A DNA stretch of 64,000 nucleotides from Pseudoalteromonas piscicida (GTDB lineage Bacteria; Pseudomonadota; Gammaproteobacteria; Enterobacterales; Alteromonadaceae). How positions within the stretch are numbered: the first letter of the stretch is position 1; every line of letters starts with the position of its first letter. The stretch is from contig NZ_CP011924.1 in NCBI RefSeq assembly GCF_000238315.3, forward strand, positions 846,501 through 910,500, in the 5' to 3' direction. Of this stretch, positions 1 through 64,000 are shown piece after piece. The position numbers and the translations under genes are program-made. The notes beneath the pieces were generated by a model. That model saw only the letters and a program-made list of their open reading frames with translations, was not told where the DNA came from and did no database searches.

Positions 1-1004
1 GACAGTTAATAGAAGCAGAGCTTGTAGACGGACAAGTACAGCAGATCCGCTTTGAATATGCATTTGCACAGGTTATTGAGATTAAAAGAGTAGATGAACA
101 CTGGCATGCATCGCTAAGTGAGCTTGAAACCGTCACGCAAACAAAGCGCTTATCGACAAGCATAGATTCTAGCTTTTTTGTAGACGCCAGCAAAATCGGG
201 GTACCCAATGACATTATCAATCAAAGTATTGTGGCCTTATCTCACCTTGTCGATTTTCAAAGAGAAGTATATGCCGGCGATCAAATTGATTTTGTATTTC
301 AAGAACAGCAGCTTGTGGCAGCCAAAGAGTTACTCAAACAAATCTCCAAACCTATAGAATTACAACATGTTGCGCTACTTTCAGGAAAAGAAAAATACCG
401 CTTATACCGGTTTACAGATAATGGCGGAACGACCGCTTTTTACCACTCAGACGGTACCCTCGCGCAAAGCTTTCTAATGAAAACGCCCCTTAACGGTGCT
501 CGATTATCATCAAACTTCGGTAAACGTCATCACCCAGTATTGGGCTACACCCGAATGCACAAAGGGATCGATTTTGGTGCGCCTGTTGGTACGCCTATTA
601 TGGCTGCGGGCTCTGGAAAAGTACTCAAAGCTGGGTGGGGCGGCAGCTTTGGTAATCGCGTAGTGTTAGATCACGGTAAAGGCTATCAAACACTGTATGC
701 TCACTTAAATGGCTTTGCGAACGGCCTTAAGGCTGGGACGCGAGTAAAGCAAGGAGACGTGATTGGTTATCTTGGTAATACCGGCCTGTCGCAGGCGCGT
801 CACTTACATTATGAAGTGCATAAAGACGGAAAAGCCATCAATCCACTCACCCTAAAACAACCTAAAAACACCAAGCTGAGTGACACGCAATTTGATGAAT
901 TTAGCGCGCAGGTAGCGCAAATTACTACACTGCTCGATAGCGAAAATACAAAGCTTGCTCACCATGATGGACAGTCGGGCCGCATGGGTAACTCAGATGA
1001 CTAG
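1..1004 (+). CDS. M23 family metallopeptidase (5' end outside window)
   Basis: Peptidoglycan endopeptidase of the LytM/M23 class, probably periplasmic or envelope-bound like MepM/YebA. The frame is open from base 3 with no stop, so the gene begins before the window; the first internal start-like codon (GTG 231) lies inside a conserved domain and is not the real start. The C-terminal half carries the M23 zinc site: a His-rich GKRHHP segment, H-x(3)-D in HKGIDFG, and the HLHYEV motif, followed by the usual tail. The upstream part matches the OapA/MepM-type N-terminal domain in character. The stop overlaps the start of the DUF418 gene, so the two are probably co-transcribed. Family assignment is firm; the exact cleavage specificity is not visible. 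Confidence 0.9.
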   Translation, partial: QLIEAELVDGQVQQIRFEYAFAQVIEIKRVDEHWHASLSELETVTQTKRLSTSIDSSFFVDASKIGVPNDIINQSIVALSHLVDFQREVYAGDQIDFVFQEQQLVAAKELLKQISKPIELQHVALLSGKEKYRLYRFTDNGGTTAFYHSDGTLAQSFLMKTPLNGARLSSNFGKRHHPVLGYTRMHKGIDFGAPVGTPIMAAGSGKVLKAGWGGSFGNRVVLDHGKGYQTLYAHLNGFANGLKAGTRVKQGDVIGYLGNTGLSQARHLHYEVHKDGKAINPLTLKQPKNTKLSDTQFDEFSAQVAQITTLLDSENTKLAHHDGQSGRMGNSDD

Positions 1005-2220
1005 TGCTGAAAAAAATCGTATTAATAGCCTCGACTTTATTCGTGGGATAGCAATTCTATGTATTTTACTTATCAACATCGAAAGCTTTGCCTATCCCAA
1101 TCCATGGGGCAGTTACCAATATGGCTTTATGACGGATATAGACAGTGAGGTAAGGTACTGGGTTTATGTATTTGCTCAGGGCAAGTTTTACGGACTGCTG
1201 GCGATGTTATTTGGCGCAGGTCTCACCATTATTCTTCAAAAGCAGTCATTTGAATTTGCGATTAAATTAAGTGCGGCTAGGCTAGTGGCTTTATTTATAC
1301 TCGGCCTTGTTCATGCTTATTGTATTTGGAGTGGCGACATTCTCTATCACTATGCCGTGATAGGAATGATTGCCACCACCATCATATTACTTGGCACCCG
1401 AGCCATCAAAGTCAGCATAGTAATTTGTTTGGCGTTTATGTTAGTTGCAGGTTTTGGCAGAGCAGAGCGCACCATCGCCCAATACGATGCCTACCAAGCA
1501 GCACTCAATGTGGACGAAGCGTCTCGCACACGAGACCAGCAAAAAGCGATTAATCGGTGGCACAATAAAACCGAACCACGGACACCCACCCATCGTACTT
1601 TGGAAGAAACGCCAAGCTTAACTGAGTATTGGCAGGAAAACTTTGACAGCCCGCAAGTCCACAAAGGTAAGCTGTTTTATTCAAGTATTTTTTGGTCCAC
1701 GCTAATGATGATGCTGATAGGCTCGCAGCTGTTTCAATGGGGATTGTTCTCAAAGACTAAACTTAGCCCATTTGCGGTTGTGGCATTACTTTGCTTGATT
1801 GCAGTGTCGTGCTATGCCACTCAAGCTCGCTATTTTCATTGGCTGCAAAGTTCACATATCCCAGTGCTGTCTTACGTTAAACAAATGATCATCGTACTTA
1901 ACCGGGAGCTGCAAGCGATTGTTTACTTGGTTTTGTTATCTTTGCTATATAACCGTTGGTTGCATCGCTTCAAACCCCTGGAGGCGATAAATCAAGTGGG
2001 TCGATTTGCACTGAGCAATTACATTGGACAGTCACTGTTATTGGTGGTGATATTTTATGGCTTTGGATTACATAATACGCAAAGTCGCAGTGATCTCTTG
2101 CTCTTATGGTTTGTTATTATGCCAGTGCAGCTGTTGTTAAATGCGGCTTACGGGCGATTCTTTAAGGTGGGCCCCGTTGAACATGTATGGCGCAAACTAA
2201 CAATTAAGTTACATGCATAA
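997..2220 (+). CDS. DUF418 / YeiB-type membrane protein
   Basis: Polytopic inner-membrane protein of unknown function. The N-terminus has the family hallmark R-I-x(2)-LD-F-I-RGIAIL followed by a hydrophobic helix, then about eight to ten membrane segments, and the C-terminal DUF418 portion (helices around FALSNYIGQSLLLVVIFYGFG). The open frame reaches back to 955, but the ATG at 997 puts the N-terminus where the family normally starts and gives an 8-base overlap with the upstream peptidase stop, typical of translational coupling. A hydrophilic loop of about 80 residues sits in the middle. Related YeiB-type proteins have been suggested to be transporters or acyltransferase-like, without proof. 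Family call is confident, function is not. Confidence 0.85.
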   Translation: MTSAEKNRINSLDFIRGIAILCILLINIESFAYPNPWGSYQYGFMTDIDSEVRYWVYVFAQGKFYGLLAMLFGAGLTIILQKQSFEFAIKLSAARLVALFILGLVHAYCIWSGDILYHYAVIGMIATTIILLGTRAIKVSIVICLAFMLVAGFGRAERTIAQYDAYQAALNVDEASRTRDQQKAINRWHNKTEPRTPTHRTLEETPSLTEYWQENFDSPQVHKGKLFYSSIFWSTLMMMLIGSQLFQWGLFSKTKLSPFAVVALLCLIAVSCYATQARYFHWLQSSHIPVLSYVKQMIIVLNRELQAIVYLVLLSLLYNRWLHRFKPLEAINQVGRFALSNYIGQSLLLVVIFYGFGLHNTQSRSDLLLLWFVIMPVQLLLNAAYGRFFKVGPVEHVWRKLTIKLHA

Positions 2221-2225
2221 TCGAC

Positions 2226-2246
2226 TCGAATTTTTTACAAATTCGA
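2226..2246 (+). terminator. Hairpin after the DUF418 gene
   Basis: Eight-base arms TCGAATTT and AAATTCGA around a 5-base loop, starting 6 bases after the DUF418 stop. There is no long T tail on the plus strand, so a terminator role is plausible but not certain. Confidence 0.4.
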
Positions 2247-2308
2247 ACTTCATACCTAAGCTAATTTTGACCTAATATTGAAGTCGACACGTTAGCTTGA
2301 GGTAAGGT

Positions 2309-2893
2309 ATGGAAATAGAAATAACACAAGGATGGGACATTGAGTATGCGCAAGCGGCTGCTGAGCTTTATGTTGACGCGTTTGGTAGCAAATTCAAAGC
2401 AGCAGTGCCGGCTCGCAATAAGCTGATCACTATTATTGCGAAGAGCTTCATCTCAGAATACTCTTTTGCTGCCTTTGCAAACGGTAAGTTAGTGGGGGTT
2501 GCGGGCTTTCAATATGGCAAAAGCGGTTTTACATCGAATATGGGCTTTACTGGACTCATTGACGAATTAGGCTTGCTAGGCGGGGTTAAAGCCGCAGCGG
2601 TGTTTACCCTATTTGAGCGAAAGCCTGCGCCCAATGAAGTGGTGATGGACGGCATTGCTGTTGCAGAATCGGTTAGAGGACAAGGTGTTGGTACTGCGCT
2701 TTTAGTGGCACTGCAGCGCTATACCAAACAAAGCGGGTTTCACGCTTTACGACTTGATGTCATTGACTCTAACCCTCAAGCAAAAAAGCTTTATATGAGA
2801 ATGGGCTTTGTTGCCTCCCATCATGAAGATTTTTCTTATCTCAATTGGTTAATCGGTTTTAGCGGGGCAACAACGATGTTGTGGCGTCCATAA
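2309..2893 (+). CDS. GNAT family N-acetyltransferase
   Basis: Predicted acetyl-CoA-dependent N-acetyltransferase of 194 residues; substrate unknown. The acetyl-CoA binding motif A is visible as V-x-x-SVRGQGVGTALLVAL (around residues 118-133), followed by the motif-B-like stretch LDVIDSNPQAKKLYMRMGF. GAGGTAAGG just before the ATG is a usable ribosome site. It stands alone between a hairpin and a methyltransferase gene with its own upstream gap, so it is probably monocistronic. Family call is secure. Confidence 0.88.
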   Translation: MEIEITQGWDIEYAQAAAELYVDAFGSKFKAAVPARNKLITIIAKSFISEYSFAAFANGKLVGVAGFQYGKSGFTSNMGFTGLIDELGLLGGVKAAAVFTLFERKPAPNEVVMDGIAVAESVRGQGVGTALLVALQRYTKQSGFHALRLDVIDSNPQAKKLYMRMGFVASHHEDFSYLNWLIGFSGATTMLWRP

Positions 2894-3009
2894 GACCGGT
2901 TTCCTTTGCTGCAAAAAATAAACGTGAAAGATAAGCAGACCTTAGGCATTTGCTTTTGCTATGAAGTAACAAGTAAAATGCCGAACTTTACGCATAACCA
3001 GACACCGAC

Positions 3010-3942
3010 ATGACAGCAATAAACCCTGTATCGACCCTCCTTAATCATTTGCAAACCCAAGCCGTACCAAACGAGCTTAGACGTCTATTTCATGGACGTG
3101 GTCGTTGCTATGAAGGGCTTGAACAAATCACAGTAGATTGGTTACAAGGTCAGCTTTTAGTCTCTTTATTCAAGGAGCACGACGTTGACTTGATAGCGTC
3201 GTTAAAGCAGGCATTATTATCGCTTGTGGAGACCGAAGCATTTAACGGAAAACTCTCTGCTATTTTGCTGCAACATCGTTATTTGCCTGACTCAGATCTT
3301 GAGGTTTTGTATGGTGAATTAACCGCTATGCCTATCGTTGAAGAAAATGGACTTAAATATGGCTTAAAGCTTGGCGTAAAGCAGAACATGGGACTGTTTT
3401 TAGATATGCGTTTGGGTCGTGAGTTTGTTAAAGCTCAGTCTGCGGGGGCTCGGGTACTTAATCTGTTTTCTTATACTTGTGGGTTTTCCGTCGCGGCGAT
3501 TGCGGGCGGTGCTGCCCATGTTGTGAATCTAGATATGGCAAAAGCGGCGCTCAAGCAAGGCCGAGTCAACCACCAACTCAATGAACACGACCTCAGCAAG
3601 GTGTCTTTTTTAGGCCATGATTTGTTTAAATCTTGGGGAAAAGTACGTAAATATGGGCCGTACGACCTAATCGTAATTGATCCGCCAAGCTTTCAAAAAG
3701 GCAGCTTTGCACTGACCAAAGACTATCAACGTATTTTAAGAAAGCTTCCTGAGTTACTTACGCCAAATGCCCAAGTGTTGGCGTGTGTGAATTCTCCCGA
3801 TGTTTCAAGTCAATTCCTCATTGATGAAATGACCAGAGAGGCACCAGCGCTTACGTTTGTTGAACGTTTGCAAAACCCACCTGAATTTAAAGACATTGAT
3901 GAGCAAAGCAGCCTCAAGTGTTTACGGTTTAAAGCAAGTTAA
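3010..3942 (+). CDS. Class I SAM-dependent methyltransferase, RlmI/RlmK-like
   Basis: Rossmann-fold methyltransferase of 310 residues resembling 23S rRNA methyltransferases of the RlmI/RlmK-L group. Visible features are the family block GLFLDMRLGREFV, the SAM motif I LNLFSYTCGFSVAA, the acidic end of strand 2 in NLDMAKAAL, and the catalytic-region motif LIVIDPPSFQKG. It is shorter than E. coli RlmI (about 396 aa) and lacks an obvious N-terminal PUA domain, so it should not be called RlmI outright. The target is most likely RNA. It is followed by a stable hairpin, suggesting a single-gene transcript. Confidence 0.85.
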   Translation: MTAINPVSTLLNHLQTQAVPNELRRLFHGRGRCYEGLEQITVDWLQGQLLVSLFKEHDVDLIASLKQALLSLVETEAFNGKLSAILLQHRYLPDSDLEVLYGELTAMPIVEENGLKYGLKLGVKQNMGLFLDMRLGREFVKAQSAGARVLNLFSYTCGFSVAAIAGGAAHVVNLDMAKAALKQGRVNHQLNEHDLSKVSFLGHDLFKSWGKVRKYGPYDLIVIDPPSFQKGSFALTKDYQRILRKLPELLTPNAQVLACVNSPDVSSQFLIDEMTREAPALTFVERLQNPPEFKDIDEQSSLKCLRFKAS

Positions 3943-3954
3943 TCTATTTTTTAG

Positions 3955-3977
3955 CACTTTTACTGGATGTAAAAGTG
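3955..3977 (+). terminator. Hairpin after methyltransferase gene
   Basis: Perfect 9-bp stem (CACTTTTAC / GTAAAAGTG) with a 5-base loop, 13 bases after the methyltransferase stop. No T tract follows, so this is a possible terminator or 3'-end stabiliser. The rest of the 144-base gap to the kinase gene shows no coding potential. Confidence 0.4.
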
Positions 3978-4092
3978 TGGACTAATACAGATAACCATTT
4001 AGTATTGAAAAGCGACCATTCAGCAATATCCAGAGTGCTTTTCGACGTTAAATGCGTACCATGAACGTATTCAGTCACTATTTGTATTGATT

Positions 4093-5115
4093 ATGGTCAA
4101 TCTCACATTGCAGCGAAATGAACAATTCGCAATTTTAGCCATCGTTGCCGCAATAAGTTTTGCTATCAGTCTTACCGATTGGGTGCAGCGGGGCATGTTG
4201 TTGTCGGCAAATATCGCGCTTTCTTCTCTTTTGGCGGTTGTGTTCCTCTACTGGTTACCTATGGTGATAAGTTACGTACTCATCATCCGTTTCAAGATAG
4301 GCAATTGGCCGCTGCAATATATCGGCTTTTACGGACTGATGGTAATGGGCTGTTTATGTTGGGGTGTACTCAGAAGTGGAATGTTAAATACCCATGCATT
4401 TTCACTGTTTGAGGCGCTAACCATCGCACTGCCTTGGTCTAGCGGTATTTTTGTGGTGATTAAGTTCTACCTTTCCCAAAAGTTGTTAAAACAAGAAAAA
4501 CAGCTTCGCCAACTTGCTGAAATTAAGTTATTACACAGTCAGTTAAACCCGCATTTTATGTTCAACAGCCTCAACACAATTGCAGCCTTTGTACCAAATC
4601 AACCAGAAGCAGCACGGTCTTTGGTTCATAATCTCGCTGCGGTATTAAGATATTCATTAACGCATTCTGTGACAAGCGGAAAAATACCGAGCAAAGTGTC
4701 CGTTGCTGATGAGCTAATTGCACTAAATCAATGGTGCGAGATAGAGCAAAGCCGGTTTGGGGATGCGCTTATCATCGACTTTGATATCGACGATGCATTA
4801 TTGAGCGAAGTAATACCGCCAATGATTTTACAGCCGCTTTTGGAAAATGCAGTAAAACATGGCAACAGTAGGCCGCTTCACATTGATGTATTAATCAAAA
4901 AGTTAGCGAACCAGTTAGTGTTTAAAATCAGTGACAACGGGGTGGGCTTTAAGGAGCGGGACATATTGAGTTCGTCAGATGCGGGACTCGGTCTTTCGAT
5001 CACGCGCTCACGGTTAAAGTTAGAAGAAAATGCTGAACTTAGGCTTGGTAACGACATGCACACAGGTGGTGCGGTTGTCAGCTTTTCACTCACACGAGGA
5101 GCAAAGGAATGTTGA
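4093..5115 (+). CDS. LytS-type sensor histidine kinase
   Basis: Membrane sensor kinase of the LytS/AlgZ (His_kinase, PF06580-like) class. Residues 1-130 form about four hydrophobic helices with no periplasmic domain of note, so sensing may be within the membrane. A short coiled linker (KLLKQEKQLRQLAEIKLLH) leads to the phosphoacceptor motif LNPHFMFNSLNTI (His about 154) and to a HATPase domain with LLENAVKHG (N box), DNGVGF and GLGLSITRSRL (G boxes). The frame opens with a TTG at 4087, but the ATG at 4093 is the simpler start. It overlaps the response-regulator gene by 7 bases, so the two form one operon. Confidence 0.88.
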   Translation: MVNLTLQRNEQFAILAIVAAISFAISLTDWVQRGMLLSANIALSSLLAVVFLYWLPMVISYVLIIRFKIGNWPLQYIGFYGLMVMGCLCWGVLRSGMLNTHAFSLFEALTIALPWSSGIFVVIKFYLSQKLLKQEKQLRQLAEIKLLHSQLNPHFMFNSLNTIAAFVPNQPEAARSLVHNLAAVLRYSLTHSVTSGKIPSKVSVADELIALNQWCEIEQSRFGDALIIDFDIDDALLSEVIPPMILQPLLENAVKHGNSRPLHIDVLIKKLANQLVFKISDNGVGFKERDILSSSDAGLGLSITRSRLKLEENAELRLGNDMHTGGAVVSFSLTRGAKEC

Positions 5116-5819
5116 ACACTGCTATTGTGGAAGATGAGCAACCAGCCATTGATAAATTAACGGAACAACTTAGCCAGATCACCAAGTACAATCTGGTACT
5201 GACTTGTAACACGCCATTAGTATTTCTTGATACATATCGAGAACTTGCGATAGATATTGTCTTTGTCGATATTAACTTGCCAGAATGCAATGGTGTTACT
5301 CTGGTCGAGAAACTTCAAGGGGCGGGGTTTTCAGGTGCGATAATTTTTACCACGGCCTACAGTGAGTTTGCGGTTGAGGCTTTTACGCTCGGCGCGGTTG
5401 ATTATTTGCTCAAACCGTATAGTACTGAACGCTTAGCCCTAGCGTTATCAAGAGTCAATCGTGTTATCGCGACAGGATTCGCCGCTACTTTAACGAGTAA
5501 GGTGGCGGGGAAAACCTCACTAATTGATGTCAGCAGTATCGAACTTATCAAGCTAGAATACGGTCAAGCCATTGCGTTTAGTAATGGACAACAATATCCC
5601 ATTGATGGCTCCCTTGAGGAGATCCAACAGCAATTGCCAACACATTTCTTAAGAGTTCACCGTAATGCCATTGTAAACCAAAGCGCGATAACTGCGTTTG
5701 AACGCTGGGTTACAGGGGGTTACCTTGTCAAGTTGCGAGATAGCAATTTACAAGTTGTGACCAGCCGGGGCGGTGCAAAACTACTCAAACAACAACTGAG
5801 CAACATAGGGCTCAGCTAA
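5109..5819 (+). CDS. LytTR-family response regulator
   Basis: DNA-binding response regulator, partner of the overlapping LytS-type kinase. The receiver domain (1-120) has the acidic pocket EDE near the N-terminus, phosphoacceptor Asp54 in FVDINLPE, the T-A pair in FTTAYS, and the conserved Lys in YLLKPYS. The C-terminal LytTR domain (about 135-232) shows the typical IELIKLEYGQAIAF and FLRVHRNAIVN blocks, which bind DNA through beta strands rather than a helix-turn-helix. The next gene begins 18 bases downstream and may be in the same operon. Confidence 0.9.
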   Translation: MLNTAIVEDEQPAIDKLTEQLSQITKYNLVLTCNTPLVFLDTYRELAIDIVFVDINLPECNGVTLVEKLQGAGFSGAIIFTTAYSEFAVEAFTLGAVDYLLKPYSTERLALALSRVNRVIATGFAATLTSKVAGKTSLIDVSSIELIKLEYGQAIAFSNGQQYPIDGSLEEIQQQLPTHFLRVHRNAIVNQSAITAFERWVTGGYLVKLRDSNLQVVTSRGGAKLLKQQLSNIGLS

Positions 5820-5837
5820 CTCAAAAAAGGTAATAAA

Positions 5838-6692
5838 ATGATGAAAACTATAATGCCATTTTCTTTGGTAGGGCTTCTTGCGGCCTGTTCAAACACGACT
5901 ATACCAGATGTTAAACGTCAGTTTATCGATGATGGTCAGACTCATCCATTGGTTGTGGTGTTAGGTGGCAGCGAAGGGGGGAATACACTCGCTAATCCTC
6001 AGTGGAAACCATTTTTAGATGGATTTAATGATATTGGTGTCTCAGTAGCGGCACTTGGTTATTATGGCACTGAAAATACATCGAGCAGTGCAGCTGAATT
6101 ATCTTTGAATGATATAGCCAAACGGATAAAAGCATTGAGTGCAGATCCAAAGATAAACCCAAATTGCGTAGCGGTGTATGGTTTTTCTAAAGGAGCGGAG
6201 CTTGCGTTATTACTCGGTGCGCACTTTGATGAGATAAACCATGTAGTGTCCGTTATGCCTAGTCACGTAAGCTGGAATGCTGTTAAGACCTTGTCTTCTC
6301 GCTCGAGCTGGACGCTTAGCGGCAATGCTCTGGACTACATTGATGCACCCCTGTTGTCATGGAAAATGCAAAAAGGGAACGTAACGGGAGAGTTTACACC
6401 TGCCTTTGAGGCTGCATTGGCAGAGGCAACGCCTGAAGCAATTGCAGCCGCTCGCATCCCGGTTGAAAACACCAATGGGCCAGTGTTGCTGGTTTCTGCC
6501 AAACATGATGAAATTTGGCCATCGTACAAAATGGCCGGATATATTGAAGCTGATTTACGCGAAGCTAGTTTTTCTCATCCATTTAAACATATCGCACTTA
6601 ACTCGGGTCACTACAGCTTTAACAAAAAAGTGCAAACTGAGGTAAATCAATTTTTAAGCGAAACCTTGGTAGCACGTTGCACGAATAAATAG
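5838..6692 (+). CDS. Lipoprotein alpha/beta hydrolase, BAAT-C/dienelactone hydrolase-like
   Basis: Predicted lipoprotein: a short hydrophobic signal ends in a lipobox (LLAAC, Cys17). The mature part is an alpha/beta hydrolase resembling the acyl-CoA thioesterase/BAAT C-terminal domain: an N-terminal VVLGGSEGG oxyanion-type loop, nucleophile elbow GFSKG (Ser117), a late Asp in SAKHDEIWPS and a catalytic-type His in NSGHYSF. That makes a plausible Ser-Asp-His triad. A perfect AAAAAGG ribosome site precedes the ATG, and it lies 18 bases after the LytTR regulator, so it may be co-expressed or a target of that system. Substrate unknown. Confidence 0.75.
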   Translation: MMKTIMPFSLVGLLAACSNTTIPDVKRQFIDDGQTHPLVVVLGGSEGGNTLANPQWKPFLDGFNDIGVSVAALGYYGTENTSSSAAELSLNDIAKRIKALSADPKINPNCVAVYGFSKGAELALLLGAHFDEINHVVSVMPSHVSWNAVKTLSSRSSWTLSGNALDYIDAPLLSWKMQKGNVTGEFTPAFEAALAEATPEAIAAARIPVENTNGPVLLVSAKHDEIWPSYKMAGYIEADLREASFSHPFKHIALNSGHYSFNKKVQTEVNQFLSETLVARCTNK

Positions 6693-6735
6693 TAATAAAT
6701 TCACCTTGCTTTTGTATTGCTGGTCGTTGAAAAAT

Positions 6736-7500
6736 TTACCGAGCTGCAGGTAACGTTGTGTCTGCAGCTTTTAGTCGCTTTGTGTATTTCGCCGGTGTGA
6801 TCTGAAAGATAGTTTTAAACTCGCGAATAAGATGAGATTGATCAGCGTAGCCGCAATCTAGCGCGAGTTGAGCGATGTTTATGTCAGGCGTTTCTCTCAG
6901 TTTTTGTTTAGCCAATCGAACTCGATAAATGCGAGCTAAATGTTTAGGGGTGATCCCACAATGTGTTTTAACTTGTCTCTCTAATTGCCGTTTTCCGATC
7001 GGAGTTTGAGCATATGCTTGCTTTAAAGAGGTCATTGAAACAATATGCTCAAGGAGTATTTGGGTATGTAGGATAGAATTCTGTCGAGGAATTGGCATAT
7101 TCAATATCGGCTCTAGAAGTCGAAGTAATGCTGTCAGGTTGGCACTAGTTTGCAGCGTGTTCAACAAGGGCAATATATTATTGGGATTTGCTATAGGGTG
7201 TTGCAGCGTTTTCAGAAATGCCAGTCCCGCGGGTTTAAAGCGGATCCCGAAAAAACATGCCTGTTCAGAATAGTTGACTTTGCTAGACTGAATGGCAATT
7301 GGTTGCAGATAAAAGGGGGCTGTGAGCGGATTGTCATTGAAGCTAACGAGTCCACGAAGAGGGAAAATAAATCCAGTTGCCCCGTCGCTTGGAAGCCAAG
7401 TTTCTCCGCGCTTATGTGATTGTGCAAACCAGATAGCTTGCACATAGTTAGCGATTTCACCTGTTGGGTTTATTAATTCAAGCGTTAGTTCTGTGCTCAT
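6736..7500 (-). CDS. AraC family transcriptional regulator (DUF6597-type N-terminus)
   Basis: DNA-binding regulator of 254 residues. The N-terminal 120 residues resemble the DUF6597 cupin-like sensor domain (start ELINPTGEIANYVQAIWF, then WLPSDGATGFIFPL). The C-terminal 100 residues carry the two AraC helix-turn-helix motifs: TPIGKRQLERQVKTHCGITPKHLARIYR is the first, and INIAQLALDCGYADQSHLIREFK the second. Its start overlaps the end of the AhpD-like gene by 23 bases, so the two are translated from one message and the regulator may control that operon or the divergent dioxygenase gene. Confidence 0.85.
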   Translation of the reverse strand: MSTELTLELINPTGEIANYVQAIWFAQSHKRGETWLPSDGATGFIFPLRGLVSFNDNPLTAPFYLQPIAIQSSKVNYSEQACFFGIRFKPAGLAFLKTLQHPIANPNNILPLLNTLQTSANLTALLRLLEPILNMPIPRQNSILHTQILLEHIVSMTSLKQAYAQTPIGKRQLERQVKTHCGITPKHLARIYRVRLAKQKLRETPDINIAQLALDCGYADQSHLIREFKTIFQITPAKYTKRLKAADTTLPAAR

Positions 7501-7939
7501 TGAACTCTACATTTGGCTTAAACATTTTCACGATCCGATTCCAGCTGTTGATGGCATTAATAGCGATAGTTAACGTGGTCAATTCTTTATCATCAAATTC
7601 TACATTGAGTGTTTGATAAAAAGCATCATCAATCACTTGTGCGTTTGTCAGCTTTTCACAAAGCGCTAATGCCAGTTTTTCTTTATTGGTATATAACGGC
7701 ATGTCTTGCCATGCACTTAATCCAATAATTCGATTAGTGGTTTCACCATACTCTAGTGCCTGTTTAGTATGCATTGCAATACAAAAAGCGCATTGATTGA
7801 TTTGTGATGCTCTAAGTTTAACAAGCTCCCAGATTGTGATTCCAAAAGTTGCGTGGGCTTGCTGTTTTAATAATTCCTCTTGTCCCAATAAGTGCTGAAT
7901 AAGTTCAGGTGCCTGATTGAAGTAGTCTGCTCTTTTCAT
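7478..7939 (-). CDS. Carboxymuconolactone decarboxylase / AhpD-like protein
   Basis: Small all-helical AhpD/CMD-family protein of 153 residues, likely a peroxidase- or thiol-dependent redox protein. The signature is clear: E38 in IWELVKLRAS, then CAFC (Cys50 and Cys53) and His57, the AhpD proton-relay arrangement. The open frame continues upstream to 8044, but the ATG at 7939 is preceded by GAGGA nine bases upstream and gives the normal family length. First gene of a two-gene operon with the AraC regulator, divergent from the PhyH-type gene. Confidence 0.85.
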   Translation of the reverse strand: MKRADYFNQAPELIQHLLGQEELLKQQAHATFGITIWELVKLRASQINQCAFCIAMHTKQALEYGETTNRIIGLSAWQDMPLYTNKEKLALALCEKLTNAQVIDDAFYQTLNVEFDDKELTTLTIAINAINSWNRIVKMFKPNVEFNEHRTNA

Positions 7940-7996
7940 TTCTGGATCCTCATGTTTAGTGATACGTATAGTGTAATGAGGTGTAAGCGGTAAAAA

Positions 7997-8024
7997 TTGA
8001 AAAAAAACGTCTTTGTAATAAAAT
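7997..8024 (+). promoter_or_regulatory. Putative sigma70 promoter for the PhyH-type gene
   Basis: TTGAAA (-35) and TAAAAT (-10) separated by 16 bases, in the 133-base divergent gap between the AhpD-like gene and the dioxygenase gene. Downstream, at 8061, a four-codon reading frame (ATG GTT GGA AAA TAA) ends so that its stop overlaps the ATG at 8073, which may be a tiny translationally coupled leader. Confidence 0.4.
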
Positions 8025-8072
8025 TTTAAGGAGGGAACACACAACTCTACTTTAAAGGATGGTTGGAAAATA

Positions 8073-9080
8073 ATGTGCGATGTAAACCTTGCTCTAGCGC
8101 TTTATCATTTATCCATACTCAAAAAAATCTGGCTTCAAGCCAACAACACTTTCACAAATAGACAGCAGCAAGGAGAGTCTGTCGAGTTCGAATTATATAA
8201 AGCGACTTTTGACATACTTGGGCTAAGTCAATCTCAAGCACATCAGCTACAGTTTCAATATGCTCATGATTACGATAGTTTTATTGATGCAATAGTAACA
8301 ATTGCTCAGCCAAGTAGTGAAAAAATAGCACTGCTAAAACATGTCACCTGCCAGATGCCTTGTCCCGACAGTTATCAAGAAAAAATAGCTGCTGTTCAGA
8401 ATATGCCGAATGTACTCACTGAGGACGACCTGAAATGCTGGCGGGACAACGGTTATGTCATCGTTAAAAATGCAGTGAGTGTTGAAGGCTGTGCCAAAGC
8501 GAGAAACGCGATCCTAGACTATTTAGAAATAGAGCTAGCGGATCCAAAGACTTGGTATAAAGTTAACCAAGAAAAAATGAGTCGCAGTATGGTGCATTTG
8601 GTTCAACATAAAGCATTGGAAGATAATCGTAACTCGATGAGAATTCATAAGGCCTTTAGCCAGTTATGGCAAAGCGAACGATTGATCGTTTCAACCGACC
8701 GGTGTGGGTTCAACCCGCCTGAAACAGCGCAATCTAGTTTTCAAGGTCCTGATCTACATTGGGATTTAGATTTCTCTAAGCAACTCAAGTTTGGCACGCA
8801 AGGGATTTTGTATCTATCAGACACTGAAGAAAAACAGGGTGCAACAACGGTTGTGCCAGGATTTCATACAAAGCTAGAGTCATGGCTTGCAACTGCCCCG
8901 TGGGATCCATGTATACCAAACACCGAGTACTTACATCAACTGGGTTCCAAAGCAATTGCAGCCAATGCAGGAGATATGGTGATTTGGCATCAATTTTTAC
9001 CCCATGGTGGCAGTGTGAATAAAGCAAACGCACCTCGCATAGTGCAGTATATTAATATGAATCCATTCCCAGAGGTTTAG
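8073..9080 (+). CDS. Phytanoyl-CoA dioxygenase (PhyH) family protein
   Basis: Fe(II)/2-oxoglutarate-dependent dioxygenase of the PhyH class, 335 residues. The iron triad is visible: His229 and Asp231 in HWD, and a distal His around 311 in LPHGGS; an Arg eleven residues later (PRIVQYI) would bind 2-oxoglutarate. The catalytic domain begins near residue 120 (LTEDDLKCWRDNGYVIVKNAV). The first 110 residues are helical and not recognised. It stands divergent from an AhpD/AraC operon, which may include its regulator. Substrate cannot be told from sequence. Confidence 0.85.
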   Translation: MCDVNLALALYHLSILKKIWLQANNTFTNRQQQGESVEFELYKATFDILGLSQSQAHQLQFQYAHDYDSFIDAIVTIAQPSSEKIALLKHVTCQMPCPDSYQEKIAAVQNMPNVLTEDDLKCWRDNGYVIVKNAVSVEGCAKARNAILDYLEIELADPKTWYKVNQEKMSRSMVHLVQHKALEDNRNSMRIHKAFSQLWQSERLIVSTDRCGFNPPETAQSSFQGPDLHWDLDFSKQLKFGTQGILYLSDTEEKQGATTVVPGFHTKLESWLATAPWDPCIPNTEYLHQLGSKAIAANAGDMVIWHQFLPHGGSVNKANAPRIVQYINMNPFPEV

Positions 9081-9195
9081 CGGATGAAAAAATCTAAATT
9101 TGGTTAAATTTTGTCTTAACTTGACGGCGAGCAAACAGTAGTATGATTGTGAAGTTTGGGAGAATATAGCAACTCACCACAAGGAAAAGCCGTCG

Positions 9196-9666
9196 ATGCA
9201 ATTAGCACAACTCAATATAGCCACCGCTAAATACCAAATGGATGCGCCAGAAATTCAATACTTTGTAGAAAGTTTAGACCGCATTAATTTACTCGCAGAG
9301 CAAAGCCCTGGCTTTATTTGGCGCTTAAAAGATGAAACCGGTAATGCAACAGAGATTAAGGCGTTTGATGATCCAAATATTATCGTCAACATGTCTGTAT
9401 GGCAGTCGGAGCAAGCGCTCAAAGATTTTATGTTTAAAACCGCACATAAGGAATTTTTGGCTCGAAAAAAGGAATGGTTTCACCGCGCTGAACAGGAAAC
9501 CTACGTGTTGTGGTGGGTTGAAGAAGGCCATATCCCGACACTGGATGAGGCCAAAGAAAGGCTTGATTACCTGCGTCGCTTTGGAGATTCGGCTTATGCC
9601 TTTACGTTTAGAAATAGTTTCACCGAACTAGACCTAAGGGAGAGGGAAGCTTGTGAAGAAGATTAA
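9196..9666 (+). CDS. DUF3291 domain-containing protein
   Basis: Soluble 156-residue protein of the DUF3291 family, which has a ferredoxin-like dimeric alpha/beta-barrel look related to antibiotic-biosynthesis monooxygenase folds. Typical features are the start LAQLNIATAKY, the SPGFIWRLKDE strand, NMSVWQS and a run of aromatic residues (EWFHRAEQETYVLWWV). The function is unknown. AAGGAAAAG lies 8-16 bases before the ATG. It has its own upstream gap of 115 bases and appears monocistronic. Confidence 0.85.
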   Translation: MQLAQLNIATAKYQMDAPEIQYFVESLDRINLLAEQSPGFIWRLKDETGNATEIKAFDDPNIIVNMSVWQSEQALKDFMFKTAHKEFLARKKEWFHRAEQETYVLWWVEEGHIPTLDEAKERLDYLRRFGDSAYAFTFRNSFTELDLREREACEED

Positions 9667-9784
9667 TCTTGTGCACCGATGAAATGATAGTCAACCCTAA
9701 GGGGGAGAGCCGCGTGGAGTGGTGAATACCGATGATGTTGGTGATACACTTACCGGAGATCATGATGTATGGATTTAACGAAAA

Positions 9785-10003
9785 ATGCGCGCGGCACTAA
9801 GAAGCAAGATAATAGAAGTATGTGATAAAAAAATCGCACAAAAAGGGGATAACGTTGGCGTATCATTTTACGCTTTTTTTGCCAATAAAAACACGGACCC
9901 TGCATTACTTATGGAAGCGGCAACTTGGTGGATACAAACTCACGAACTAGACCACTTCGAAAAGGCGTTAAAGATAAAAGCAATGGTTGAAAGTGGAAAG
10001 TAG
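9785..10003 (+). CDS. Small conserved protein, DUF6500-like
   Basis: Protein of 72 residues, charged and probably helical, beginning MRAALRSKIIEVCDKK and with a conserved-looking block FYAFFANKNTDPALLMEAATWW. It resembles the DUF6500 family by memory. There is no signal peptide or membrane segment. A single Cys and paired Trp are the only notable residues. The upstream 118 bases hold no other gene. Function unknown. Confidence 0.6.
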   Translation: MRAALRSKIIEVCDKKIAQKGDNVGVSFYAFFANKNTDPALLMEAATWWIQTHELDHFEKALKIKAMVESGK

Positions 10004-10053
10004 GCCCAAAGGACATGATCATGGACCATCAACCGAGATGACCCAACTGGCAG

Positions 10054-10239
10054 TTACAGCGTGTAAAATGACACAAAAAATACGGCAACAGATGCAAGTG
10101 CAAACATAGTGTACTCAGTGATGGTTTGTTTGCGTTTCTCATCATCAGTTTTAGGGGCTGTCGCTATCATTAGCAGGCTAGTGACAAACATTGCTAATGA
10201 ATATAAATATAAAATTGATAAGGTAGCATCTGTAAACAT
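10054..10239 (-). CDS. Small two-helix membrane protein
   Basis: Protein of 61 residues with two hydrophobic helices (about 5-27 and 43-60) separated by a charged loop TAPKTDDEKRKQT, giving a hairpin topology. No family recognised. It is the only minus-strand gene here and sits between two plus-strand genes. Composition and hairpin topology argue for a real gene, but there is no further support. Confidence 0.5.
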   Translation of the reverse strand: MFTDATLSILYLYSLAMFVTSLLMIATAPKTDDEKRKQTITEYTMFALASVAVFFVSFYTL

Positions 10240-10385
10240 ATAAGCCTCGACTTGGTTCTACTCATTTTAATTACGTGTATCATGGCCACACAGATCAACC
10301 TCAATACACGTTTATTTAAGTTGTATTCGCTTCTAATTACAGTAAATTATACTGTGTTTTTAGGTGTTTCTGAAAGGAGTAAAAG

Positions 10386-11183
10386 ATGCAAGTTGAGTAT
10401 TTTGTGGTTGACGCATTTACGCGTAAACGTTTCGGTGGTAACAACGCTGCAATCGTTGAGCTTGAAAATTGGCTTAGCGACGGCTTAATGCAGCAGATAG
10501 CCATCGAAAATAACCTTTCCGAAACCGCCTTTTTGAAGCCAATTGGTAACAATCATTATGAGATCCGGTGGTTTTCTCCAATTACTGAAATTGACTTTTG
10601 TGGTCATGCCACGCTTGCCGCGGCGTATGTGCTTTTTAATCACAAGGGAAAGTCAGGAGAGATAAAATTTCAAACCCAAGAAGTCGGGACACTCGCTGTT
10701 AAGCAAGTGGCTGATGGTCGCATTGTGATGGAATTTCCGAACTTAGCCCCTGAGTTAACTGAAGCCCCCGATGCACTGCTGGAAGGGCTTAACGTAACAC
10801 CGACGCGGGTACTTAAAAATCGCCAAGCGTACTTTGTGATTGTTGAGACCGAGCAGCAAGTACGCAGCTGTGAGTACGACAGCGATAAACTGAAAACCCT
10901 TGCGCCTTTTGATGTTGTGGTAACAGCAAAAGGCGATGACGTTGATTTTGTGTCGCGCTACTTTTGGCCCGCCAACGGGGGCGATGAAGATCCGGTTACC
11001 GGTTCAATTCATGCCGGGTTAGCGCCATACTGGGCAAAGGCGCTAAACAAACAGAAACTTCATGCACATCAGGCTTCAAAACGTGGCGGTGAGCTATTTT
11101 GTGAAGTGACAGATACAAATGTCATCGTATCTGGGTTTGGTGTACTTTACGCAAAAGGAATATTCGAAATTGAGGACGAATAA
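10386..11183 (+). CDS. PhzF family isomerase/epimerase
   Basis: PhzF-like enzyme of 265 residues, a cofactor-free isomerase family with two diaminopimelate-epimerase-like halves. The catalytic Glu is at about residue 46 in ENNLSETAFL; the substrate loop FCGHATLAAAYVLF and the C-terminal GGDEDPVTGSIHAGL block are intact. AAGGAGT lies 5 bases before the ATG. No other phenazine gene is nearby, so this is a stand-alone family member of unknown substrate. The next acetyltransferase gene overlaps its 3' end. Confidence 0.9.
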   Translation: MQVEYFVVDAFTRKRFGGNNAAIVELENWLSDGLMQQIAIENNLSETAFLKPIGNNHYEIRWFSPITEIDFCGHATLAAAYVLFNHKGKSGEIKFQTQEVGTLAVKQVADGRIVMEFPNLAPELTEAPDALLEGLNVTPTRVLKNRQAYFVIVETEQQVRSCEYDSDKLKTLAPFDVVVTAKGDDVDFVSRYFWPANGGDEDPVTGSIHAGLAPYWAKALNKQKLHAHQASKRGGELFCEVTDTNVIVSGFGVLYAKGIFEIEDE

Positions 11184-11610
11184 GATTCACTTCATACAGG
11201 CAAAAGAAAGTGACTTTGATTACCTATTGGCACTGCGTAAAGCGACCATGGTGCCTCACTTAGAAAATGCAGGACTGTTTTTGACTGAGGCTGAACATAA
11301 AGCCCGAGTATTATACGAATACTCAAGCTCACATTTGATTTATATAAATGAAAAATGTGTTGGCTTGGCTAAGTTTAAGCAACGTGAACATGACTATTAC
11401 CTCTTTCAGCTGCAAATAGAGCCCCACCAACAAGGAAAGGGGCTCGGTGCACAAGTCATAAAAAGCTTGATAGAAACCCACTTAACATTGCCTTGGGTAT
11501 TGACGGTGCTTAAAGCGAATCCCGCGAAGCGTTTATACGAGAAGTTGGGATTTGTGCAGTTTGATGATGATGAATATGAGTTTCATTTTAGGCGTGAACC
11601 TAATCCCTAA
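11170..11610 (+). CDS. GNAT family N-acetyltransferase
   Basis: Acetyltransferase of about 146 residues, with the acetyl-CoA loop [17 protein letters not shown] and the late [12 protein letters not shown] motif. The open frame reaches back to 11119 inside phzF, but TTG 11170 is preceded by AAGGA ten bases upstream and starts just before the conserved first strand ([13 protein letters not shown]), so it is the best start; it overlaps the PhzF stop by 14 bases. The overlap implies translational coupling. Substrate unknown. Confidence 0.78.
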
Positions 11611-11651
11611 ATTTAGTATTCTCTAGCCAGTTTAAATTTAAAAGAGTTGTT

Positions 11652-12110
11652 ATGGCAAAACAAATATGGGTAGATGCCGATGCCTGTCCCGTGGTAATAA
11701 AAGAAATGCTGTTTCGCGCTGCAGTGCGTACTTCTACCACGGTTACATTGGTTGCAAATCAATATCTAAAAACGCCTCCGTCTCCTTTTATTCAAAAGCT
11801 TCAGGTTCCAAAGGGATTTGATATTGCGGATAACGAAATCGTGAAGCGCGTTAATGAGGGTGATTTGGTTATTACCGGCGATATTCCACTCGCAGACGAA
11901 GTCATTGAGAAAAAGTGCACTGCACTTAATACGCGCGGTGAATTACTGACGAAAGAAAACATAAAATCTCGCTTAAATATTCGTGACTTTATGGACACGA
12001 TGCGTGCCAGCGGCGTACAAACTCAAGGGCCACCACCTTTGTCTCAAGCTGATAAACAAAATTTCGCCAATCAATTGGATACTTGGATCACCAGAAACAC
12101 AAAGGGGTAA
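11652..12110 (+). CDS. yaiI: YaiI/YqxD family protein (DUF188)
   Basis: Protein of 152 residues matching the UPF0178/YaiI family over its whole length: start [16 protein letters not shown], the block [18 protein letters not shown] and the C-terminal [12 protein letters not shown]. The Asp-rich pattern suggests a PIN-like metal-dependent nuclease fold, but the biochemical role is not settled. First gene of a closely packed run (YaiI, GFA, ACT, HPP) with gaps of two bases or less until the HPP gene. Confidence 0.9.
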
Positions 12111-12112
12111 GT

Positions 12113-12550
12113 ATGGCTTACAAGGTGAGTTGTTTGTGTAAAGCGGTTCGAGTTGAGATCCGTGGACCAATCAGCGATATCATTCACTGCCATTGCTCTT
12201 TATGTCGTAAGTCTACAGGCACGGCTTATGCGACCAATGGCTTTGTACAGTGGAGTGATTTTGTGATTCTAAGTGGCGAAGAGGCACTAAACATCTTCGA
12301 GTTCAAACCTGGAAGAAAGCGTCATTTTTGCAAACATTGTGCAAGTCCAATTTTTAGTTCGAACGAAAGCGATCCAAAGCGGGTGAGGTTAAGACTTGGC
12401 ATTTTGGACTCTGATATCAAAGAGCGGCCAATATCACATAATTTTGTCTCTTCAAAAGCCAATTGGGACGACTTAGACGCGCCGCTTCCTCGTTACGATG
12501 CATTTGAGCCTAGCCGCGATTTATCAACAACATCGGGAGGTAATTTGTGA
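12113..12550 (+). CDS. GFA family zinc-binding protein
   Basis: Glutathione-dependent formaldehyde-activating (GFA/CENP-V) fold protein of 145 residues. Zinc ligands are visible as C-x-C in SCLCKAVRV, CHCSLCRK and FCKHCASPIF. The open frame extends to 12083 inside yaiI, but the ATG at 12113 has AAAGGGG seven bases upstream and fits the family N-terminus. Despite the name, most such proteins have no proven formaldehyde activity. It overlaps the ACT-domain gene by 4 bases. Confidence 0.88.
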   Translation: MAYKVSCLCKAVRVEIRGPISDIIHCHCSLCRKSTGTAYATNGFVQWSDFVILSGEEALNIFEFKPGRKRHFCKHCASPIFSSNESDPKRVRLRLGILDSDIKERPISHNFVSSKANWDDLDAPLPRYDAFEPSRDLSTTSGGNL

Positions 12551-12942
12551 CGGGTATTAGCGATTTATCGCAGTTATTAAAAGACATTTCGCCGACGCTT
12601 GATGTAACACCTTATGTATTTTGTACAGTGCAAAAAAGCCTTGCTGAGTGCGTAATTTTCAATCCAATTGCGACCTTTATGGAGCGCGAAGGGTTAACGC
12701 TGGTAGTCACCAAGCAAATAGCAGACGAACATGGATTGGATTACAGCTGTGTGATGAATAAAATTACCTTGAAAGTGCATTCGAGCTTAGAAGCCGTGGG
12801 GTTAACTGCTGCATTTTCTAATGCACTGAAAAATGTTGATATTAGCGCGAATGTAATTGCAGGCTTCTATCATGATCATATTTTCGTACCCGTAAATGAT
12901 GCTAAGCGGGCGGTACACGCGATACAAACGTTGGCAAAATGA
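12547..12942 (+). CDS. ACT domain-containing protein
   Basis: Small protein of 131 residues made of tandem ACT-like halves (DUF2241/ACT_7 type), probably an amino-acid-binding regulator. The C-terminal half contains ISANVIAGFYHDHIFVPVNDAKRAV, characteristic of this subfamily. It starts with GTG directly after GGGAGGTAATTT, and its start overlaps the GFA stop, so it is translationally coupled. No enzyme domain is attached. Confidence 0.82.
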   Translation: MTGISDLSQLLKDISPTLDVTPYVFCTVQKSLAECVIFNPIATFMEREGLTLVVTKQIADEHGLDYSCVMNKITLKVHSSLEAVGLTAAFSNALKNVDISANVIAGFYHDHIFVPVNDAKRAVHAIQTLAK

Positions 12943-12973
12943 CATTGATAAATCTCGAAGATTGTTAGGAAGC

Positions 12974-13522
12974 ATGAAAGTTTACTTTAAAAGAATGGCC
13001 TCCAAAGGTGTGTGTCCTCCGAGAAAACCGCTTAAGAAAATCCTTTGGTCATGGGTTGGTGCAATGGTGGGGATCTTGTTGATTACGGTGATTTCTAACC
13101 TCGCTTTACCATATGGTGTTGGCAGCGCATTGCTCATTGGCTCTTTTGGTGCAACTGCCGTTTTACTCTATGGCGCTCCTATGGCAGAGTTCTCTCAACC
13201 GAGGAATTTACTGGGCGGGCATTTCTTTTCAGCTTTACTCGGCGTCAGCATTTTTATTTTGCTTGGAGAAGAGAGTCTGTTTGCAGCACCGCTTGCGGTA
13301 TCGCTCTCAATTGTTGTGATGCACTTTACTCGAACCTTGCATCCACCCGGTGGAGCGACCGCGTTAATCGCCATTATTGGTGGTGAGTCTGTTCATAACT
13401 TGGGATATATGTATGCATTTTATCCCGTGTTGGTGGGGGCTCTGCTGATGCTATTGGTCGCGCTGTCTGTGAACAATATGTCGCGCAACCCCAAACGGCA
13501 TTACCCAGTTTATTGGTTCTAA
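12974..13522 (+). CDS. HPP family membrane protein
   Basis: Integral membrane protein of about 182 residues with four hydrophobic helices and the family signature TRTLHPPGGATALIA, from which the HPP name derives. A second conserved stretch is GSFGATAVLLYGAPMAEFSQPRNLLGGH. HPP proteins are linked to nitrite transport in plant and cyanobacterial relatives; transport here is inferred only. The frame is open from 12896, but the ATG at 12974, after AGGAAGC, avoids a long overlap with the ACT gene. Confidence 0.85.
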   Translation: MKVYFKRMASKGVCPPRKPLKKILWSWVGAMVGILLITVISNLALPYGVGSALLIGSFGATAVLLYGAPMAEFSQPRNLLGGHFFSALLGVSIFILLGEESLFAAPLAVSLSIVVMHFTRTLHPPGGATALIAIIGGESVHNLGYMYAFYPVLVGALLMLLVALSVNNMSRNPKRHYPVYWF

Positions 13523-13553
13523 CTATTTTATATAAAAATTTAAAAGGACAGGC

Positions 13554-14087
13554 ATGTCAAAAATTGAATTCGTCCCTTACCAATTAGTCCCAGCTAGCTT
13601 TAATCCATGGCGTGAAATATTTGTTGAAGTGGCAGAAGAAGTGATGGTGGCATTAGCACACCCTGAACTTGAATTTCTACACTTTGGTTCAAGCTCTTTT
13701 AAGGTTGCTGGCAAAGGGATTATAGATATCTCTGTGTTATACAAACCCGGGAAATTAACACAAGCTGTTGAACATCTTAAAAATTTAGGCTTTAAAGATC
13801 AGCACAGCGATAATCCATTTCCTGATACTCGTCCGAGAAAAGACATCGCGGTGATGTATCAAGGTGAGCTTTTTCAAGTGCATGCTCATGCCATTGAAAA
13901 AGGGAGTGAAGAACATATAAAGCAAGAAAAGTTTAAAGCTTATATGCTCAGTAATCCTGACGCGCGTGCGGAGTATGAAACTCAGAAGCAATTAGTAATA
14001 GCGCAAGGTATAGCTTCTCAAGATGAGTATGGAAAAGCTAAAGCACCATTTGTAAAACGCACTTTGAAGGACATCCACTTTAGTTAA
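13554..14087 (+). CDS. GrpB family (UPF0157) protein
   Basis: Protein of 177 residues of the GrpB family, a nucleotidyltransferase-like fold. The GS motif appears as FGSSSFKVAGKGIIDISVLY rather than the usual GSTAVPGLxAKPxIDI, so the active-site loop is diverged. The remainder (RKDIAVMYQGELFQVHAHAIEKGSEE) fits the family. A ribosome site AAAAGGA lies 7 bases upstream. Function unknown. Confidence 0.75.
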   Translation: MSKIEFVPYQLVPASFNPWREIFVEVAEEVMVALAHPELEFLHFGSSSFKVAGKGIIDISVLYKPGKLTQAVEHLKNLGFKDQHSDNPFPDTRPRKDIAVMYQGELFQVHAHAIEKGSEEHIKQEKFKAYMLSNPDARAEYETQKQLVIAQGIASQDEYGKAKAPFVKRTLKDIHFS

Positions 14088-14115
14088 CTTATGTTCGCAT
14101 AAATCAGATCTTTAT

Positions 14116-14160
14116 AGCTGTTAGTGTGAGGACAATGGATAAGACCTAACACTAACAGCT
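14116..14160. terminator. Inverted repeat between convergent genes
   Basis: Twelve-base arms AGCTGTTAGTGT and ACACTAACAGCT around a 21-base loop, lying between the convergent GrpB and HEXXH-lipoprotein genes. Probably a shared, weak terminator. Confidence 0.4.
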
Positions 14161-14199
14161 CTACTTTATTTGGCTTTGCAGACTTCCAATTAATTGTTT

Positions 14200-16614
14200 C
14201 TACAAATTGACTATTTTAACCAGCCTAATTAGTTCACCATCAACGTCAAACTCACCCTTAATCTCAAGTAATCCATTTTTTAATCCTTGTAACTTATCTA
14301 TTTCAATTACTTGTGTTTGATAAGGTAAGAAAGTAACTGGCCGCTGCCAAAGTGAACCTTCATTTTGAAATGATTGAAATGGAGTAAAATCGACGCGTAA
14401 TATGCCACTCGATGCACCTGAATAGGGACCGGTTAGCGTAATGGTGATATTGTCTCGAATAGTTACTTCCATTTTTACCCCATCAAAAGGTTTCTCTGGC
14501 GTTCGAAGAGGCTTTTGTTGTGTTAATCCGTTCCAACTAATCACTAAGTTCTGAAAGGTATGTTTTGGCAATAGAACACGGTGTTCACCTGAAGCTAGAA
14601 TTTTTTTGTAGTTACCGTAAGTTAGCGCAATATCATGGATACTGGGATTGTTGACGTAAAGATAGTGCAATCCATCAGAAAAGTAGTCCTGGATGTTGAT
14701 ACCACTTAGCGTAAAGAGCGCATCGTCGCCAAGGGTTGATTGCCATTGCTGCATCAAGCGCTTGAGGGTTTTATTCTCAGTTTCAGTGACTGTCCTTGAT
14801 TTCTGTTTGCTAAATATTTCGCGAAGTGAGGTCATACAGTCACTTAACTGAGCACTATATTCCACACAGGTGTTAAAGGCTCTGCGAAGTAATGATGCAC
14901 CTTTAAAGTGCCAGGGATTAGTGGTTTGTTCATTCGTGATCAAGTAATCATGCGCGGCAAAGTAGGGCGCTATTCTGTGATTATTATTTCGGCCAAGAAG
15001 ACTGATTTTTTGCAAGCTAAGCGCTGAAATGTCGATTTGGTTCAATTGTAATCTAGCCAGTTGCTCATGCTGTTGTGTTTTCATTTTAATAACTAGCACA
15101 TCGTCCTGCTTTGAAAGCGTGAGCGCAAGTTGATGATACTGCTTGATATCCATGCGTAATTGCGGCAGCAGTGCGATAGACTTTGCGGGGAACAAAGCTT
15201 GATTGCTTGAGACCGTTAACTTTACTCCTTCTTGAAGGGTAAATTGCAGCAAGTTGTCTTTACTAAAGTCAACTTCTTCAACTTTAGCGCGTCCAAGACG
15301 CGCATCTAAGCTTTGACTTGTTAAATCAGCGATTAACGCAAAGCCAATTTCCCCACGTTTAATCTGCTCCGGCTCGAAGTCGATTAGTGCTGCAACACTA
15401 TTCTCATCAAGTGAGTTGATTAGAGGTGTTTTATCTGATGCGGGAAAATCCATCACGGCATGTGTAGAAGAAAAGTTTGGATGAATGTCGAGACGCTTAA
15501 GTGCTTTGCTTTCGGTATTTCTGAGCCAATATGTGGCACCGTTTTGCTCCCAAGGCCCATAGACAATATAAAAACTTGGCGTGGCAGAGCGCACAAATGC
15601 TGCAAACTGCTGTTCAAGCTGAGGCCAATTGGGAAAGGTCTGTTTTAAGAGTGCATTGGCAGTTGGCAAGGTGTTTTCAGAGTGAGGGTTTGCGTCCATT
15701 AATTTGCCGATAAAGCGTTTAAAATATTGATATCGCTCAGGATCGCTCAATAAAAAATGCACGATAAAAAAGTTGAGTCCGCGTTTGAGTGATGGATCAT
15801 CGTTGATTGCTTCGAAAGATGGCTTTCCATTCTGGTGATACTGCTGTAAACCCAAGTGCAGATAGTTCATTGGAGCACGGTCGAAAACCATCACAGTTAA
15901 CTGCTTTTTATTTGGATCATATACGTGGCTTGCAATGGAATCAGCCATCCCCTCAGTGATCCAATTAGGTGCCCAAGTTGAGTGACCGTTCAGAGCCATA
16001 TGAAACGCATGCATGGTTTCATGGATCACGATGTAGCGCTGGTGATGCTGGCGATGACTCGGAAAGTTGTACCCTGCACGGTTATAAAACATGGTTTCGC
16101 CGCCAGCCGTTTTATGTACGCCGCGCAAAAAGCCATCATCCAGCATGGCTTCTTTTGTACGTTGGCGTGAACTGCCATAGACGACTGCAATTCTCTTTTT
16201 ATCAATCGCTGCAGGCGCCATACCAAACAATTCAACATAGTGAGGGTAAGACATTTCTAGTAATTCTAAATAGAGTTTTACTTTGTCCTCAGGCAAGTCA
16301 CTTTTTAACGCGAAATGTTTACTCACCCACCAGTCATATCCCCTCGAGTTAGCTATTTTTCCATCGCTATAAGTGAGCGGAATTTGTTTACCAATATGTT
16401 GGATATCGATGTGTTTCAACGTGCTGACTCGGCCATTAATGCTTACTTCCGAGCGCATATCAGCGGGGCTTGGTATAGCGATAATATCGCTTCGCGTAGT
16501 TTTACATCCGCTGAGTAAAGCAAGTATTGCAATTAGAGGAGCAAATACTAGCCGAGGCTTTTGGATAGAGGGTATTCGCCAATAAAAGGTATGGAATAGA
16601 TAAAATAATGACAT
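14200..16614 (-). CDS. Large lipoprotein with HEXXH metallopeptidase motif
   Basis: Exported protein of 804 residues. The signal peptide ends in the lipobox LLSGC (Cys37); the start may be a later codon since the 20 residues before the hydrophobic core are unusually long. A gluzincin-type site is visible: HETMH (His198, Glu199, His202), with ITEGMAD about 20 residues on supplying the third-ligand Glu. The rest, about 580 residues, is probably beta-rich and matches no family I recognise. Transcribed away from the POT transporter gene. Likely an envelope-anchored zinc protease; substrate unknown. Confidence 0.75.
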   Translation of the reverse strand: MSLFYLFHTFYWRIPSIQKPRLVFAPLIAILALLSGCKTTRSDIIAIPSPADMRSEVSINGRVSTLKHIDIQHIGKQIPLTYSDGKIANSRGYDWWVSKHFALKSDLPEDKVKLYLELLEMSYPHYVELFGMAPAAIDKKRIAVVYGSSRQRTKEAMLDDGFLRGVHKTAGGETMFYNRAGYNFPSHRQHHQRYIVIHETMHAFHMALNGHSTWAPNWITEGMADSIASHVYDPNKKQLTVMVFDRAPMNYLHLGLQQYHQNGKPSFEAINDDPSLKRGLNFFIVHFLLSDPERYQYFKRFIGKLMDANPHSENTLPTANALLKQTFPNWPQLEQQFAAFVRSATPSFYIVYGPWEQNGATYWLRNTESKALKRLDIHPNFSSTHAVMDFPASDKTPLINSLDENSVAALIDFEPEQIKRGEIGFALIADLTSQSLDARLGRAKVEEVDFSKDNLLQFTLQEGVKLTVSSNQALFPAKSIALLPQLRMDIKQYHQLALTLSKQDDVLVIKMKTQQHEQLARLQLNQIDISALSLQKISLLGRNNNHRIAPYFAAHDYLITNEQTTNPWHFKGASLLRRAFNTCVEYSAQLSDCMTSLREIFSKQKSRTVTETENKTLKRLMQQWQSTLGDDALFTLSGINIQDYFSDGLHYLYVNNPSIHDIALTYGNYKKILASGEHRVLLPKHTFQNLVISWNGLTQQKPLRTPEKPFDGVKMEVTIRDNITITLTGPYSGASSGILRVDFTPFQSFQNEGSLWQRPVTFLPYQTQVIEIDKLQGLKNGLLEIKGEFDVDGELIRLVKIVNL

Positions 16615-16688
16615 GATACTTTTCTCTCGTTGTTATTTGTGTATATTGTATGCAATATAAAATAACAAAGATAACAGGTATTGTCATT

Positions 16689-18434
16689 ATGCAAAATCAG
16701 CAGCAGTGGGGTGAACCAGATCTCAATGAGGCAAATTGGTCAAAGTCGTCTTCTGGGTTTGGTCGAACTTTTTACATTGCGAATATCATGGAAATATTTG
16801 AGCGGCTCGCTTGGTATGGCTTCTTCGCCGTATCATCAATTTATATGACAACACCGAAGTCGCAAGGCGGTATTGGCTTTACTGATATAGAGCGTGGCGC
16901 CGTACAGGGGATTATTCCCTTCTTTTTATATCTTTTGCCTGTTGTAACTGGTGCGCTAGGAGATCGCGTCGGGTATAAAAGGATGTTCTTTTTTGCATTT
17001 TTGATCATGACGCCAAGCTATTATTTATTGGGACAGGCACAGAGTTTCTGGCCGTTTTTTGCTGCGCTGAGCTTTGTTGCACTGGGTGCTGCTTGCTTTA
17101 AACCTGTGGTCGTTGGCACCGTAAGCCACAGTACAAACGATGGTAATCGTGGCCTTGGATTTGGGATCTTTTATACCATGGTGAATATTGGTGGATTTTT
17201 AGGTCCATTGGTTGCGGGATATATGCGCGCCATTAGCTGGGATGCGGTATTTATGATGTCGGCAGTTTGGATTGCCATAAACTTTATTCCCTTGATGTTA
17301 TTTTACAAAGACCCGCAAACATTACCTAAAACCAAGCAATCTTTTACTCAAGTATTAAAAACCGCACAGTCGGTGCTGGGTAATACTCGTTTAGCACTTA
17401 CGCTGTTTGTCGCACTGGCGCTCTTGATGTCAGCAGGAGTCGGGTTTGCTAACTACAGTCAAGCGTTTACTTGGATTGCAATATGGCTAGCAGCTAACTG
17501 GGTGTGGGACAGAGTGCTTATAAATCGAGCGCCAAATAAAGCATGGTGGCAACAACCAATGAAGGTAAGTAACTTGCCATTTGCGTTATATTTACTGATC
17601 CTTGCAGGCTTTTGGACTGTTTATAATCAGCTGTTTTATACTTTACCTGTGTATATCCGTGATTATGCAGATACCCGAGATATATTGGCGTGGTTTGGCG
17701 ATTCTGGCGTCGCGTTTTTAGCGCACGTTGATATTGATAAGTTAACCACTGCCATTTTTGCGCTGTTCAACGAGCTTAAGGAAAGCGGCGCGGTACCTAT
17801 TGAAACCACTAGGCTTGAATGGGTTCACCTCAAAGTGAATGTCCCACATGAGCAAATACAGTTGATAATGCAAACGCTAAATGCGCTTCACGATAATGGA
17901 CAGGTACTTTCCCAGCAGCAAGCGCAAGCCCTTGCTGAACAACTCGTACAATATCGTCAAATTAATCCTGAGTATCTTATTAATTTAGACTTTGCAGCGA
18001 TTGTGGTCGCACAAATTTTGGTGAGCTTTCTCTGTCAGCGATTTAGACCATTTTATGTGTTAGTCACAGGCTTACTAGTAATGGCGGTTGCGTTTATCGC
18101 ATTACTTAGCGATAGCGACTGGTTAAGCGGTCATCTCATCGTCACTGTCATATTGCTTATCGCGCTTGGTGAAATGCTTGCCTCTCCTAAAAGCCAAGAG
18201 TATGTTGCGAGTATCGCGCCTCAGTCTCAAGCTGCGTTGTATATGGGATACTACTTTGTTTCTATGGCGCTGGGCTTCTTGTTTGCTGGATTTTTATCTG
18301 GTTGGAGCTATAAAGTGTTGGTGCAAGAAATGGCGGCACCAGAGTTAATGTGGGGGCTATTTGCCGCTATCGCACTTATAACCGCCATTGCATTATTCTG
18401 GTTTAACAAAGTGATAATAGACAGAAAAACATAG
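16689..18434 (+). CDS. POT/PTR-like MFS transporter
   Basis: Inner-membrane transporter of about 581 residues resembling proton-dependent oligopeptide transporters. The N-terminal helix has IMEIFERLAWYGFFAVSS, close to the POT ExxER motif region; GFGIFYTMVNIGGFLGPLVAGY and PKSQEYVASIAPQSQAALYMGYYF are also POT-like. About 12-14 membrane segments are present, with a large soluble insert (about 330-420) rich in charged residues. The ATG at 16689 is chosen over 16650 because the upstream 13 codons are not family-like. Next to an exported amidohydrolase that might act on related substrates. Confidence 0.82.
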   Translation: MQNQQQWGEPDLNEANWSKSSSGFGRTFYIANIMEIFERLAWYGFFAVSSIYMTTPKSQGGIGFTDIERGAVQGIIPFFLYLLPVVTGALGDRVGYKRMFFFAFLIMTPSYYLLGQAQSFWPFFAALSFVALGAACFKPVVVGTVSHSTNDGNRGLGFGIFYTMVNIGGFLGPLVAGYMRAISWDAVFMMSAVWIAINFIPLMLFYKDPQTLPKTKQSFTQVLKTAQSVLGNTRLALTLFVALALLMSAGVGFANYSQAFTWIAIWLAANWVWDRVLINRAPNKAWWQQPMKVSNLPFALYLLILAGFWTVYNQLFYTLPVYIRDYADTRDILAWFGDSGVAFLAHVDIDKLTTAIFALFNELKESGAVPIETTRLEWVHLKVNVPHEQIQLIMQTLNALHDNGQVLSQQQAQALAEQLVQYRQINPEYLINLDFAAIVVAQILVSFLCQRFRPFYVLVTGLLVMAVAFIALLSDSDWLSGHLIVTVILLIALGEMLASPKSQEYVASIAPQSQAALYMGYYFVSMALGFLFAGFLSGWSYKVLVQEMAAPELMWGLFAAIALITAIALFWFNKVIIDRKT

Positions 18435-18523
18435 TTTTTTGAAATGGGAACAGTTATTGGTCGCGATCAGTTTGTTTGCAAGTCATATTCTTTCTACACT
18501 CAAGCAAAAAATGAGGAAGTAAC

Positions 18524-19789
18524 ATGAATAAAAAAATATGGATGAGCACGGCACTCTTTGTTTCCAGCAGTGTGTACGCGCAAACGTATGTTTTAAACGC
18601 TGACTCTGCGATTGATGTGGTGTCAGGCAAGCTTATCTCACCTGCAACTGTGGTCGTTGAAGATAATAAAATTATCTCAGTCGGAAAATCAAATCGTAAA
18701 GCCTATCCAAAAGATGCAGAGGTGATAGACCTAAGTGGCCACACATTATTACCCGGTCTATTTGATATGCATGTTCACCTAACTTCAGACGCACATGTTC
18801 ATGGCTACAAAAGGTTGCAACGCACTGCACCTCGTGCGGCAATTACTGGTGTTAGAAACGCTAAGCGCACACTAGATGCGGGCTTTACGTCTGTTCGTAA
18901 CCTCGGTGCTGCTGGCTATGCTGACATCGCACTGCGCGATGCCATTATTGATGGTGACGTATCAGGCCCACGTGTAAACGCAGCAGGCCCTTCACTTGGG
19001 ATCACTGGCGGCCATTGTGACAACAACCTCCTAACCCATGAGCATAAAGTATTTTCAGAAGGGGTGGCTGATGGACCTTGGGCAGTAAGGCAAAAGGTAC
19101 GTGAAAATATTAAATATGGCGCTAACTTAATCAAGTTCTGTGCAACGGGTGGCGTACTGTCTAAAGGCACTAAAGTGGGTGCTCAACAATATTCTCAAGA
19201 GGAAATGACGGCGATTGTGACCGAAGCACACTTACGCGGTTTAACGGTTGCTGCCCACGCGCACGGTACTGATGGTATCAAGTCTGCAATTAAAGCAGGT
19301 GTGAATTCAGTAGAGCATGTAAGTTTTGTTGATGATGAAGCCATTCAGCTAGCCAAAGACAAAGGCACGTACTTTTCTATGGACATCTACAATACTGAAT
19401 ATATTCTTGGTGAGGGCGAAAAGGCAGGTATTTTGCCTGAAAGCTTGGATAAAGAACGTAAGGTCGGTGCAACTCAGCGTGCTAGTTTTACAAAAGCGGT
19501 AAAAGCAGGCGTGAATATGGTGTTTGGCTCTGATGCTGGCGTTTATCCTCACGGTGACAATGGTAAGCAGTTTAGTCGCATGGTGAAATTTGGCATGACT
19601 GAGCTACAAGCCTTACAAGCTGCCACTATTAACTCGGCGACGTTACTGAAGCAAAATACACAATTAGGCTCGCTTGAGGTGGGGAAACTTGCTGATATTA
19701 TTGCGGTTAAAGGCAACCCACTAAAAGACATTAGTGTGATGGAAAACGTCATCTTTGTGATGAAAGATGGCAAAGTAGAAAAGCAATAG
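18524..19789 (+). CDS. Secreted metal-dependent amidohydrolase (prolidase/imidazolonepropionase-like)
   Basis: Exported enzyme of 421 residues. A signal peptide (MNKKIWMSTALFVSSSVYA) precedes an amidohydrolase barrel with HVH (His83, His85), a carboxylated-Lys region NLIKFCATGG, AHAHG and VEHVSF metal ligands, and the late Asp in FGSDAGVYPHG. It resembles Xaa-Pro-type dipeptidases of the Sgx9260 group. An AGGAAG ribosome site is 5 bases upstream. Periplasmic dipeptide hydrolysis linked to the neighbouring POT-like transporter is an inference. Followed by a strong hairpin. Confidence 0.85.
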   Translation: MNKKIWMSTALFVSSSVYAQTYVLNADSAIDVVSGKLISPATVVVEDNKIISVGKSNRKAYPKDAEVIDLSGHTLLPGLFDMHVHLTSDAHVHGYKRLQRTAPRAAITGVRNAKRTLDAGFTSVRNLGAAGYADIALRDAIIDGDVSGPRVNAAGPSLGITGGHCDNNLLTHEHKVFSEGVADGPWAVRQKVRENIKYGANLIKFCATGGVLSKGTKVGAQQYSQEEMTAIVTEAHLRGLTVAAHAHGTDGIKSAIKAGVNSVEHVSFVDDEAIQLAKDKGTYFSMDIYNTEYILGEGEKAGILPESLDKERKVGATQRASFTKAVKAGVNMVFGSDAGVYPHGDNGKQFSRMVKFGMTELQALQAATINSATLLKQNTQLGSLEVGKLADIIAVKGNPLKDISVMENVIFVMKDGKVEKQ

Positions 19790-19798
19790 CCAAACGTT

Positions 19799-19829
19799 CT
19801 GCGCAGTTCTTCTGCAAAGAACTGCGCAG
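19799..19829 (+). terminator. Strong hairpin ending the amidohydrolase gene
   Basis: Perfect 13-bp stem (CTGCGCAGTTCTT / AAGAACTGCGCAG) with a 5-base loop, 9 bases after the stop codon. A short CTTT follows. It also separates this region from the convergent R-body island. Confidence 0.65.
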
Positions 19830-19908
19830 CTTTGCAATATATCGTTGTAATCATAATAAAAATAAGTGGACAGGCAACGCTTTGAGACAGACTACACATT
19901 TTATCGTG

Positions 19909-20817
19909 TTAACTGTGGTTGCTTGGTAAATATTGTTCCCAATTCGACACGGAAAATGGATACTCACCCGTTACATCTACTCGACTGCGCCAAAACTGCG
20001 TCGCGCCAGTATTAATCCCTTGATAGACAAAAATAACATCTGCAGCAACTCTATCTCCACTGTTGCTAACGTTGACGTCAACATTGATCAGCTGATAACC
20101 ATTAGGATTAGGACCATCTTGGTTGCTTTGGTAGTAAAGGTGAAATGACTGCTGGTATATTGCAGGGTTGTTATATAGCACATAGTTTAACGCGCGTGCT
20201 GCGTCACTATTACCTCTAGATATATTGAGCGAAGTTATTTCAGTAACAAGGTTTTGAAACTGATCGTTATTTGCCTTGACGCCATGTAACACCTCACCAA
20301 ATGGCAGTACCATCACTGGAATAATGGCACTAACTAGTACTGTATTTGGCGAGTGCATTTCGCCGATAATTACCACTTGTCCGGTTTCACCATTTATTGT
20401 TCGATCCAGTGCGGTAATACATTGAGTCAACAGTTCATCCGTTGGAATGAGTAAAGTATAAAGTTGCTCAATGTAGCGATTGTCCAAGACCCATTTCATG
20501 CTGCGCGCTATGTAACGATTTTTACCTAAACTTAAGCCTTTAAACAGCTCCTGATTAAGTTGTTTATTCCTGTTGAGCCTTTGTAGCGCAATGTCATCAT
20601 TGACGTTCTCCAACATGGGGAGCTGTGTTTCTTGGTTGCCCATTAAGCTATTTTGATATAGCTCTTTTTCTAGATTAAGGGTCGGAAATTGGGCATTTAT
20701 CACACCAACGGCATAGACAAAGTTTGTGGATATGGTTGAAGGTTCTGAGTTTGTTTCACCGTCGGCCAACCTCTGACTAAGTGGCAAATTTTGTTGAGTA
20801 GATAATGATTGGTTCAT
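19909..20817 (-). CDS. PatG C-terminal-domain-like protein 1
   Basis: Protein of 302 residues, last gene of the R-body island. Its core reads FVYAVGVINAQFPTLNLEKE, then NRYIARSMKWVLDN, LYTLLIPTDELL and GQVVIIGEM, the order of blocks seen in the C-terminal (non-protease) domain of cyanobactin maturases of the PatG type. No subtilisin domain, signal peptide or membrane helix is present. GGGAGG precedes the ATG. It is followed upstream by two paralogues with 9- and 18-base gaps, so the three form one transcription unit behind a rebB gene. The role is unknown; a binding or chaperone function for a small structural protein is a guess. Confidence 0.6.
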   Translation of the reverse strand: MNQSLSTQQNLPLSQRLADGETNSEPSTISTNFVYAVGVINAQFPTLNLEKELYQNSLMGNQETQLPMLENVNDDIALQRLNRNKQLNQELFKGLSLGKNRYIARSMKWVLDNRYIEQLYTLLIPTDELLTQCITALDRTINGETGQVVIIGEMHSPNTVLVSAIIPVMVLPFGEVLHGVKANNDQFQNLVTEITSLNISRGNSDAARALNYVLYNNPAIYQQSFHLYYQSNQDGPNPNGYQLINVDVNVSNSGDRVAADVIFVYQGINTGATQFWRSRVDVTGEYPFSVSNWEQYLPSNHS

Positions 20818-20826
20818 GAAGCCTCC

Positions 20827-21621
20827 CTAAATACTTTTCGCAAATGGCGCTAGTCTGGATGAAACAAAAGGATAGTGGTTGGTTACGTCGATATTACAGG
20901 CATAGCGGCTACGATCTGAACTACACAGAATAAACTCAACAACGTGGCGCATTGGTTCAGAGTGTATCTGTTGCAATTGAATAGCTTGAATATCATCAAT
21001 CAATAAGTGTTGGCTGCTATCAACGACGATTTGATAGAAGTGACTCAAAAAATAGTTACTGGCTCTGTCTTTTTTAGTTAACCCAATAGTAGGCTTAAGT
21101 GCGGGCAGCTCAAGCTGTTGGTTGGCTGGTTTACCATCTTTGAGTATTGGGACTTTGATATCGGTAACGGCAACTAGATGCTTTACCGTGGCGGTTGGCA
21201 AAGCAATGTCATCGTAGTGCTGTGCGGCATGTTCGCCTGTTAGCTCGCCAATAACCACATAAGTATTTTGTTGTTCTGTTGTATTGATCAGTGCATTCAG
21301 TTGTGTCGGTGTATCTGGCTCAAGGATATAAGTGTCTACCAGGTTTATGGTAAGAACCCATGTTGCTTGTTGCGCTAAATATAAAAATGGCCTGTAACTC
21401 AACTGAGGTTGACTGTCCATGGTTACACGATAGTTGAACACTTTATAAAACTCTTCGGGATTGGCCTTTATAGACAACGCAGCAGCTTCATATTGCTTTT
21501 CGAGGTTTAAGGTCGGAAAGCTTGGTTGAATAACACCAATTGCATAAATAGATGTATCATGATTGTCATGAGGCGCAAACTGTATTGGCACTGTTTTATC
21601 ATTGTGTATTGAGGTCTTCAT
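20827..21621 (-). CDS. PatG C-terminal-domain-like protein 2
   Basis: Paralogue of its neighbours, 264 residues. The blocks SIYAIGVIQPSFPTLNLEKQ, FLYLAQQATWVLTINLVDTYIL and TYVVIGELTGE line up with the PatG C-terminal domain, and the N-terminal extension is shorter than in the third copy. A good ribosome site (AAGGAAGGA) precedes the start. It is soluble and has no catalytic motif I can name. The divergence among the three copies is large outside the blocks, so they are old duplicates rather than a recent tandem event. Confidence 0.62.
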   Translation of the reverse strand: MKTSIHNDKTVPIQFAPHDNHDTSIYAIGVIQPSFPTLNLEKQYEAAALSIKANPEEFYKVFNYRVTMDSQPQLSYRPFLYLAQQATWVLTINLVDTYILEPDTPTQLNALINTTEQQNTYVVIGELTGEHAAQHYDDIALPTATVKHLVAVTDIKVPILKDGKPANQQLELPALKPTIGLTKKDRASNYFLSHFYQIVVDSSQHLLIDDIQAIQLQQIHSEPMRHVVEFILCSSDRSRYACNIDVTNHYPFVSSRLAPFAKSI

Positions 21622-21639
21622 TTATATCCTTCCTTTGCA

Positions 21640-22656
21640 TTAATCCAGTGGTATCGTATTCAGCAGCGGGAGGAATTGTTGTATTTCTGTATTGATAAAA
21701 GGATACAAGCCACTCACGTCGATACGACAAAAGTAATAATGATGTTTAGCAGAAGCGTTTTCTTTATAGGTTAGCGTAATATCAACAATCTTATGTTCAG
21801 ACACTGCGTCAAATTGGGAAAACGTGATGTCGGTTAGAGAAGCACTTGGCACGGTTGCAGACCCAAGACGCATTTTATGGGTTTGTAAGTAGATATCTGG
21901 ATAGCGAAATGCAACAAAATTCTTAGCTCTATCAAAGTCATCGCGGCCAGCATTTGGTTCGACTTCTAGTGCTTTTATCACATCTTGAATGGCATTGGTT
22001 TCCGCACTGGAAATTTTTTGAATTGTATTATGCAGCTCTGACAATGTTTGATGATATACCTGATGACAAACTATCTCAGCTAAATTGGAGTCGTGGTTAT
22101 TAGAAGAATGGCCAATGACGCAGGTATACACTAGCTCCAGTGTATCTTTAGGTGGCTGTAGCGCTTCAATTAGCTCTTCTAACTCGACTTTTGTCGCGGG
22201 AGTTAAGTGGTAACTCAGCTGTTTTTGAATGACTAAAATCCAAGAAACTTGCTCGGCAAGATAAAGATATTTGTCTCTGTTAGGATCGCCAATCGGCAAT
22301 GATTTATTAGTGAAAACTTCGTAATAGGCTCTTTCATCGACTGCGAGCTCCATTGCGGCTTGTAAAAATTGCTTTTTTATTCCCTCATTAGGAAAGACTA
22401 TTTCTACTTGCCCCACTGCATAAATGTAGTCAAAAGCAGCGCATTGCACGGAAGTAGGATGCTGAATTTCCTGCGCTTGCATTTGCTCGGATGAGTCAAG
22501 GTCTTGCTGGGCGCTCGGTAGCCTAGCATCGTTTGCCTCTACCGGCGCTATGCCAAGTGTGTCTGAGTCACAAGTTTTGCTATCTTGTGTTTCTGTTTCT
22601 TTAGAACTGCAAATTGCGGGATCTGCTGAGGTGACCTCAGGGTGTAATTCGCTCAT
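21640..22656 (-). CDS. PatG C-terminal-domain-like protein 3
   Basis: First of the three PatG-like paralogues in transcription order, about 338 residues. After an acidic, disordered-looking N-terminal 80 residues it has YIYAVGQVEIVFPNEGIKKQF, YLYLAEQVSWILVIQ and a CVIGHSS strand in the same order as the others. The ATG at 22656 is preferred over 22695 because of AAGAGAA just upstream. It lies 57 bases after the rebB copy at 22713, so it is probably translated from the same message. Function not known. Confidence 0.6.
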   Translation of the reverse strand: MSELHPEVTSADPAICSSKETETQDSKTCDSDTLGIAPVEANDARLPSAQQDLDSSEQMQAQEIQHPTSVQCAAFDYIYAVGQVEIVFPNEGIKKQFLQAAMELAVDERAYYEVFTNKSLPIGDPNRDKYLYLAEQVSWILVIQKQLSYHLTPATKVELEELIEALQPPKDTLELVYTCVIGHSSNNHDSNLAEIVCHQVYHQTLSELHNTIQKISSAETNAIQDVIKALEVEPNAGRDDFDRAKNFVAFRYPDIYLQTHKMRLGSATVPSASLTDITFSQFDAVSEHKIVDITLTYKENASAKHHYYFCRIDVSGLYPFINTEIQQFLPLLNTIPLD

Positions 22657-22712
22657 ATTATTCTCTTTTTTGATGAAGAAGTGCTGATGGAGCACAGCAC
22701 TTCACTTTGGTG

Positions 22713-22985
22713 TTAACTACTTGCAAGGATCTTCTTCGTTGCAATACCTGTAGTTGCTGTGTCTATCGAATAGAGAGTTGTAACACCCATAGTGGTGGCA
22801 GCTTGAGCTGTAACAGCCATTTGCTGCTGAGCTGTGGTTGCATTATGAGCTGCGTTTGCAAGCGCTTGTGAAGTTGCTTGGAACAAGTTACCCATTGACA
22901 TTGCTGGAGCATCACCTAGTACTTTTACGTTTGCTTGGGTGACTGAGTCAGTGATTTGATCGTTTACAGAAGTTGGAAATGCCAT
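22713..22985 (-). CDS. RebB family R-body protein (satellite copy)
   Basis: R-body structural protein of 90 residues. R-bodies are coiled protein ribbons that unroll and can rupture membranes. It has the full RebB pattern: PTSVNDQITDSVTQANVKVL, GDAPAMSMGNLFQATSQALAN, AAHNATTAQQQ and GVTTLYSIDTATTGIAT. It is nearly identical to the copy at 33694-33990, 11 kb away, but stands alone before the PatG-like trio. A TTAAGGAAAAAATC ribosome region precedes the ATG. Its promoter appears to lie over 400 bases upstream. Confidence 0.92.
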   Translation of the reverse strand: MAFPTSVNDQITDSVTQANVKVLGDAPAMSMGNLFQATSQALANAAHNATTAQQQMAVTAQAATTMGVTTLYSIDTATTGIATKKILASS

Positions 22986-23412
22986 GATTTTTTCCTTAAT
23001 GGTTAGTTGCTTTTTAGCGTTAATAACTAAAGGATAATGTAGCCCGCTCCGTCACAGATGTTTTGGTTTAACTAATTGTTTTTATGGTAGATTGGACGAC
23101 TTTAAAATGCGTAATATTTAACAGTGTTTGGTGGTTTTTACGCATTGCGGCTGTACAACTGAGCTAAGGGAGTACTGACGGTGTAAAAATAACCCCATCA
23201 TGAGAGCTCCATACTTTTCTCGCAATGGGGTTAGTCATTAGCTATGCCTGTCCATCAAACAGGTTTAAATTACAACCCGTTTATCAGCTAAGGAATGCTT
23301 TACTCGTTGTCAGCTTTTGATTCACTGCGAACTTGCCTCTTAGCTAAGTCACCTGCTGACTAAACCGTATTGATAAAGTGGGCATAAATTGACATTTCCA
23401 ACTGAGTTGGCA
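22986..23412 (-). other. Long 5' leader upstream of satellite rebB
   Basis: About 430 bases without a convincing gene between the predicted start of transcription and the rebB start. It contains an inverted repeat (TAACCCCAT near 23190 and ATGGGGTTA near 23225) and a palindrome CCAAC-TGA-GTTGG at 23398-23410. It may be a structured leader or encode a small RNA. Confidence 0.35.
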
Positions 23413-23418
23413 TTTTTA

Positions 23419-23454
23419 ACTATATCGCGGGCCGCTTTTACCAACTTGGTAGAA
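23419..23454 (-). promoter_or_regulatory. Predicted R-body-regulon promoter A
   Basis: On the minus strand the dyad TACCAAGTTGGTA (23451-23439) lies with its first base 27 bases upstream of a TATAGT -10 (23424-23419). The same dyad, spacing and -10 occur at promoter B. There is no good -35, as expected for activator-dependent transcription. A weaker upstream box TGCAAAC lies at 23469-23463. Confidence 0.55.
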
Positions 23455-23521
23455 GTTATGATGTTTGCAAATTGTGAGTTTAACCAGTCTATGAAAAAGT
23501 AAAGGTGTGAGTGTGATGAGA

Positions 23522-24895
23522 TCACCACCTAAGTTGAGTTTGGTGGTTAGAAAGTCGACTTATGCCCTCACGTATATCCGTCATGGTTATTTCTGTGCGT
23601 GCTTCGCTGAGTAATCTTAATGATACAAAGCGTAATACATTGATAATATCGGCTCCACTCAGTGGATATTGCTCTGCAAGTTTGTTTAAACATATATTGC
23701 TTGATAGGCGAGATTGGTGGCAAAGTCCGCTTTGCCAAATTTCTAGTCGCTGTGCAGCCTTTGGTGCCTGAAACTGGACAATCGATTCAAATCGGCGAAA
23801 AAACGCGTCGTCGATATTATCTTTATAGTTTGACGCTAAGATCACCACACCGCTAAAGCTTTCAATACGCTGCAGCAGATAGGCGACATTTTGATTAGCA
23901 AACTGATCGTTAGAAGAGCTGGTTTTTAAGCGCTTAGTGAAAAGCGCGTCCGCTTCGTCAAAGAAAAGGATCCAGTCACGATGCTCTGCAAGGCTAAACA
24001 GCTGTTCAAGGTTTTTCTCTGTTTCTCCAATATACTTTGAGGTGATCAGCGATAAATCGACTTTATAGACTAATTTATCTAGTATTTTTCCAAGTACGCT
24101 CGCCGTTAGGGTTTTTCCTGTTCCGGGAGGGCCGTAAAACAGTGCTCGGTAACCGGGGCGGAGTTGTTTACCAATTTTCCATTGCGTTTGTAGTGTCTTG
24201 CCATATTGAACCCAAGTAATAATTTCGTTTAGCTGATGACGAGTGGTATCTGGTAGCTTTACATCATCCCATTCAAGTACTGTGTTTACTTGGGTTGCAG
24301 GAAACTGATGACTTGTTTCTGGCCGGTATGGCTCTGCAGTCGTGAACATTTGTATAAACTCGGGTTTAAGAACCAAGGGGATGTTTAATCGTGATATACC
24401 CTCAGATTCTCGATGACTGTCCATCATAAGGTTAAATAATTGGCTTGAATGGATCGTTTGAAGGACATCAAACTCCGTGTTGAGATTATTTCCGTCAAGA
24501 ATGAATGCCGCTGTGATCCCCGTTGTGAATATCAGCCCTTGAGATTCTTGTATACCAAACTCACTAAAAGGGCGGTTTGTTTGTTCGTTGATTGACAGGA
24601 AAATGTCGAGTAAAGGGGCATTGATAACCGGAACAAATGCTAGAATAATTAATAATCTTTCAATCAGGTTTGGCTTGCTGCGGGTAATAAAGTCCGCAAA
24701 TTCAGAGCCTGAGTTATCTAGCGTAGGTGGCAGTGGAAATTCTTGCTCAGTATTATCGAGTGACTGTCCAAAGTAATGTGACACACGATATTGAATAGCA
24801 CGCTGCAGCCAGTCGCACTCTTGTTCTAAGTCTTTGGCATTTAAAGCCGCTTTGGAAGGAGTTTGAGCTAAAGGCTCAAAGTTAGATTGCCACAT
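23522..24895 (-). CDS. AAA+ ATPase of the eCIS-associated type
   Basis: ATPase of 457 residues. An N-terminal helical domain (about 25-190, starting ECDWLQRAIQYRVSHYFG and including NLIERLLIILAFVPVINAPLLD) is of the kind seen in the ATPase of extracellular contractile injection systems (Afp15-like). The AAA+ core follows: Walker A GPPGTGKT (255-262), Walker B LFFDEAD (310-316), sensor 1 in VVILASNYKDN and an arginine finger in FFRRFES. AAGGAAG precedes the ATG. In such systems the ATPase is thought to help particle assembly or cargo loading; here no sheath or tube gene is present, so it may act on R-body proteins or payloads. Confidence 0.82.
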   Translation of the reverse strand: MWQSNFEPLAQTPSKAALNAKDLEQECDWLQRAIQYRVSHYFGQSLDNTEQEFPLPPTLDNSGSEFADFITRSKPNLIERLLIILAFVPVINAPLLDIFLSINEQTNRPFSEFGIQESQGLIFTTGITAAFILDGNNLNTEFDVLQTIHSSQLFNLMMDSHRESEGISRLNIPLVLKPEFIQMFTTAEPYRPETSHQFPATQVNTVLEWDDVKLPDTTRHQLNEIITWVQYGKTLQTQWKIGKQLRPGYRALFYGPPGTGKTLTASVLGKILDKLVYKVDLSLITSKYIGETEKNLEQLFSLAEHRDWILFFDEADALFTKRLKTSSSNDQFANQNVAYLLQRIESFSGVVILASNYKDNIDDAFFRRFESIVQFQAPKAAQRLEIWQSGLCHQSRLSSNICLNKLAEQYPLSGADIINVLRFVSLRLLSEARTEITMTDIREGISRLSNHQTQLRW

Positions 24896-24928
24896 TTTAC
24901 TTCCTTATTTTTTAAATAAGCGTTCCAC

Positions 24929-24987
24929 AGTGTAGTTTGTGCGGCTGCGAATCTGATTGGCAACTTTAGGGATTATGTTGGTATAAC
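24929..24987 (-). promoter_or_regulatory. Predicted R-body-regulon promoter D (AAA+ ATPase)
   Basis: Minus-strand boxes TACCAAC (24983-24977) and TGCCAAT (24962-24956) are direct repeats 21 bases apart; the second lies 28 bases before a TACACT -10 (24934-24929). The 11-mer GTTATACCAAC around the first box is identical to one at promoter C. The start of transcription would give a short leader of under 30 bases. Confidence 0.5.
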
Positions 24988-25080
24988 AGACTAATTGCTG
25001 CAGGTTCTTTTATTTAAGAGGTGGTTGGTTACGTAAAAGAGCAGGCGAGTTGCCTATCCTGCTCAGTCTTTACATAAAGA

Positions 25081-25749
25081 TCATTGAAGTGCCCAGTAAA
25101 TTGGGTAAGTACCTGAGTTTTCGCCAATCATAATTGTGCGTATTGTGGTGCCACTATTTGATTCTTCAAATGGAGTATAAGTTGATTCAAGTACACGGCC
25201 GTTAGTTTGCTGCTGTAGCTGCACCTCATCGCCTAAAATACCTATTGAATAACCTGATTGAAATATATAGTGTTCAATTTCTTGTATTTGGTCAGATTTA
25301 GCACCATTGTCATTGTCATTGTCTTTTAGCTGTAGCCAGACTGTCGTACCGATAGGAATGGAGGCGCTATTTAACAGGTCAAGAACGTTGTTAGCTATAT
25401 CAAGAGGATTGTTATTGGTGTTATTGATAGAAGACACGTTGAGGATAAACATCGGCATCAATGCCAGCGCGTATCCGTGCTTTTCACTGGTGCCGGTTAT
25501 TCTGTCGGTTTCTTGAGCCGTTAGCGCAACATCCCACTCATTGTCTTGTGTGTTAAGGTTGCGCATACAAAAGCTATAACCTTCGCCTTTATATTTGTCT
25601 GCGACACTTGGCTTCATGGTACCGTTATAAATAAAGCCTTTTGCACCTGGGTGGGCAACACTGGAGTAGGCCAGATTGGGATCTGGCATATTCGTTACTC
25701 TGACATAACTTGGATCGTCTTTTGAACCTAAAGGTTTTTTGGCGTTCAT
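25081..25749 (-). CDS. Unknown protein of the R-body island (222 aa)
   Basis: Not recognised. A soluble protein without signal peptide or membrane helix; beta-rich in appearance, ending GTYPIYWALQ. It contains an Asn-rich linker (SSINNTNNNP) and an acidic low-complexity patch KDNDNDNGAKSD, and one Cys. It is preceded by its own strong copy of the island promoter motif, so it is expected to be produced with the R-body proteins. Possible roles are a coat, adaptor or payload protein; nothing in the sequence decides this. Confidence 0.65.
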   Translation of the reverse strand: MNAKKPLGSKDDPSYVRVTNMPDPNLAYSSVAHPGAKGFIYNGTMKPSVADKYKGEGYSFCMRNLNTQDNEWDVALTAQETDRITGTSEKHGYALALMPMFILNVSSINNTNNNPLDIANNVLDLLNSASIPIGTTVWLQLKDNDNDNGAKSDQIQEIEHYIFQSGYSIGILGDEVQLQQQTNGRVLESTYTPFEESNSGTTIRTIMIGENSGTYPIYWALQ

Positions 25750-25820
25750 AATCTAGTCTCACTTAATGCGTTTAATTAATTCAGGGTGAAAGCAACCAAA
25801 TAGATAAATTGGTTGAATTA

Positions 25821-25874
25821 ACTATAAGAGAGGCTGGTTTTACCAACTTGGTAAAAGTTATTTTTCAGTTGGTA
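25821..25874 (-). promoter_or_regulatory. Predicted R-body-regulon promoter B
   Basis: Best copy of the island motif. On the minus strand, TACCAAC (25874-25868) and TACCAAG (25853-25847) are direct repeats 21 bases apart; the second is half of the perfect 19-base palindrome TTTTACCAAGTTGGTAAAA (25856-25838), and it starts 27 bases before the TATAGT -10 (25826-25821). The transcript would start near 25814, 65 bases before the 222-residue protein. Confidence 0.6.
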
Positions 25875-25952
25875 TATTTTACTTTATCGCTTTTATTGGG
25901 GTGAATGTAGGAAGATAGGCCGACAAAGGCGGCCAAAGAATAGAAGCAATAT

Positions 25953-26798
25953 TCAGTTTTTAAGTGCATTTTTGATGGTTTTAATCCAATCGCCATTTGC
26001 GTCACTTGAAAACTGCCAGTTCATAATACCACCCAGTTCAGTGGTGTTTTGAATGGGGTCAATAATCGCTTGAATAATAGTCCCTGCCGGCATGTATCCA
26101 GAGCCAGCATCGTGTACTGTCACTGGGAATCCTGCAATAATTTTCTTCGCAGACATATTCGGTAGCTTGATATAGTCCATATAGGAACTAACGATTTGAT
26201 CTGGGCATGCGCTCCAAGGTGGATTGTTGTAAAACTGAACGTTTAACCAGTCAATATCCTCTCCAACTTGTTCGACTATTTTAAGATAACCTGCCATGTA
26301 ACCACCATGCTCTAGGTAAGGAGGTTGCGGGGCGTGGGAAATACAGTAGCGGGGTGAGGGCAGTTGTTTTCTCAGAGCCCGTGTTAATGATACGAGAAAC
26401 TGTACGCCGTCATAACTTGCATTCGCGATAAATGCAGCACTATCTTCATAATCGATATCAATGCCGTCCAGATGGTTATTTTTAACAAAGTCCGCCAAGG
26501 AATCAGCCAGCCTGTCTGGATCTTGAGATAACGAGTAATATACGTTGTGATCCATATCGCCACCACCAAATGAGATCAATACTCTTTGCCCATTTTGCTG
26601 CATGGTTTGTATCGCTTCTACCGTATGGGCTGTGAAGCTGGTCTCTGTAGCAGCAATTGCACCGCTTAAAATTAGCTTAAACGGATTGTTTGAAGCCGAA
26701 GATAAAAACGCCAAGTTTACTACATCGTAAGGAAGCTCACCGGCATTGGCCAAAGGAATAGCACCTGAATTATAGTAGGTAATGGTTTTAGACATCAT
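25953..26798 (-). CDS. GH18 chitinase-like protein without signal peptide
   Basis: Glycoside hydrolase family 18 protein of 281 residues. The catalytic motif DGIDIDYE is complete, with general acid Glu118; the other barrel strands fit (VLISFGGGDMDH, NVQFYNNP, and GGIMNWQF near the C-terminus). The start MSKTITYYNSG goes straight into barrel strand 1, so there is no signal peptide and no chitin-binding module. The second ATG (26795) has better spacing from AAGGA. A cytoplasmic chitinase-like enzyme inside an R-body island suggests a payload released on lysis, rather than a nutrient enzyme. That role is inferred. Confidence 0.82.
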   Translation of the reverse strand: MMSKTITYYNSGAIPLANAGELPYDVVNLAFLSSASNNPFKLILSGAIAATETSFTAHTVEAIQTMQQNGQRVLISFGGGDMDHNVYYSLSQDPDRLADSLADFVKNNHLDGIDIDYEDSAAFIANASYDGVQFLVSLTRALRKQLPSPRYCISHAPQPPYLEHGGYMAGYLKIVEQVGEDIDWLNVQFYNNPPWSACPDQIVSSYMDYIKLPNMSAKKIIAGFPVTVHDAGSGYMPAGTIIQAIIDPIQNTTELGGIMNWQFSSDANGDWIKTIKNALKN

Positions 26799-27012
26799 TG
26801 TTCCTTATATATGAGAGTACTAAAATAAGAGAGAAATATTACTGGCAGACTATTATCTTAGCCCAGCTACTGTAATGGATCATATTTGGATGATAAACCG
26901 TTAGACATAGCGTTTTAGAAAACGCTAGGCGAATCGATCTGAGCTTCGAAAAGGTTAACTAGTATTCGCCAACCTTTTCGACTGTCTGTGATGTTGAAAA
27001 TGACCTTTCTAC

Positions 27013-27888
27013 TCAATCATTTATTGGACTAAGATCTGACAGACTCCAAGCCGTTCCGTGGAAGTTTGCAACTTGTACCGGACCGGAGTTATGTGCATGA
27101 GTGGCTATAGGCACTGGGAACATTTGACCTATCCATGCAGATACTCGATTTCCTGGTAATTGATAATAGTTAATTGTTACCTTAGCAACATTTGTTACTT
27201 GAGAGCGCCTTTCAGCGCCAATGTTTGGCCTATTGGAGGTCACGCCAACTTCGTAGTTACCAGTGATTGGATTCGAGTAGGTAATGAAGAACATTGAGCT
27301 GCTAAGACCTGGTATCACAGCTCGAAACGGAGGAGGGGTATCATTCCAAACTACATTAAGACCAACTGCATTTGCTGCAGTATTGAATTGTTCTCTAGCT
27401 TCATTTCTTACATGAGCTTCCCAGCTAGAGGATGCAAAGCGACTGCTATGTTGCTGTCTTCTAATATTTCCTACGGCACCTGTGAGAGTGTTCATCATTG
27501 CACTCATACCTCTGGGGCCTCCGGGATTTGCGTAATGTCTATTTCTGATATTTTGTAGCGAGTTTTGAGCACCATGCACAGAAGTAGAGTGATAAGCTTG
27601 ATTATTTTGTTCAAAGTTTTCGTTCTTGTTTTGAGCTATCCAATTCAGCGGATTATAACTTGAGCGACGGAGATATAGCCCATCTTTCTCATCTTCAGTT
27701 AGATTACCAGTGAGATAATCATAGAGCCCCACTTTTTGGATCACTGCAGCTGCTTTAGCATCTAAATTCTCCTTACTCTTTTTTAACGAACTATTTTCTG
27801 TGGCGGTATAATTGCAATCTAATATACCGTTATGCCCTTTTGATTTTTTCAATTGTGCATACATGAGCCTAATTTCTCCGATTCTCAT
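27013..27888 (-). CDS. Unknown protein, candidate payload (291 aa)
   Basis: Not recognised. Soluble, no signal peptide. The N-terminal 130 residues are polar and Asn/Gln-rich (NKNENFEQNNQAYHST), followed by a Gly/Met-rich patch GGPRGMSAMMNTLTGAVG and a C-terminal domain of about 150 residues (from SSWEAHVRNEAREQF) that looks folded. Met9 (27864) has GGAGA upstream and is an alternative start. It lies directly downstream of the DUF4157 gene; in eCIS loci DUF4157 proteins are often next to, or fused with, toxin domains, so an effector role is reasonable. No toxin motif is visible. Confidence 0.55.
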   Translation of the reverse strand: MRIGEIRLMYAQLKKSKGHNGILDCNYTATENSSLKKSKENLDAKAAAVIQKVGLYDYLTGNLTEDEKDGLYLRRSSYNPLNWIAQNKNENFEQNNQAYHSTSVHGAQNSLQNIRNRHYANPGGPRGMSAMMNTLTGAVGNIRRQQHSSRFASSSWEAHVRNEAREQFNTAANAVGLNVVWNDTPPPFRAVIPGLSSSMFFITYSNPITGNYEVGVTSNRPNIGAERRSQVTNVAKVTINYYQLPGNRVSAWIGQMFPVPIATHAHNSGPVQVANFHGTAWSLSDLSPIND

Positions 27889-28033
27889 TTGTGATTGTGA
27901 GAGGTAATTTTCAATCCAGATAACAGCTGATTTTCTGAAAATGAGTTTTGCCGAATTACCTATTTTCAGTATGGAATTTAAAATAAACCCACTAATTTAA
28001 TAAATAGGTTTAGGTCAATTTTAATCCCTTACT

Positions 28034-28513
28034 TTAAATTGGGAGTGAAAGGGAGCTGACTTTTATGTTTACCGGAAAATCGTCCCTACATTTTTTAATC
28101 TGCTCACCTAAATATAATGCCAATTTTCCCCAGTCCGTTGCTTGCTGCTCCAGAGTTGGGTCGTCATTTACAGCTATGCCATTTACCTCTGTGGTGGGCT
28201 TTACTATCCCCAGCGCTTGTTGAACAACATGACCAAGCTCGTGGGGAAGGTGTTTCTCTTGACCTGGGGCCAAGTAAATATCCTTACCCTGAGCATATGC
28301 ATGAGCTTGTACTTGCGAAGGTTTTGACGAGTTGTAGTGCACTCGCACATTGGCCAAATTAACACCAGATAGTTTTTCCATGCCACGTCTGAGGCGTATT
28401 GGTAAAGCGCAGCTCTGAAGAGGAACGTTTTTTGCTCCTCGCTGACGTGCGGGGTTCTGCCTTACCGTTCCGGTAATGTGGCGCTGTTTGGTCGTGAGTT
28501 GATAAAATGTCAT
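28034..28513 (-). CDS. DUF4157 (eCIS core domain) protein
   Basis: Protein carrying a complete DUF4157 domain: MEKLSGVNLANVRVHYNSS, QAHAYAQGKDIYLAPGQE, the metzincin-like HELGHVVQQ and the tail VNDDPTLEQQATDWG. DUF4157 marks proteins associated with extracellular contractile injection systems, often cargo. The frame is open back to 28918, but that stretch is a shadow of the 85-residue gene and crosses a terminator. The first ATG after the terminator, at 28513, gives 159 residues and overlaps a 42-codon frame (28638-28510) at ATGA. Only about 25 residues follow the domain, so any toxin would be a separate protein. Confidence 0.7.
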   Translation of the reverse strand: MTFYQLTTKQRHITGTVRQNPARQRGAKNVPLQSCALPIRLRRGMEKLSGVNLANVRVHYNSSKPSQVQAHAYAQGKDIYLAPGQEKHLPHELGHVVQQALGIVKPTTEVNGIAVNDDPTLEQQATDWGKLALYLGEQIKKCRDDFPVNIKVSSLSLPI

Positions 28514-28639
28514 CGTGTTGTTTCGTGCTTGCTGGATACTTTTACTATAGGCATGGTATAGCGGTAACGATTGGTAAAAAGTCTGGAGTCGTTGGTATTT
28601 ATTCGTAAGGTTACTGCAAACTGAAAGGAGGTATTCATG

Positions 28640-28664
28640 AAAAATACCCGACTGAGCCGGGTAT
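28640..28664 (-). terminator. Intrinsic terminator inside the R-body island
   Basis: Nine-base arms AAATACCCG / CGGGTATTT with a 7-base loop, followed on the minus strand by a run of five T. It lies 10 bases after the stop of the 85-residue gene and marks the end of the main reb operon. Confidence 0.75.
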
Positions 28665-28673
28665 TTGTGACAT

Positions 28674-28931
28674 TTATTCAGTAGCTTCAACTGCTCGGGT
28701 TGCTTGTTGCTCTGCTTCATCTGGGGTTGAGGTGGCTGGGGCATCAAACGCTTGCTGATAGACACTTTGATCTGCTGCGATGACGGCGTTGTTAGCGACA
28801 TTTTCAGCCTCAGAAGGCGTTGCCGTAGTATGGCCTGTGGACTGAGCTGCCGTGGCGACCTCAGCTTGTGATACTGCTTGCATTGCTTGTTGTTCTGCAC
28901 TGAGAACCGATTGTTCATTTTGAGTGGTCAT
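28674..28931 (-). CDS. Low-complexity Ala/Gln/Glu-rich small protein
   Basis: Protein of 85 residues made almost entirely of A, Q, E, T, S and V, with repeated AEQQA/AVSQAE-type units and no aromatic residue but one Tyr and one Phe. Not recognised; predicted disordered or helical. AAGGATATTCC gives a good ribosome site, and a clear terminator follows its stop, which supports it over the long overlapping frame. Last gene of the main reb operon; possibly an R-body accessory or polymer-associated protein. Confidence 0.6.
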   Translation of the reverse strand: MTTQNEQSVLSAEQQAMQAVSQAEVATAAQSTGHTTATPSEAENVANNAVIAADQSVYQQAFDAPATSTPDEAEQQATRAVEATE

Positions 28932-28958
28932 GATGGAATATCCTTACTAATGGTTAAT

Positions 28959-29705
28959 TTATGCACTGTGCAGTGCTTCGAATGGGCCTTCAACCCAAAC
29001 ATCGTTATGAGTAAACAAATTGATGAGCTCTAGCGGCCGCGAGTCAGCTAGTTCAGATAAAGAAGTTTCCCAAATATTGCGTTGGGAGCGCACTTTGATG
29101 AGCTTATGCTTGTCCTGTTTCCAGTTTACTGGCAGAAATACACATCTTTCTTTAGCCTTTTGACCGTAGAGTCTATCGTTGGCGGAAAGGAAAACTAAGT
29201 TTCGTTTGTGGTTATCCGCAAGGTTAGACTCTTCCACGCAATAGCGTAATGACGCTCGAAACCAGTTTGGAAATGGCAAACTGGATGGCTGGTTTTGAGG
29301 AGTCGTGGTATTGTCTGCGGTTGCTTGAGGACTCTGTTGATTATACCAAGTGTGTAGTGCATCTATAGCCAAACTTCGGTATTGCAAAAGCGGGAGCGAG
29401 TCAATAAAGGCTGGCAAATCGTCATTTTTACTTAACTTAAAGCGTTCATAAGCAAAATGTAATTGGCCAATTGCGTTCAGACGTGAAATAACCAGCTCTG
29501 GGCGGTTTAAACCAAGTATTTCAATCGTAGTTTGACCTTTGGTTAATTGTATTGCGCTATCCTTGTCTAATGACTGAAGCCATCTCGTAAACGCAGGCGA
29601 TTCCATCAAGTCGTGTGACTCTTGAAGTAATTCGGGCTGTGACCAAACAAGCTGCTCGGCTTCATTTTGACTGATAGATTTGCTGTCCATCAAAAAAGTA
29701 GACAA
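28959..29705 (-). CDS. C-terminal part of an amber-interrupted HNH-type protein
   Basis: Frame of about 248 codons in exactly the same reading frame as the HNH gene before it, separated only by one TAG and 29 sense codons. Those 29 codons read PLLVCPYLEDPRQFVRFDP, the block expected right after the HNH domain in this family. The apparent start TTG (29705) therefore lies inside the ancestral protein. The C-terminal domain (about 240 residues, with SLPFPNWFRASLRYC and NIWETSLSELADSRP) is not recognised. Whether a separate protein is made is unknown. Confidence 0.55.
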   Translation of the reverse strand: MSTFLMDSKSISQNEAEQLVWSQPELLQESHDLMESPAFTRWLQSLDKDSAIQLTKGQTTIEILGLNRPELVISRLNAIGQLHFAYERFKLSKNDDLPAFIDSLPLLQYRSLAIDALHTWYNQQSPQATADNTTTPQNQPSSLPFPNWFRASLRYCVEESNLADNHKRNLVFLSANDRLYGQKAKERCVFLPVNWKQDKHKLIKVRSQRNIWETSLSELADSRPLELINLFTHNDVWVEGPFEALHSA

Positions 29706-29792
29706 AACATCAAAGGCATAGGCTCGACCTGATTGAGGGTCAAAGCGGACAAATTGTCTTGGGTCTTCTAGGTAAGGGCAGACTAGTAAGGG

Positions 29793-30368
29793 CTACTCTT
29801 GGTCGATATTAATCAGTGGCGCACGTTCGCCAACAAGTGGAAATTGACCACCTTTATATTGCTCGTGACAAGCATTACAGACAAAAAGTAGGTTGTTTTG
29901 ATCATATGCCAATGAAAAGTACGGCGAGCAGGTCGCCACTACGTCTAAATGTGTTGAAACCGGTCTTTCCAGTAACTCAACAGGCCTGAAGTGGCCAACT
30001 TCGCCGGAGTTTGTCGCTAATAAATAGCTTTCGCAATAGGCACAGCAGCCATTACTGAGTTGTTGCAAGTGAGCTTTCAAATGATCGGATGCAAATAGCG
30101 CTGTATCAAAAGCGGCATAGTTAAACCCCACATTAACCAAGTCTTCTGTTAAGCCTGTCAGCCTGAGCGTGATAAATACGAGGTTATCTACTAAGTCAGG
30201 AGCGTAGCCCTCGCTTACTAGCTGCTTTCTATCTTCAATTGTCAGCGTATGATATTTAGGTGCGTCTACCAGGCGCGCCATGAGTGCTTGCATCTGTTTA
30301 TTTGCTGCTGCAATTTTTACGTCTTCGTCTGGTAACCAGGCTATAGGTTTACAATCTATCTGGATCAT
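29793..30368 (-). CDS. HNH endonuclease-like protein, ends at an in-frame amber codon
   Basis: First 191 residues of an HNH-type nuclease-like protein. Zinc/HNH features are visible: NGCCAYCESYL, GHFRPVE and FVCNACHEQYKGG. It resembles HNH proteins of the retron/TIGR02646 type by memory. The frame stops at TAG 29795-29793 in the context NIDQE-stop-PLLVCPYLEDP; homologues of this class continue through this point, so CAG (Gln) to TAG is the likely event. As it stands the HNH domain is complete but the following domain is cut off. It may be a payload nuclease or a defence-type protein placed in the island. Confidence 0.65.
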   Translation of the reverse strand: MIQIDCKPIAWLPDEDVKIAAANKQMQALMARLVDAPKYHTLTIEDRKQLVSEGYAPDLVDNLVFITLRLTGLTEDLVNVGFNYAAFDTALFASDHLKAHLQQLSNGCCAYCESYLLATNSGEVGHFRPVELLERPVSTHLDVVATCSPYFSLAYDQNNLLFVCNACHEQYKGGQFPLVGERAPLINIDQE

Positions 30369-30394
30369 TGTGGTCAGGCTCCCTGCAACTTGTT

Positions 30395-30862
30395 TTATTC
30401 GCCTTGCGTGTCAGCACTGCGCTGCATTACATCATGTTGAAAGACTTGATTTTGATGCATTAGCTGCTTTTCCATGTTTTTTAGCGTTTCTTCCATCGCT
30501 TGTTGTGCGGCCTCAGCACTTTGGCGAGCTGCGACTTCCTGCTCCGTATATACTTGCTCTATCTGTGCTTGCTGGTCCTCTAATTGTGTTACTTGCGCTT
30601 GCAGTAATGTATCTTGGTAGGGCGTTTCGTGAGCGTCAGATTGGTTTATTTGAGTCTCACTCTCGAGCGCATTATGAATGCTGGCGAGATGTTGACGAGA
30701 CTGTTCAATTAGCTGTGAAGATTGCTGTAATGACATATCTATAGTGTGTTGTGCGCGGTTAAGCATGGTATCAATGTCGGCTAAAATGCTATTCATTTGT
30801 TTCGGCATAACGGCTTGAGAGAGTTCACCAAGCGCTGTAACCTTTTGATTTTTGGTATTCAT
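30395..30862 (-). CDS. Coiled-coil accessory protein of the R-body operon
   Basis: Protein of 155 residues, strongly helical and Gln-rich, with heptad-like runs from about residue 20 to 145 (MNSILADIDTMLNRAQHTID; LEDQQAQIEQVYTEQEVAA). No family recognised. It starts 15 bases after the upstream gene and is clearly in the reb operon. The composition suggests self-association or binding along a polymer. Confidence 0.6.
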   Translation of the reverse strand: MNTKNQKVTALGELSQAVMPKQMNSILADIDTMLNRAQHTIDMSLQQSSQLIEQSRQHLASIHNALESETQINQSDAHETPYQDTLLQAQVTQLEDQQAQIEQVYTEQEVAARQSAEAAQQAMEETLKNMEKQLMHQNQVFQHDVMQRSADTQGE

Positions 30863-30877
30863 TGTTCAGTCCTCTTA

Positions 30878-31885
30878 TTATGCAACCAGCGGCCAGTGAT
30901 TTTGCACACTCAGACACCCTTGGCTATCAACATCAAGCAACGCTTCGCTGTGATATAGGTCATATAAATAGTGCCGGCACTGGCCGGCCTGACAGATATA
31001 GCTGTCTTTCGCTAATGAGTTGATTAGCGTATGTTGAAGCGTTTCAAGATAGTCATTTGCAGCTTGCACTAAATCGCCCTTACCTAGGTCTATGTTAAGC
31101 ACGATATTAAGCAAGCCTGCGCTGAAACTGCTAAAGCCCAGATATTTTCCACTTTCATGCCATTGCTTAATCGCATTGTGTAGATCAATAGCTTGAAGTT
31201 CGTAGGTGACCACAGGAGAATCTAAGTTGGCATTAACCACCGGAGAGAGGTTAGTAATTGCGTCATTTAGCGCACTAATAGGACTTAGTGAGCGCTTTTT
31301 CCACTCAAGGTAAATACATAAATATCGAGCAAATTCACTTAGATTTTGTGCCTGCTGAGTTGCCCATTGGCAAGCTGGGATAACGGTTTGATTTGATAGT
31401 TCATAGCAACGCTCACAATAACAAATAACATGGTATAAGTTGAGTTGATCCTTAAATGAGGCGCTCCAACCCAGAGCATGGTAACTCAAGTTATAACGGC
31501 GATAAAATAGTGCAATTTTGTTCAGAATCGTACTATCTAACAGATGATATTTGGTTAATAGATCATCTAAAATTGCTTTGCCTTTTTCAGAGTCTCGATT
31601 GCTCAAGGTCGCGAGGTCTCTGAGATCATTAGTAGTCAACTCGAGTAGTTTTTTCACATCGATTGAAATGGGAATATGATGTAAGTAGATCAACGTTGAA
31701 TTCATCAATCCCAAGTAAAGCTGCTCGATAAATTGCGCTTCTGACGAAAAGCGCATTATCTCGCTCTGTTGTATGAGGGCGTTGACACTCTCTTTTCCCT
31801 GATTTAAAAATTGGATCAAGGTTTGCGTTTTGTCGGAAAATTGCGCCAACTGCTCAATTTCTATGTTATTCACTACGATCGTCAT
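30878..31885 (-). CDS. Unknown 335-residue R-body operon protein
   Basis: Not recognised. Soluble, mostly helical protein with Cys pairs (CYCERC about residues 150-155; CQAGQC about 300-305), which could bind metal or form disulfides. No signal peptide or long membrane segment. It sits between the Reb-like small genes and the coiled-coil gene with gaps of 39 and 15 bases, so it is co-transcribed. The size and position are compatible with an assembly factor. Confidence 0.6.
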   Translation of the reverse strand: MTIVVNNIEIEQLAQFSDKTQTLIQFLNQGKESVNALIQQSEIMRFSSEAQFIEQLYLGLMNSTLIYLHHIPISIDVKKLLELTTNDLRDLATLSNRDSEKGKAILDDLLTKYHLLDSTILNKIALFYRRYNLSYHALGWSASFKDQLNLYHVICYCERCYELSNQTVIPACQWATQQAQNLSEFARYLCIYLEWKKRSLSPISALNDAITNLSPVVNANLDSPVVTYELQAIDLHNAIKQWHESGKYLGFSSFSAGLLNIVLNIDLGKGDLVQAANDYLETLQHTLINSLAKDSYICQAGQCRHYLYDLYHSEALLDVDSQGCLSVQNHWPLVA

Positions 31886-31924
31886 GCTTGCCTCCCGTGC
31901 TAGCGTCAGTGACGTGAGCCCCCA

Positions 31925-32284
31925 TTAGCTTCCACCACTTGGAAAGTTATTGAGTAGATCACTGGCAGAACTACCGACATCGCCAAAGTTTTTCGTACCG
32001 TTTTCAACCATCTTGTTAGCCGCTTCGATGATACTGTTGTATTCTTCGACCTTACCAGTCGTCAGCATTTGTGAAATCGCAACCCCCATTGCGGTAGTCG
32101 CCATGGTATTGATATTTCTTAGGTTGTCGGTTGCATCTTGAATTGCAATTGCCGTTGATTGAGAAACTGACTGATAAGCCTTACCGGCACCAGAGAGTTT
32201 ATTTAGCTCGCCGCTTAAGCTGGCATTTTTGATGATATCAAGCGTCGCTTGTGTTGATGGCCCGACATTTGTTAACTCATTCAT
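31925..32284 (-). CDS. Divergent Reb-like small protein (119 aa)
   Basis: Small helical protein whose centre (GAGKAYQSVSQSTAIAIQDA, then NTMATTAMGVAISQ) follows the RebB layout of polar-Ala helix, Asn/Gln turn and a TTMGV-type helix, without the N-terminal VNDQITDSV signature. The C-terminus is Gly/Ser-rich (DVGSSASDLLNNFPSGGS). Probably an R-body subunit or minor component, by position and pattern; clear homology cannot be shown by eye. Confidence 0.6.
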   Translation of the reverse strand: MNELTNVGPSTQATLDIIKNASLSGELNKLSGAGKAYQSVSQSTAIAIQDATDNLRNINTMATTAMGVAISQMLTTGKVEEYNSIIEAANKMVENGTKNFGDVGSSASDLLNNFPSGGS

Positions 32285-32325
32285 ATGCTTTGCCTCAGTT
32301 AATTTAAGTTATGTTGGGTTTACCT

Positions 32326-32661
32326 CTAGGTGCTTTTTTTGCTATCAGGGTCGAGGTATTGATGCAGGAGTTTTTGTACTACCTCTTCAATTTTGCTTAG
32401 ATCCAGTTGTTCTTCAGGCGCTTTGGGCTTTTCTGGTTTAGGCGGTGACTGCTGTAGCATTTTTGCACAGCTCGCTGCCGCAGCAGCAGAGGCCGAAGTT
32501 TGCGCGTTTTGCTGTGCTGTGACGGCGTTATACATCGACATCCCCATAGTTTCGGTTGCTGCAATATTGAGCATGCCCATAGATTGCATTGGAGCAGAGC
32601 CCGTCAATAGGGTATTAACTTGATTCACTGAATCAGAGATTTGGTCGTTTACTGTACTCAT
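32326..32661 (-). CDS. RebB-like R-body protein with charged C-terminal tail
   Basis: Protein of 111 residues. The N-terminus STVNDQISDSVNQVNTLLTGSAPMQSMGM is RebB-like, followed by an Ala-rich helix ending AAAAASCAKMLQQ. Unlike the other copies it then carries a Pro/Lys linker PPKPEKPKAPEEQ and a short amphipathic tail DLSKIEEVVQKLLHQYLDPD, which could be a docking segment. The family assignment rests on the first 60 residues. Confidence 0.75.
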   Translation of the reverse strand: MSTVNDQISDSVNQVNTLLTGSAPMQSMGMLNIAATETMGMSMYNAVTAQQNAQTSASAAAAASCAKMLQQSPPKPEKPKAPEEQLDLSKIEEVVQKLLHQYLDPDSKKST

Positions 32662-32677
32662 TTTGTTAATTCCTTTC

Positions 32678-32869
32678 TTATCCTGGTTTAACGGAAGCTA
32701 CGCCAGAGCTGATAATGAGTGCACAGCACTGTGCTACACTTGCACTGGATATCATCTGACCTCGAGCTTCGTTCTGCACGGCGTTCTCCATCAATAAAGA
32801 GATAGAGTTTCCCATCGTGATGGCGGCTACACCGAGCGAAAAAGTGTGTGCTTCGACAAGGGGTAACAT
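32678..32869 (-). CDS. Reb-like small protein (63 aa)
   Basis: Very short protein with the ATG at 32869, chosen because GGAG sits 7 bases upstream; the frame is open to 32893. The sequence MLPLVEAHTFSLGVAAITMGNSISLLMENAVQNEARG is helical, with alternating polar and small residues and a block (NAVQNEARGQMISSASVAQCCALI) spaced like the NAAHNATTAQQQ region of RebB. Likely a minor R-body subunit, comparable in size to RebA/RebC-type proteins. Assignment is by position and pattern. Confidence 0.6.
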   Translation of the reverse strand: MLPLVEAHTFSLGVAAITMGNSISLLMENAVQNEARGQMISSASVAQCCALIISSGVASVKPG

Positions 32870-32950
32870 GGTATTTCTCCAATTGAGCAGCACTTAAGTC
32901 TTTGTGAGTAAAGTCGTACTGATGTTGGATCCATCAGTACGACTTAGCAC

Positions 32951-33217
32951 TTAACGGTAGACTTTAGTGATGCCTTCCGCCGTAGTTGCCGTATTGATAC
33001 TCATTAGGGTATCTACGCCTTGCACCAATGCGGCTTGAGCTGTCACATTGTTATTTTGCTGTCCAGTTGTTGCATTGTGTGCAGCGTTTGAGAGTGCTTG
33101 GCTTGTAGCAATCATAAAGTTACCAGTTGCTACAGCAGGTGCGTCACCGAGTACTTTCGTATTTACTTGTGAGACTGAGTCAGTGATCTGACTGTTTACA
33201 GCTGTTGGAAATGCCAT
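32951..33217 (-). CDS. RebB family R-body protein
   Basis: Protein of 88 residues with the RebB pattern throughout (FPTAVNSQITDSVSQVNTKV, GDAPAVATGNFM, NAAHNATTGQQ), but diverged at the end: GVDTLMSINTATTAEGITKVYR replaces TTLYSIDTATTGIAT. Third gene of the main reb operon. The change in the C-terminal helix suggests a distinct position in the ribbon. Confidence 0.9.
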   Translation of the reverse strand: MAFPTAVNSQITDSVSQVNTKVLGDAPAVATGNFMIATSQALSNAAHNATTGQQNNNVTAQAALVQGVDTLMSINTATTAEGITKVYR

Positions 33218-33288
33218 AACTATCTTCCTTTTAAAGTATTAAATATCTAGGCGTTAAAGCCCGTTAGTTTGTGACTGAACCGAGTACG

Positions 33289-33555
33289 TTATGCAAAAAT
33301 CTTACTTGTCGCGATGCCAGTCGTTGCAGTGTCAATGGAGTAAAGTAAATTTACGCCCATTGTTGTTACTGCTTGCGCAGTAATATTTGCCTGTTGTTGT
33401 GCGGCCGTTGCGTTGTGAGCCGCGTTCGCCAATGCCTGAGAAGTTGCCTGAAAGAGGTTTCCCATAGCGATAGAAGGCGCATCGCCTAGCACCTGTACAT
33501 TGGCTTGTGTAACAGAGTCTGTAATTTGACTATTTACAGCGGTTGGAAAAGCCAT
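33289..33555 (-). CDS. RebB family R-body protein
   Basis: Protein of 88 residues, second gene of the main reb operon. It carries all family blocks (VNSQITDSVTQANVQVL, GDAPSIAMGNLFQATSQALA, NAAHNATAAQQQ, LLYSIDTATTGIATSKIF). Closest in sequence to the first operon gene and the satellite copy. A TAAGGATAACACT region provides the ribosome site. Confidence 0.92.
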   Translation of the reverse strand: MAFPTAVNSQITDSVTQANVQVLGDAPSIAMGNLFQATSQALANAAHNATAAQQQANITAQAVTTMGVNLLYSIDTATTGIATSKIFA

Positions 33556-33693
33556 AGTGTTATCCTTATTGTCATTAACAAGTTCAGCCTAAATATCGTT
33601 AGCTGTGTTTGTAGGTATCTCACATTCCCAGATAAGCGTCTTCGTTGAGTCGCTGCTGTGCGCGATGTTGAACAAGTATCGGGGAGCCGAGAA

Positions 33694-33990
33694 TTAACCT
33701 AATCCAGCAACCGGCTGTTTCTGAGGTTGAAGAATACTTTTTGTTGCAATACCTGTGGTTGCGGTGTCAATAGAGTATAAAGTAGTCACCCCCATCGTTG
33801 TTGCCGCTTGCGCTGTCATTGCAGCTTGTTGTTGAGCTGATGTCGCATTGTGTGCCGCGTTAGCTAATGCCTGAGAGGTAGCTTGAAATAAGTTACCCAT
33901 AGACATCGCTGGAGCGTCGCCTAATACCTTTACGTTTGCCTGAGTGACTGAGTCGGTAATTTGATCGTTTACTGCTGTTGGAAATGCCAT
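33694..33990 (-). CDS. RebB family R-body protein (first gene of main operon)
   Basis: Protein of 98 residues. The first 86 are almost identical to the satellite copy at 22713-22985 (VNDQITDSVTQANVKVLGDA; TTMGVTTLYSIDTATTGIAT), with about five differences; the last dozen residues (QPQKQPVAGLG) are unique. AAGGTGG precedes the ATG. It lies right behind promoter C, so it is expected to be the most highly made R-body protein. Confidence 0.92.
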   Translation of the reverse strand: MAFPTAVNDQITDSVTQANVKVLGDAPAMSMGNLFQATSQALANAAHNATSAQQQAAMTAQAATTMGVTTLYSIDTATTGIATKSILQPQKQPVAGLG

Positions 33991-34082
33991 AATTCCACCT
34001 TTTTAGCTTTAAGTTTGACGAAAAAAAATATGAGTGGTGCTTAGGTCTAACAAGCTAGATGGAGCTCCTAAACACTGAGGTT

Positions 34083-34141
34083 AGTATAGAAAACGCAGTA
34101 GGGTTAGAATTGGCAGTACTTCGCATAATTGTTGGTATAAC
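34083..34141 (-). promoter_or_regulatory. Predicted R-body-regulon promoter C (main reb operon)
   Basis: Minus-strand boxes TACCAAC (34137-34131) and TGCCAAT (34115-34109) are direct repeats 22 bases apart; the second starts 27 bases before a TATACT -10 (34088-34083). The layout matches promoters B and D. The rest of the 298-base gap between the regulator gene and the first rebB holds no gene. Confidence 0.5.
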
Positions 34142-34288
34142 TCAGGAACTACTTGGTAGATTTATCTGAATCACCAGAGGTGAAATACCAAAAATTGAAT
34201 CTGGTCACTAAGAAATATTCTAACCGTTGCTACAGCTAACTAAGTGCTGAACACGAGAGGTGCATTCAGCATACGGTTGTACCGTTAT

Positions 34289-35509
34289 TCAGTGTTTTGT
34301 ACGGTGATCTCGGTAGGCACCAGGACTGACGCCAACGACGGACTTAAACTTTCTAACAAAAAAGCTCAGATCGGAGAAGCCGACATCGTCACATACTTCA
34401 GTCACTTGACTATAAGGGTCTTCACGCAAAAGCGTCATTGCTGTCTTGATCCTTATTCGTAGCAAAGTTTGTTTAAATGACTGTCCAACATAACGTTTGA
34501 ATAAGAACGAGAGATGAGAAGGGCTGACGCACGCATAATTGGCAACCTCGCTTAGGCTCAGTGGCTTCTTAAAATTGTCATCAATATATTGCAGCGCTCT
34601 TGCTAAAGCAGGATGAGGTTTGTTGACAGGCCTAAGCGGTGATAACGGAGTAAAGTCGACCCCCTCACGACTATCTGAAGGGGTGTAACTGTGCTCATCA
34701 TCGCAGGATATCAGTGTTTGCATAGCTTGGGTAAAATCGCATTCAGCTTGTTTTAGTGGGATAAGATTACCCGTAGTTGGTGAAGGTTTATTTTCCATTG
34801 CGGGGAATAGAGTCAACAGAGTCTGTTTAGTGATTTCTGGTTGCTCACATAAGAACGTCAGTTTGTCTAAACAACGTTTGAGCTGTTTTACGTTATGTGG
34901 CCAATCATAACTGGTTAAGACTTCTAGCGCAGGTCCTTGAAATTGCAGTTTGGCGAGATGTTTACAAGTATGTTTGTAGTGGTTTATTAGGGCAATGATG
35001 TCTTCTTTACGGTTGTAAAGAGGAGGTATGGGTAGCTCAAGACAATGATAATGCAACCAACTCAAAAAGGAGTTGGACTGCATGTGTGTGTCTGCAGAGG
35101 TTTGTTTTTCCGCGCTAGTTGAGGTGATTAATCGTGGCGTGGGAGACTGCGGGGAAAGGGTGAGCCAGTAGTCTTTGATTGACTCGGCCTGCACTTGGGT
35201 CAGTGCGTCGACATTTTTGAGGTAAATGGTACCGCTTTGAGCTCGGTTGACAAGCTCTTCTAATAGGGTTGCTGCGCATTGACCTTGCCAATGGTTTACA
35301 CACGATACAATCATATCTTCAGAATGCGATTTACTCAGCTCATGAATATGGCAAGCGGCTAAATGTTTCCCAGAACCGGGTTGACCAACAATATGTATGG
35401 GTAAATCACATTGTGCTAAATGTTGAATTTGCTGTTTCAGTTTGAAAAGTACATCACTACTGCCAATCCAAGGTTGTGCTGAAGGTGTTAATTTTACGAG
35501 TATGGACAT
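34289..35509 (-). CDS. AAA domain-AraC hybrid transcriptional regulator
   Basis: Regulator of 406 residues with an unusual layout. The N-terminal 240 residues look like a decayed sigma54-activator AAA domain: Walker A GQPGSGKH (42-49) and the later block LEVLTSYDWPHNVKQLKRCLD, equivalent to the YxWPGNxREL motif. The GAFTGA loop needed to contact sigma54 is absent. The C-terminal 105 residues are a full AraC/XylS DNA-binding domain with two helix-turn-helix motifs (LSLSEVANYACVSPSHLSFL; VTEVCDDVGFSDLSFFVRKF). Placed directly upstream of the reb operon in the same orientation, it is the best candidate to bind the island's direct-repeat operators. Confidence 0.8.
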   Translation of the reverse strand: MSILVKLTPSAQPWIGSSDVLFKLKQQIQHLAQCDLPIHIVGQPGSGKHLAACHIHELSKSHSEDMIVSCVNHWQGQCAATLLEELVNRAQSGTIYLKNVDALTQVQAESIKDYWLTLSPQSPTPRLITSTSAEKQTSADTHMQSNSFLSWLHYHCLELPIPPLYNRKEDIIALINHYKHTCKHLAKLQFQGPALEVLTSYDWPHNVKQLKRCLDKLTFLCEQPEITKQTLLTLFPAMENKPSPTTGNLIPLKQAECDFTQAMQTLISCDDEHSYTPSDSREGVDFTPLSPLRPVNKPHPALARALQYIDDNFKKPLSLSEVANYACVSPSHLSFLFKRYVGQSFKQTLLRIRIKTAMTLLREDPYSQVTEVCDDVGFSDLSFFVRKFKSVVGVSPGAYRDHRTKH

Positions 35510-35538
35510 GGTGTTTCCTTATTTCTCATATTGCAGAA

Positions 35539-35573
35539 AACATGCCATTCAAGGTTCATTTGAATGGCATGTT
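35539..35573 (-). terminator. Perfect 14-bp hairpin between the two regulator genes
   Basis: Arms AACATGCCATTCAA / TTGAATGGCATGTT with a 7-base loop, between the end of the XRE-AAA gene and the start of the AAA-AraC gene. No T tract on either strand, so it may be an attenuator, an RNA-processing site or an operator rather than a simple terminator. Confidence 0.45.
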
Positions 35574-35618
35574 ATGGGGCTAAGGAAACGATATGGATAT
35601 TTCGACTCAGATATTGGC

Positions 35619-36975
35619 TCAGATAGGGGTCACTTGGTTTTGTGTATTAGATTGATGGTGTTTATACCAATCCAGTTCTAAGTCGTTTGCGTGACTTCTC
35701 AGAGATTCCCATACGAGAGGGTGCACAAAACTGTAGTGTTCAGCGTCTTGGGTTATCAATCCACTGCTCAACATTTTGTGTAACACACACAAGGGAGCAC
35801 GGATTTTTTTATGTTCATTAAATTGGTGAAGTTGTTTCGTATCGAAGTGTTGTCCAATTCGCGCTGCAAACTTAAGGGTATTTACAACTTCACATGGCAT
35901 CGAGTTGAGGTAGTGTTGAGTGAGTTGCTGTAGGGTTTCAGGAAGTTCTGATTGGGGATGGGTGACACAAAGTAGTTGAATTAAAAATAATGGGTTACCA
36001 CATGCCCGTTTTAAGGCAATAGCGGTTCTATGTTGATGTTTGCACGGAAGCATATCTCGGCTCAATAATGTGTGATGTGCTAATTGCTGCATCGAACTGA
36101 TATCTAGTGGCTTTAGATAGATAATATGTGCAGAGGAGAGCCATTTGGGAGGATGAGTAAAAGCATTTTTTTTCTGGGCAGACAGGATAAACAAAATACC
36201 AAAATGACATTGGACTTGTGTAAGTATGCTCAAAAAATATCTGCTTTGCTCGCTAAGAGTGTGTGCATCGTCTATCAAGATCGCTTGCACTTTTTTGTGA
36301 TTGAGATATTTCAGTAAATCACTGACTACGGTTCTATCAAGCAACCTTAAGCGCTCGTCTGAAAATTGACGAAGCGCCTGCTTGTGAGCAGAATTTAAAG
36401 GCAAGTCCGCCCATTGACGCATACGAATTGCGCTCAGCGGTGTGCTAGAAACGAGGTCTATTTGATGGCCTAACTCTACTTCACTATGTGCCTTAACAAG
36501 CAATAATGAGCGAACAAAATTGGCAACAAAAAAGTGAGGGTTGTTGTGATTTAAGCAGGAGTTTGTAGTAAATAGGAGGTAGTTTTTCTCCGCTCTCTTT
36601 AAGTGGCAAACAAAGGAATTGAGTAGCGCGCTTTTACCTATTCCTGTCATACCCAGTAGTAAGATGGTTTGAGCGCAAGGTAACGCCACCGCTCTACTAA
36701 AAATGATATGTAATTGATTAAGCTCCCATTCTCTTCCATATAATGGAGTGGGCTCGTCTTTTAACAAATAGCTATATAGCCATAAAGGAGACTCTGCTTG
36801 ATCGATTAATGTATCAATACTGACCTGGAAGTACTTTGCTAAATTTTGAATAGTTCTGCAGAGTACTCGATTACCAGATTCTGCTCGTTTTATTGTGGAA
36901 ACCGATACTGGGAAGCGTTGGTTTCTACAGTTTTCAGCAAGCTTTTCTCTACTTAGGGCTTTTTTTTCTCAGCAT
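35619..36975 (-). CDS. XRE-AAA regulator with a frame break at a run of eight A
   Basis: Regulator made of an N-terminal XRE helix-turn-helix, an AAA_16/MalT-like ATPase (YGREWEL entry, Walker A LLGMTGIGKSALL, Walker B QAILIDDAHTL) and a helical tail. The HTH (KALSREKLAENCRNQRFPVS, then STIKRAESGNRVLCRTIQNL) is in frame with the ATPase but has no start codon; the frame begins at a TGA. ATG 36975 followed by CTG AGA enters it only if the A run at 36960-36967 is read as seven. With eight, translation ends after nine codons. The only in-frame start left, TTG 36767, would lose the HTH. It may be a sequencing error, a null mutation, or slippage control. Confidence 0.65.
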
Positions 36976-37307
36976 TAGTAACGTTGTTTTATTCACCGCA
37001 ATTCTACCTAGGTTGGGTGTAGTCATTATTCAGATCCTTGTCGTTATGTTATTGATACATCATTATTGTTGCCAGCTGTGTTTGTTGTTAATAATCTATT
37101 TATATTATTGCTTCATTTCTATTACAAGGTATTACAGCGTTTAATTTATTGTTTGGTAAATTTTGAGGAGGGGAGTTTTGGGTTTGGTATGTTATGGAAA
37201 AAGTGAGGGTTGAGAGTCAACGCTATATAACGAGTAGCACTATGTAGTGACTAAGTCTTACTGACAAACAGACTAAAAAAGCGCATAATTGAAGGCGTTG
37301 CCAGACA

Positions 37308-37336
37308 AGGTATTTCATGATGGATTTGAAATACCT
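37308..37336. repeat. Inverted repeat upstream of ndh
   Basis: Ten-base arms AGGTATTTCA / TGAAATACCT with a 9-base loop, 54 bases before the ndh start. It could be an operator or a leader hairpin. The other bases between 36976 and 37389 hold no supported gene. Confidence 0.4.
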
Positions 37337-37389
37337 AAGTGCTTTTCTAAGACCCTAGAGTACTTAAGTATTATACTTTTAAGGGCAAC

Positions 37390-38697
37390 ATGATGAATAC
37401 GCAACTTCCTAAAATCGTGATAGTCGGTGGTGGTGCTGGTGGCTTAGAGTTGGCAACACAATTAGGGCATAAACTCGGAAAAAAACGCCAAGCAGAAATC
37501 TTATTAATTGATAAAAATCGCAGTCATATTTGGAAACCGCTGCTTCATGAAGTCGCGACAGGGTCTATTGACGCTGACTTAGATGGAGTGGTTTATTCTG
37601 CTCATGCAGCAAAGCATTATTATCAATTTCAACTCGGCAGTTTTAGCCACGTAGACTCAAGCAATAACACCATCACGCTGAGCGAGCTAAGAGATGAACT
37701 CGGTCATCGTATCCTCCCAGAGCGACAAGTCAGCTATGATTATTTAGTGCTTGCCATTGGTAGTATTAGCAATGATTTTAATACGCCGGGGGTCAAGGAT
37801 CATTGCTTCTTTCTCGATTCAAATCAGCAAGCTGAGCGATTTCAGCATGCACTCCTCGATAACTTTACACGCTTACACCAAGACGACGATCCAAAGCACT
37901 CGTTAACCATTGGCATTGTTGGTGGTGGTGCTACTGGCGTTGAGCTTTCTGCCGAGCTGTATCATGTATCAGACATGTTGAAAATGTACGGGCTGAGTAA
38001 AATGACGGCCAAACGCCTTCGTATTGATTTAATAGAAGCAGGTCCTCGAATATTACCAGCACTACCTGAGCGTATTGCTAATTCAGCTAAACGGGAGCTT
38101 GTGAAGCTAGGTGTCACGGTGCGAGAAGGCACCCAAGTAAAGCAGGCAACCGAAGACAGTTTTATTACTAAAGAAGATGAACAGCTAAAGGCAGACATCA
38201 AGGTGTGGGCTGCGGGGGTAAAAGCACCTGACTTTATTAAAGAGATTGGGCTGTTTGAGCTTACTCGCAATAATCAAATTAAGGTAAATCAATACTTACA
38301 AAGCAGTGTAGATGAGCATATTTATGTCATCGGTGATTGCTGCGCGTTTACCCAAGCGGATGGCACTCAAGTGCCGCCGCGTGCTCAGTCGGCCCATCAA
38401 ATGGCGCAATGTGTAGAGAAAAATCTAATCGCGACACTAAAAAATCTACCTTTACAAGAGTTTATCTATAGTGACCACGGCTCTTTAGTGAATTTATCTC
38501 GTTACAGCACCGTTGGTAGTTTAATGGGAAACCTAACCAGCAATAGCTTTTTTATTGAAGGCAAGATAGCGCGATTCATGTATATCTCACTGTATAGAAT
38601 GCATCAGCGCGCAATTCATGGTATCGCAAAAACCTTTGCACTATGGATAAGCGAAAAGGTGCTAAGAGTGGTACGGCCAAAAATGAAACTGCACTAA
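37390..38697 (+). CDS. ndh: NADH dehydrogenase, type II (NDH-2)
   Basis: Membrane-associated FAD enzyme that passes electrons from NADH to quinone without pumping protons. It aligns with E. coli Ndh from the first residues: IVIVGGGAGGLELATQLGHKLG (FAD-binding), HIWKPLLHEVATGS, LAIGSISNDFNTPGV, the NADH-binding GIVGGGATGVELSAEL, and the second FAD site YVIGDCCAF. The C-terminal amphipathic region (YRMHQRAIHGIAKTFALWI) would attach to the membrane. The length, 435 residues, is normal. Of two adjacent ATGs, 37393 has better spacing from AAGGG. Confidence 0.95.
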   Translation: MMNTQLPKIVIVGGGAGGLELATQLGHKLGKKRQAEILLIDKNRSHIWKPLLHEVATGSIDADLDGVVYSAHAAKHYYQFQLGSFSHVDSSNNTITLSELRDELGHRILPERQVSYDYLVLAIGSISNDFNTPGVKDHCFFLDSNQQAERFQHALLDNFTRLHQDDDPKHSLTIGIVGGGATGVELSAELYHVSDMLKMYGLSKMTAKRLRIDLIEAGPRILPALPERIANSAKRELVKLGVTVREGTQVKQATEDSFITKEDEQLKADIKVWAAGVKAPDFIKEIGLFELTRNNQIKVNQYLQSSVDEHIYVIGDCCAFTQADGTQVPPRAQSAHQMAQCVEKNLIATLKNLPLQEFIYSDHGSLVNLSRYSTVGSLMGNLTSNSFFIEGKIARFMYISLYRMHQRAIHGIAKTFALWISEKVLRVVRPKMKLH

Positions 38698-38700
38698 GTT

Positions 38701-39044
38701 AATCTGAACTTCAGATAATTAATGCCTTTCTAGCAACCAGTTTTAGCGCTAACTGCCCAGCTATTGGTGTGTAAATGCGCCTTGCCTACAGGAGCTAGGT
38801 ACCAGCGTGATAGAAGGGCACGAGAGCAGAGTTATCGCCAAAACTCTCTGGCTAAGTGAAGCAATTTTTAGCATTTCAAAAGCCGATGAAATTCGGCTTT
38901 TTGCTGTGTTTACTTCGCTATTTGAATATCAACTATTAAGTGACTATCCACGATAATGGACTTGTAATCACGTCATAATTTACTCAATTTGTGTGCCTGT
39001 CCACGAAAAGGTCAGATAACCAATGAAAGCTTGATGTAGATTAG
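38701..39044 (+). other. Intergenic stretch with a terminator, possible small RNA
   Basis: No convincing gene. About 180 bases after ndh lies a clear terminator; the region between (38720-38870) contains short inverted stretches and could be the ndh 3' untranslated region or a small RNA. Confidence 0.3.
38878..38901 (+). terminator. Intrinsic terminator
   Basis: Arms AAAAGCCGA / TCGGCTTTT with a 6-base loop; the T run of the second arm continues by one base. Can act in both directions because the first arm starts with A. Confidence 0.75.
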
Positions 39045-39129
39045 TGATTAATCATTTCCTCTTTTTTGATTAACGAAAGCTGTCGTGAAGCTTGCGCATT
39101 TGTCCTAGTATATTAATCAAGTGATTAAT
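39045..39129 (+). promoter_or_regulatory. Likely autoregulatory operators of the CecR-like repressor
   Basis: ATTAATCA-AG-TGATTAAT is a perfect dyad at 39112-39129, ending 11 bases before the regulator start. A second copy of the half-site forms the palindrome TGATTAATCA at 39045-39054, and TTGATTAACG follows near 39066. Such dyads are typical TetR-family binding sites. Confidence 0.6.
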
Positions 39130-39140
39130 GGAGCTGAAAC

Positions 39141-39788
39141 ATGACAAATAAGCTAACGGAAGCCGCTGTTACCCCGAGAGAAAAGCTAATCACCGATGGT
39201 AAATGTTTGTTTATTAACCGCGGATATAATCGAGTCACGACCAGAGCAATTGCGGACCTTGCAGAGGTTAACATTGCTTTGATTAAGTACTACTTCGGCG
39301 ATAAAGCGGGACTGTTTGAAGCGGTATTTCGCGAAGTTGCAGCACCTCTACTGAGCTTGCTTGAAGGGATTAAAAAATCACAGTTACGCGAACTCTCACC
39401 GCTCATTTTAACTCAGTTTATAGAGCGCTACTTTCAGGTGATGAGCCAATACCCAACGCTACCTAAGATCATTTTTATGGCACTACATGATACACACTCT
39501 AAAGAGCATGAAATCATAAAAAAGATTTTCTTTGAGCATGTAGAGAACGGTGTCAGTACCTTAAATTCGACCTTTCAAACGCTTTCGCCTGTAGAGCCCA
39601 TTCGAGCTGAATGGTTACTTTTAACCTGCCTTGGCTTGTCGGCATTTCCTTTTTTGGTGCCACCAGTGATGCAGCCGCTACTTGGTATCGAAAACTCGGA
39701 TACTGAGCTGTGGCGCACCCTTGGCAAACATCAGCAAGCTATTTTTAACGTGTTTCTATCCCAGCACATTGAACGGAAAACATCATGA
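39141..39788 (+). CDS. TetR family regulator, CecR-like
   Basis: Repressor-type regulator of 215 residues. The helix-turn-helix is TTRAIADLAEVNIALIKYYFGDKAGLFEAVF; the ligand domain (LILTQFIERYFQVMSQYPTLPK) looks like the DUF1956/CecR C-terminal domain. Gene order (regulator, HlyD-like protein, ABC ATPase, permease) equals the E. coli cecR-ybhGFSR operon, whose products affect sensitivity to some antibiotics. Its stop overlaps the next start by 4 bases. Operators lie just upstream. Confidence 0.85.
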   Translation: MTNKLTEAAVTPREKLITDGKCLFINRGYNRVTTRAIADLAEVNIALIKYYFGDKAGLFEAVFREVAAPLLSLLEGIKKSQLRELSPLILTQFIERYFQVMSQYPTLPKIIFMALHDTHSKEHEIIKKIFFEHVENGVSTLNSTFQTLSPVEPIRAEWLLLTCLGLSAFPFLVPPVMQPLLGIENSDTELWRTLGKHQQAIFNVFLSQHIERKTS

Positions 39789-40735
39789 AAACACCGTTTT
39801 ACATCATTAGTTTTGTGTTACTGACGCTTTTGGTTGGTTGCTCTAAACCCGAGCGTAAAATCTTCGGCATTATCGAACGACCTCAGGTGCAGATCAGCAG
39901 CCCAACCGGAGAGTTATTAGTTGAGTTGCTGGTAGAGCGCGGCGATAAAGTGGTAAAAGGACAGCCACTGGCGAAAATCGATGACGTGGTGCAGCAACAA
40001 CAGGTTAATGCCATTGAACAGCAAATCGCGCGCTTGCAAGCGCAATATCGATTGTTACTCTCAGGCACCCGAGTTGAGCAAGTCAAACAAGCCAAAGCAA
40101 GGGTGCATGCAGCCCAAGCCGCTTGGGAAGAAGCTCAGCGGCAACTTGTTCGACAGAGGCAGTTAATCAAAGACAAGTTGACCTCTCAAGATAGGGTGGA
40201 TACCGCCTCTGCCAATGTTGAGTCGACACTTGGTATTTTGCAAGAGGCCCAAGAACGTCTGAATGAGCTTGAAAATGGTACGAGAGAGGAGACAATTGAG
40301 CAAGCAAAAATCGCAATTGCAGAAGCACAAACACAGCTAATTATTGCCAACAAACAGCTCGCTGAGCTTACCCTTAAAGCACCCACTTCCGGCATTGTCG
40401 AAGATTTACCTTGGCTTGTTGGTGAGCGTCCGGTTAAAGGTGCACCGATTATTTTGCTGGCTGCTGACGACAAAACATTCGCACGGCTTTATCTACCGCA
40501 AACCCAGCTTGCTAAAGTCTCTTTGGGAAGTGTGCTAAACGTGCATTTCGATGGCAGTGATAAAAGTCTACAAGGCGCCGTCAGCTACATTAGCCAAAGC
40601 GCGAGCTTCACGCCTTATTTTGCACTTTCACAAGAGGAAAGAGCACGTTTGATGTATGTGGTGGAAGTGGTGCTCACTGATAAAGTGACTGTCCCTTCAG
40701 GCACGCCGGTATGGGTGGAACTGCAAAATGACTAA
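39785..40735 (+). CDS. HlyD/YbhG-like periplasmic adaptor lipoprotein
   Basis: Adaptor subunit of an ABC efflux system, 316 residues. A lipobox (LLVGC) after a short hydrophobic segment predicts a lipid anchor. The biotinyl-lipoyl domain is split around a long coiled-coil hairpin (VNAIEQQIARLQAQYRLL to AQTQLIIANKQLAEL), then LKAPTSGIVEDLPWLVGE and a beta-barrel domain. It overlaps the ATPase gene by 8 bases. Resembles YbhG. Confidence 0.85.
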   Translation: MKTPFYIISFVLLTLLVGCSKPERKIFGIIERPQVQISSPTGELLVELLVERGDKVVKGQPLAKIDDVVQQQQVNAIEQQIARLQAQYRLLLSGTRVEQVKQAKARVHAAQAAWEEAQRQLVRQRQLIKDKLTSQDRVDTASANVESTLGILQEAQERLNELENGTREETIEQAKIAIAEAQTQLIIANKQLAELTLKAPTSGIVEDLPWLVGERPVKGAPIILLAADDKTFARLYLPQTQLAKVSLGSVLNVHFDGSDKSLQGAVSYISQSASFTPYFALSQEERARLMYVVEVVLTDKVTVPSGTPVWVELQND

Positions 40736-41660
40736 GGAAATCGTGATCCAAAGTGAAGGTTTGGGTAAGAAATTTAACAACTATTGGGCAGTTTCTGACC
40801 TAGATCTTACCGTAAAACAGGGGGAAATCTACGGTTTTCTAGGGCCAAATGGCTGCGGAAAATCAACCACAATCCGGATGTTGACTGGACTGTTAACACC
40901 AACCACAGGTCATGTCAGTATTATGGGAAAGGATGTCCAGGCACATGGTGAAAGCTTGCGTAATCGATTAGGCTACATGACGCAAAAATTCTCCCTATAT
41001 GAGTCGCTAAGTGTGCTGGAGAATCTCGAGTTTGTGGCGAAAATTTATGGTTTATCACGCAATGATGTTAAGCATAGAGTGGCTGAGCTGCTACAGGAAT
41101 ACCAATTAGAAGATAAAAAATCGGTGCAGTCCGGTGCGTTGAGTGGCGGACAAAAACAGCGCCTTGCACTTGCTGCCGCAGTTATTCATAAACCAGAGTT
41201 GCTCTTTTTAGATGAACCGACGTCAGCGGTTGACCCCGAAAATCGACGCGCATTTTGGGAGCAGTTATTTAGTTTAAGTGCGCAGGGCACGACCATTTTA
41301 GTGTCTACCCATTATATGGACGAGGCAGAGCGTTGTCACCGGCTTGCTATCTTAGAGCAAGGTGTAAAGCGTGCGGATGATAGTCCCATAGCGCTGATGG
41401 AACAGTTAAAGGTTTCGGTGTGCGAAGTTGTGGGTGACGACGTCGCGGCATTAAAAACACGTTTAGCTTCATTACCGAGTGTGATTTCCGTCTCCCAAAT
41501 AGGTGCTCGCCTTAGGGTGTTGATAAACAAAAAAGAATCACAACCTCTGGCATTATTGCGAGCTGAATCTGGAGGTGGTTACGAAGTGGATTTCACTCGC
41601 GCTAACCTCGAGGATGTGTTTGTAACGAGCACAGGGAGGGGCTATGCTGAGCTTGCGTAG
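40728..41660 (+). CDS. ABC transporter ATP-binding protein, YbhF-like (single domain)
   Basis: ATPase of 310 residues with Walker A GPNGCGKST, Q loop TQKFSLYESLS, signature LSGGQKQRLALAAA, Walker B LLFLDEPTSAVD and switch His in STHYMDEAE. E. coli YbhF has two such domains in tandem; this protein has one, so it must work as a dimer. It overlaps the permease gene by 17 bases. Part of the CecR-type efflux operon. Confidence 0.92.
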   Translation: MTKEIVIQSEGLGKKFNNYWAVSDLDLTVKQGEIYGFLGPNGCGKSTTIRMLTGLLTPTTGHVSIMGKDVQAHGESLRNRLGYMTQKFSLYESLSVLENLEFVAKIYGLSRNDVKHRVAELLQEYQLEDKKSVQSGALSGGQKQRLALAAAVIHKPELLFLDEPTSAVDPENRRAFWEQLFSLSAQGTTILVSTHYMDEAERCHRLAILEQGVKRADDSPIALMEQLKVSVCEVVGDDVAALKTRLASLPSVISVSQIGARLRVLINKKESQPLALLRAESGGGYEVDFTRANLEDVFVTSTGRGYAELA

Positions 41661-42786
41661 GTTAAATGCCATCGTCAGTAAAGAGTTTATGCAGCTGGCA
41701 CGCGACCGTATTACCTTTGCGATGATTGTGATGTTGCCATTGGCGCAGCTGTTGCTATTTGGTTATGCAATTAATACTGATGTGAGACATGTTTCCGCAG
41801 GTATTGTTGATTTTAGTCAGACTTATCAATCCAGACAGTTGATCCAAACCGCAGCCAATACTCAAGTTGTTGACTTTATCGGCTATTACGATTCAATTGC
41901 GGCGGCTGAGCAGGCCATTACCCGAGGAAAGGTGAATACCGTGTTGGTTATTCCTGCTGATTTTGTGCGTCGGCAGCTCAATCGTGATTATCAACTAAGT
42001 GGCTATAAAGTGGGTAATAGTACAGCGCAACATAGCGTTGCGCAGTGGTTGATTGATGGTTCCGATCCGTTATTAAGTGGTGCCGTGGCAGGGCTCAGTA
42101 AGTTGCCTATTAGCATCAAAAGGTTACCTATGCCTGCACTGCCAGATCCAGCTTTTGCGCTGCAAAATTACTTTAACCCAGAGAAACGTTCGTCGGTTAA
42201 TATTATTCCCGGTTTGATTGCTATTATATTAACGATGACGATGATCCTATTTACCTCATCAGCGCTGGTTAGAGAGCGTGAGCAGGGTAATATGGAATTT
42301 CTTATCACCACACCGGTTCGGCCAACCGAACTAATGTTAGGTAAAATTCTACCTTACATTCTTGTTGGCTTTATTCAAATGGCGATAATACTATTTTTAG
42401 GACATTGGCTATTTGATGTACCGCTCAATTTTGATATGCCAAGTCTACTTATCGTGACGTTGTTGTTTATCACCGCGAGCCTTACCTTGGGACTGCTGAT
42501 CTCCACTAAAGCCAAAAACCAATTGCAAGCAATGCAAATGACGGTCTTTGTGTTACTGCCTGCAATATTGCTATCTGGGTTTATGTTCCCATTTGCCGCG
42601 ATGCCAAGAGCGGCGCAATACCTTGCAGAGATCTTACCTGCCACACATTATGTAAGGTCGATCCGAGCTGTAGTTCTTCGAGGCGCGCACTTTAGCGATT
42701 TGTATTTTGATTTACTCTGTTTGGTCGCCTTTAGTGTGATTGGCTTTATGATTGCGACGATGCGCTTTAAAAAGCGATTAGATTAG
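41644..42786 (+). CDS. ABC-2 type permease, YbhS/YbhR-like
   Basis: Membrane subunit of 380 residues. One N-terminal helix, a periplasmic domain of about 150 residues (ending in the family block NYFNPEKRSSVNIIPGLIAI), and five C-terminal helices with LVREREQGNMEFLITTPVRP. E. coli has two permeases here; only one intact copy is present. Its TAG stop is made of the target TA plus the first G of an inserted MITE copy; the sequence beyond the other MITE end would also give TAG at this point. The last 307 codons are repeated in tandem just downstream. Confidence 0.9.
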   Translation: MLSLRRLNAIVSKEFMQLARDRITFAMIVMLPLAQLLLFGYAINTDVRHVSAGIVDFSQTYQSRQLIQTAANTQVVDFIGYYDSIAAAEQAITRGKVNTVLVIPADFVRRQLNRDYQLSGYKVGNSTAQHSVAQWLIDGSDPLLSGAVAGLSKLPISIKRLPMPALPDPAFALQNYFNPEKRSSVNIIPGLIAIILTMTMILFTSSALVREREQGNMEFLITTPVRPTELMLGKILPYILVGFIQMAIILFLGHWLFDVPLNFDMPSLLIVTLLFITASLTLGLLISTKAKNQLQAMQMTVFVLLPAILLSGFMFPFAAMPRAAQYLAEILPATHYVRSIRAVVLRGAHFSDLYFDLLCLVAFSVIGFMIATMRFKKRLD

Positions 42787-42848
42787 GGCCTGTTGATCTT
42801 TCAAGTTTGTTTTTGCAGCAGTTTGATTGGTATTTATACAAGGCAGAG
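41865..42848 (+). repeat. Tandem repeat, unit 1 (984 bp)
   Basis: First copy of a 984-bp direct repeat covering the last 307 codons of the permease gene and the first 63 bases of a MITE. The second copy follows without a gap. The two copies are identical wherever I compared them. Confidence 0.9.
42786..42848 (+). mobile_element. Truncated left end of MITE (copied by the tandem repeat)
   Basis: 63 bases starting GGGCCTGTTGATCTTT and identical to the left end of the complete element at 43770. It ends at the repeat junction, after CAAGGCAGAG. Confidence 0.75.
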
Positions 42849-43770
42849 AGTTGTTGACTTTATCGGCTATTACGATTCAATTGCGGCGGCTGAGCAGGCC
42901 ATTACCCGAGGAAAGGTGAATACCGTGTTGGTTATTCCTGCTGATTTTGTGCGTCGGCAGCTCAATCGTGATTATCAACTAAGTGGCTATAAAGTGGGTA
43001 ATAGTACAGCGCAACATAGCGTTGCGCAGTGGTTGATTGATGGTTCCGATCCGTTATTAAGTGGTGCCGTGGCAGGGCTCAGTAAGTTGCCTATTAGCAT
43101 CAAAAGGTTACCTATGCCTGCACTGCCAGATCCAGCTTTTGCGCTGCAAAATTACTTTAACCCAGAGAAACGTTCGTCGGTTAATATTATTCCCGGTTTG
43201 ATTGCTATTATATTAACGATGACGATGATCCTATTTACCTCATCAGCGCTGGTTAGAGAGCGTGAGCAGGGTAATATGGAATTTCTTATCACCACACCGG
43301 TTCGGCCAACCGAACTAATGTTAGGTAAAATTCTACCTTACATTCTTGTTGGCTTTATTCAAATGGCGATAATACTATTTTTAGGACATTGGCTATTTGA
43401 TGTACCGCTCAATTTTGATATGCCAAGTCTACTTATCGTGACGTTGTTGTTTATCACCGCGAGCCTTACCTTGGGACTGCTGATCTCCACTAAAGCCAAA
43501 AACCAATTGCAAGCAATGCAAATGACGGTCTTTGTGTTACTGCCTGCAATATTGCTATCTGGGTTTATGTTCCCATTTGCCGCGATGCCAAGAGCGGCGC
43601 AATACCTTGCAGAGATCTTACCTGCCACACATTATGTAAGGTCGATCCGAGCTGTAGTTCTTCGAGGCGCGCACTTTAGCGATTTGTATTTTGATTTACT
43701 CTGTTTGGTCGCCTTTAGTGTGATTGGCTTTATGATTGCGACGATGCGCTTTAAAAAGCGATTAGATTAG
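42849..43770 (+). pseudogene. Duplicated 3' part of the ABC permease gene
   Basis: Second copy of the permease C-terminal 307 codons, identical in translation to the intact gene. It lacks the first 73 residues, including the first membrane helix. A reading frame runs into it from TTG 42793 inside the truncated MITE, giving 16 foreign residues, but there is no ribosome site. Probably not functional. Confidence 0.75.
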
Positions 43771-43832
43771 GGCCTGTTGATCTTTCAAGTTTGTTTTTGC
43801 AGCAGTTTGATTGGTATTTATACAAGGCAGAG
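42849..43832 (+). repeat. Tandem repeat, unit 2 (984 bp)
   Basis: Second copy of the repeat. The junction between the copies joins CAAGGCAGAG of the MITE to AGTTGTTGAC of the permease with at most two to four bases of microhomology (AG/AGAG). Confidence 0.9.
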
Positions 43833-44032
43833 CCTGCGTAGCATAGTTATTCTATGTAAGTTAGGCGATAACACAGTAGAAATGCCAATCAAGCGCTGCC
43901 CTTTGGGTTCCCCTGAGTGCGCTTTGTTCATTGTTGCTCAACTTTTGCTTAGATTACTAGGCGGCAAGTCGAGCGTCGCGATCAAAACACACTCAGGAGA
44001 ACAAAAATCAAACAGCAAAGGTCAACAGGCCC
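43770..44032. mobile_element. 263-bp MITE with terminal inverted repeats
   Basis: The ends are GGGCCTGTTGATCTTT and, inverted, GGGCCTGTTGACCTTT. Each is flanked by TA (43768-43769 and 44033-44034), the target duplication typical of IS630/Tc1-mariner relatives. There is no transposase gene; the open frame inside is not coding. A non-autonomous element that would need a transposase from elsewhere. Confidence 0.75.
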
Positions 44033-44043
44033 TAGTTGTGTAA

Positions 44044-44331
44044 ATATTGAATCGCAAAGGATGGGTATTAGTCTTTATTATGTTTACGCTTTTTAGTGGG
44101 TAAGCAAATGATACCTTCGGCGCGTTGGGCAATTTAATTCTGGTGTTATGGCTTGCGATACTCAACATTTCGGTGCATTTGGTGTGGATTAAAGCTGGTG
44201 ATTTGTTGGCGCGAGTGTCGAATGACCCAAATTATAATAAATGGTTGAATCGGTTTTACGGCGGCTGTTTGTATCTGGTCGCGGCTTGGTTAATTTTCGA
44301 TAATGAAATTTGGCGCGAAGGTTTGATCTGA
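44044..44331 (+). pseudogene. Remnant of a LysE-family transporter gene
   Basis: The frame reads NRKGWVLVFIMFTLFSG-stop-ANDTFGALGNLILVLWLAI and on through SVHLVWIKAGDLLAR to a C-terminal helix. This is the last third of a LysE/RhtB-type amino-acid exporter (NPKGW-type motif, then VHLxW and a final helix). One in-frame TAA at 44101 and the missing N-terminal two-thirds show that it is dead. The MITE lies directly upstream. Confidence 0.6.
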
Positions 44332-44335
44332 GCAA

Positions 44336-44375
44336 AAATAAAGGCAGGCTTCTAGATAGAAGCCTGCCTTTATTT
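44336..44375. terminator. Strong bidirectional terminator
   Basis: 18-bp perfect stem with a 4-base AGAT loop (arms 44336-44353 and 44358-44375), rich in AT at its base so that either strand ends in a T-rich tract. It lies 21 bases past the metG stop on the minus strand and serves that gene. Confidence 0.85.
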
Positions 44376-44395
44376 GTATACAAGTAATAGGGTGA

Positions 44396-46432
44396 TTACA
44401 TCACTCGCATGCCAGGCTGTGAGCCCTCGTCTGGATTTAAGATGTAAATTTCTTTACCACCTGGGCCTGCAGCCAACACCATGCCTTCTGACATACCAAA
44501 ACGCATCTTGCGAGGTTTTAGGTTTGCAACCATTACTGTTAACTTGCCGATAAGATCTTCAGGTGCATAAGCTGACTTAATGCCAGCAAACACTTGGCGC
44601 GTTTCACCACCTAAATCAAGCGTAAGTTTAAGCAGTTTGTCTGCACCTTCAACATGCTCTGCGTTGGCAATTTTTGCGACACGCAGATCAACTTTGGCAA
44701 AATCATCGAATTCGATTTCCGCAGCGATTGGCTCTTTGGCAAGCGGGCTATTCGGATCTGCTGCTACAGATTGACCACCCACTTTCTTTTCAAGACTTTC
44801 TTTCGAAGACTCGATCATCGCATTCACTTTATCAAGTTCAACACGCTGCATTAGTGCCTTAAACTTATTGATTTCATGATTAACAAGGGCGTTGTCAACG
44901 CTTTCCCAAGTAAGCTCGGTATTTAAGAAAGCTTCAACATTTTTCGCCATACCTGGAAGGATTGGCTTTAAATAAGTCAGTAATACGCGGAATAGGTTAA
45001 GACCCATAGAGCACACTTGATGTGCACGCTCAAGCGTCTCTTCATTCTTTGCAAGCACCCAAGGCGCTTCGGCATCAATAAACTGGTTTGCTTTGTCAGC
45101 AAGGGTCATGATCTCACGCACTGCGCGGCTGTATTCGCGGTTTTCAAAATGTGTCGCGATTGAATCCTTTGCAGCAACAAAGCTAGTTAGTAGCGCTTCG
45201 TCCATGACAGAGCCGCTTAGCTTGCCGTCAAATTTCTTAGTAATAAAGCCTGCGCAGCGACTCGCGATGTTTACCACTTTACCTACTAAATCTGAGTTTA
45301 CGCGTGCTGCAAAATCTTCTAGGTTGAGGTCTAAATCCGTAACGCCGCTGTTTAGTTTAGCTGCGTAGTAATAACGTAGATACTCAGGATCTAAATGCTC
45401 AAGATAGGTACGAGCCTTTACAAAAGTGCCTTTTGACTTAGACATCTTAGCGCCATTCACGGTGACAAAGCCGTGAGCGAATACGTTATTTGGTTTGCGG
45501 AAGTTAGCGCCATCTAGCATTGCAGGCCAAAACAGGCTGTGGAAGTAGATGATGTCTTTACCGATAAAGTGGTAAAGCTCGGTGTCGGAGCCTTCACCCC
45601 AAAACTCGTCAAAGTTTAGGCCTTGTTTCTCGCAAAGGTTTTTGAAGCTTGCCATGTAACCGATTGGTGCATCCAACCAAACATAGAAATACTTGCCAGG
45701 CGCGCCTGGGATTTCAAAACCAAAATAGGGGGCGTCGCGGCTGATATCCCACTGCTGTAAGCCGTCTGCAAACCATTCGTCTAACTTGTTCGCCATTTCA
45801 GATTGCAGACTACCTGAGCGTAGCCATGTTTTTAGCATGTCTTCGAATGCCGGTAAGTCAAAGAAGTAATGCTCTGAATCTTTCAAGATGGGTGTCGCAC
45901 CAGACATCACTGATTTTGGCTCAATCAATTCTGTTGGGCTGTAGGTTGCACCGCAAGCATCACAGCTGTCGCCATTTTGATCTTCAGACTTACAAGTCGG
46001 GCAAGTGCCAGTAACAAAACGATCTGGTAGGAAAGTGCCTTTCTCTGGATCAAATAACTGTGAAATCGTGCGCTTTTTGATATGGCCTTTTTCGTCTAAA
46101 CGAGTGTAGATTAGCTCGCTTAGTTCACGGTTTTCGTCACTGTGTGTGCTGTGATAGTTATCAAACTCGATATTGAAGTCTGCAAAGTCACGCTGACGCT
46201 CAATACCCACCTGCTTAACCATTTCTTCAGGCGTGATACCTTGCTTCTGTGCATTTAGCATGATTGGCGTGCCGTGCGCATCGTCTGCACATACATAATA
46301 GGCTTCATGGCCTTGTAACTTTTGGAAGCGAGCCCAAATATCGGTTTGAATATATTCCAGCAAGTGGCCTAAGTGTGTGGGGCCATTTGCGTATGGTAAT
46401 GCACTGGTAATGAGAATTTTTCTCTTCGTCAT
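44396..46432 (-). CDS. metG: Methionyl-tRNA synthetase
   Basis: Cytoplasmic enzyme charging tRNA-Met, 678 residues, full length. HIGH-type motif in [14 protein letters not shown], a zinc knuckle with four Cys ([17 protein letters not shown]), KMSKS in [12 protein letters not shown], anticodon-binding helices, and the C-terminal EMAP-like tRNA-binding domain ([20 protein letters not shown] to [12 protein letters not shown]). Divergent from apbC, as in many gammaproteobacteria. Confidence 0.97.
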
Positions 46433-46634
46433 AACGATTCCATGAATTTAGCGCGATCTTTCTAAGTGATGGTGTTGAATTGGTTGATTATTCACCGAGT
46501 TAACACTTGAATGGACAAGTGTGCTTAGTGACTCACCTTCGTTCAGACCATGAACCGCGAATTGACTGGTTTTAATGAGTTGAATGTTACATAATTCCGT
46601 GGCTATTTTCATCACCCAGAGGAGTTTAATTTGT

Positions 46635-47738
46635 ATGTTTGGACTGGAAAAATGGTTTGCCAAGGGAAAAAACACCAAACAGGCAATCATTGAGCTTTTA
46701 AATGGCTATCGTAGTGCTGCATTACCAGTGGGCATTGATGCAAATTGGGTGATCAAAACACAAGAATCAAAGGCGCAAATTCAAGTACAAATTAATTTTC
46801 CATTTGCCATCCAATGCGACCAAGATGTTGCTAATTATCTACAGCAACACTTAGGCAAGGCCGTTGAGGTGATATCGAAAGTCGTCGTTGTCGGCAGACC
46901 AAAGTTTAAAGCTATTAAACATATTATTCTTGTTGCCTCAGGTAAGGGCGGGGTGGGTAAGTCTACCACTGCGATTAACTTGGCGTATGCGCTACGTGCT
47001 CAAGGCGCGAAAGTCGGTGTGCTAGATGCTGATATTTATGGCCCTTCGCTACCGAGTTTATTGGCTCTTGAGGATGAAAAGCCTCAGGCGAAAGATGATA
47101 AAACCTTACTACCAATTGAAAAGTCGGGCATTAAAGCCATGTCTATTGGCTTTTTGGTTCCAGCAGAGGACGCCACTGTTTGGCGAGGACCAATGGCTTC
47201 TCAAGCGCTTACTCAATTGTTAAATGAAACGGATTGGGGCGAGCTGGATTATCTGATTGTTGATATGCCACCAGGCACAGGAGATATCCAACTTACCATG
47301 ACGCAAAAAGTGCCTGCCAGTGGTGCGGTGATTGTCACCACACCGCAGACCTTGGCGCTTGCAGATGCACAGAAGGGCATCGCGATGTTTGAAAAAGTGC
47401 AGCTCCCCATTTTAGGTTTGGTCGAAAATATGAGTTACTTCAATTGTGAGCAATGCGGTAGCCGCAACCATATTTTTGGTCACTCTGGTGGCACCACGTT
47501 GGCGAGTCGCTATGGTGTGCCTTTGCTTGCGGAAGTACCGCTCAACGAACAGATCAGAACAGCAACGGAGCAGGGCGAAGATATCATTGCCACAGTCCGT
47601 GAGCCTAATTCAGAAAGTAAGACTGACAATCATGGTATAGCAGATCACTATGTTGATTGTGCCCAACTGGTTGCCAGTATGTTATATTACCAATCAGACT
47701 CAACATCGGGTGTTGAGATTGTGATGACGGAAGATTAA
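46635..47738 (+). CDS. apbC: Iron-sulfur cluster carrier ApbC/Mrp
   Basis: P-loop ATPase that binds and transfers Fe-S clusters, about 367 residues. Deviant Walker [22 protein letters not shown]18-like N-terminal domain, Walker [14 protein letters not shown], and the CxxC that holds the cluster in [12 protein letters not shown]. The frame opens at 46584, but ATG 46635, after GAGGAG, begins at the family N-terminus (MFGLEKWF). Two bases separate it from dcd. Confidence 0.93.
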
Positions 47739-47740
47739 GA

Positions 47741-48325
47741 ATGAGATTATCGGATACCCATATTCGAGAAGCGATTGAACAACAACGCATAATCATCGAA
47801 CCTACACCTAAGCCAGATATGATTTCGGGCGTTACCGTGGATTTAAGACTGGGTAACAAGTTTAGAGTGTTTCAGGACCATGCCGCGCCTTACGTTGATC
47901 TCAGTGGTCCTAAAGATCAGATCAATGCCGCGATGGAATCCATCATGAGTGACGAAATTGTGTTAGAAGATGGCCAAGCGTTTTTCTTGCACCCTGGTGA
48001 GCTGGCGCTGGCAATGACGTATGAAAAAGTAACGCTACCAGCCGACCTTGTTGGTTGGTTAGATGGCCGCTCGTCGCTGGCTAGGCTAGGTTTAATGGTT
48101 CATGTTACTGCGCATCGTATTGATCCCGGCTGGTCTGGAAACATCGTATTAGAGTTCTATAACTCAGGTAAGTTGCCTTTGGCACTTAGGCCAAACATGA
48201 AAATAGGTGCGATGAGCTTTGAAACGATGACAAGTGCTGCGCAATTCCCTTATAACGAGCGTAAAGACGCCAAATATAAGGATCAAAATAGTGCGGTTGC
48301 TTCGCGTATTAGTGACGACAGTTAA
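47741..48325 (+). CDS. dcd: dCTP deaminase
   Basis: Trimeric enzyme converting dCTP to dUTP for dTTP synthesis; 194 residues against 193 in E. coli. It has [20 protein letters not shown] at the N-terminus, [12 protein letters not shown], the catalytic-site block [27 protein letters not shown] and [11 protein letters not shown]. Follows apbC by two bases. Confidence 0.96.
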
Positions 48326-48375
48326 TTGAATAGGTAGGCGAGAGGATTTGTGTAGCAAATCTGACGCTGACCTTG

Positions 48376-48442
48376 GGAATAACAACGACTAGAAAACAAG
48401 TTGTTATTCCGAGTTTAGACAAGCCCCTCAGCTTATCTAAAC
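48376..48442. repeat. Two adjacent hairpins after dcd
   Basis: First: GGAATAACAAC / GTTGTTATTCC (48376-48386 and 48400-48410). Second: GTTTAGACAAG / CTTATCTAAAC (48413-48423 and 48432-48442), with one mismatch. Possible terminator pair or small RNA 3' end. The remaining 320 bases up to the EAL gene show nothing coding. Confidence 0.45.
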
Positions 48443-48763
48443 GGCATGCCATCTTTACATTTTTGATTTCCCATCAAATAGCCATAACGATTTAAATTCA
48501 ATAATATTTTTGCATTTGCTTTGATCCAAACCATACTTATTGTAATGCGTTTTTTATGTTGTCGGCGAAAGCGCCATGCACATGGTAGCAGTAGACAAAG
48601 TGAAATAGGTATTAGCGCGCGAATGACGTTGCTTCCTGGTTTGCAAAGAGAAGCTCATAGCCAATGTATTCGAGTTGGTGTTTTTCTTGAACGTTAACGC
48701 TTGGTTTTTTGCATAACGAATAGGCTGATAAATCACCGTCAAAGTGACTCAAGGAGAATGGGT

Positions 48764-51229
48764 ATGTGGCTTAGCGCTGCTAGGTATGCCACACTGATGT
48801 TTACAATAATTGTGTGTTGCATCTTTGCGATGTTGGCTACTGCTGAAACGCAGCTGGCCGCAGAAACTATAGAAGCAAGACCTTTAATTTCAGTAGGCTA
48901 TGGTGACTTTTCCGAGGCCCAATTTAGTGTATCGCAAGAAACGGTAATTATTCCAAAGGGCGTTGCGGTTTGGCTTCGAATCACAAACCTTGTACGCGAT
49001 GAGGCGTCAGACCAAGTGCTAACAGTTGCACGTCCATCCATGGGTAGTGTTGAGTTTTTTACCACGGACCCTATTGGAAAACTAACTCAAATCCCCGAAA
49101 GTAACAATCATACATCGTTATCCCATTTTTCGCCCCATTTGGTGATTGATGCTAATAGCTATATTGAGCCGATCATTGTAAAGGTTCAATCACCCTATGT
49201 TTCCTTGTCTAGAGTGAGTATTGAACCTTATGAAGTTTATATAGAAGATACTAATGCTCATCTATTTTTAACCGGGTTGTTTCTAGGGGTAATGTTTTTA
49301 TTGAGTATTTTTATGCTCAGTACCGGTATTATTTCGAAACGCGCAAGCCTGCTTTCGGTTGGTGGCTATTTGCTGTCATTAGCCTGCCTTTACGTCACCC
49401 ATAAAGGACTCGCTGATATCTTTTTCAGCTACCAAAATAGCATTCATTTTTTACATTACAGTGGCAGCTTTGTGTGTTTTGCACTCGGCTTCAGCCTTTT
49501 GTTTTTTCATCATTTTCTTACTAAAAATAGGCTTGATAGAAAGATTAAGCTAACCATCAAGACGACTGCTTATATCTATTTACTCAGCGGTGTCGTTGTG
49601 GCGTTTGCGAAAGTGAATTTACCGTTTGCACTTCAGTCCATAATGGTTATTGGTGCAATTGTATTAAGTACGATGATTTTGGTCAGCCAAGATAAAGACA
49701 GTCGTAAAGAAGTCTATTTTTGCTGCGCAATTTGGTCTCCCATGGTGGCGGTATTAATTGGTTTTGCTGGAAGTCAATTAATCCAACCAAGTGAGCAAAT
49801 ATCAATCGTAAACCATGTGTTGATCAGCCTACATTTAATGTTCTTACTACTATTTGTGGTTTGGCATGATGCAGAAAAGCGGCGTATGTATATTCATTAT
49901 GCTGAGTTTGATAAAGAGACGGCACTGCCCAATAAATTCGCCCTGTTTGGTTCGCTCGCTAAGCTTGAGGAGCAAAATAAAGCGCATACATTGTTGCTTT
50001 TTAAACCACTGATCCTGCCATCAATAAGACTGAGTTTTGGCTTAACCTTTGCAAATCAGCACATCAATAAGTTATTCAAAGAGGTCTCTGAGCAAATCAA
50101 TACTTATGGTAGCGCTGCCGTTGCAAATAAAGGAAACACACCTATTTATCGCCTAGAAGACCAAGTGTTTGCCATCGTACTTGATGGTAAAATTGAAGTC
50201 AGTCAAGTTGAGCAATATGTATGTATTTTATCTGCTGTATTCGAAGAAGGGGTTGGCTATAAAGACACGCAGATTGTCGATAGTCTAGAGGTTGGGGTAG
50301 CGAATTATCCAATGCATGCAAAATCCACTGAGAAGCTTATCCAGCGCGCTCTGCAGGCTCTTAATACTAAGTCACACAATGGCCAACGTTGGCATCTATT
50401 TGATGTTGAAAGCTCTATTTCGACTGAGCGACAATTAAAGCTCACCTCGTTTCTGAAAAGTGCGATAGAGCATGAACAGTTCAGTTTATTCTTTCAGCCG
50501 CAGGTAGACCTCAGGACTGGCAGGGTATTTGGCTCGGAAGTGCTACTGCGCTGGCTTCACCCTGAACTTGGTTACATTCCACCTGATGAATTTATTCCGA
50601 TTGCGGAGTCTTCAGGGCAAATTTATGAGATCACCGAATGGGTGATTGAGCATGCGCTTCATTATCAAGCTGAGATAACCAAGTTATTGCCTGAGCACGT
50701 TATTTCAATCAACGTATCTGGTCGTGACTTGAGTAGAAGAGAGTTGTCGGTACAGCTTATTACGCTTATCAATGAATTATCACTCGCACCTTCTCAAATA
50801 ATGATAGAGATCACGGAATCTGTAACAATAGGAAAAGAAGCTGAACTTAAAGGGGTGTTAGATGATTATCGTTCAATCGGCGTAAAAGTGGCGATAGACG
50901 ATTTTGGTACTGGATATTCGTCACTTGCATATTTGAGTAAACTTGGATTTGATGAACTTAAAATTGATAAAAGTTTTGTGATGGATATTGAGACATCTAA
51001 GAGCAATCAAACAATATGTAAAGCGACGTGTGATATGGCGCACAGTTTAGGCTCAAGGGTGGTGGCAGAAGGGGTTGAGGATATCAATAGCTACATTCGT
51101 TTGCAGGCCTATGGCTGCGACTTTGCACAGGGCTATTTTATTTCACGTCCGTTGCCGTTTACTGAATTTAAGAGTTGGCTTGGTAAAGTCACCTATGCTG
51201 GTGATATAAAATCTTTCCTAGTTCGCTGA
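48764..51229 (+). CDS. 7TMR sensor with degenerate GGDEF and intact EAL domain
   Basis: Membrane-bound cyclic-di-GMP phosphodiesterase candidate, about 821 residues. A signal peptide, a periplasmic 7TMR-DISMED2-like beta domain (to about 165), seven membrane helices, then a GGDEF-like domain in which the active motif is replaced (YRLEDQVFAIVL where RxGGDEF is expected), so it should not make c-di-GMP. The EAL domain has SEVLLRW in place of EALLRW, with the catalytic Glu kept, INVSGRDLS, ITESVT, DDFGTGYSSLAYL, KIDKSFV and AEGVED. ATG 48764 is best spaced from AAGGAG. It overlaps the opposing gene by 41 bases. Confidence 0.88.
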   Translation: MWLSAARYATLMFTIIVCCIFAMLATAETQLAAETIEARPLISVGYGDFSEAQFSVSQETVIIPKGVAVWLRITNLVRDEASDQVLTVARPSMGSVEFFTTDPIGKLTQIPESNNHTSLSHFSPHLVIDANSYIEPIIVKVQSPYVSLSRVSIEPYEVYIEDTNAHLFLTGLFLGVMFLLSIFMLSTGIISKRASLLSVGGYLLSLACLYVTHKGLADIFFSYQNSIHFLHYSGSFVCFALGFSLLFFHHFLTKNRLDRKIKLTIKTTAYIYLLSGVVVAFAKVNLPFALQSIMVIGAIVLSTMILVSQDKDSRKEVYFCCAIWSPMVAVLIGFAGSQLIQPSEQISIVNHVLISLHLMFLLLFVVWHDAEKRRMYIHYAEFDKETALPNKFALFGSLAKLEEQNKAHTLLLFKPLILPSIRLSFGLTFANQHINKLFKEVSEQINTYGSAAVANKGNTPIYRLEDQVFAIVLDGKIEVSQVEQYVCILSAVFEEGVGYKDTQIVDSLEVGVANYPMHAKSTEKLIQRALQALNTKSHNGQRWHLFDVESSISTERQLKLTSFLKSAIEHEQFSLFFQPQVDLRTGRVFGSEVLLRWLHPELGYIPPDEFIPIAESSGQIYEITEWVIEHALHYQAEITKLLPEHVISINVSGRDLSRRELSVQLITLINELSLAPSQIMIEITESVTIGKEAELKGVLDDYRSIGVKVAIDDFGTGYSSLAYLSKLGFDELKIDKSFVMDIETSKSNQTICKATCDMAHSLGSRVVAEGVEDINSYIRLQAYGCDFAQGYFISRPLPFTEFKSWLGKVTYAGDIKSFLVR

Positions 51230-51977
51230 AGTAGTGAAAAATGGGCTCAGCGCATCGTTTTCTATGTTCATGTTCTGGGTAAATCCCCAGTTTTTCTTGT
51301 TCTGAACCCTTAATTCCCGCGGCCAAAAATGAATTTGATATATCGCTGTGGTAGGCAATAATGGCCTCGAACATCCGAGCTGTTAGTTCCTCGGGTAGTG
51401 CGTAATAAATCTGTTTGTTCGCGCTATCAGCAATCTTAGCGGTATGAAAATACCGATTTGGTTTTTGATGTTGTTCATCTAAAAAGATAAGCGCAAAAAA
51501 CGTTGCTAAAGCATTGTTCAGTGGGTGTAATACTGTTTCGGTAGAAAGTAACCAAGCTGATGATGCAAAAGGCTTTTTTGGCTGTGTTATTAAATGCTGG
51601 CAAATATAGTGATCAAATGCATGCCACCATTCGTGGGCAAGTGCGCCACCACCGGCATTTTTTGCTAGGGCGAGTGTTCTCGTATTTGCTGCGTAATGTG
51701 CTTGAACACCTTGTTGACCGCCTGTACCAAAAGCAAAATTAAGTGTTCCCCGAAGGCCAATGACCTGTGGCGGTACTTGTAATATTTGGGCAAGATCTGC
51801 GAGGGCATCATAAATTAAATTGGCGGATAAACGGGCTTCTTCGGGCGTAACCCAATGACCAATGGTCATGGTTTTAAAGCCAAAGGTCTGTTTGATTTCA
51901 CTGAAATCAACTTGATCGCCGAATCGATAATCGGGTCCTCGGCGAGTGTATCCGCGCTGTAGTCTCGAGCTTGGCAT
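51189..51977 (-). CDS. CLCA_X family protein with HEXXH motif
   Basis: Protein of 262 residues matching what is annotated as the CLCA_X family in related marine bacteria. It begins with RRGPDYRFGDQVDFSEI, has WVTPEEARLSANLIYDALADLA, LRGTLNFAFG and a putative zinc site GGGALAHEWWHAFDHYI, similar to polyvalent-protein metallopeptidase domains. No signal peptide. Its 3' end overlaps that of the EAL gene. Function unknown. Confidence 0.75.
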   Translation of the reverse strand: MPSSRLQRGYTRRGPDYRFGDQVDFSEIKQTFGFKTMTIGHWVTPEEARLSANLIYDALADLAQILQVPPQVIGLRGTLNFAFGTGGQQGVQAHYAANTRTLALAKNAGGGALAHEWWHAFDHYICQHLITQPKKPFASSAWLLSTETVLHPLNNALATFFALIFLDEQHQKPNRYFHTAKIADSANKQIYYALPEELTARMFEAIIAYHSDISNSFLAAGIKGSEQEKLGIYPEHEHRKRCAEPIFHYFSELGKILYHQHR

Positions 51978-51986
51978 TTTCTTCCT

Positions 51987-52577
51987 TTAATACCGAGCTT
52001 TAACATCTTCAGGCATTCGCTTCATCTGCTCTTTCACCATGCCTGCTTGAAGTTTGTAGAGATCCGAAGTTTCGCATTGATCTACAATCTCGAGAAATTG
52101 AGCTGCCGCTTCAAGTGTTGATAAACTGTATTCATGTTTAGATTTACGAATAGTATATTCACTTTCATTTATCGAATCGAACTGAAAACTGGGCAACTGG
52201 CTTAGCCACGGATTGAGGTTATAAAGCTTAGTGGCTTTCTTCCAAGTCCCGTCCAATAAGATGATGGCATCAGGCTTTTGAGCGTGATTGTGTTCTATAG
52301 TTAAGGTCTTAGCGTGGCTGTTTGGGTAGAGCAATGCAACATGGTTTACGTTGCAGAAGTTAATCAACTCTTCAAAGTCACTGGTATTTTCTCCAACATA
52401 CAGCGCAAAACTGTCTAACTGCAGGGCGAGGAGCTTTGCGGTATTTTTGGCGACTTTTACTTCGCTCGGATGCTGCATGATAATAACTTGAGTCGCATTT
52501 GGTATCACGTTACCAATATAGGAGCATACGCAAGTTTTTGTGGGAAACTGACAGACTGGACAGGTATTACGTTTCAT
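51987..52577 (-). CDS. tapT: DTW-domain tRNA-uridine aminocarboxypropyltransferase (TapT-like)
   Basis: Enzyme that adds the acp group from SAM to uridine in tRNA; E. coli YfiP/TapT has the same domain. N-terminal zinc-type Cys CPVCQFPTKTCVC, the TQVIIMQHPSEVKVAKNTA block, and the name motif as DGTWKKATKLYNLNPWL. The ATG at 52577 is preferred over TTG 52583. Nine bases separate it from the CLCA_X gene, so the two are likely co-transcribed. Confidence 0.85.
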   Translation of the reverse strand: MKRNTCPVCQFPTKTCVCSYIGNVIPNATQVIIMQHPSEVKVAKNTAKLLALQLDSFALYVGENTSDFEELINFCNVNHVALLYPNSHAKTLTIEHNHAQKPDAIILLDGTWKKATKLYNLNPWLSQLPSFQFDSINESEYTIRKSKHEYSLSTLEAAAQFLEIVDQCETSDLYKLQAGMVKEQMKRMPEDVKARY

Positions 52578-52696
52578 GTTCAACGAGGTGTTTCTTAATA
52601 TAAGTCATATTTTATCATATCTTCCCCGCATTTACTTTGCACAAAAAACCAGATTTGGCTAGCATAAGTAATAGAATATTAAATTTAAGGAAAATT

Positions 52697-53041
52697 ATGA
52701 GCATCGTAATAGATGAAGGTGCCCTAGAAAACATGCAAATGTTGCTGGGCGAGCAATTCGAAGATACGGTTCATTTTTGTTGTTCTGAATTCGAGCGGTT
52801 AGAATCGGAGTTGATGCTGAATTTGAATCAGGATCAAGAAGCTGCCATTCGTCATGCTCACAGTTTGAAATCTAACGCTGCTCAGTTTGGGGCCGCTAGT
52901 TTGAGCGATTTAGCAAAGACGATAGAGCATGCCCTTATTCAAGGGGAGCAGGATATTGTTGATGACTCTATTGAAGAGCTTGCAGCACAAGTTGCAGGTT
53001 CAAAAGCGAAACTACAGCAGTGGGTGAGTGCTCAATCTTAA
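52697..53041 (+). CDS. Hpt domain phosphotransfer protein
   Basis: Stand-alone histidine phosphotransfer protein of 114 residues. The phosphoacceptor is in RHAHSLKSNAAQFGA (His followed by SLKS), inside a four-helix bundle. ATG 52697 has AAGGA six bases upstream, while the open frame from 52637 lacks one. It would relay phosphate between a hybrid kinase and a response regulator located elsewhere. Confidence 0.88.
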   Translation: MSIVIDEGALENMQMLLGEQFEDTVHFCCSEFERLESELMLNLNQDQEAAIRHAHSLKSNAAQFGAASLSDLAKTIEHALIQGEQDIVDDSIEELAAQVAGSKAKLQQWVSAQS

Positions 53042-53069
53042 ATCCAGAATAAGCTAAAGAGCGGAAATG

Positions 53070-53094
53070 AGGTCGTTTATACGGCCTTTTTTAT
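53070..53094 (+). terminator. Intrinsic terminator after the Hpt gene
   Basis: AGGTCGT / ACGGCCT stem (one G-U pair) with a TTAT loop and a T-rich tail of about nine bases. Confidence 0.7.
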
Positions 53095-53229
53095 TTAAAA
53101 TTGCGCTTATTTATCCCACCCTAGTCACTTCATTTTGTAAGTTGCTTTTTTGAAGCATAAAAAGTTATCACAAGCATAGAATTTAGACGGCATTGTGATA
53201 TATGCTTGAGCAAAATGAGGGGGTTATAG

Positions 53230-54444
53230 ATGCTACAAATAACAAAAAGTAATAAGCTCAACGGAGTGAGTTACGATATTCGTGGTCCAGTATTGGATCA
53301 AGCTAGAAAAATGGAAGACGAGGGCATGAAAGTCCTCAAATTAAATATTGGTAACCCGGCGGCGTTTGGTTTTGATATGCCAGAAGATATGCACCGAGAC
53401 ATCATAAAAAACTTATATTCTGCACAGGGGTATTGTGACTCAAAAGGATTGTATTCTGCCCGAGTCGCCGTGTATCAATATTATCAGCAAAAAAGCTTTC
53501 CCAATATTAGTGTCGATAACATCTTCATTGGCAATGGCGTTAGTGAATTGATCCAAATGACCGCGCAAGCCTTACTCAATGATGGTGATGAAGTTTTGAT
53601 CCCCGCACCGGATTATCCGTTATGGACTGCCGCAGTTAAATTATCAGGCGGTAATCCAGTGCATTACCTTTGTGATGAAGAGCAAGACTGGTTTCCAGAT
53701 ATCGAAGATATCAAGCGTAAAATCACGAGTCGCACAAAGGCATTGGTGCTGATCAACCCAAATAATCCGACCGGTGCTGTATATGACAAAGCATTGCTCG
53801 AAGCATTAATTAACGTTGCCAGAGAACACAAGCTATTAATACTGAGTGATGAGATCTACGAAAAGATTTTATATGATGATGCAGAGCATTTTTCAATTGC
53901 GAGTCTTTGCGATGATATCCCAGTTATCACGTTTAACGGCTTAGCAAAAACCTATCGTGCAGCCGGGATCCGCATGGGCTGGATGGTGATCAGTGGTAAG
54001 CATTCAGTGATGCTGGATTTGATCACAGGCTTGGAAATGCTTGCGTCTATGCGATTATGCGCTAATGTTCCTGCACAGTTTGCCATTCAACAAGCGCTCG
54101 GAGGCATACAATCCATCGACCAACTCATTGAACCGGGTGGGCGTTTGTATGAGCAGCGTGATATTGCGTTTAAAGGTTTAAACGATATCGAAGGGATAAG
54201 CTGTGTAAAGCCAAAGGGCGCGCTTTATGCGTTTCCAAAAGTGGATGTAAAGCGGTTTAATATTAAGAATGATGAGCGCATGGTGCTGGACTTGCTCAAA
54301 GAAGAAAAAATTCTACTTGTCCACGGACGCGCTTTTAACTGGCCCAGTGCGGATCATTTTAGATTAGTGTTTTTACCACATAAAGATGATTTACAGCCTG
54401 CAATGGATAGAGTAAAGCGCTTTTTTGCGCATTATAGTCAGTAA
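53230..54444 (+). CDS. alaA: Glutamate-pyruvate aminotransferase AlaA
   Basis: PLP-dependent alanine aminotransferase of 404 residues. It follows E. coli AlaA closely: YDIRGPVLDQARKMEDEGMK, LNIGNPAAFGFD, SAQGYCDSKGLYSAR, NPNNPTGAVY, and the PLP lysine in TFNGLAKTYRAAGIRMGWM. The end FNWPSADHFRLVFLPH is also typical. Own promoter gap of 190 bases; ends in a strong terminator. Confidence 0.95.
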   Translation: MLQITKSNKLNGVSYDIRGPVLDQARKMEDEGMKVLKLNIGNPAAFGFDMPEDMHRDIIKNLYSAQGYCDSKGLYSARVAVYQYYQQKSFPNISVDNIFIGNGVSELIQMTAQALLNDGDEVLIPAPDYPLWTAAVKLSGGNPVHYLCDEEQDWFPDIEDIKRKITSRTKALVLINPNNPTGAVYDKALLEALINVAREHKLLILSDEIYEKILYDDAEHFSIASLCDDIPVITFNGLAKTYRAAGIRMGWMVISGKHSVMLDLITGLEMLASMRLCANVPAQFAIQQALGGIQSIDQLIEPGGRLYEQRDIAFKGLNDIEGISCVKPKGALYAFPKVDVKRFNIKNDERMVLDLLKEEKILLVHGRAFNWPSADHFRLVFLPHKDDLQPAMDRVKRFFAHYSQ

Positions 54445-54461
54445 CATCTGTATTAAAAAAT

Positions 54462-54491
54462 AAAAAAGCTCGGAAATTTCCGAGCTTTTTT
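54462..54491. terminator. Bidirectional terminator between alaA and RND gene
   Basis: Self-complementary sequence with arms AAAAAAGCTCGGA and TCCGAGCTTTTTT, loop about four bases; A run on one side and T run on the other, serving both convergent genes. Confidence 0.88.
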
Positions 54492-54511
54492 GTGGGCTAG
54501 TAATTTGTTAC

Positions 54512-57500
54512 TTAGTGAGTATTAGAATGTAGCTCCGGTGTCGATTGTTGGCTATCAGCCGAGTCTTTCCCTTTAAACCATTTGCGACCAACGCGTTTAA
54601 CATCTTCAAGTGCCACATATTGACAAGGGATAAGTACAAGGGTGATCACCGTGGCAAACAACACACCAAATGCAAGCGATACTGCCATTGGAATAACAAT
54701 TTTAGCTTGCAGGCTCGTTTCCATAATGATTGGTACAAGTCCGATAAAGGTGGTCAACGAAGTGAGCAAGATTGCTCTAAAGCGTTTACATCCCGCCTCG
54801 ACGGCTGCGGCTTTTAAATCTATGCCTTCTTCGCGTGCTTTATTGACAAAATCAACCATAACCAAAGAGTCGTTCACCACAACCCCAGCCACGGCAATAA
54901 TACCGAAGAAAGACAAACTACTCATTGTCATTCCTAATATCATATGACCGAATACCGCGCCAACCACACCAAATGGGATCACAGACATGATGATGACAGG
55001 CTGAGAATAAGAGCGTAGTGGAATTGCCAGTAGTGCGAAGATAATCATTAATGACAGGGCAAAGTCACGAATTTGCTCCGCAACACTGTCCATTTCTTCT
55101 TGTACGCGACCCGCTACTGCACTTTGAACGCCAGGATAGTTCTTTAATAGACTAGGAAGGTATTCGTCACGAACCTGTTTTGCTATCTCAAATGGTTGTG
55201 CGATTTCTGTATCAACTGATGCCCAAACATTAATCGTGCGTTTGGCGTTTTCGCGGCGAATTCGGTTCACACCATCAACCAATTTTACATCAGCCACTTC
55301 TACCAACGGCACTTCTGCACCTTGAGGCGTTAAGATACGCACATCCTGAATGTCACTAATGGCATCACGGTTTTCTTTAGGATAACGGATCATCACTTTG
55401 ATCTCTTCACCATCACGTAAAATACGCTGTGCTTCAAGGCCGTAATAACTGAAGTTTACTTGGGATGCAACATCTGCCAACGTCAGTCCAAGGCTATACG
55501 CTAATGGTTTAAGCTCAAGCTGCACTTCATCGGTTGCTGATTGCATAGAGTCATTGATATCACCAACACCTTCAATAGTTGCTAGCTTGTCTTTTAGTTT
55601 CTGTGCGACTTCGCGGAGCTCTTCTTTGTGTTTACCTTCTAATCTAAAGCTAATATCTCCGTCATCACGACCACCATTCATGATGCTATCTTGAATGTTT
55701 AGCGATTTAACACCTGGTAGTGCAGGCATTGCATCACGCCAGCGGGCGCTGAGTGCAAAGGTATCGATTGGGCGCGCATCTGGTTCAACCAAGATCACCA
55801 TAATATTTGCGCTAGTGCGGCCGTTCATATTCACCATGTAATCACGGATCATTTTCTTGCCATACTCAGCCTCAATTTCTTTGTCGACATTTAGTACCAT
55901 TTGCTCGACTTTTTGAATTGACTCAAGCGTCGCGTTTTCTGACGAGGATAAGTTCATATCAATCGAGATACGTGGAAAATCATGTGGGATTTTTGGGTTA
56001 GCAACAAACTTCACTAAGCCACCAGCAAACATCCCTGCGCTGACAATTAAAATGGTTAAGAAGCCAACAATAACGGTATAGCGGTAGTGAATACAGCGCA
56101 CAATAAATGGGCGGTACGTGTTTTCAATGAAAGATTGAAGGCCGCTATCCATTTTTTCCCTGAGGCGGTGGAACGGGTTTTTAGGGTTGCTTGGTTTGTC
56201 TTTCATCGCTGCTAAATGTGCAGGTAAAACCAGCTTAGATTCAACCAAAGAGAATAGTAAGCAAAGAATTATTACGCCACCAATTGCTTTAGAAAAAGCT
56301 GCCGTTGGGCCGGTTGCTAATGTTTGCGGCAAGAAAGCAGCAACAGTAGTAAGCACACCAAAAGTGGCAGGTATAGCAACACGTTTTACGCCACGAACGA
56401 CATTATCGAGGCTATGACCATGTTTTTCTATTTCAGCATGGGCGGATTCACCGACGACTATCGCGTCATCAACGACAATCCCCAACACCAAAATAAAGGC
56501 AAACAGTGAGGCTAAGTTAATCGTTACGTCTAAATAGCCCATTGGCATCATTAAAAATGCACCTAAGAAGCTAACTGGCAACCCCATCATTACCCAAAAT
56601 GCTAAACGCACACGTAAAAATAGGGCGAGCATCAACATAACTAATACGCCACCTAACGCCATATTTTCTAGCATCATGTTAAGGCGGCCATTAAGGTAAT
56701 AGGTCAAGTCAATAAAAGGTTCAAGTTCTACGCCTTGTGGCAGTGAGCCTTTCTTGGCCTCAAGATAGTTCTTAATGATATCTGCAACTTTGGTGATGTC
56801 TTGGTCTTTTGATGCGCTAACTTCATAAACCAGTGAGTTCTTACCATTGTATTTAGAGTATTGAAGTCCTTCTTCAAAGCCATCGTTAATGGTGGCGACG
56901 TCGCCTAAGCTAACCTGTGCGCCGTCTGGTAGTGTTAGTAAGGGGAGTTTTCTAAACTCGTCACCGCGATAGGCTTGGTTTTCAACTCGCATTGAAATAT
57001 AGCCATTTTCGGAGCGAATTTGGCCAGCAGACATGTTCGCTGAGAAGCTCTTTACCGCATCCGAAATTGCTCTAAAACTTAGGCCGTACTCGCGCATTTT
57101 ATCAGGGCTTATCTCAATAGAGATTTCGTAGTTCAGACCACCATCAAAGCGTACAAGGTTAACGCCGGGTAACGACAGCATTTCTTCATGAATGCGATTA
57201 CCAAGCTCTTTAAGATCATGGGGACTTAAGTCGCCATTGAGTGACAACCACATTACTTCTTGGTTTTCTTTTTCGTGACGTACAATAGGACGCTCCATCC
57301 CGGATGGGAAAGTTGAGACGGAGTCTACTTGCATTTTTATTTCGTCGAGTACTTCTTTAGTGTTGTACTGCTCGTCTACTTCTATCCAAGTTTGCGAATT
57401 ACCACGGTTAGAGTAGGTGATCAAGCGCTTGATCCCTTCTAGACCCTCCATGGACTCCTCAATCTTAATCGTGATCCCTTCCTCGACTTCTTGAGGTGCC

Positions 57501-57682
57501 GCGCCCGGATACACTGCTTGAACACTTATCCAGTTACTTATATATTGCGGAAACATTTGCTTGCGGATCGAAAACGCTGTAAGCAAGCCGCCAACAATAA
57601 TAAATATCATCAATAAGTTTGCTGCAACGGGGTTACGCGCAAACCAAGCAATTAAGCCTTTTTCTGTACTTTGACTATGCAT
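54512..57682 (-). CDS. RND efflux transporter permease
   Basis: Inner-membrane proton-driven efflux pump subunit of 1056 residues, typical for the AcrB/HAE family. Two repeats, each one helix, a large periplasmic loop and five more helices; the proton-relay Asp pair is in LGIVVDDAIVVGESA (helix 4). A paired block AGVVVNDSLVMVDFVNKAREEG is in the second half. It lies 5 bases after the adaptor gene, and no outer-membrane factor gene is present, so a TolC-type protein encoded elsewhere is needed. Substrate unknown. Confidence 0.93.
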   Translation of the reverse strand: MHSQSTEKGLIAWFARNPVAANLLMIFIIVGGLLTAFSIRKQMFPQYISNWISVQAVYPGAAPQEVEEGITIKIEESMEGLEGIKRLITYSNRGNSQTWIEVDEQYNTKEVLDEIKMQVDSVSTFPSGMERPIVRHEKENQEVMWLSLNGDLSPHDLKELGNRIHEEMLSLPGVNLVRFDGGLNYEISIEISPDKMREYGLSFRAISDAVKSFSANMSAGQIRSENGYISMRVENQAYRGDEFRKLPLLTLPDGAQVSLGDVATINDGFEEGLQYSKYNGKNSLVYEVSASKDQDITKVADIIKNYLEAKKGSLPQGVELEPFIDLTYYLNGRLNMMLENMALGGVLVMLMLALFLRVRLAFWVMMGLPVSFLGAFLMMPMGYLDVTINLASLFAFILVLGIVVDDAIVVGESAHAEIEKHGHSLDNVVRGVKRVAIPATFGVLTTVAAFLPQTLATGPTAAFSKAIGGVIILCLLFSLVESKLVLPAHLAAMKDKPSNPKNPFHRLREKMDSGLQSFIENTYRPFIVRCIHYRYTVIVGFLTILIVSAGMFAGGLVKFVANPKIPHDFPRISIDMNLSSSENATLESIQKVEQMVLNVDKEIEAEYGKKMIRDYMVNMNGRTSANIMVILVEPDARPIDTFALSARWRDAMPALPGVKSLNIQDSIMNGGRDDGDISFRLEGKHKEELREVAQKLKDKLATIEGVGDINDSMQSATDEVQLELKPLAYSLGLTLADVASQVNFSYYGLEAQRILRDGEEIKVMIRYPKENRDAISDIQDVRILTPQGAEVPLVEVADVKLVDGVNRIRRENAKRTINVWASVDTEIAQPFEIAKQVRDEYLPSLLKNYPGVQSAVAGRVQEEMDSVAEQIRDFALSLMIIFALLAIPLRSYSQPVIIMSVIPFGVVGAVFGHMILGMTMSSLSFFGIIAVAGVVVNDSLVMVDFVNKAREEGIDLKAAAVEAGCKRFRAILLTSLTTFIGLVPIIMETSLQAKIVIPMAVSLAFGVLFATVITLVLIPCQYVALEDVKRVGRKWFKGKDSADSQQSTPELHSNTH

Positions 57683-57687
57683 AAACC

Positions 57688-58863
57688 TTACTCCTCTTTG
57701 AGCGCTAACTGGGTGTTAGCGCTTTGCGAAGGAGTGTCATCTGTACGTAGTTGCATCCCTTCAGAAGGATAGTCCAGTGCTGAAGTAATGATCTGTTGGC
57801 CTGACTCAACGCCGTTATCAATGACGACCATGCCATTGTACTCTCTAATAATATTGACCTTTTTGTAGCTCAGCTTGGCATCGTCATCCAATGTCGCAAC
57901 GCGACCTTCTTTCACTAAGTGATGAGGAATCATAGTGGCATTTTGCACTAACAAACCTTGAATATCAGCATTGATATAAGCGCCAAAACGTAGTGGTTTC
58001 ATGTCGTTGTGATAAGGCTGCTCGACTTGAGCAACGAGGTAGGTCATGCGACTTTTGTTATCGATAACGCCTTCACTGCGCACTATTTCGCCTTTCCAAC
58101 TCATCGGTTGACCAGCGACTTCTGCTGTGATCACGACATCGGTGCCAACACCTTGTTGCGGTAAATATTTCAATTCATTATCGGCAACAGGGAGGCGTAC
58201 TTCCGCAACAGATGTCGCATTGAGTTTACCAAAGCCATTACCGGGATTGACTACACTACCAAGGCTTACGGTGCGAGATTCTATAATCGCATCGTAAGGC
58301 GCTTTGATATAAGTACGCTCTAAATTTCGGTTCGCTCTTTTCACTGCAGCCTGCGCAGCTTTAAAGCTTGCTAACTTTTCAGCGAGCTGAGGTTTTCTCA
58401 AATAGAGTTCAGAAGGTATTTTTTCGTTAGCATTTGCTTTAATTCTTTGCCATTCTGCTTTTGCTACTTGCACCTGAGCTTGTTCTATTTCTAGCGCTGA
58501 GCTGGCTTGTGCTAAAGCCGCTTCGGCTTCAATCAGCGACGCTTCATAGTCATTCGGGTCGATGCGAGCAAGTACGTCACCTTCTTTGACAAAGCCACCT
58601 TTGACAAACTTGTCAGACAATGAAATGACTTGACCACTGACCTGAGCAACAAGATCAGTACTGTATTTTGGCATCACGATACCGTATGACGATACGTTAA
58701 GCCTAACTTGGTCAATATGAATAGGTTGAACCTGTACGAGAGGATGTACTATTTCTTCTTTCTTCTCTTCTGGAGGTTGTTTCATTGCAGACATGGCAAC
58801 AGCCGCTGCAATTCCCACCGCAAGAACGGCAATTGGTAGAATTATTTGTTTTTTACTAGCCAC
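57688..58863 (-). CDS. RND efflux periplasmic adaptor subunit
   Basis: Membrane fusion protein of 391 residues. N-terminal signal/anchor helix (IILPIAVLAVGIAAAVAMSAM), lipoyl domain (DLVAQVSGQVISLSDKFVKGGFVKEGDVLARID), a coiled-coil hairpin, then LERTYIKAPYDAIIESRTVSLG and barrel domains. First gene of the efflux operon with the RND permease. The 236-base gap upstream holds no regulator gene. Confidence 0.92.
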   Translation of the reverse strand: MASKKQIILPIAVLAVGIAAAVAMSAMKQPPEEKKEEIVHPLVQVQPIHIDQVRLNVSSYGIVMPKYSTDLVAQVSGQVISLSDKFVKGGFVKEGDVLARIDPNDYEASLIEAEAALAQASSALEIEQAQVQVAKAEWQRIKANANEKIPSELYLRKPQLAEKLASFKAAQAAVKRANRNLERTYIKAPYDAIIESRTVSLGSVVNPGNGFGKLNATSVAEVRLPVADNELKYLPQQGVGTDVVITAEVAGQPMSWKGEIVRSEGVIDNKSRMTYLVAQVEQPYHNDMKPLRFGAYINADIQGLLVQNATMIPHHLVKEGRVATLDDDAKLSYKKVNIIREYNGMVVIDNGVESGQQIITSALDYPSEGMQLRTDDTPSQSANTQLALKEE

Positions 58864-59099
58864 GTTAAAATCCTTCCTGTTGAATGATTTTTAATGACCC
58901 AGATTAACGGCTCTAGATCATCGATAAGCTTAAGAATGCGCGAATAGTTATGTCGAGGTGTTTAAATCCAGACTGAATATGTAACAAAGCTTTGCGTACC
59001 TAAATTTATCGTTACATTCTTAAAAGCGATTGATGCTTTTACGTGTAGTCGATTTTTCGATAAAATGCACCACTTATTGTCAAAATTGCGAGAAACAGA

Positions 59100-59348
59100 A
59101 TGGATTGTAGGCTTGGTTGTGGCGCTTGTTGTATAGCACCAAGTATTTCAACACCCATTCCCGGTATGCCAAATGGTAAACCTGCGGGGGAGCGGTGTAT
59201 TCAACTAGATGAAAATAATCTGTGTAAACTGTTTAACCAGCCAGAGCGCCCACAGGTGTGTTTGCAATTTAAGGCCATGGAAGATGTGTGCGGTGACAGT
59301 AATGAAGCAGCGATGCAGATCATCACAGAACTCGAAATGTTGACCTAA
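59100..59348 (+). CDS. YkgJ family cysteine-cluster protein
   Basis: Small protein of 82 residues with the family's metal-binding pattern: CRLGCGACCIAPSIS, GERCIQLDENNLCKLF and RPQVCLQF. The Cys cluster probably binds zinc or an Fe-S centre. The function is not established. Located between two minus-strand genes, with its own promoter region. Confidence 0.88.
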   Translation: MDCRLGCGACCIAPSISTPIPGMPNGKPAGERCIQLDENNLCKLFNQPERPQVCLQFKAMEDVCGDSNEAAMQIITELEMLT

Positions 59349-59371
59349 CTAGCCTCTGGTTAACTGATAAA

Positions 59372-59407
59372 AAAACGCCCAGAAACTTACCTGCTAAGTT
59401 CTGGGCC
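59372..59407 (-). terminator. Terminator on the minus strand downstream of rsmF
   Basis: GCCCAG...CTGGGC stem with a bulge; on the minus strand it is followed by seven T. It lies about 200 bases past the rsmF stop. The 250 bases around it hold no gene. Confidence 0.6.
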
Positions 59408-59609
59408 TAGGGAAAGGCTCAAGATTGAGCCGTGCGCTAACTAAAAACACCTTCTAAGACTGTAGGGAGAAGTAGAAAGTACTGTTAAGTTTAGTTAACC
59501 TTTCATTCTTTTTACAAATAAATGAATGATTTATTAAGTTTATATAAAACAAAGAGTTGTTCTTTATATTCATAATTGGTCTTAAAAATATCAAAAGGGT
59601 ATATTCAGG

Positions 59610-61061
59610 TTATACCCAAGTTATCAACAGGCCGTCTTTAATTAAATCCCGAGGCAAACTGTTTTTAACTTTATTCTTTTGCCATTTTCCTAACCCGATG
59701 GCACTGCCACATAGCGTGAGGATCACCTCTCCCGTTAGTTTGGTAACTTCATCTAGGCGTATATCTTTGCCATTAAAGTAATCTTTTGCTTGCTCTTTTG
59801 TTAGTGCTAAAGTGTTTTTAGACGCTAAGTGACCGAAAGTAGTGGCAAACTCATGCTCTAATCTTACCCCGTTTTTATGGGTAGTACCGATTAAAATCCC
59901 TATGCGAGAATATTTGATCTTATCTTGGATTACTTCAAAGTTGTCAGGAAATAACCACACCTCTTTATCGCGCTGCATCAACTTACCGTCAAGTTGGGTA
60001 ATACCAAACTGTTTTTTTAGTACGGATAACAATAGTTGAGTGGTTTTCTTGTCTAGTTCCTCAAAAGGGAAAGCGCCTTTTTTCTGCTTTGGATTTTTAA
60101 CGGCAACAGAGTGTAACTTCTTAAATCGAGCAATGAAAAACCCTTCGCTATCATATAGCTGAGGCCACACATGCAAGTATCCTTCGGACGTTGTTGCTTT
60201 TTCAGCACCCTCAAATAAGGTCGACAGGTTTTCGACTGCTACTGCTTGAGGATAATTATCAATGAGGTGTTGGCATACTTGCTGATTTTCCAATGGTGTT
60301 AATGTGCAAGTTGAATACACTAAGGTACCACCTGGCTTTAAGGCTTGAAATGCGCTGTCTATCAGTTGCTTCTGCACTTGTGCAATTTCAACATTAGACT
60401 CTATTGACCAGTTTTTAAGGGCATTTGGGTCCTTTCTAACTGTGCCTTCTCCAGAACATGGTGCATCAAGCAAGATGTTATCAAAACATTCATGCATATA
60501 ATCGCCAAAGATACAGCCGTCAAAATGAGATAATGCAACATTTCGTATGCCCATACGTTTCATATTTGCTGCAAGCGCTTTGAGTCGAGATGAAGATAGC
60601 TCATTAGCGATTAGTACGCCACGTCCATCCATATAAGCTGCGAGTTGCGAAGTTTTCGACCCTGGTGCTGACGCCATATCCAAATTAATATCACCGCTGC
60701 TGATAGTCGATTTCAATGCTGTTGGCGGCAACATGGAACTTGCTTCTTGGACATAGATGCAGCCACTTAAATGGATATCTGTGTTGCCGATAGCAAGATT
60801 AGCTTCTTCTTGTTCACTTCTTGCTATCCAAAACCCTTCTTCACACCAAGGGATCGGTTCTGCCTGCCAATCACTTTTTTCGCAGTAGGCTAAGAATTCC
60901 GTGATAGACATTTTTAGGGTATTGACTCTGACTGCTCGGCGTAAAGGAGACTGGCACTTATCTATAAAGTCTTCGATGCTAAGGTGGTCTGGTAAGTAGG
61001 TTTTTATGTCGTCTAGAAACGCGCTGGGAATATAAGTTGATTTGTCCACGCAGTTACTCAA
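59610..61061 (-). CDS. rsmF: 16S rRNA (cytosine-1407-C5)-methyltransferase RsmF
   Basis: Methyltransferase acting on 30S subunit rRNA; 483 residues against about 479 in E. coli. NOP2/Sun domain: [34 protein letters not shown] (SAM site), [13 protein letters not shown] (motif IV, Cys) and [15 protein letters not shown] (catalytic Cys motif VI), then the C-terminal PUA-like domain. No ATG start exists; TTG 61061 opens the frame and GTG 61049 would fit the E. coli N-terminus better. Confidence 0.92.
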
Positions 61062-61180
61062 GTTATAAGCTTTCTCTCATTCTACACTTTCATGAGTGAA
61101 AAATGCATGTTTGTTGTGACTATGGTGATTATTAAGTAAAACTCATGGCTGACAGTAAAAGGCTATGGTTATATAATCTT

Positions 61181-61194
61181 CGCGAAATATCGCG
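61181..61194. promoter_or_regulatory. Operator upstream of the PAS-sigma54 activator gene
   Basis: CGCGAAATATCGCG, the reverse complement of the site repeated before ccoG; it ends 9 bases before the activator ATG, so it suggests autoregulation, probably repression. Confidence 0.6.
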
Positions 61195-61203
61195 AGGATT
61201 GCT

Positions 61204-62631
61204 ATGTCTATTATCAAACACTTTTTGGCGGACCCTAAATTATTATTGAATGCGGTTGGAGAGGGGATCTATGGTTTTGATCTTTCTGGTAACGCTGTTT
61301 TTGTAAACCCGGCCGCAGAGCGTATGACTGGGTGGCAAAGTGATGAGCTTTTGGGGAAAAAAATACATCAGTACCATCATCATAGTCATGCAGATGGGAG
61401 TGAGTATCCTGCTGATGAATGTAACATCTACAAAACAATGTTTGATGGTAAAACACGACAGGTAACCAATGAGGTGTTCTGGCGGAAAGATGGGAGCTGT
61501 TTTCCTGTGGAATATACCTCTACGCCAATTTTCAAAGATCAGCAAATTATCGGTGCAGTCGCGATATTTCGCGATGTGTCGCAACAGCACAAAACTGAAA
61601 ATGCCCTAAGAGAGGCGCTGAATAAAGTTCAAGTACTTACTGAGCAACTTAAAGATGAAAATGCCTACCTGCTAGAAACATTAAATGAAAATTGGCAAGA
61701 CTCGGGTTTGGTGGGCAGTAGCGCAATATTTCAGGCCATGTTAGCGCAGCTAGAGCTGGTTAGCCAGACCGACAGTACGGTATTGGTTTTAGGGGAAAAT
61801 GGCACGGGTAAAGAGCTTGTTGCCAGAAATCTGCACCGCCTTAGTGAGCGTTCATCGCAATCTTTCGTTAAAGTAAATTGCGCTGCTTTTTCATCAACTT
61901 TGATCGAATCTGAATTGTTTGGACATGAAAAAGGTGCATTTACTGGAGCGAATGAAAGACGTAAAGGACGTTTTGAGTTGGCGGATAAAGGAACCATATT
62001 TTTAGATGAAATTGGCGAGCTACCGCTAGAAGCGCAAAGCAAGTTATTACGTGTATTACAAGAGCGAGAGTTTGAACGTGTAGGGGGAAGTAAGTCGATC
62101 CAAGTAGATATACGGATAGTCGCGGCGACCAACAGAGATTTATGGAAAATGGTCGAGGAGGGAGGGTTTAGAATGGATTTATATTATCGTTTAAACGTTT
62201 TTCCTATTCGAGTGCCTGCACTACGAGAGCGTATAGAGGATATACCCGTATTGGCCAACAACCTCATCGTGCAGCTCAACAAAAAGCTGGGTAAGCAACT
62301 ACGCGGGATCTCAAAAAAGGCTATCCATGCGCTACAGCGTTATGATTGGCCTGGCAATATTCGAGAACTCCAAAACGTGTTGGAGCGCGAAGCGATATTA
62401 TCTAAAGGTCGTTTAATTGATTTATCTCAAGCACTTAACGCTACTAAGCAGCATAAATCTGAAAACGGTGAACTGACTTTAGCGCAGGCAGAAGCTGAAC
62501 ACATATTAAGAGTGCTAGAAATAAGTAACTGGAAGATCGCTGGCAGCAACGGGGCGGCTGATAAGTTAGGACTACCCGAAAGTACGCTAAGGTCGAAAAT
62601 GAAAAAACTAAAAATTGCTAAGCTTTCGTGA
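61204..62631 (+). CDS. PAS-domain sigma54-dependent transcriptional activator
   Basis: Enhancer-binding protein of 475 residues. The PAS domain (14-130) has GEGIYGFDLSGNAVFVNPAA and a His-rich stretch around HQYHHHSHADGSEYPADEC that could hold a metal or haem. Then a coiled linker, AAA domain with Walker A GENGTGKE, the sigma54 contact loop GAFTGA, Walker B GTIFLDEIGEL, and YDWPGNIRELQNVLE. A FIS-type HTH ends the protein (ADKLGLPESTLRSKMKKL). It has no receiver domain, so it senses a signal directly. Adjacent sites and the next promoter suggest that it controls ccoG. Confidence 0.9.
   Translation: MSIIKHFLADPKLLLNAVGEGIYGFDLSGNAVFVNPAAERMTGWQSDELLGKKIHQYHHHSHADGSEYPADECNIYKTMFDGKTRQVTNEVFWRKDGSCFPVEYTSTPIFKDQQIIGAVAIFRDVSQQHKTENALREALNKVQVLTEQLKDENAYLLETLNENWQDSGLVGSSAIFQAMLAQLELVSQTDSTVLVLGENGTGKELVARNLHRLSERSSQSFVKVNCAAFSSTLIESELFGHEKGAFTGANERRKGRFELADKGTIFLDEIGELPLEAQSKLLRVLQEREFERVGGSKSIQVDIRIVAATNRDLWKMVEEGGFRMDLYYRLNVFPIRVPALRERIEDIPVLANNLIVQLNKKLGKQLRGISKKAIHALQRYDWPGNIRELQNVLEREAILSKGRLIDLSQALNATKQHKSENGELTLAQAEAEHILRVLEISNWKIAGSNGAADKLGLPESTLRSKMKKLKIAKLS
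61560..61573. promoter_or_regulatory. Copy of the CGCGATATTTCGCG site inside the activator gene
   Basis: Exact copy of the putative activator site within the PAS-domain coding region. It may be a chance or an additional binding site. Confidence 0.3.
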
Positions 62632-62660
62632 TATTTCGCGCCTATTCGTGATATTTCGCG
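62627..62660 (+). promoter_or_regulatory. Tandem upstream activator sites for ccoG
   Basis: Two copies of CGTGATATTTCGCG (62627-62640 and 62647-62660), 20 bases apart centre to centre, i.e. two helical turns. They lie about 85-120 bases before the predicted start of transcription, where sigma54 activators bind. They differ by one base from the site before the activator gene. Confidence 0.65.
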
Positions 62661-62720
62661 ATGTTGAAAATATAATAAAAATAAATACGATAAAAATCAA
62701 AATGTTATAAACTTTCAGAT

Positions 62721-62736
62721 TGGTCTGAAAGTTGCA
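62721..62736 (+). promoter_or_regulatory. Sigma54 (-24/-12) promoter of ccoG
   Basis: TGGTCTGAAAGTTGCA, with GG and GC exactly 10 bases apart, matching the TGGCAC-N5-TTGC consensus. It lies 37 bases before the ccoG start. Confidence 0.65.
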
Positions 62737-62772
62737 ATATCAAACTCGTGTATTACCAATGTAGCAAATAAC

Positions 62773-64000
62773 ATGAAGTTTGATATCAAAGAAGAAGACA
62801 TGATCATTAAGCCCTATAAACAAGAAGGGCCTATTTACGTCAGAGAGCAAAAAGGTTTTTTCCAAAAAATAAGAAGAAACCTTGGCTGGTTTTTAATGTT
62901 AACTTTCGTTCTCATTCCTTGGATCCCGTACAACGAGCAGCAGGCCATCTTGCTTGATTTTGGTAAGCAGCAATTTAGGATATTTGGTGCCACCTTTCTC
63001 CCTCAAGACTTTATGATTCTAGCCTGGATTTTTATGGTGGGTGCCTTTGCTTTATTCTTTGTCACAACTTGGCTGGGTCGCGTGTGGTGTGGTTATACTT
63101 GCCCACAAACAATTTGGATGCTTATGTTCACTTGGGTTGAGCACCGAGTGGAGGGGACTCGCAACCAACGAATAAAGTTGGACAAATCAAACTGGGATAG
63201 CAAAAAAGTCGCTAAGAAAACGGCTAAACACGCTATTTGGTTGATAATTTCGGTGTTTACTGCCACTTCATTTATGGCCTATTTTATACCTGCAAAAGAG
63301 TTGTATCTAGACATGTTTACGCTTGAGTGGACTGGCCTGACTTCCTTCTGGGTATTTTTATTCGCACTTTGTACCTATGGAAACGCGGGCTTTCTGCGAG
63401 AAAAAATGTGTACTGTGGCTTGTCCATATTCTCGTTTCCAATCGGTCATGTTTGACAAAGATACATTGGTTGTCACCTATGATAGTGAGCGCGGTGAAAA
63501 TAGAGGTCGTCGCAAACGCAAAGAAGACCCAAAACAGCTGGGGCTCGGCGACTGTGTAGACTGTAATTTATGTGTTGAAGTTTGCCCCGCTGGTATTGAT
63601 ATTCGTAATGGCCTGCAATACGAATGTATTAACTGTGGTTTATGTATCGATGCGTGTAACGAAACGATGAATAAATTCGGCTATCAGCCAGATTTGATTA
63701 AGTATCAAAGTGAGCATCAACAAGCAGGCAAAAAGTCGAATCCATTTAGGTTAAAAATAGTAGGCTATGGTGCTATTACTGTATTGATAGTAGTCACAAT
63801 GGTGATTTGGGCATTCAATCGTACACCAATAGAAGCCTCTGTTATTCGCGACCGTAATGCGCTTTATCGTGTTAATTATGAGGGGTTAGTCGAGAACCCA
63901 TACACCTTAAGTGTAATAAACAAAACACAGCATGATTTAACTTACACCGTGAGCTTAAAGGGACTGCCAGATGCGAAACTTACAGCTCCAATCACAACGC
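62773..64000 (+). CDS. ccoG: Cytochrome c oxidase accessory protein CcoG (3' end outside window)
   Basis: Polyferredoxin-like membrane protein (RdxA/FixG family) that helps assemble cbb3 oxidase, probably in copper handling. At least 409 codons are present and open to the window end. N-terminal YVREQKGFFQKIRRNLGW, membrane helices with WCGYTCPQTIWM and TVACPYSRFQ (Cys motifs), and two 4Fe-4S clusters CVDCNLCVEVCPAG and CINCGLCIDACNE, then another helix and an Ig-like C-terminal domain. Preceded by a sigma54 promoter and two activator sites. Confidence 0.9.
   Translation, partial: MKFDIKEEDMIIKPYKQEGPIYVREQKGFFQKIRRNLGWFLMLTFVLIPWIPYNEQQAILLDFGKQQFRIFGATFLPQDFMILAWIFMVGAFALFFVTTWLGRVWCGYTCPQTIWMLMFTWVEHRVEGTRNQRIKLDKSNWDSKKVAKKTAKHAIWLIISVFTATSFMAYFIPAKELYLDMFTLEWTGLTSFWVFLFALCTYGNAGFLREKMCTVACPYSRFQSVMFDKDTLVVTYDSERGENRGRRKRKEDPKQLGLGDCVDCNLCVEVCPAGIDIRNGLQYECINCGLCIDACNETMNKFGYQPDLIKYQSEHQQAGKKSNPFRLKIVGYGAITVLIVVTMVIWAFNRTPIEASVIRDRNALYRVNYEGLVENPYTLSVINKTQHDLTYTVSLKGLPDAKLTAPITT

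Follow-up and report, generated by a model that had tools for sequence, protein, structure and literature searches.

R-bodies are coils of protein ribbon that rupture membranes when they spring open, whereas toxin-loading-type ATPases and toxin-like proteins of the kind considered here are otherwise known from phage-tail-like injection particles. Among described loci, the closest to the one reported here are the Group 1 reb loci (Raymann et al., 2013; PMC3583457) and the reb cluster of P. aeruginosa PA14 (PMC8322103), which, in the available parts of both papers, carry several RebB-family genes, Reb-like partners both short and long, partners of ~110-120 aa and ~335-360 aa in a published order, and regulators. 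In 2013, the search for partners of Reb proteins was still under way (available text of PMC3583457), and the R-body toxin was called unknown in the accessible part of a 2026 survey (PMC13430693). A second relevant group comprises the extracellular contractile injection systems (eCIS), such as Afp and PVC, which possess structural genes together with a payload apparatus of a Pvc15/Afp15 ATPase, DUF4157 proteins, an eCIS signal peptide and variable slot genes (PMC11495950, PMC8213781, PMC11297309, as far as their available sections go); in PVCs, according to the accessible text, Pvc15 loads leader-bearing payloads (PMC11495950).

The window analysed here is a stretch of 64,000 nucleotides from Pseudoalteromonas piscicida (NZ_CP011924.1, positions 846,501 to 910,500). 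At 19.9-37.0 kb of the window lies an R-body locus on the minus strand, to which all coordinates below refer. Two genomes, G677 and G267, hold just one reb gene and no further module at this site, with flanks 94-96% identical to the window, and the region is therefore regarded as an island. Pfam profiles identified RebB in six proteins and PatG domains in three, together with an AAA+ ATPase of eCIS type, single DUF4157 and GH18 proteins, two regulators and an HNH-like gene that is split, confirming the gene content of about 17 kb, HNH apart, that the original prediction had read from the sequence. In profile searches of the whole 5.49-Mb genome, all six RebB matches above the cut-off fell in the island and none elsewhere, and the only DUF4157 match was the island copy. 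Like the published reb loci, the island has multiple RebB-family genes, Reb-like partners and regulators, but it goes beyond them in having the ATPase and DUF4157, slot genes for toxin-like proteins, the PatG-DUF proteins and a distal RebB. None of these is described for reb loci in the available parts of PMC3583457 or PMC8322103, and no description of this locus type was found in the open-access papers searched. Five genomes keep the block with little change in gene order: that of the window (G000), G243 of the same genus, Alteromonadaceae M269 (G047), Pseudoalteromonas aurantia 208 (G295) and an uncultured Shewanella (G298). In addition, Photobacterium pGJ3-1, found using PatG protein c alone as query, has a rearranged locus in which RebB genes and two PatG proteins share a 14-kb span with DUF4157 and the ATPase (41% over 98%).

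The reb part of the island is headed by two regulators. The first (35619..36968) combines an HTH-like region with an AAA_16 domain (E 2e-13; 382 aa if the called TTG start is used), its frame being open upstream to ~36968, HTH-like region included; homologues occur in G243 and M269, and similar ORFs were seen by eye at the equivalent place in P. aurantia and Shewanella. The second (34289..35509) joins a sigma54-activator-like AAA domain to an AraC HTH by Pfam, and its G243 copy is 68% identical. Three RebB-family ribbon proteins follow at 33694..33990 (PF11747, E 1.8e-30), 33289..33555 (E 5.5e-31) and 32951..33217 (E 4.3e-27), the last matching at the DNA level the single reb gene of the G267/G677 site. 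The next genes encode a short RebB-like protein (32678..32893, E 3.2e-8) matching HP1.4 (Raymann et al.) in size and place, a RebB-like protein with a C-terminal extension (32326..32661, E 7e-17) in the place of HP1.3, a weakly RebB-like 119-aa protein (31925..32284, E 0.0037, below the cut-off) with the size and place of HP1.2, and a 335-aa protein (30878..31885) with no Pfam family above the cut-off and the size and place of HP1.1. The likeness to HP1.1-HP1.4 is one of size and order, judged against the available part of the published description. Homologues of the 335-aa protein were found in G243, M269 (two loci), P. aurantia, Shewanella and G553, and a neighbouring 155-aa protein (30395..30862) has equivalent-place homologues in G243, M269 and Shewanella. 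The sixth RebB gene is distal (22713..22985, E 1.6e-30); it lies between the ATPase and PatG genes, as in the other four islands, and adjoins the PatG genes in G040.

Beyond the reb genes, the window carries an HNH-like gene that is a single ORF of 476-538 aa in the other four islands and is split here by an in-frame stop into an N-terminal half (29793..30368, 191 aa) and a C-terminal half (28959..29705, 248 aa); the HNH protein of the original prediction keeps a weak match (E 0.074), but its two ORFs are halves of one gene. The stand-alone DUF4157 (eCIS_core) protein (PF13699, E 8e-12; HELGH motif) was called as a long ORF at 28034-28918; because a conserved 85-aa gene (28674..28931, sharing 53% identity over 85 aa with that of G243) overlaps this ORF and relatives align from 28513, the start was moved, and the gene probably spans 28034..28513 and encodes 159 aa. 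Beside it, in a variable slot, lies a candidate payload protein of 283 aa (27013..27864, start revised), and transposase- or IS-like ORFs were noticed by eye in the slots of P. aurantia and G243. Among toxin-like cargo, matches to an XOO_2897-type deaminase and to Ntox30 both scored just under the gathering score. A GH18 enzyme (25953..26798, PF00704, E 1e-18), in which no signal peptide was evident by eye, is 72-75% identical in G243 and P. aurantia and 28% in Shewanella, with no homologue found in M269. The 222-aa protein at 25081..25749, conserved in the islands, is assigned to the Rv2525c/DUF1906 family through its relatives: three of eight aligned members match PF08924, the Rv2525c-like glycoside-hydrolase domain (best 7.8e-14), the window copy does not match it by itself, and its structure model was poor (mean pLDDT 53.6), the fold search from it being uninformative.

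The candidate payload loader is the eCIS-type AAA+ ATPase at 23522..24895 (PF00004, E 6e-28). In a tree from which the Photobacterium ATPase was left out, the PatG-associated ATPases, including two from reb-less genomes, formed one clade (support 100/100) nested among eCIS ATPases. The ATPase had been predicted to be Afp15-like; its kinship with eCIS ATPases held up, but it is of a ~450-aa type and not of the 644-710-aa Pvc15 type. Among the 80 ATPase loci kept, 64 have homologues of two genes that adjoin the ATPase in a Pedobacter locus, one of which matches CIS_TMP; of the 16 without these markers, five are discussed here and eleven are unclassified.

Taken together, we tentatively favour, at nearly an even chance of being right, the reading that an R-body locus, resembling Group 1 in the size and order of its genes, took up a payload module derived from eCIS, for which R-bodies may serve as the vehicle. 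The module would comprise an AAA+ ATPase of the Afp15/Pvc15 class, DUF4157 as a protein of its own, and toxin-like proteins in a variable slot, some of them bearing an eCIS-type N-terminal leader. In addition to this module, the locus has the distal RebB, the PatG-DUF triple and enzymes of glycan-hydrolase type. At the level of sequence, this reading draws support from the genes present and their recurrence, from the kinship of the ATPase, from the homology of the leader in two islands and from the lack of eCIS structural genes nearby. The two regulators would turn the locus on, and an R-body would be built from Reb proteins in the cytoplasm; payload might be recognised and attached to the ribbon by the ATPase and DUF4157, with the distal Reb and PatG proteins as a possible dock or adaptor, and the hydrolases may help to open the wall. 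Once the producer is eaten or lysed (trigger and target being conjectural), the R-body would extend, membranes rupture and toxins be freed. The slot proteins would thus be concrete candidates for the R-body toxin, the ATPase a candidate loader and the leader of two islands a possible sorting signal; if true, a payload module has moved between a particle derived from phage tails and a ribbon polymer, two delivery machines that are not related. In a bolder version, R-bodies of these marine gammaproteobacteria are loaded delivery devices: toxins would be sorted onto the ribbon by an ATPase and a DUF4157 protein of eCIS descent, the payload system of contractile injection particles would have passed to R-bodies, and the R-body toxins so long looked for would be the slot proteins. 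This version is possible but doubtful. The split of the HNH-like gene in the window counts against the favoured reading.

Whereas eCIS have structural genes, 46 eCIS structural queries gave no match in 15 island or related stretches, including no sheath, tube, spike, baseplate or terminator gene at the island, and the same queries gave 35-52 alignments in each of seven CIS control loci. Gammaproteobacterial eCIS loci, missed by Pedobacter-derived profiles, were recognised by ORF reading and cross-matched with the structural queries. The sole sheath match in the window's genome (G000:C1:262055) was considered as a resident eCIS and rejected, as it sits by ORF reading in a P2-like prophage tail cluster; similarly, the strong sheath matches of G243 and P. 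aurantia were read as P2-like prophage tails, and a weaker G243 match as an isolated sheath-like gene. Judged from sheath matches, neither G000 nor G243 has a CIS cluster besides such tails; profile searches found no Pvc16_N in either, and their DUF4157 is confined to the island. The expectation that the module would accompany RebB in genomes lacking eCIS is thereby borne out for these two. The genomes of the P. aurantia and Shewanella islands, however, also have eCIS, which counts against the favoured reading.

Searched against 964 ORFs, a leader profile built from eight eCIS-side proteins only matched island cargo of Shewanella (E 1.5e-20) and P. aurantia (E 5.5e-11); the N-terminal leaders of this cargo and of the proteins beside eCIS genes are clearly homologous. 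The same profile gave a weak match to a Bermanella protein (E 0.005), values that are not significant for the candidates of the window (E 0.31) and G243 (0.45), and no M269 ORF among the matches listed. An earlier profile had matched the window candidate at E 1.1e-19, but it was built with window and G243 rows, so its matches to these two prove nothing. The start of the window's 283-aa protein resembles the leader and no more, and we infer, from its slot, that it may be payload. As the window and G243 leaders are not significant in the eCIS-only profile, confidence in both the favoured reading and its loaded-ribbon version was lowered and that in the rivals raised. The predicted sharing of an eCIS payload and loading module stands for the ATPase, but a clear eCIS-type leader is confined to the islands of P. 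aurantia and Shewanella, both from genomes with eCIS. A regular expression for the leader had no match in 64 eCIS loci; the profile had none in the Photobacterium stretches or at locus L172, where leader-like starts were seen by eye. In composition, 16 hand-picked slot proteins with unmodified starts differed from 147 other ORFs (p 2e-4 to 8e-7), a repeat of a first test on 20 that had included four with the start moved to an internal Met.

These data also fit, with a rather low probability in our estimate, an effector depot for contractile particles that merely lies next to reb, its cargo being loaded in trans into eCIS and left over where eCIS have gone. Because P. aurantia and Shewanella have eCIS with the same leader, the clear-leader cargo could indeed serve eCIS in trans: the island leaders match proteins beside eCIS genes in G040, P. 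aurantia and Shewanella, all eight further matches of the first profile at E <= 1.5e-5 lie on eCIS-bearing contigs, Pvc16_N occurs in five of eight genomes examined, and Marinomonas balearica has the ATPase/PatG part and eCIS but no RebB. However, G000 and G243 have kept open-frame ATPase, DUF4157 and slot genes with no Pvc16_N or eCIS cluster found, the eCIS stretches of G040 and P. aurantia use a different, Pvc15-type ATPase, a RebB gene sits between the ATPase and PatG genes in five islands, and Photobacterium repeats the association in another gene order.

The PatG-DUF genes lie at 19909..20817 (a; PatG_D and/or PatG_C by Pfam), 20827..21621 (b; PF18047, 5e-14) and 21640..22695 (c; PF18065, 3.6e-19; PF18047, 8.9e-15), a conserved triple sharing the DUF fold of the cyanobactin PatG maturation protease (PDB 4uvq). 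Cyanobactin PatG has a subtilase domain, whereas the window has three copies in a row, all without an S8 match; a G040 homologue retains the subtilase domain (PF00082). No comparison in this analysis showed PatG as an eCIS component. The triple is compatible with a further alternative, which we consider unlikely: that ATPase, PatG, Rv2525c-like and cargo genes form an independent machine, neither R-body nor eCIS, with reb co-located through a common lytic or anti-predator programme. The locus of a Bermanella MAG combines ATPase and PatG genes with a patatin, leader-like proteins and genes of the Rv2525c-like family, and its assembly gave no match for RebB, sheath, Pvc16_N or DUF4157; yet the locus is on a 28.8-kb contig of a MAG, so that absence is weak evidence, and in five islands the block has a RebB gene embedded in it. 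As clade ATPases occur with three PatG genes in M. balearica and Bermanella, whose assemblies show no RebB, these two also count against the favoured reading.

Across the family, PatG_D occurs in 6/295 genomes, all within the 22 RebB-positive ones (Fisher 8.6e-8, relatedness ignored), and the complete block is found in only three of the six (G000, G243, M269). G040 has three PatG genes, RebB and an Rv2525c-like gene, with no ATPase within the fetched 20 kb; in G029 and G073, the stretches that carry PatG genes have no reb, and the G029 gene has no blastp match to the PatG proteins of the window. In a class-wide draw, PatG_D was present in 5/369 and RebB in 4/369 genomes, both together only in the window's genome, which counts against the favoured reading, and a PatG-alignment search of 394 genomes of the order gave one weak match besides that genome. 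DUF4157 stands beside reb in 2/20 other RebB-positive family genomes with fetched loci (G073 and one G095 reb place left out), and most reb loci are without the payload module, a further point against. The predicted link to RebB stands where the module recurs beside reb, but the ATPase and PatG part occurs without RebB in two assemblies and most reb loci are without the module.

Two outcomes had been named as signs of chance insertion, and neither was seen: the accessory genes recur with rebB in G243, M269, P. aurantia, Shewanella and Photobacterium, and no complete eCIS locus is adjacent. Although slots hold transposase- or IS-like ORFs (by eye, P. aurantia and G243) and two close relatives have only one reb gene at the site, a composite of unrelated insertions at a hot spot is highly improbable given the block's recurrence, with order and orientation largely conserved in five genomes at protein identities down to ~30% pairwise and an independent rearranged copy in Photobacterium. 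Over the five islands, ATPase distances correlated with those of the reb regulator (r 0.98) and less with those of the 335-aa (0.76) and 119-aa (0.58) proteins, all partly tracking species kinship.

Rfam and tRNA searches of the window gave no match, and promoter-like sites showed no excess (36 vs 38.4 in shuffles), with terminator-like sites at 24 vs 15.6. In G144, a 180-aa AAA fragment lies near reb genes.

All genes named in the original prediction were recovered on the minus strand of the island (window 19.9-37.0 kb), with a weak HNH assignment (E 0.074). From the upstream end, the block comprises a regulator with HTH-like and AAA_16 domains (open frame to about 36968), a sigma54-activator-like/AraC regulator, the main RebB-family genes (33990-32326), proteins of 119, 335 and 155 aa, the HNH-like gene, an 85-aa gene, a DUF4157 gene, a 283-aa candidate payload protein, GH18 and an Rv2525c-like-family protein, followed at the downstream end by the AAA+ ATPase, a distal RebB and three PatG-DUF proteins. 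The Reb partners agree in sizes and order with Group 1 of Raymann et al. (PMC3583457), as far as the published description goes. PF08924 was matched by three of eight aligned members of the Rv2525c-like family (best 7.8e-14) and not by the window copy searched alone. RebB and DUF4157 had no match outside the island in the 5.49-Mb window genome. An in-frame stop (window 29793-29795) divides the HNH-like gene, which is a single ORF in four relatives; it is also two ORFs, divided at another point, in the reb loci L044 (13418-15032, genome G037) and L049 (4812-6376, second locus of G047). The window split may be a real mutation, a two-gene form or a sequence error. Near the island, an 804-aa protein without a Pfam match lies at window 14200-16614.

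RebB is present in 22 of 295 Alteromonadaceae genomes, and the survey of reb stretches took in 20 of the 21 positive genomes other than the window's. The accessory genes do recur with rebB, as had been predicted, the full block being found in G243 (same genus) and G047 (Alteromonadaceae M269). In G040 the distal RebB occurs with three PatG genes and the Rv2525c-like gene, and the main reb operon is missing. G037, G044 and the second G047 locus hold reb and HNH-like genes, with no match to the ATPase, PatG or DUF4157 in these three loci. Because DUF4157 adjoins reb in only 2 of the 20 genomes surveyed, gene neighbourhoods indicate that the payload module is optional at reb loci. In the module-less loci L046 (G044) and L049, a GH25 gene directly follows the HNH-like gene. 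Elsewhere, a RebB match (G663:C30:795321-795521) lies within an open frame of 341 aa, which may be a fusion or may be long only by chance.

In an independent ATPase search of genome contigs, the top relatives among the best 80 of at least 544 confirmed were from M269 (the G047 contig), P. aurantia 208, a Bermanella MAG, Marinomonas balearica and an uncultured Shewanella, and the whole island is also present in P. aurantia and Shewanella. Gene order differs in part between islands. The Shewanella island has the Rv2525c-like gene after the ATPase and an inverted, 28% identical GH18-like gene; the G047 island, which gave no GH18 match, encodes a LysM protein. Among plasmids, one RebB query from the window matched only 14 records and PatG_c alone 5 of 72,556, including Photobacterium sp. 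GJ3 pGJ3-1. On this plasmid, whose ATPase is the top plasmid match (41% over 98% of the query), a reb cluster that includes an AraC-type regulator lies ~8-12 kb from the ATPase, DUF4157 and two PatG proteins, an arrangement different from that of the window island; a phage tail collar domain protein lies between its PatG genes and reb cluster (L228:14454-15137). A further reb cluster, different in kind, is present in the Shewanella genome (L172, G298:C3:5000-24999, about 8343-18907) and is directly followed by two DUF4157 proteins, with leader-like ORFs seen by eye and no ATPase or PatG match in that stretch.

Six of the 295 family genomes contain PatG_D, and every one of them is RebB-positive. 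The PatG genes of two of them, G029 and G073, lie on stretches without reb; in a class-wide draw of 369 gammaproteobacterial genomes, PatG_D occurred in five and RebB in four, both together only in the window's genome; and among the four other genomes with PatG, the three inspected have it, by eye, with or inside subtilase-like genes. These distributions therefore indicate that the reb link is specific to the window's PatG type and proteins related to it, and does not extend to PatG in general. In L183 (G319:C50:7500-27499) and L187 (G073:C434), 66-67-aa ORFs sharing a GLGD-IK-T--IGIK-like segment lie beside subtilase-like and PatG genes and resemble a peptide-maturation system.

In G677 and G267, sequences 94-96% identical to the island flanks (window 14161-19.8k and 37261-42786) are separated by ~0.7 kb containing one reb gene, which is the sole RebB match in G267. 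Since the flanks nearly adjoin around a single reb gene, the comparison indicates that a block of ~17.4 kb was either acquired or reduced by loss to one gene. Lone reb genes, lying apart from a reb operon or in genomes lacking one, were seen in L035 (G231), L038 near 5876 (G243), L039 (G267) and L219 (G677).

The absence of eCIS structural genes from the island, implied by the original prediction, held: 46 structural proteins from five eCIS loci gave no match in 15 island or related stretches, whereas each of the seven CIS control loci yielded 35-52 alignments. Pvc16_N was found in five of eight genomes and not in the window's genome, G243 or the Bermanella MAG. Among the best 80 of 544 ATPase loci, 64 have homologues of the two genes that precede the ATPase in a Pedobacter locus, one of which matches CIS_TMP (1.8e-113). 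An 85-row tree unites the ATPases of the window, G243, M269, P. aurantia, Shewanella, Bermanella and Marinomonas in a single clade (100/100), inside which the Shewanella row joins the two reb-less rows, Bermanella and Marinomonas (97/81); of the six nearest rows (96/90), four come from loci carrying eCIS markers and two from unclassified loci. Distinct ATPases of 710 and 644 aa are encoded in the eCIS stretches of G040 and P. aurantia (G295).

Between the HNH-like gene and GH18/ATPase, slot contents vary: the window has the 283-aa protein, P. aurantia one resembling a deaminase (XOO_2897, 1.4e-5) and G243 one resembling Ntox30 (3.9e-5), the latter two just under gathering scores; other slot proteins have no assigned family. 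A profile built from the leaders of eight eCIS-side proteins was run on 964 ORFs from the islands and related stretches; it matched island proteins of Shewanella (1.5e-20) and P. aurantia (5.5e-11) and, weakly, a Bermanella protein (0.005), with no significant match to window (0.31) or G243 (0.45) proteins. The Shewanella protein is 67% identical to a P. aurantia eCIS-side protein over 39 residues (8e-12), and six of its eight matches to eCIS-side proteins stop by residue 39. An earlier profile including island rows gave eight further matches with E values no higher than 1.5e-5, every one on a contig that carries eCIS. In composition, 16 hand-picked slot proteins were closer than 147 other ORFs to the eCIS signal-peptide features described in PMC11297309.

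In the open-access literature searched, outside which most subscription papers and bioRxiv preprints fall, we found neither R-bodies nor contractile injection together with PatG, and no mention of DUF4157 in 11 papers matching R-bodies or rebB; R-bodies and contractile injection meet in a single paper, solely through a reference title naming R-bodies. PVC particles are described as receiving leader-bearing payloads through Pvc15 (PMC11495950), DUF4157 has a suggested loading or chaperone role (PMC8213781, PMC11297309), and R-bodies are described as unrolling and killing, probably through release of a toxin of unknown identity (PMC13430693). Combining these, we propose that the ATPase and DUF4157 may associate the candidate payload with an R-body, whose unrolling would free the toxin. 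The main objections are that M. balearica and the Bermanella MAG have the ATPase/PatG part but no RebB, and that clear leaders are found only in islands whose genomes also have eCIS. Across five islands, ATPase distances correlate with those of the reb regulator (r 0.98) and of the 335-aa and 119-aa reb partners (r 0.76 and 0.58); such correlation would be expected from co-inheritance, and in part also from species kinship. In the Bermanella assembly, where no reb gene or eCIS marker was found, several leader-like proteins in a row, along with a patatin-like phospholipase, lie near the ATPase (L069 402-6279).
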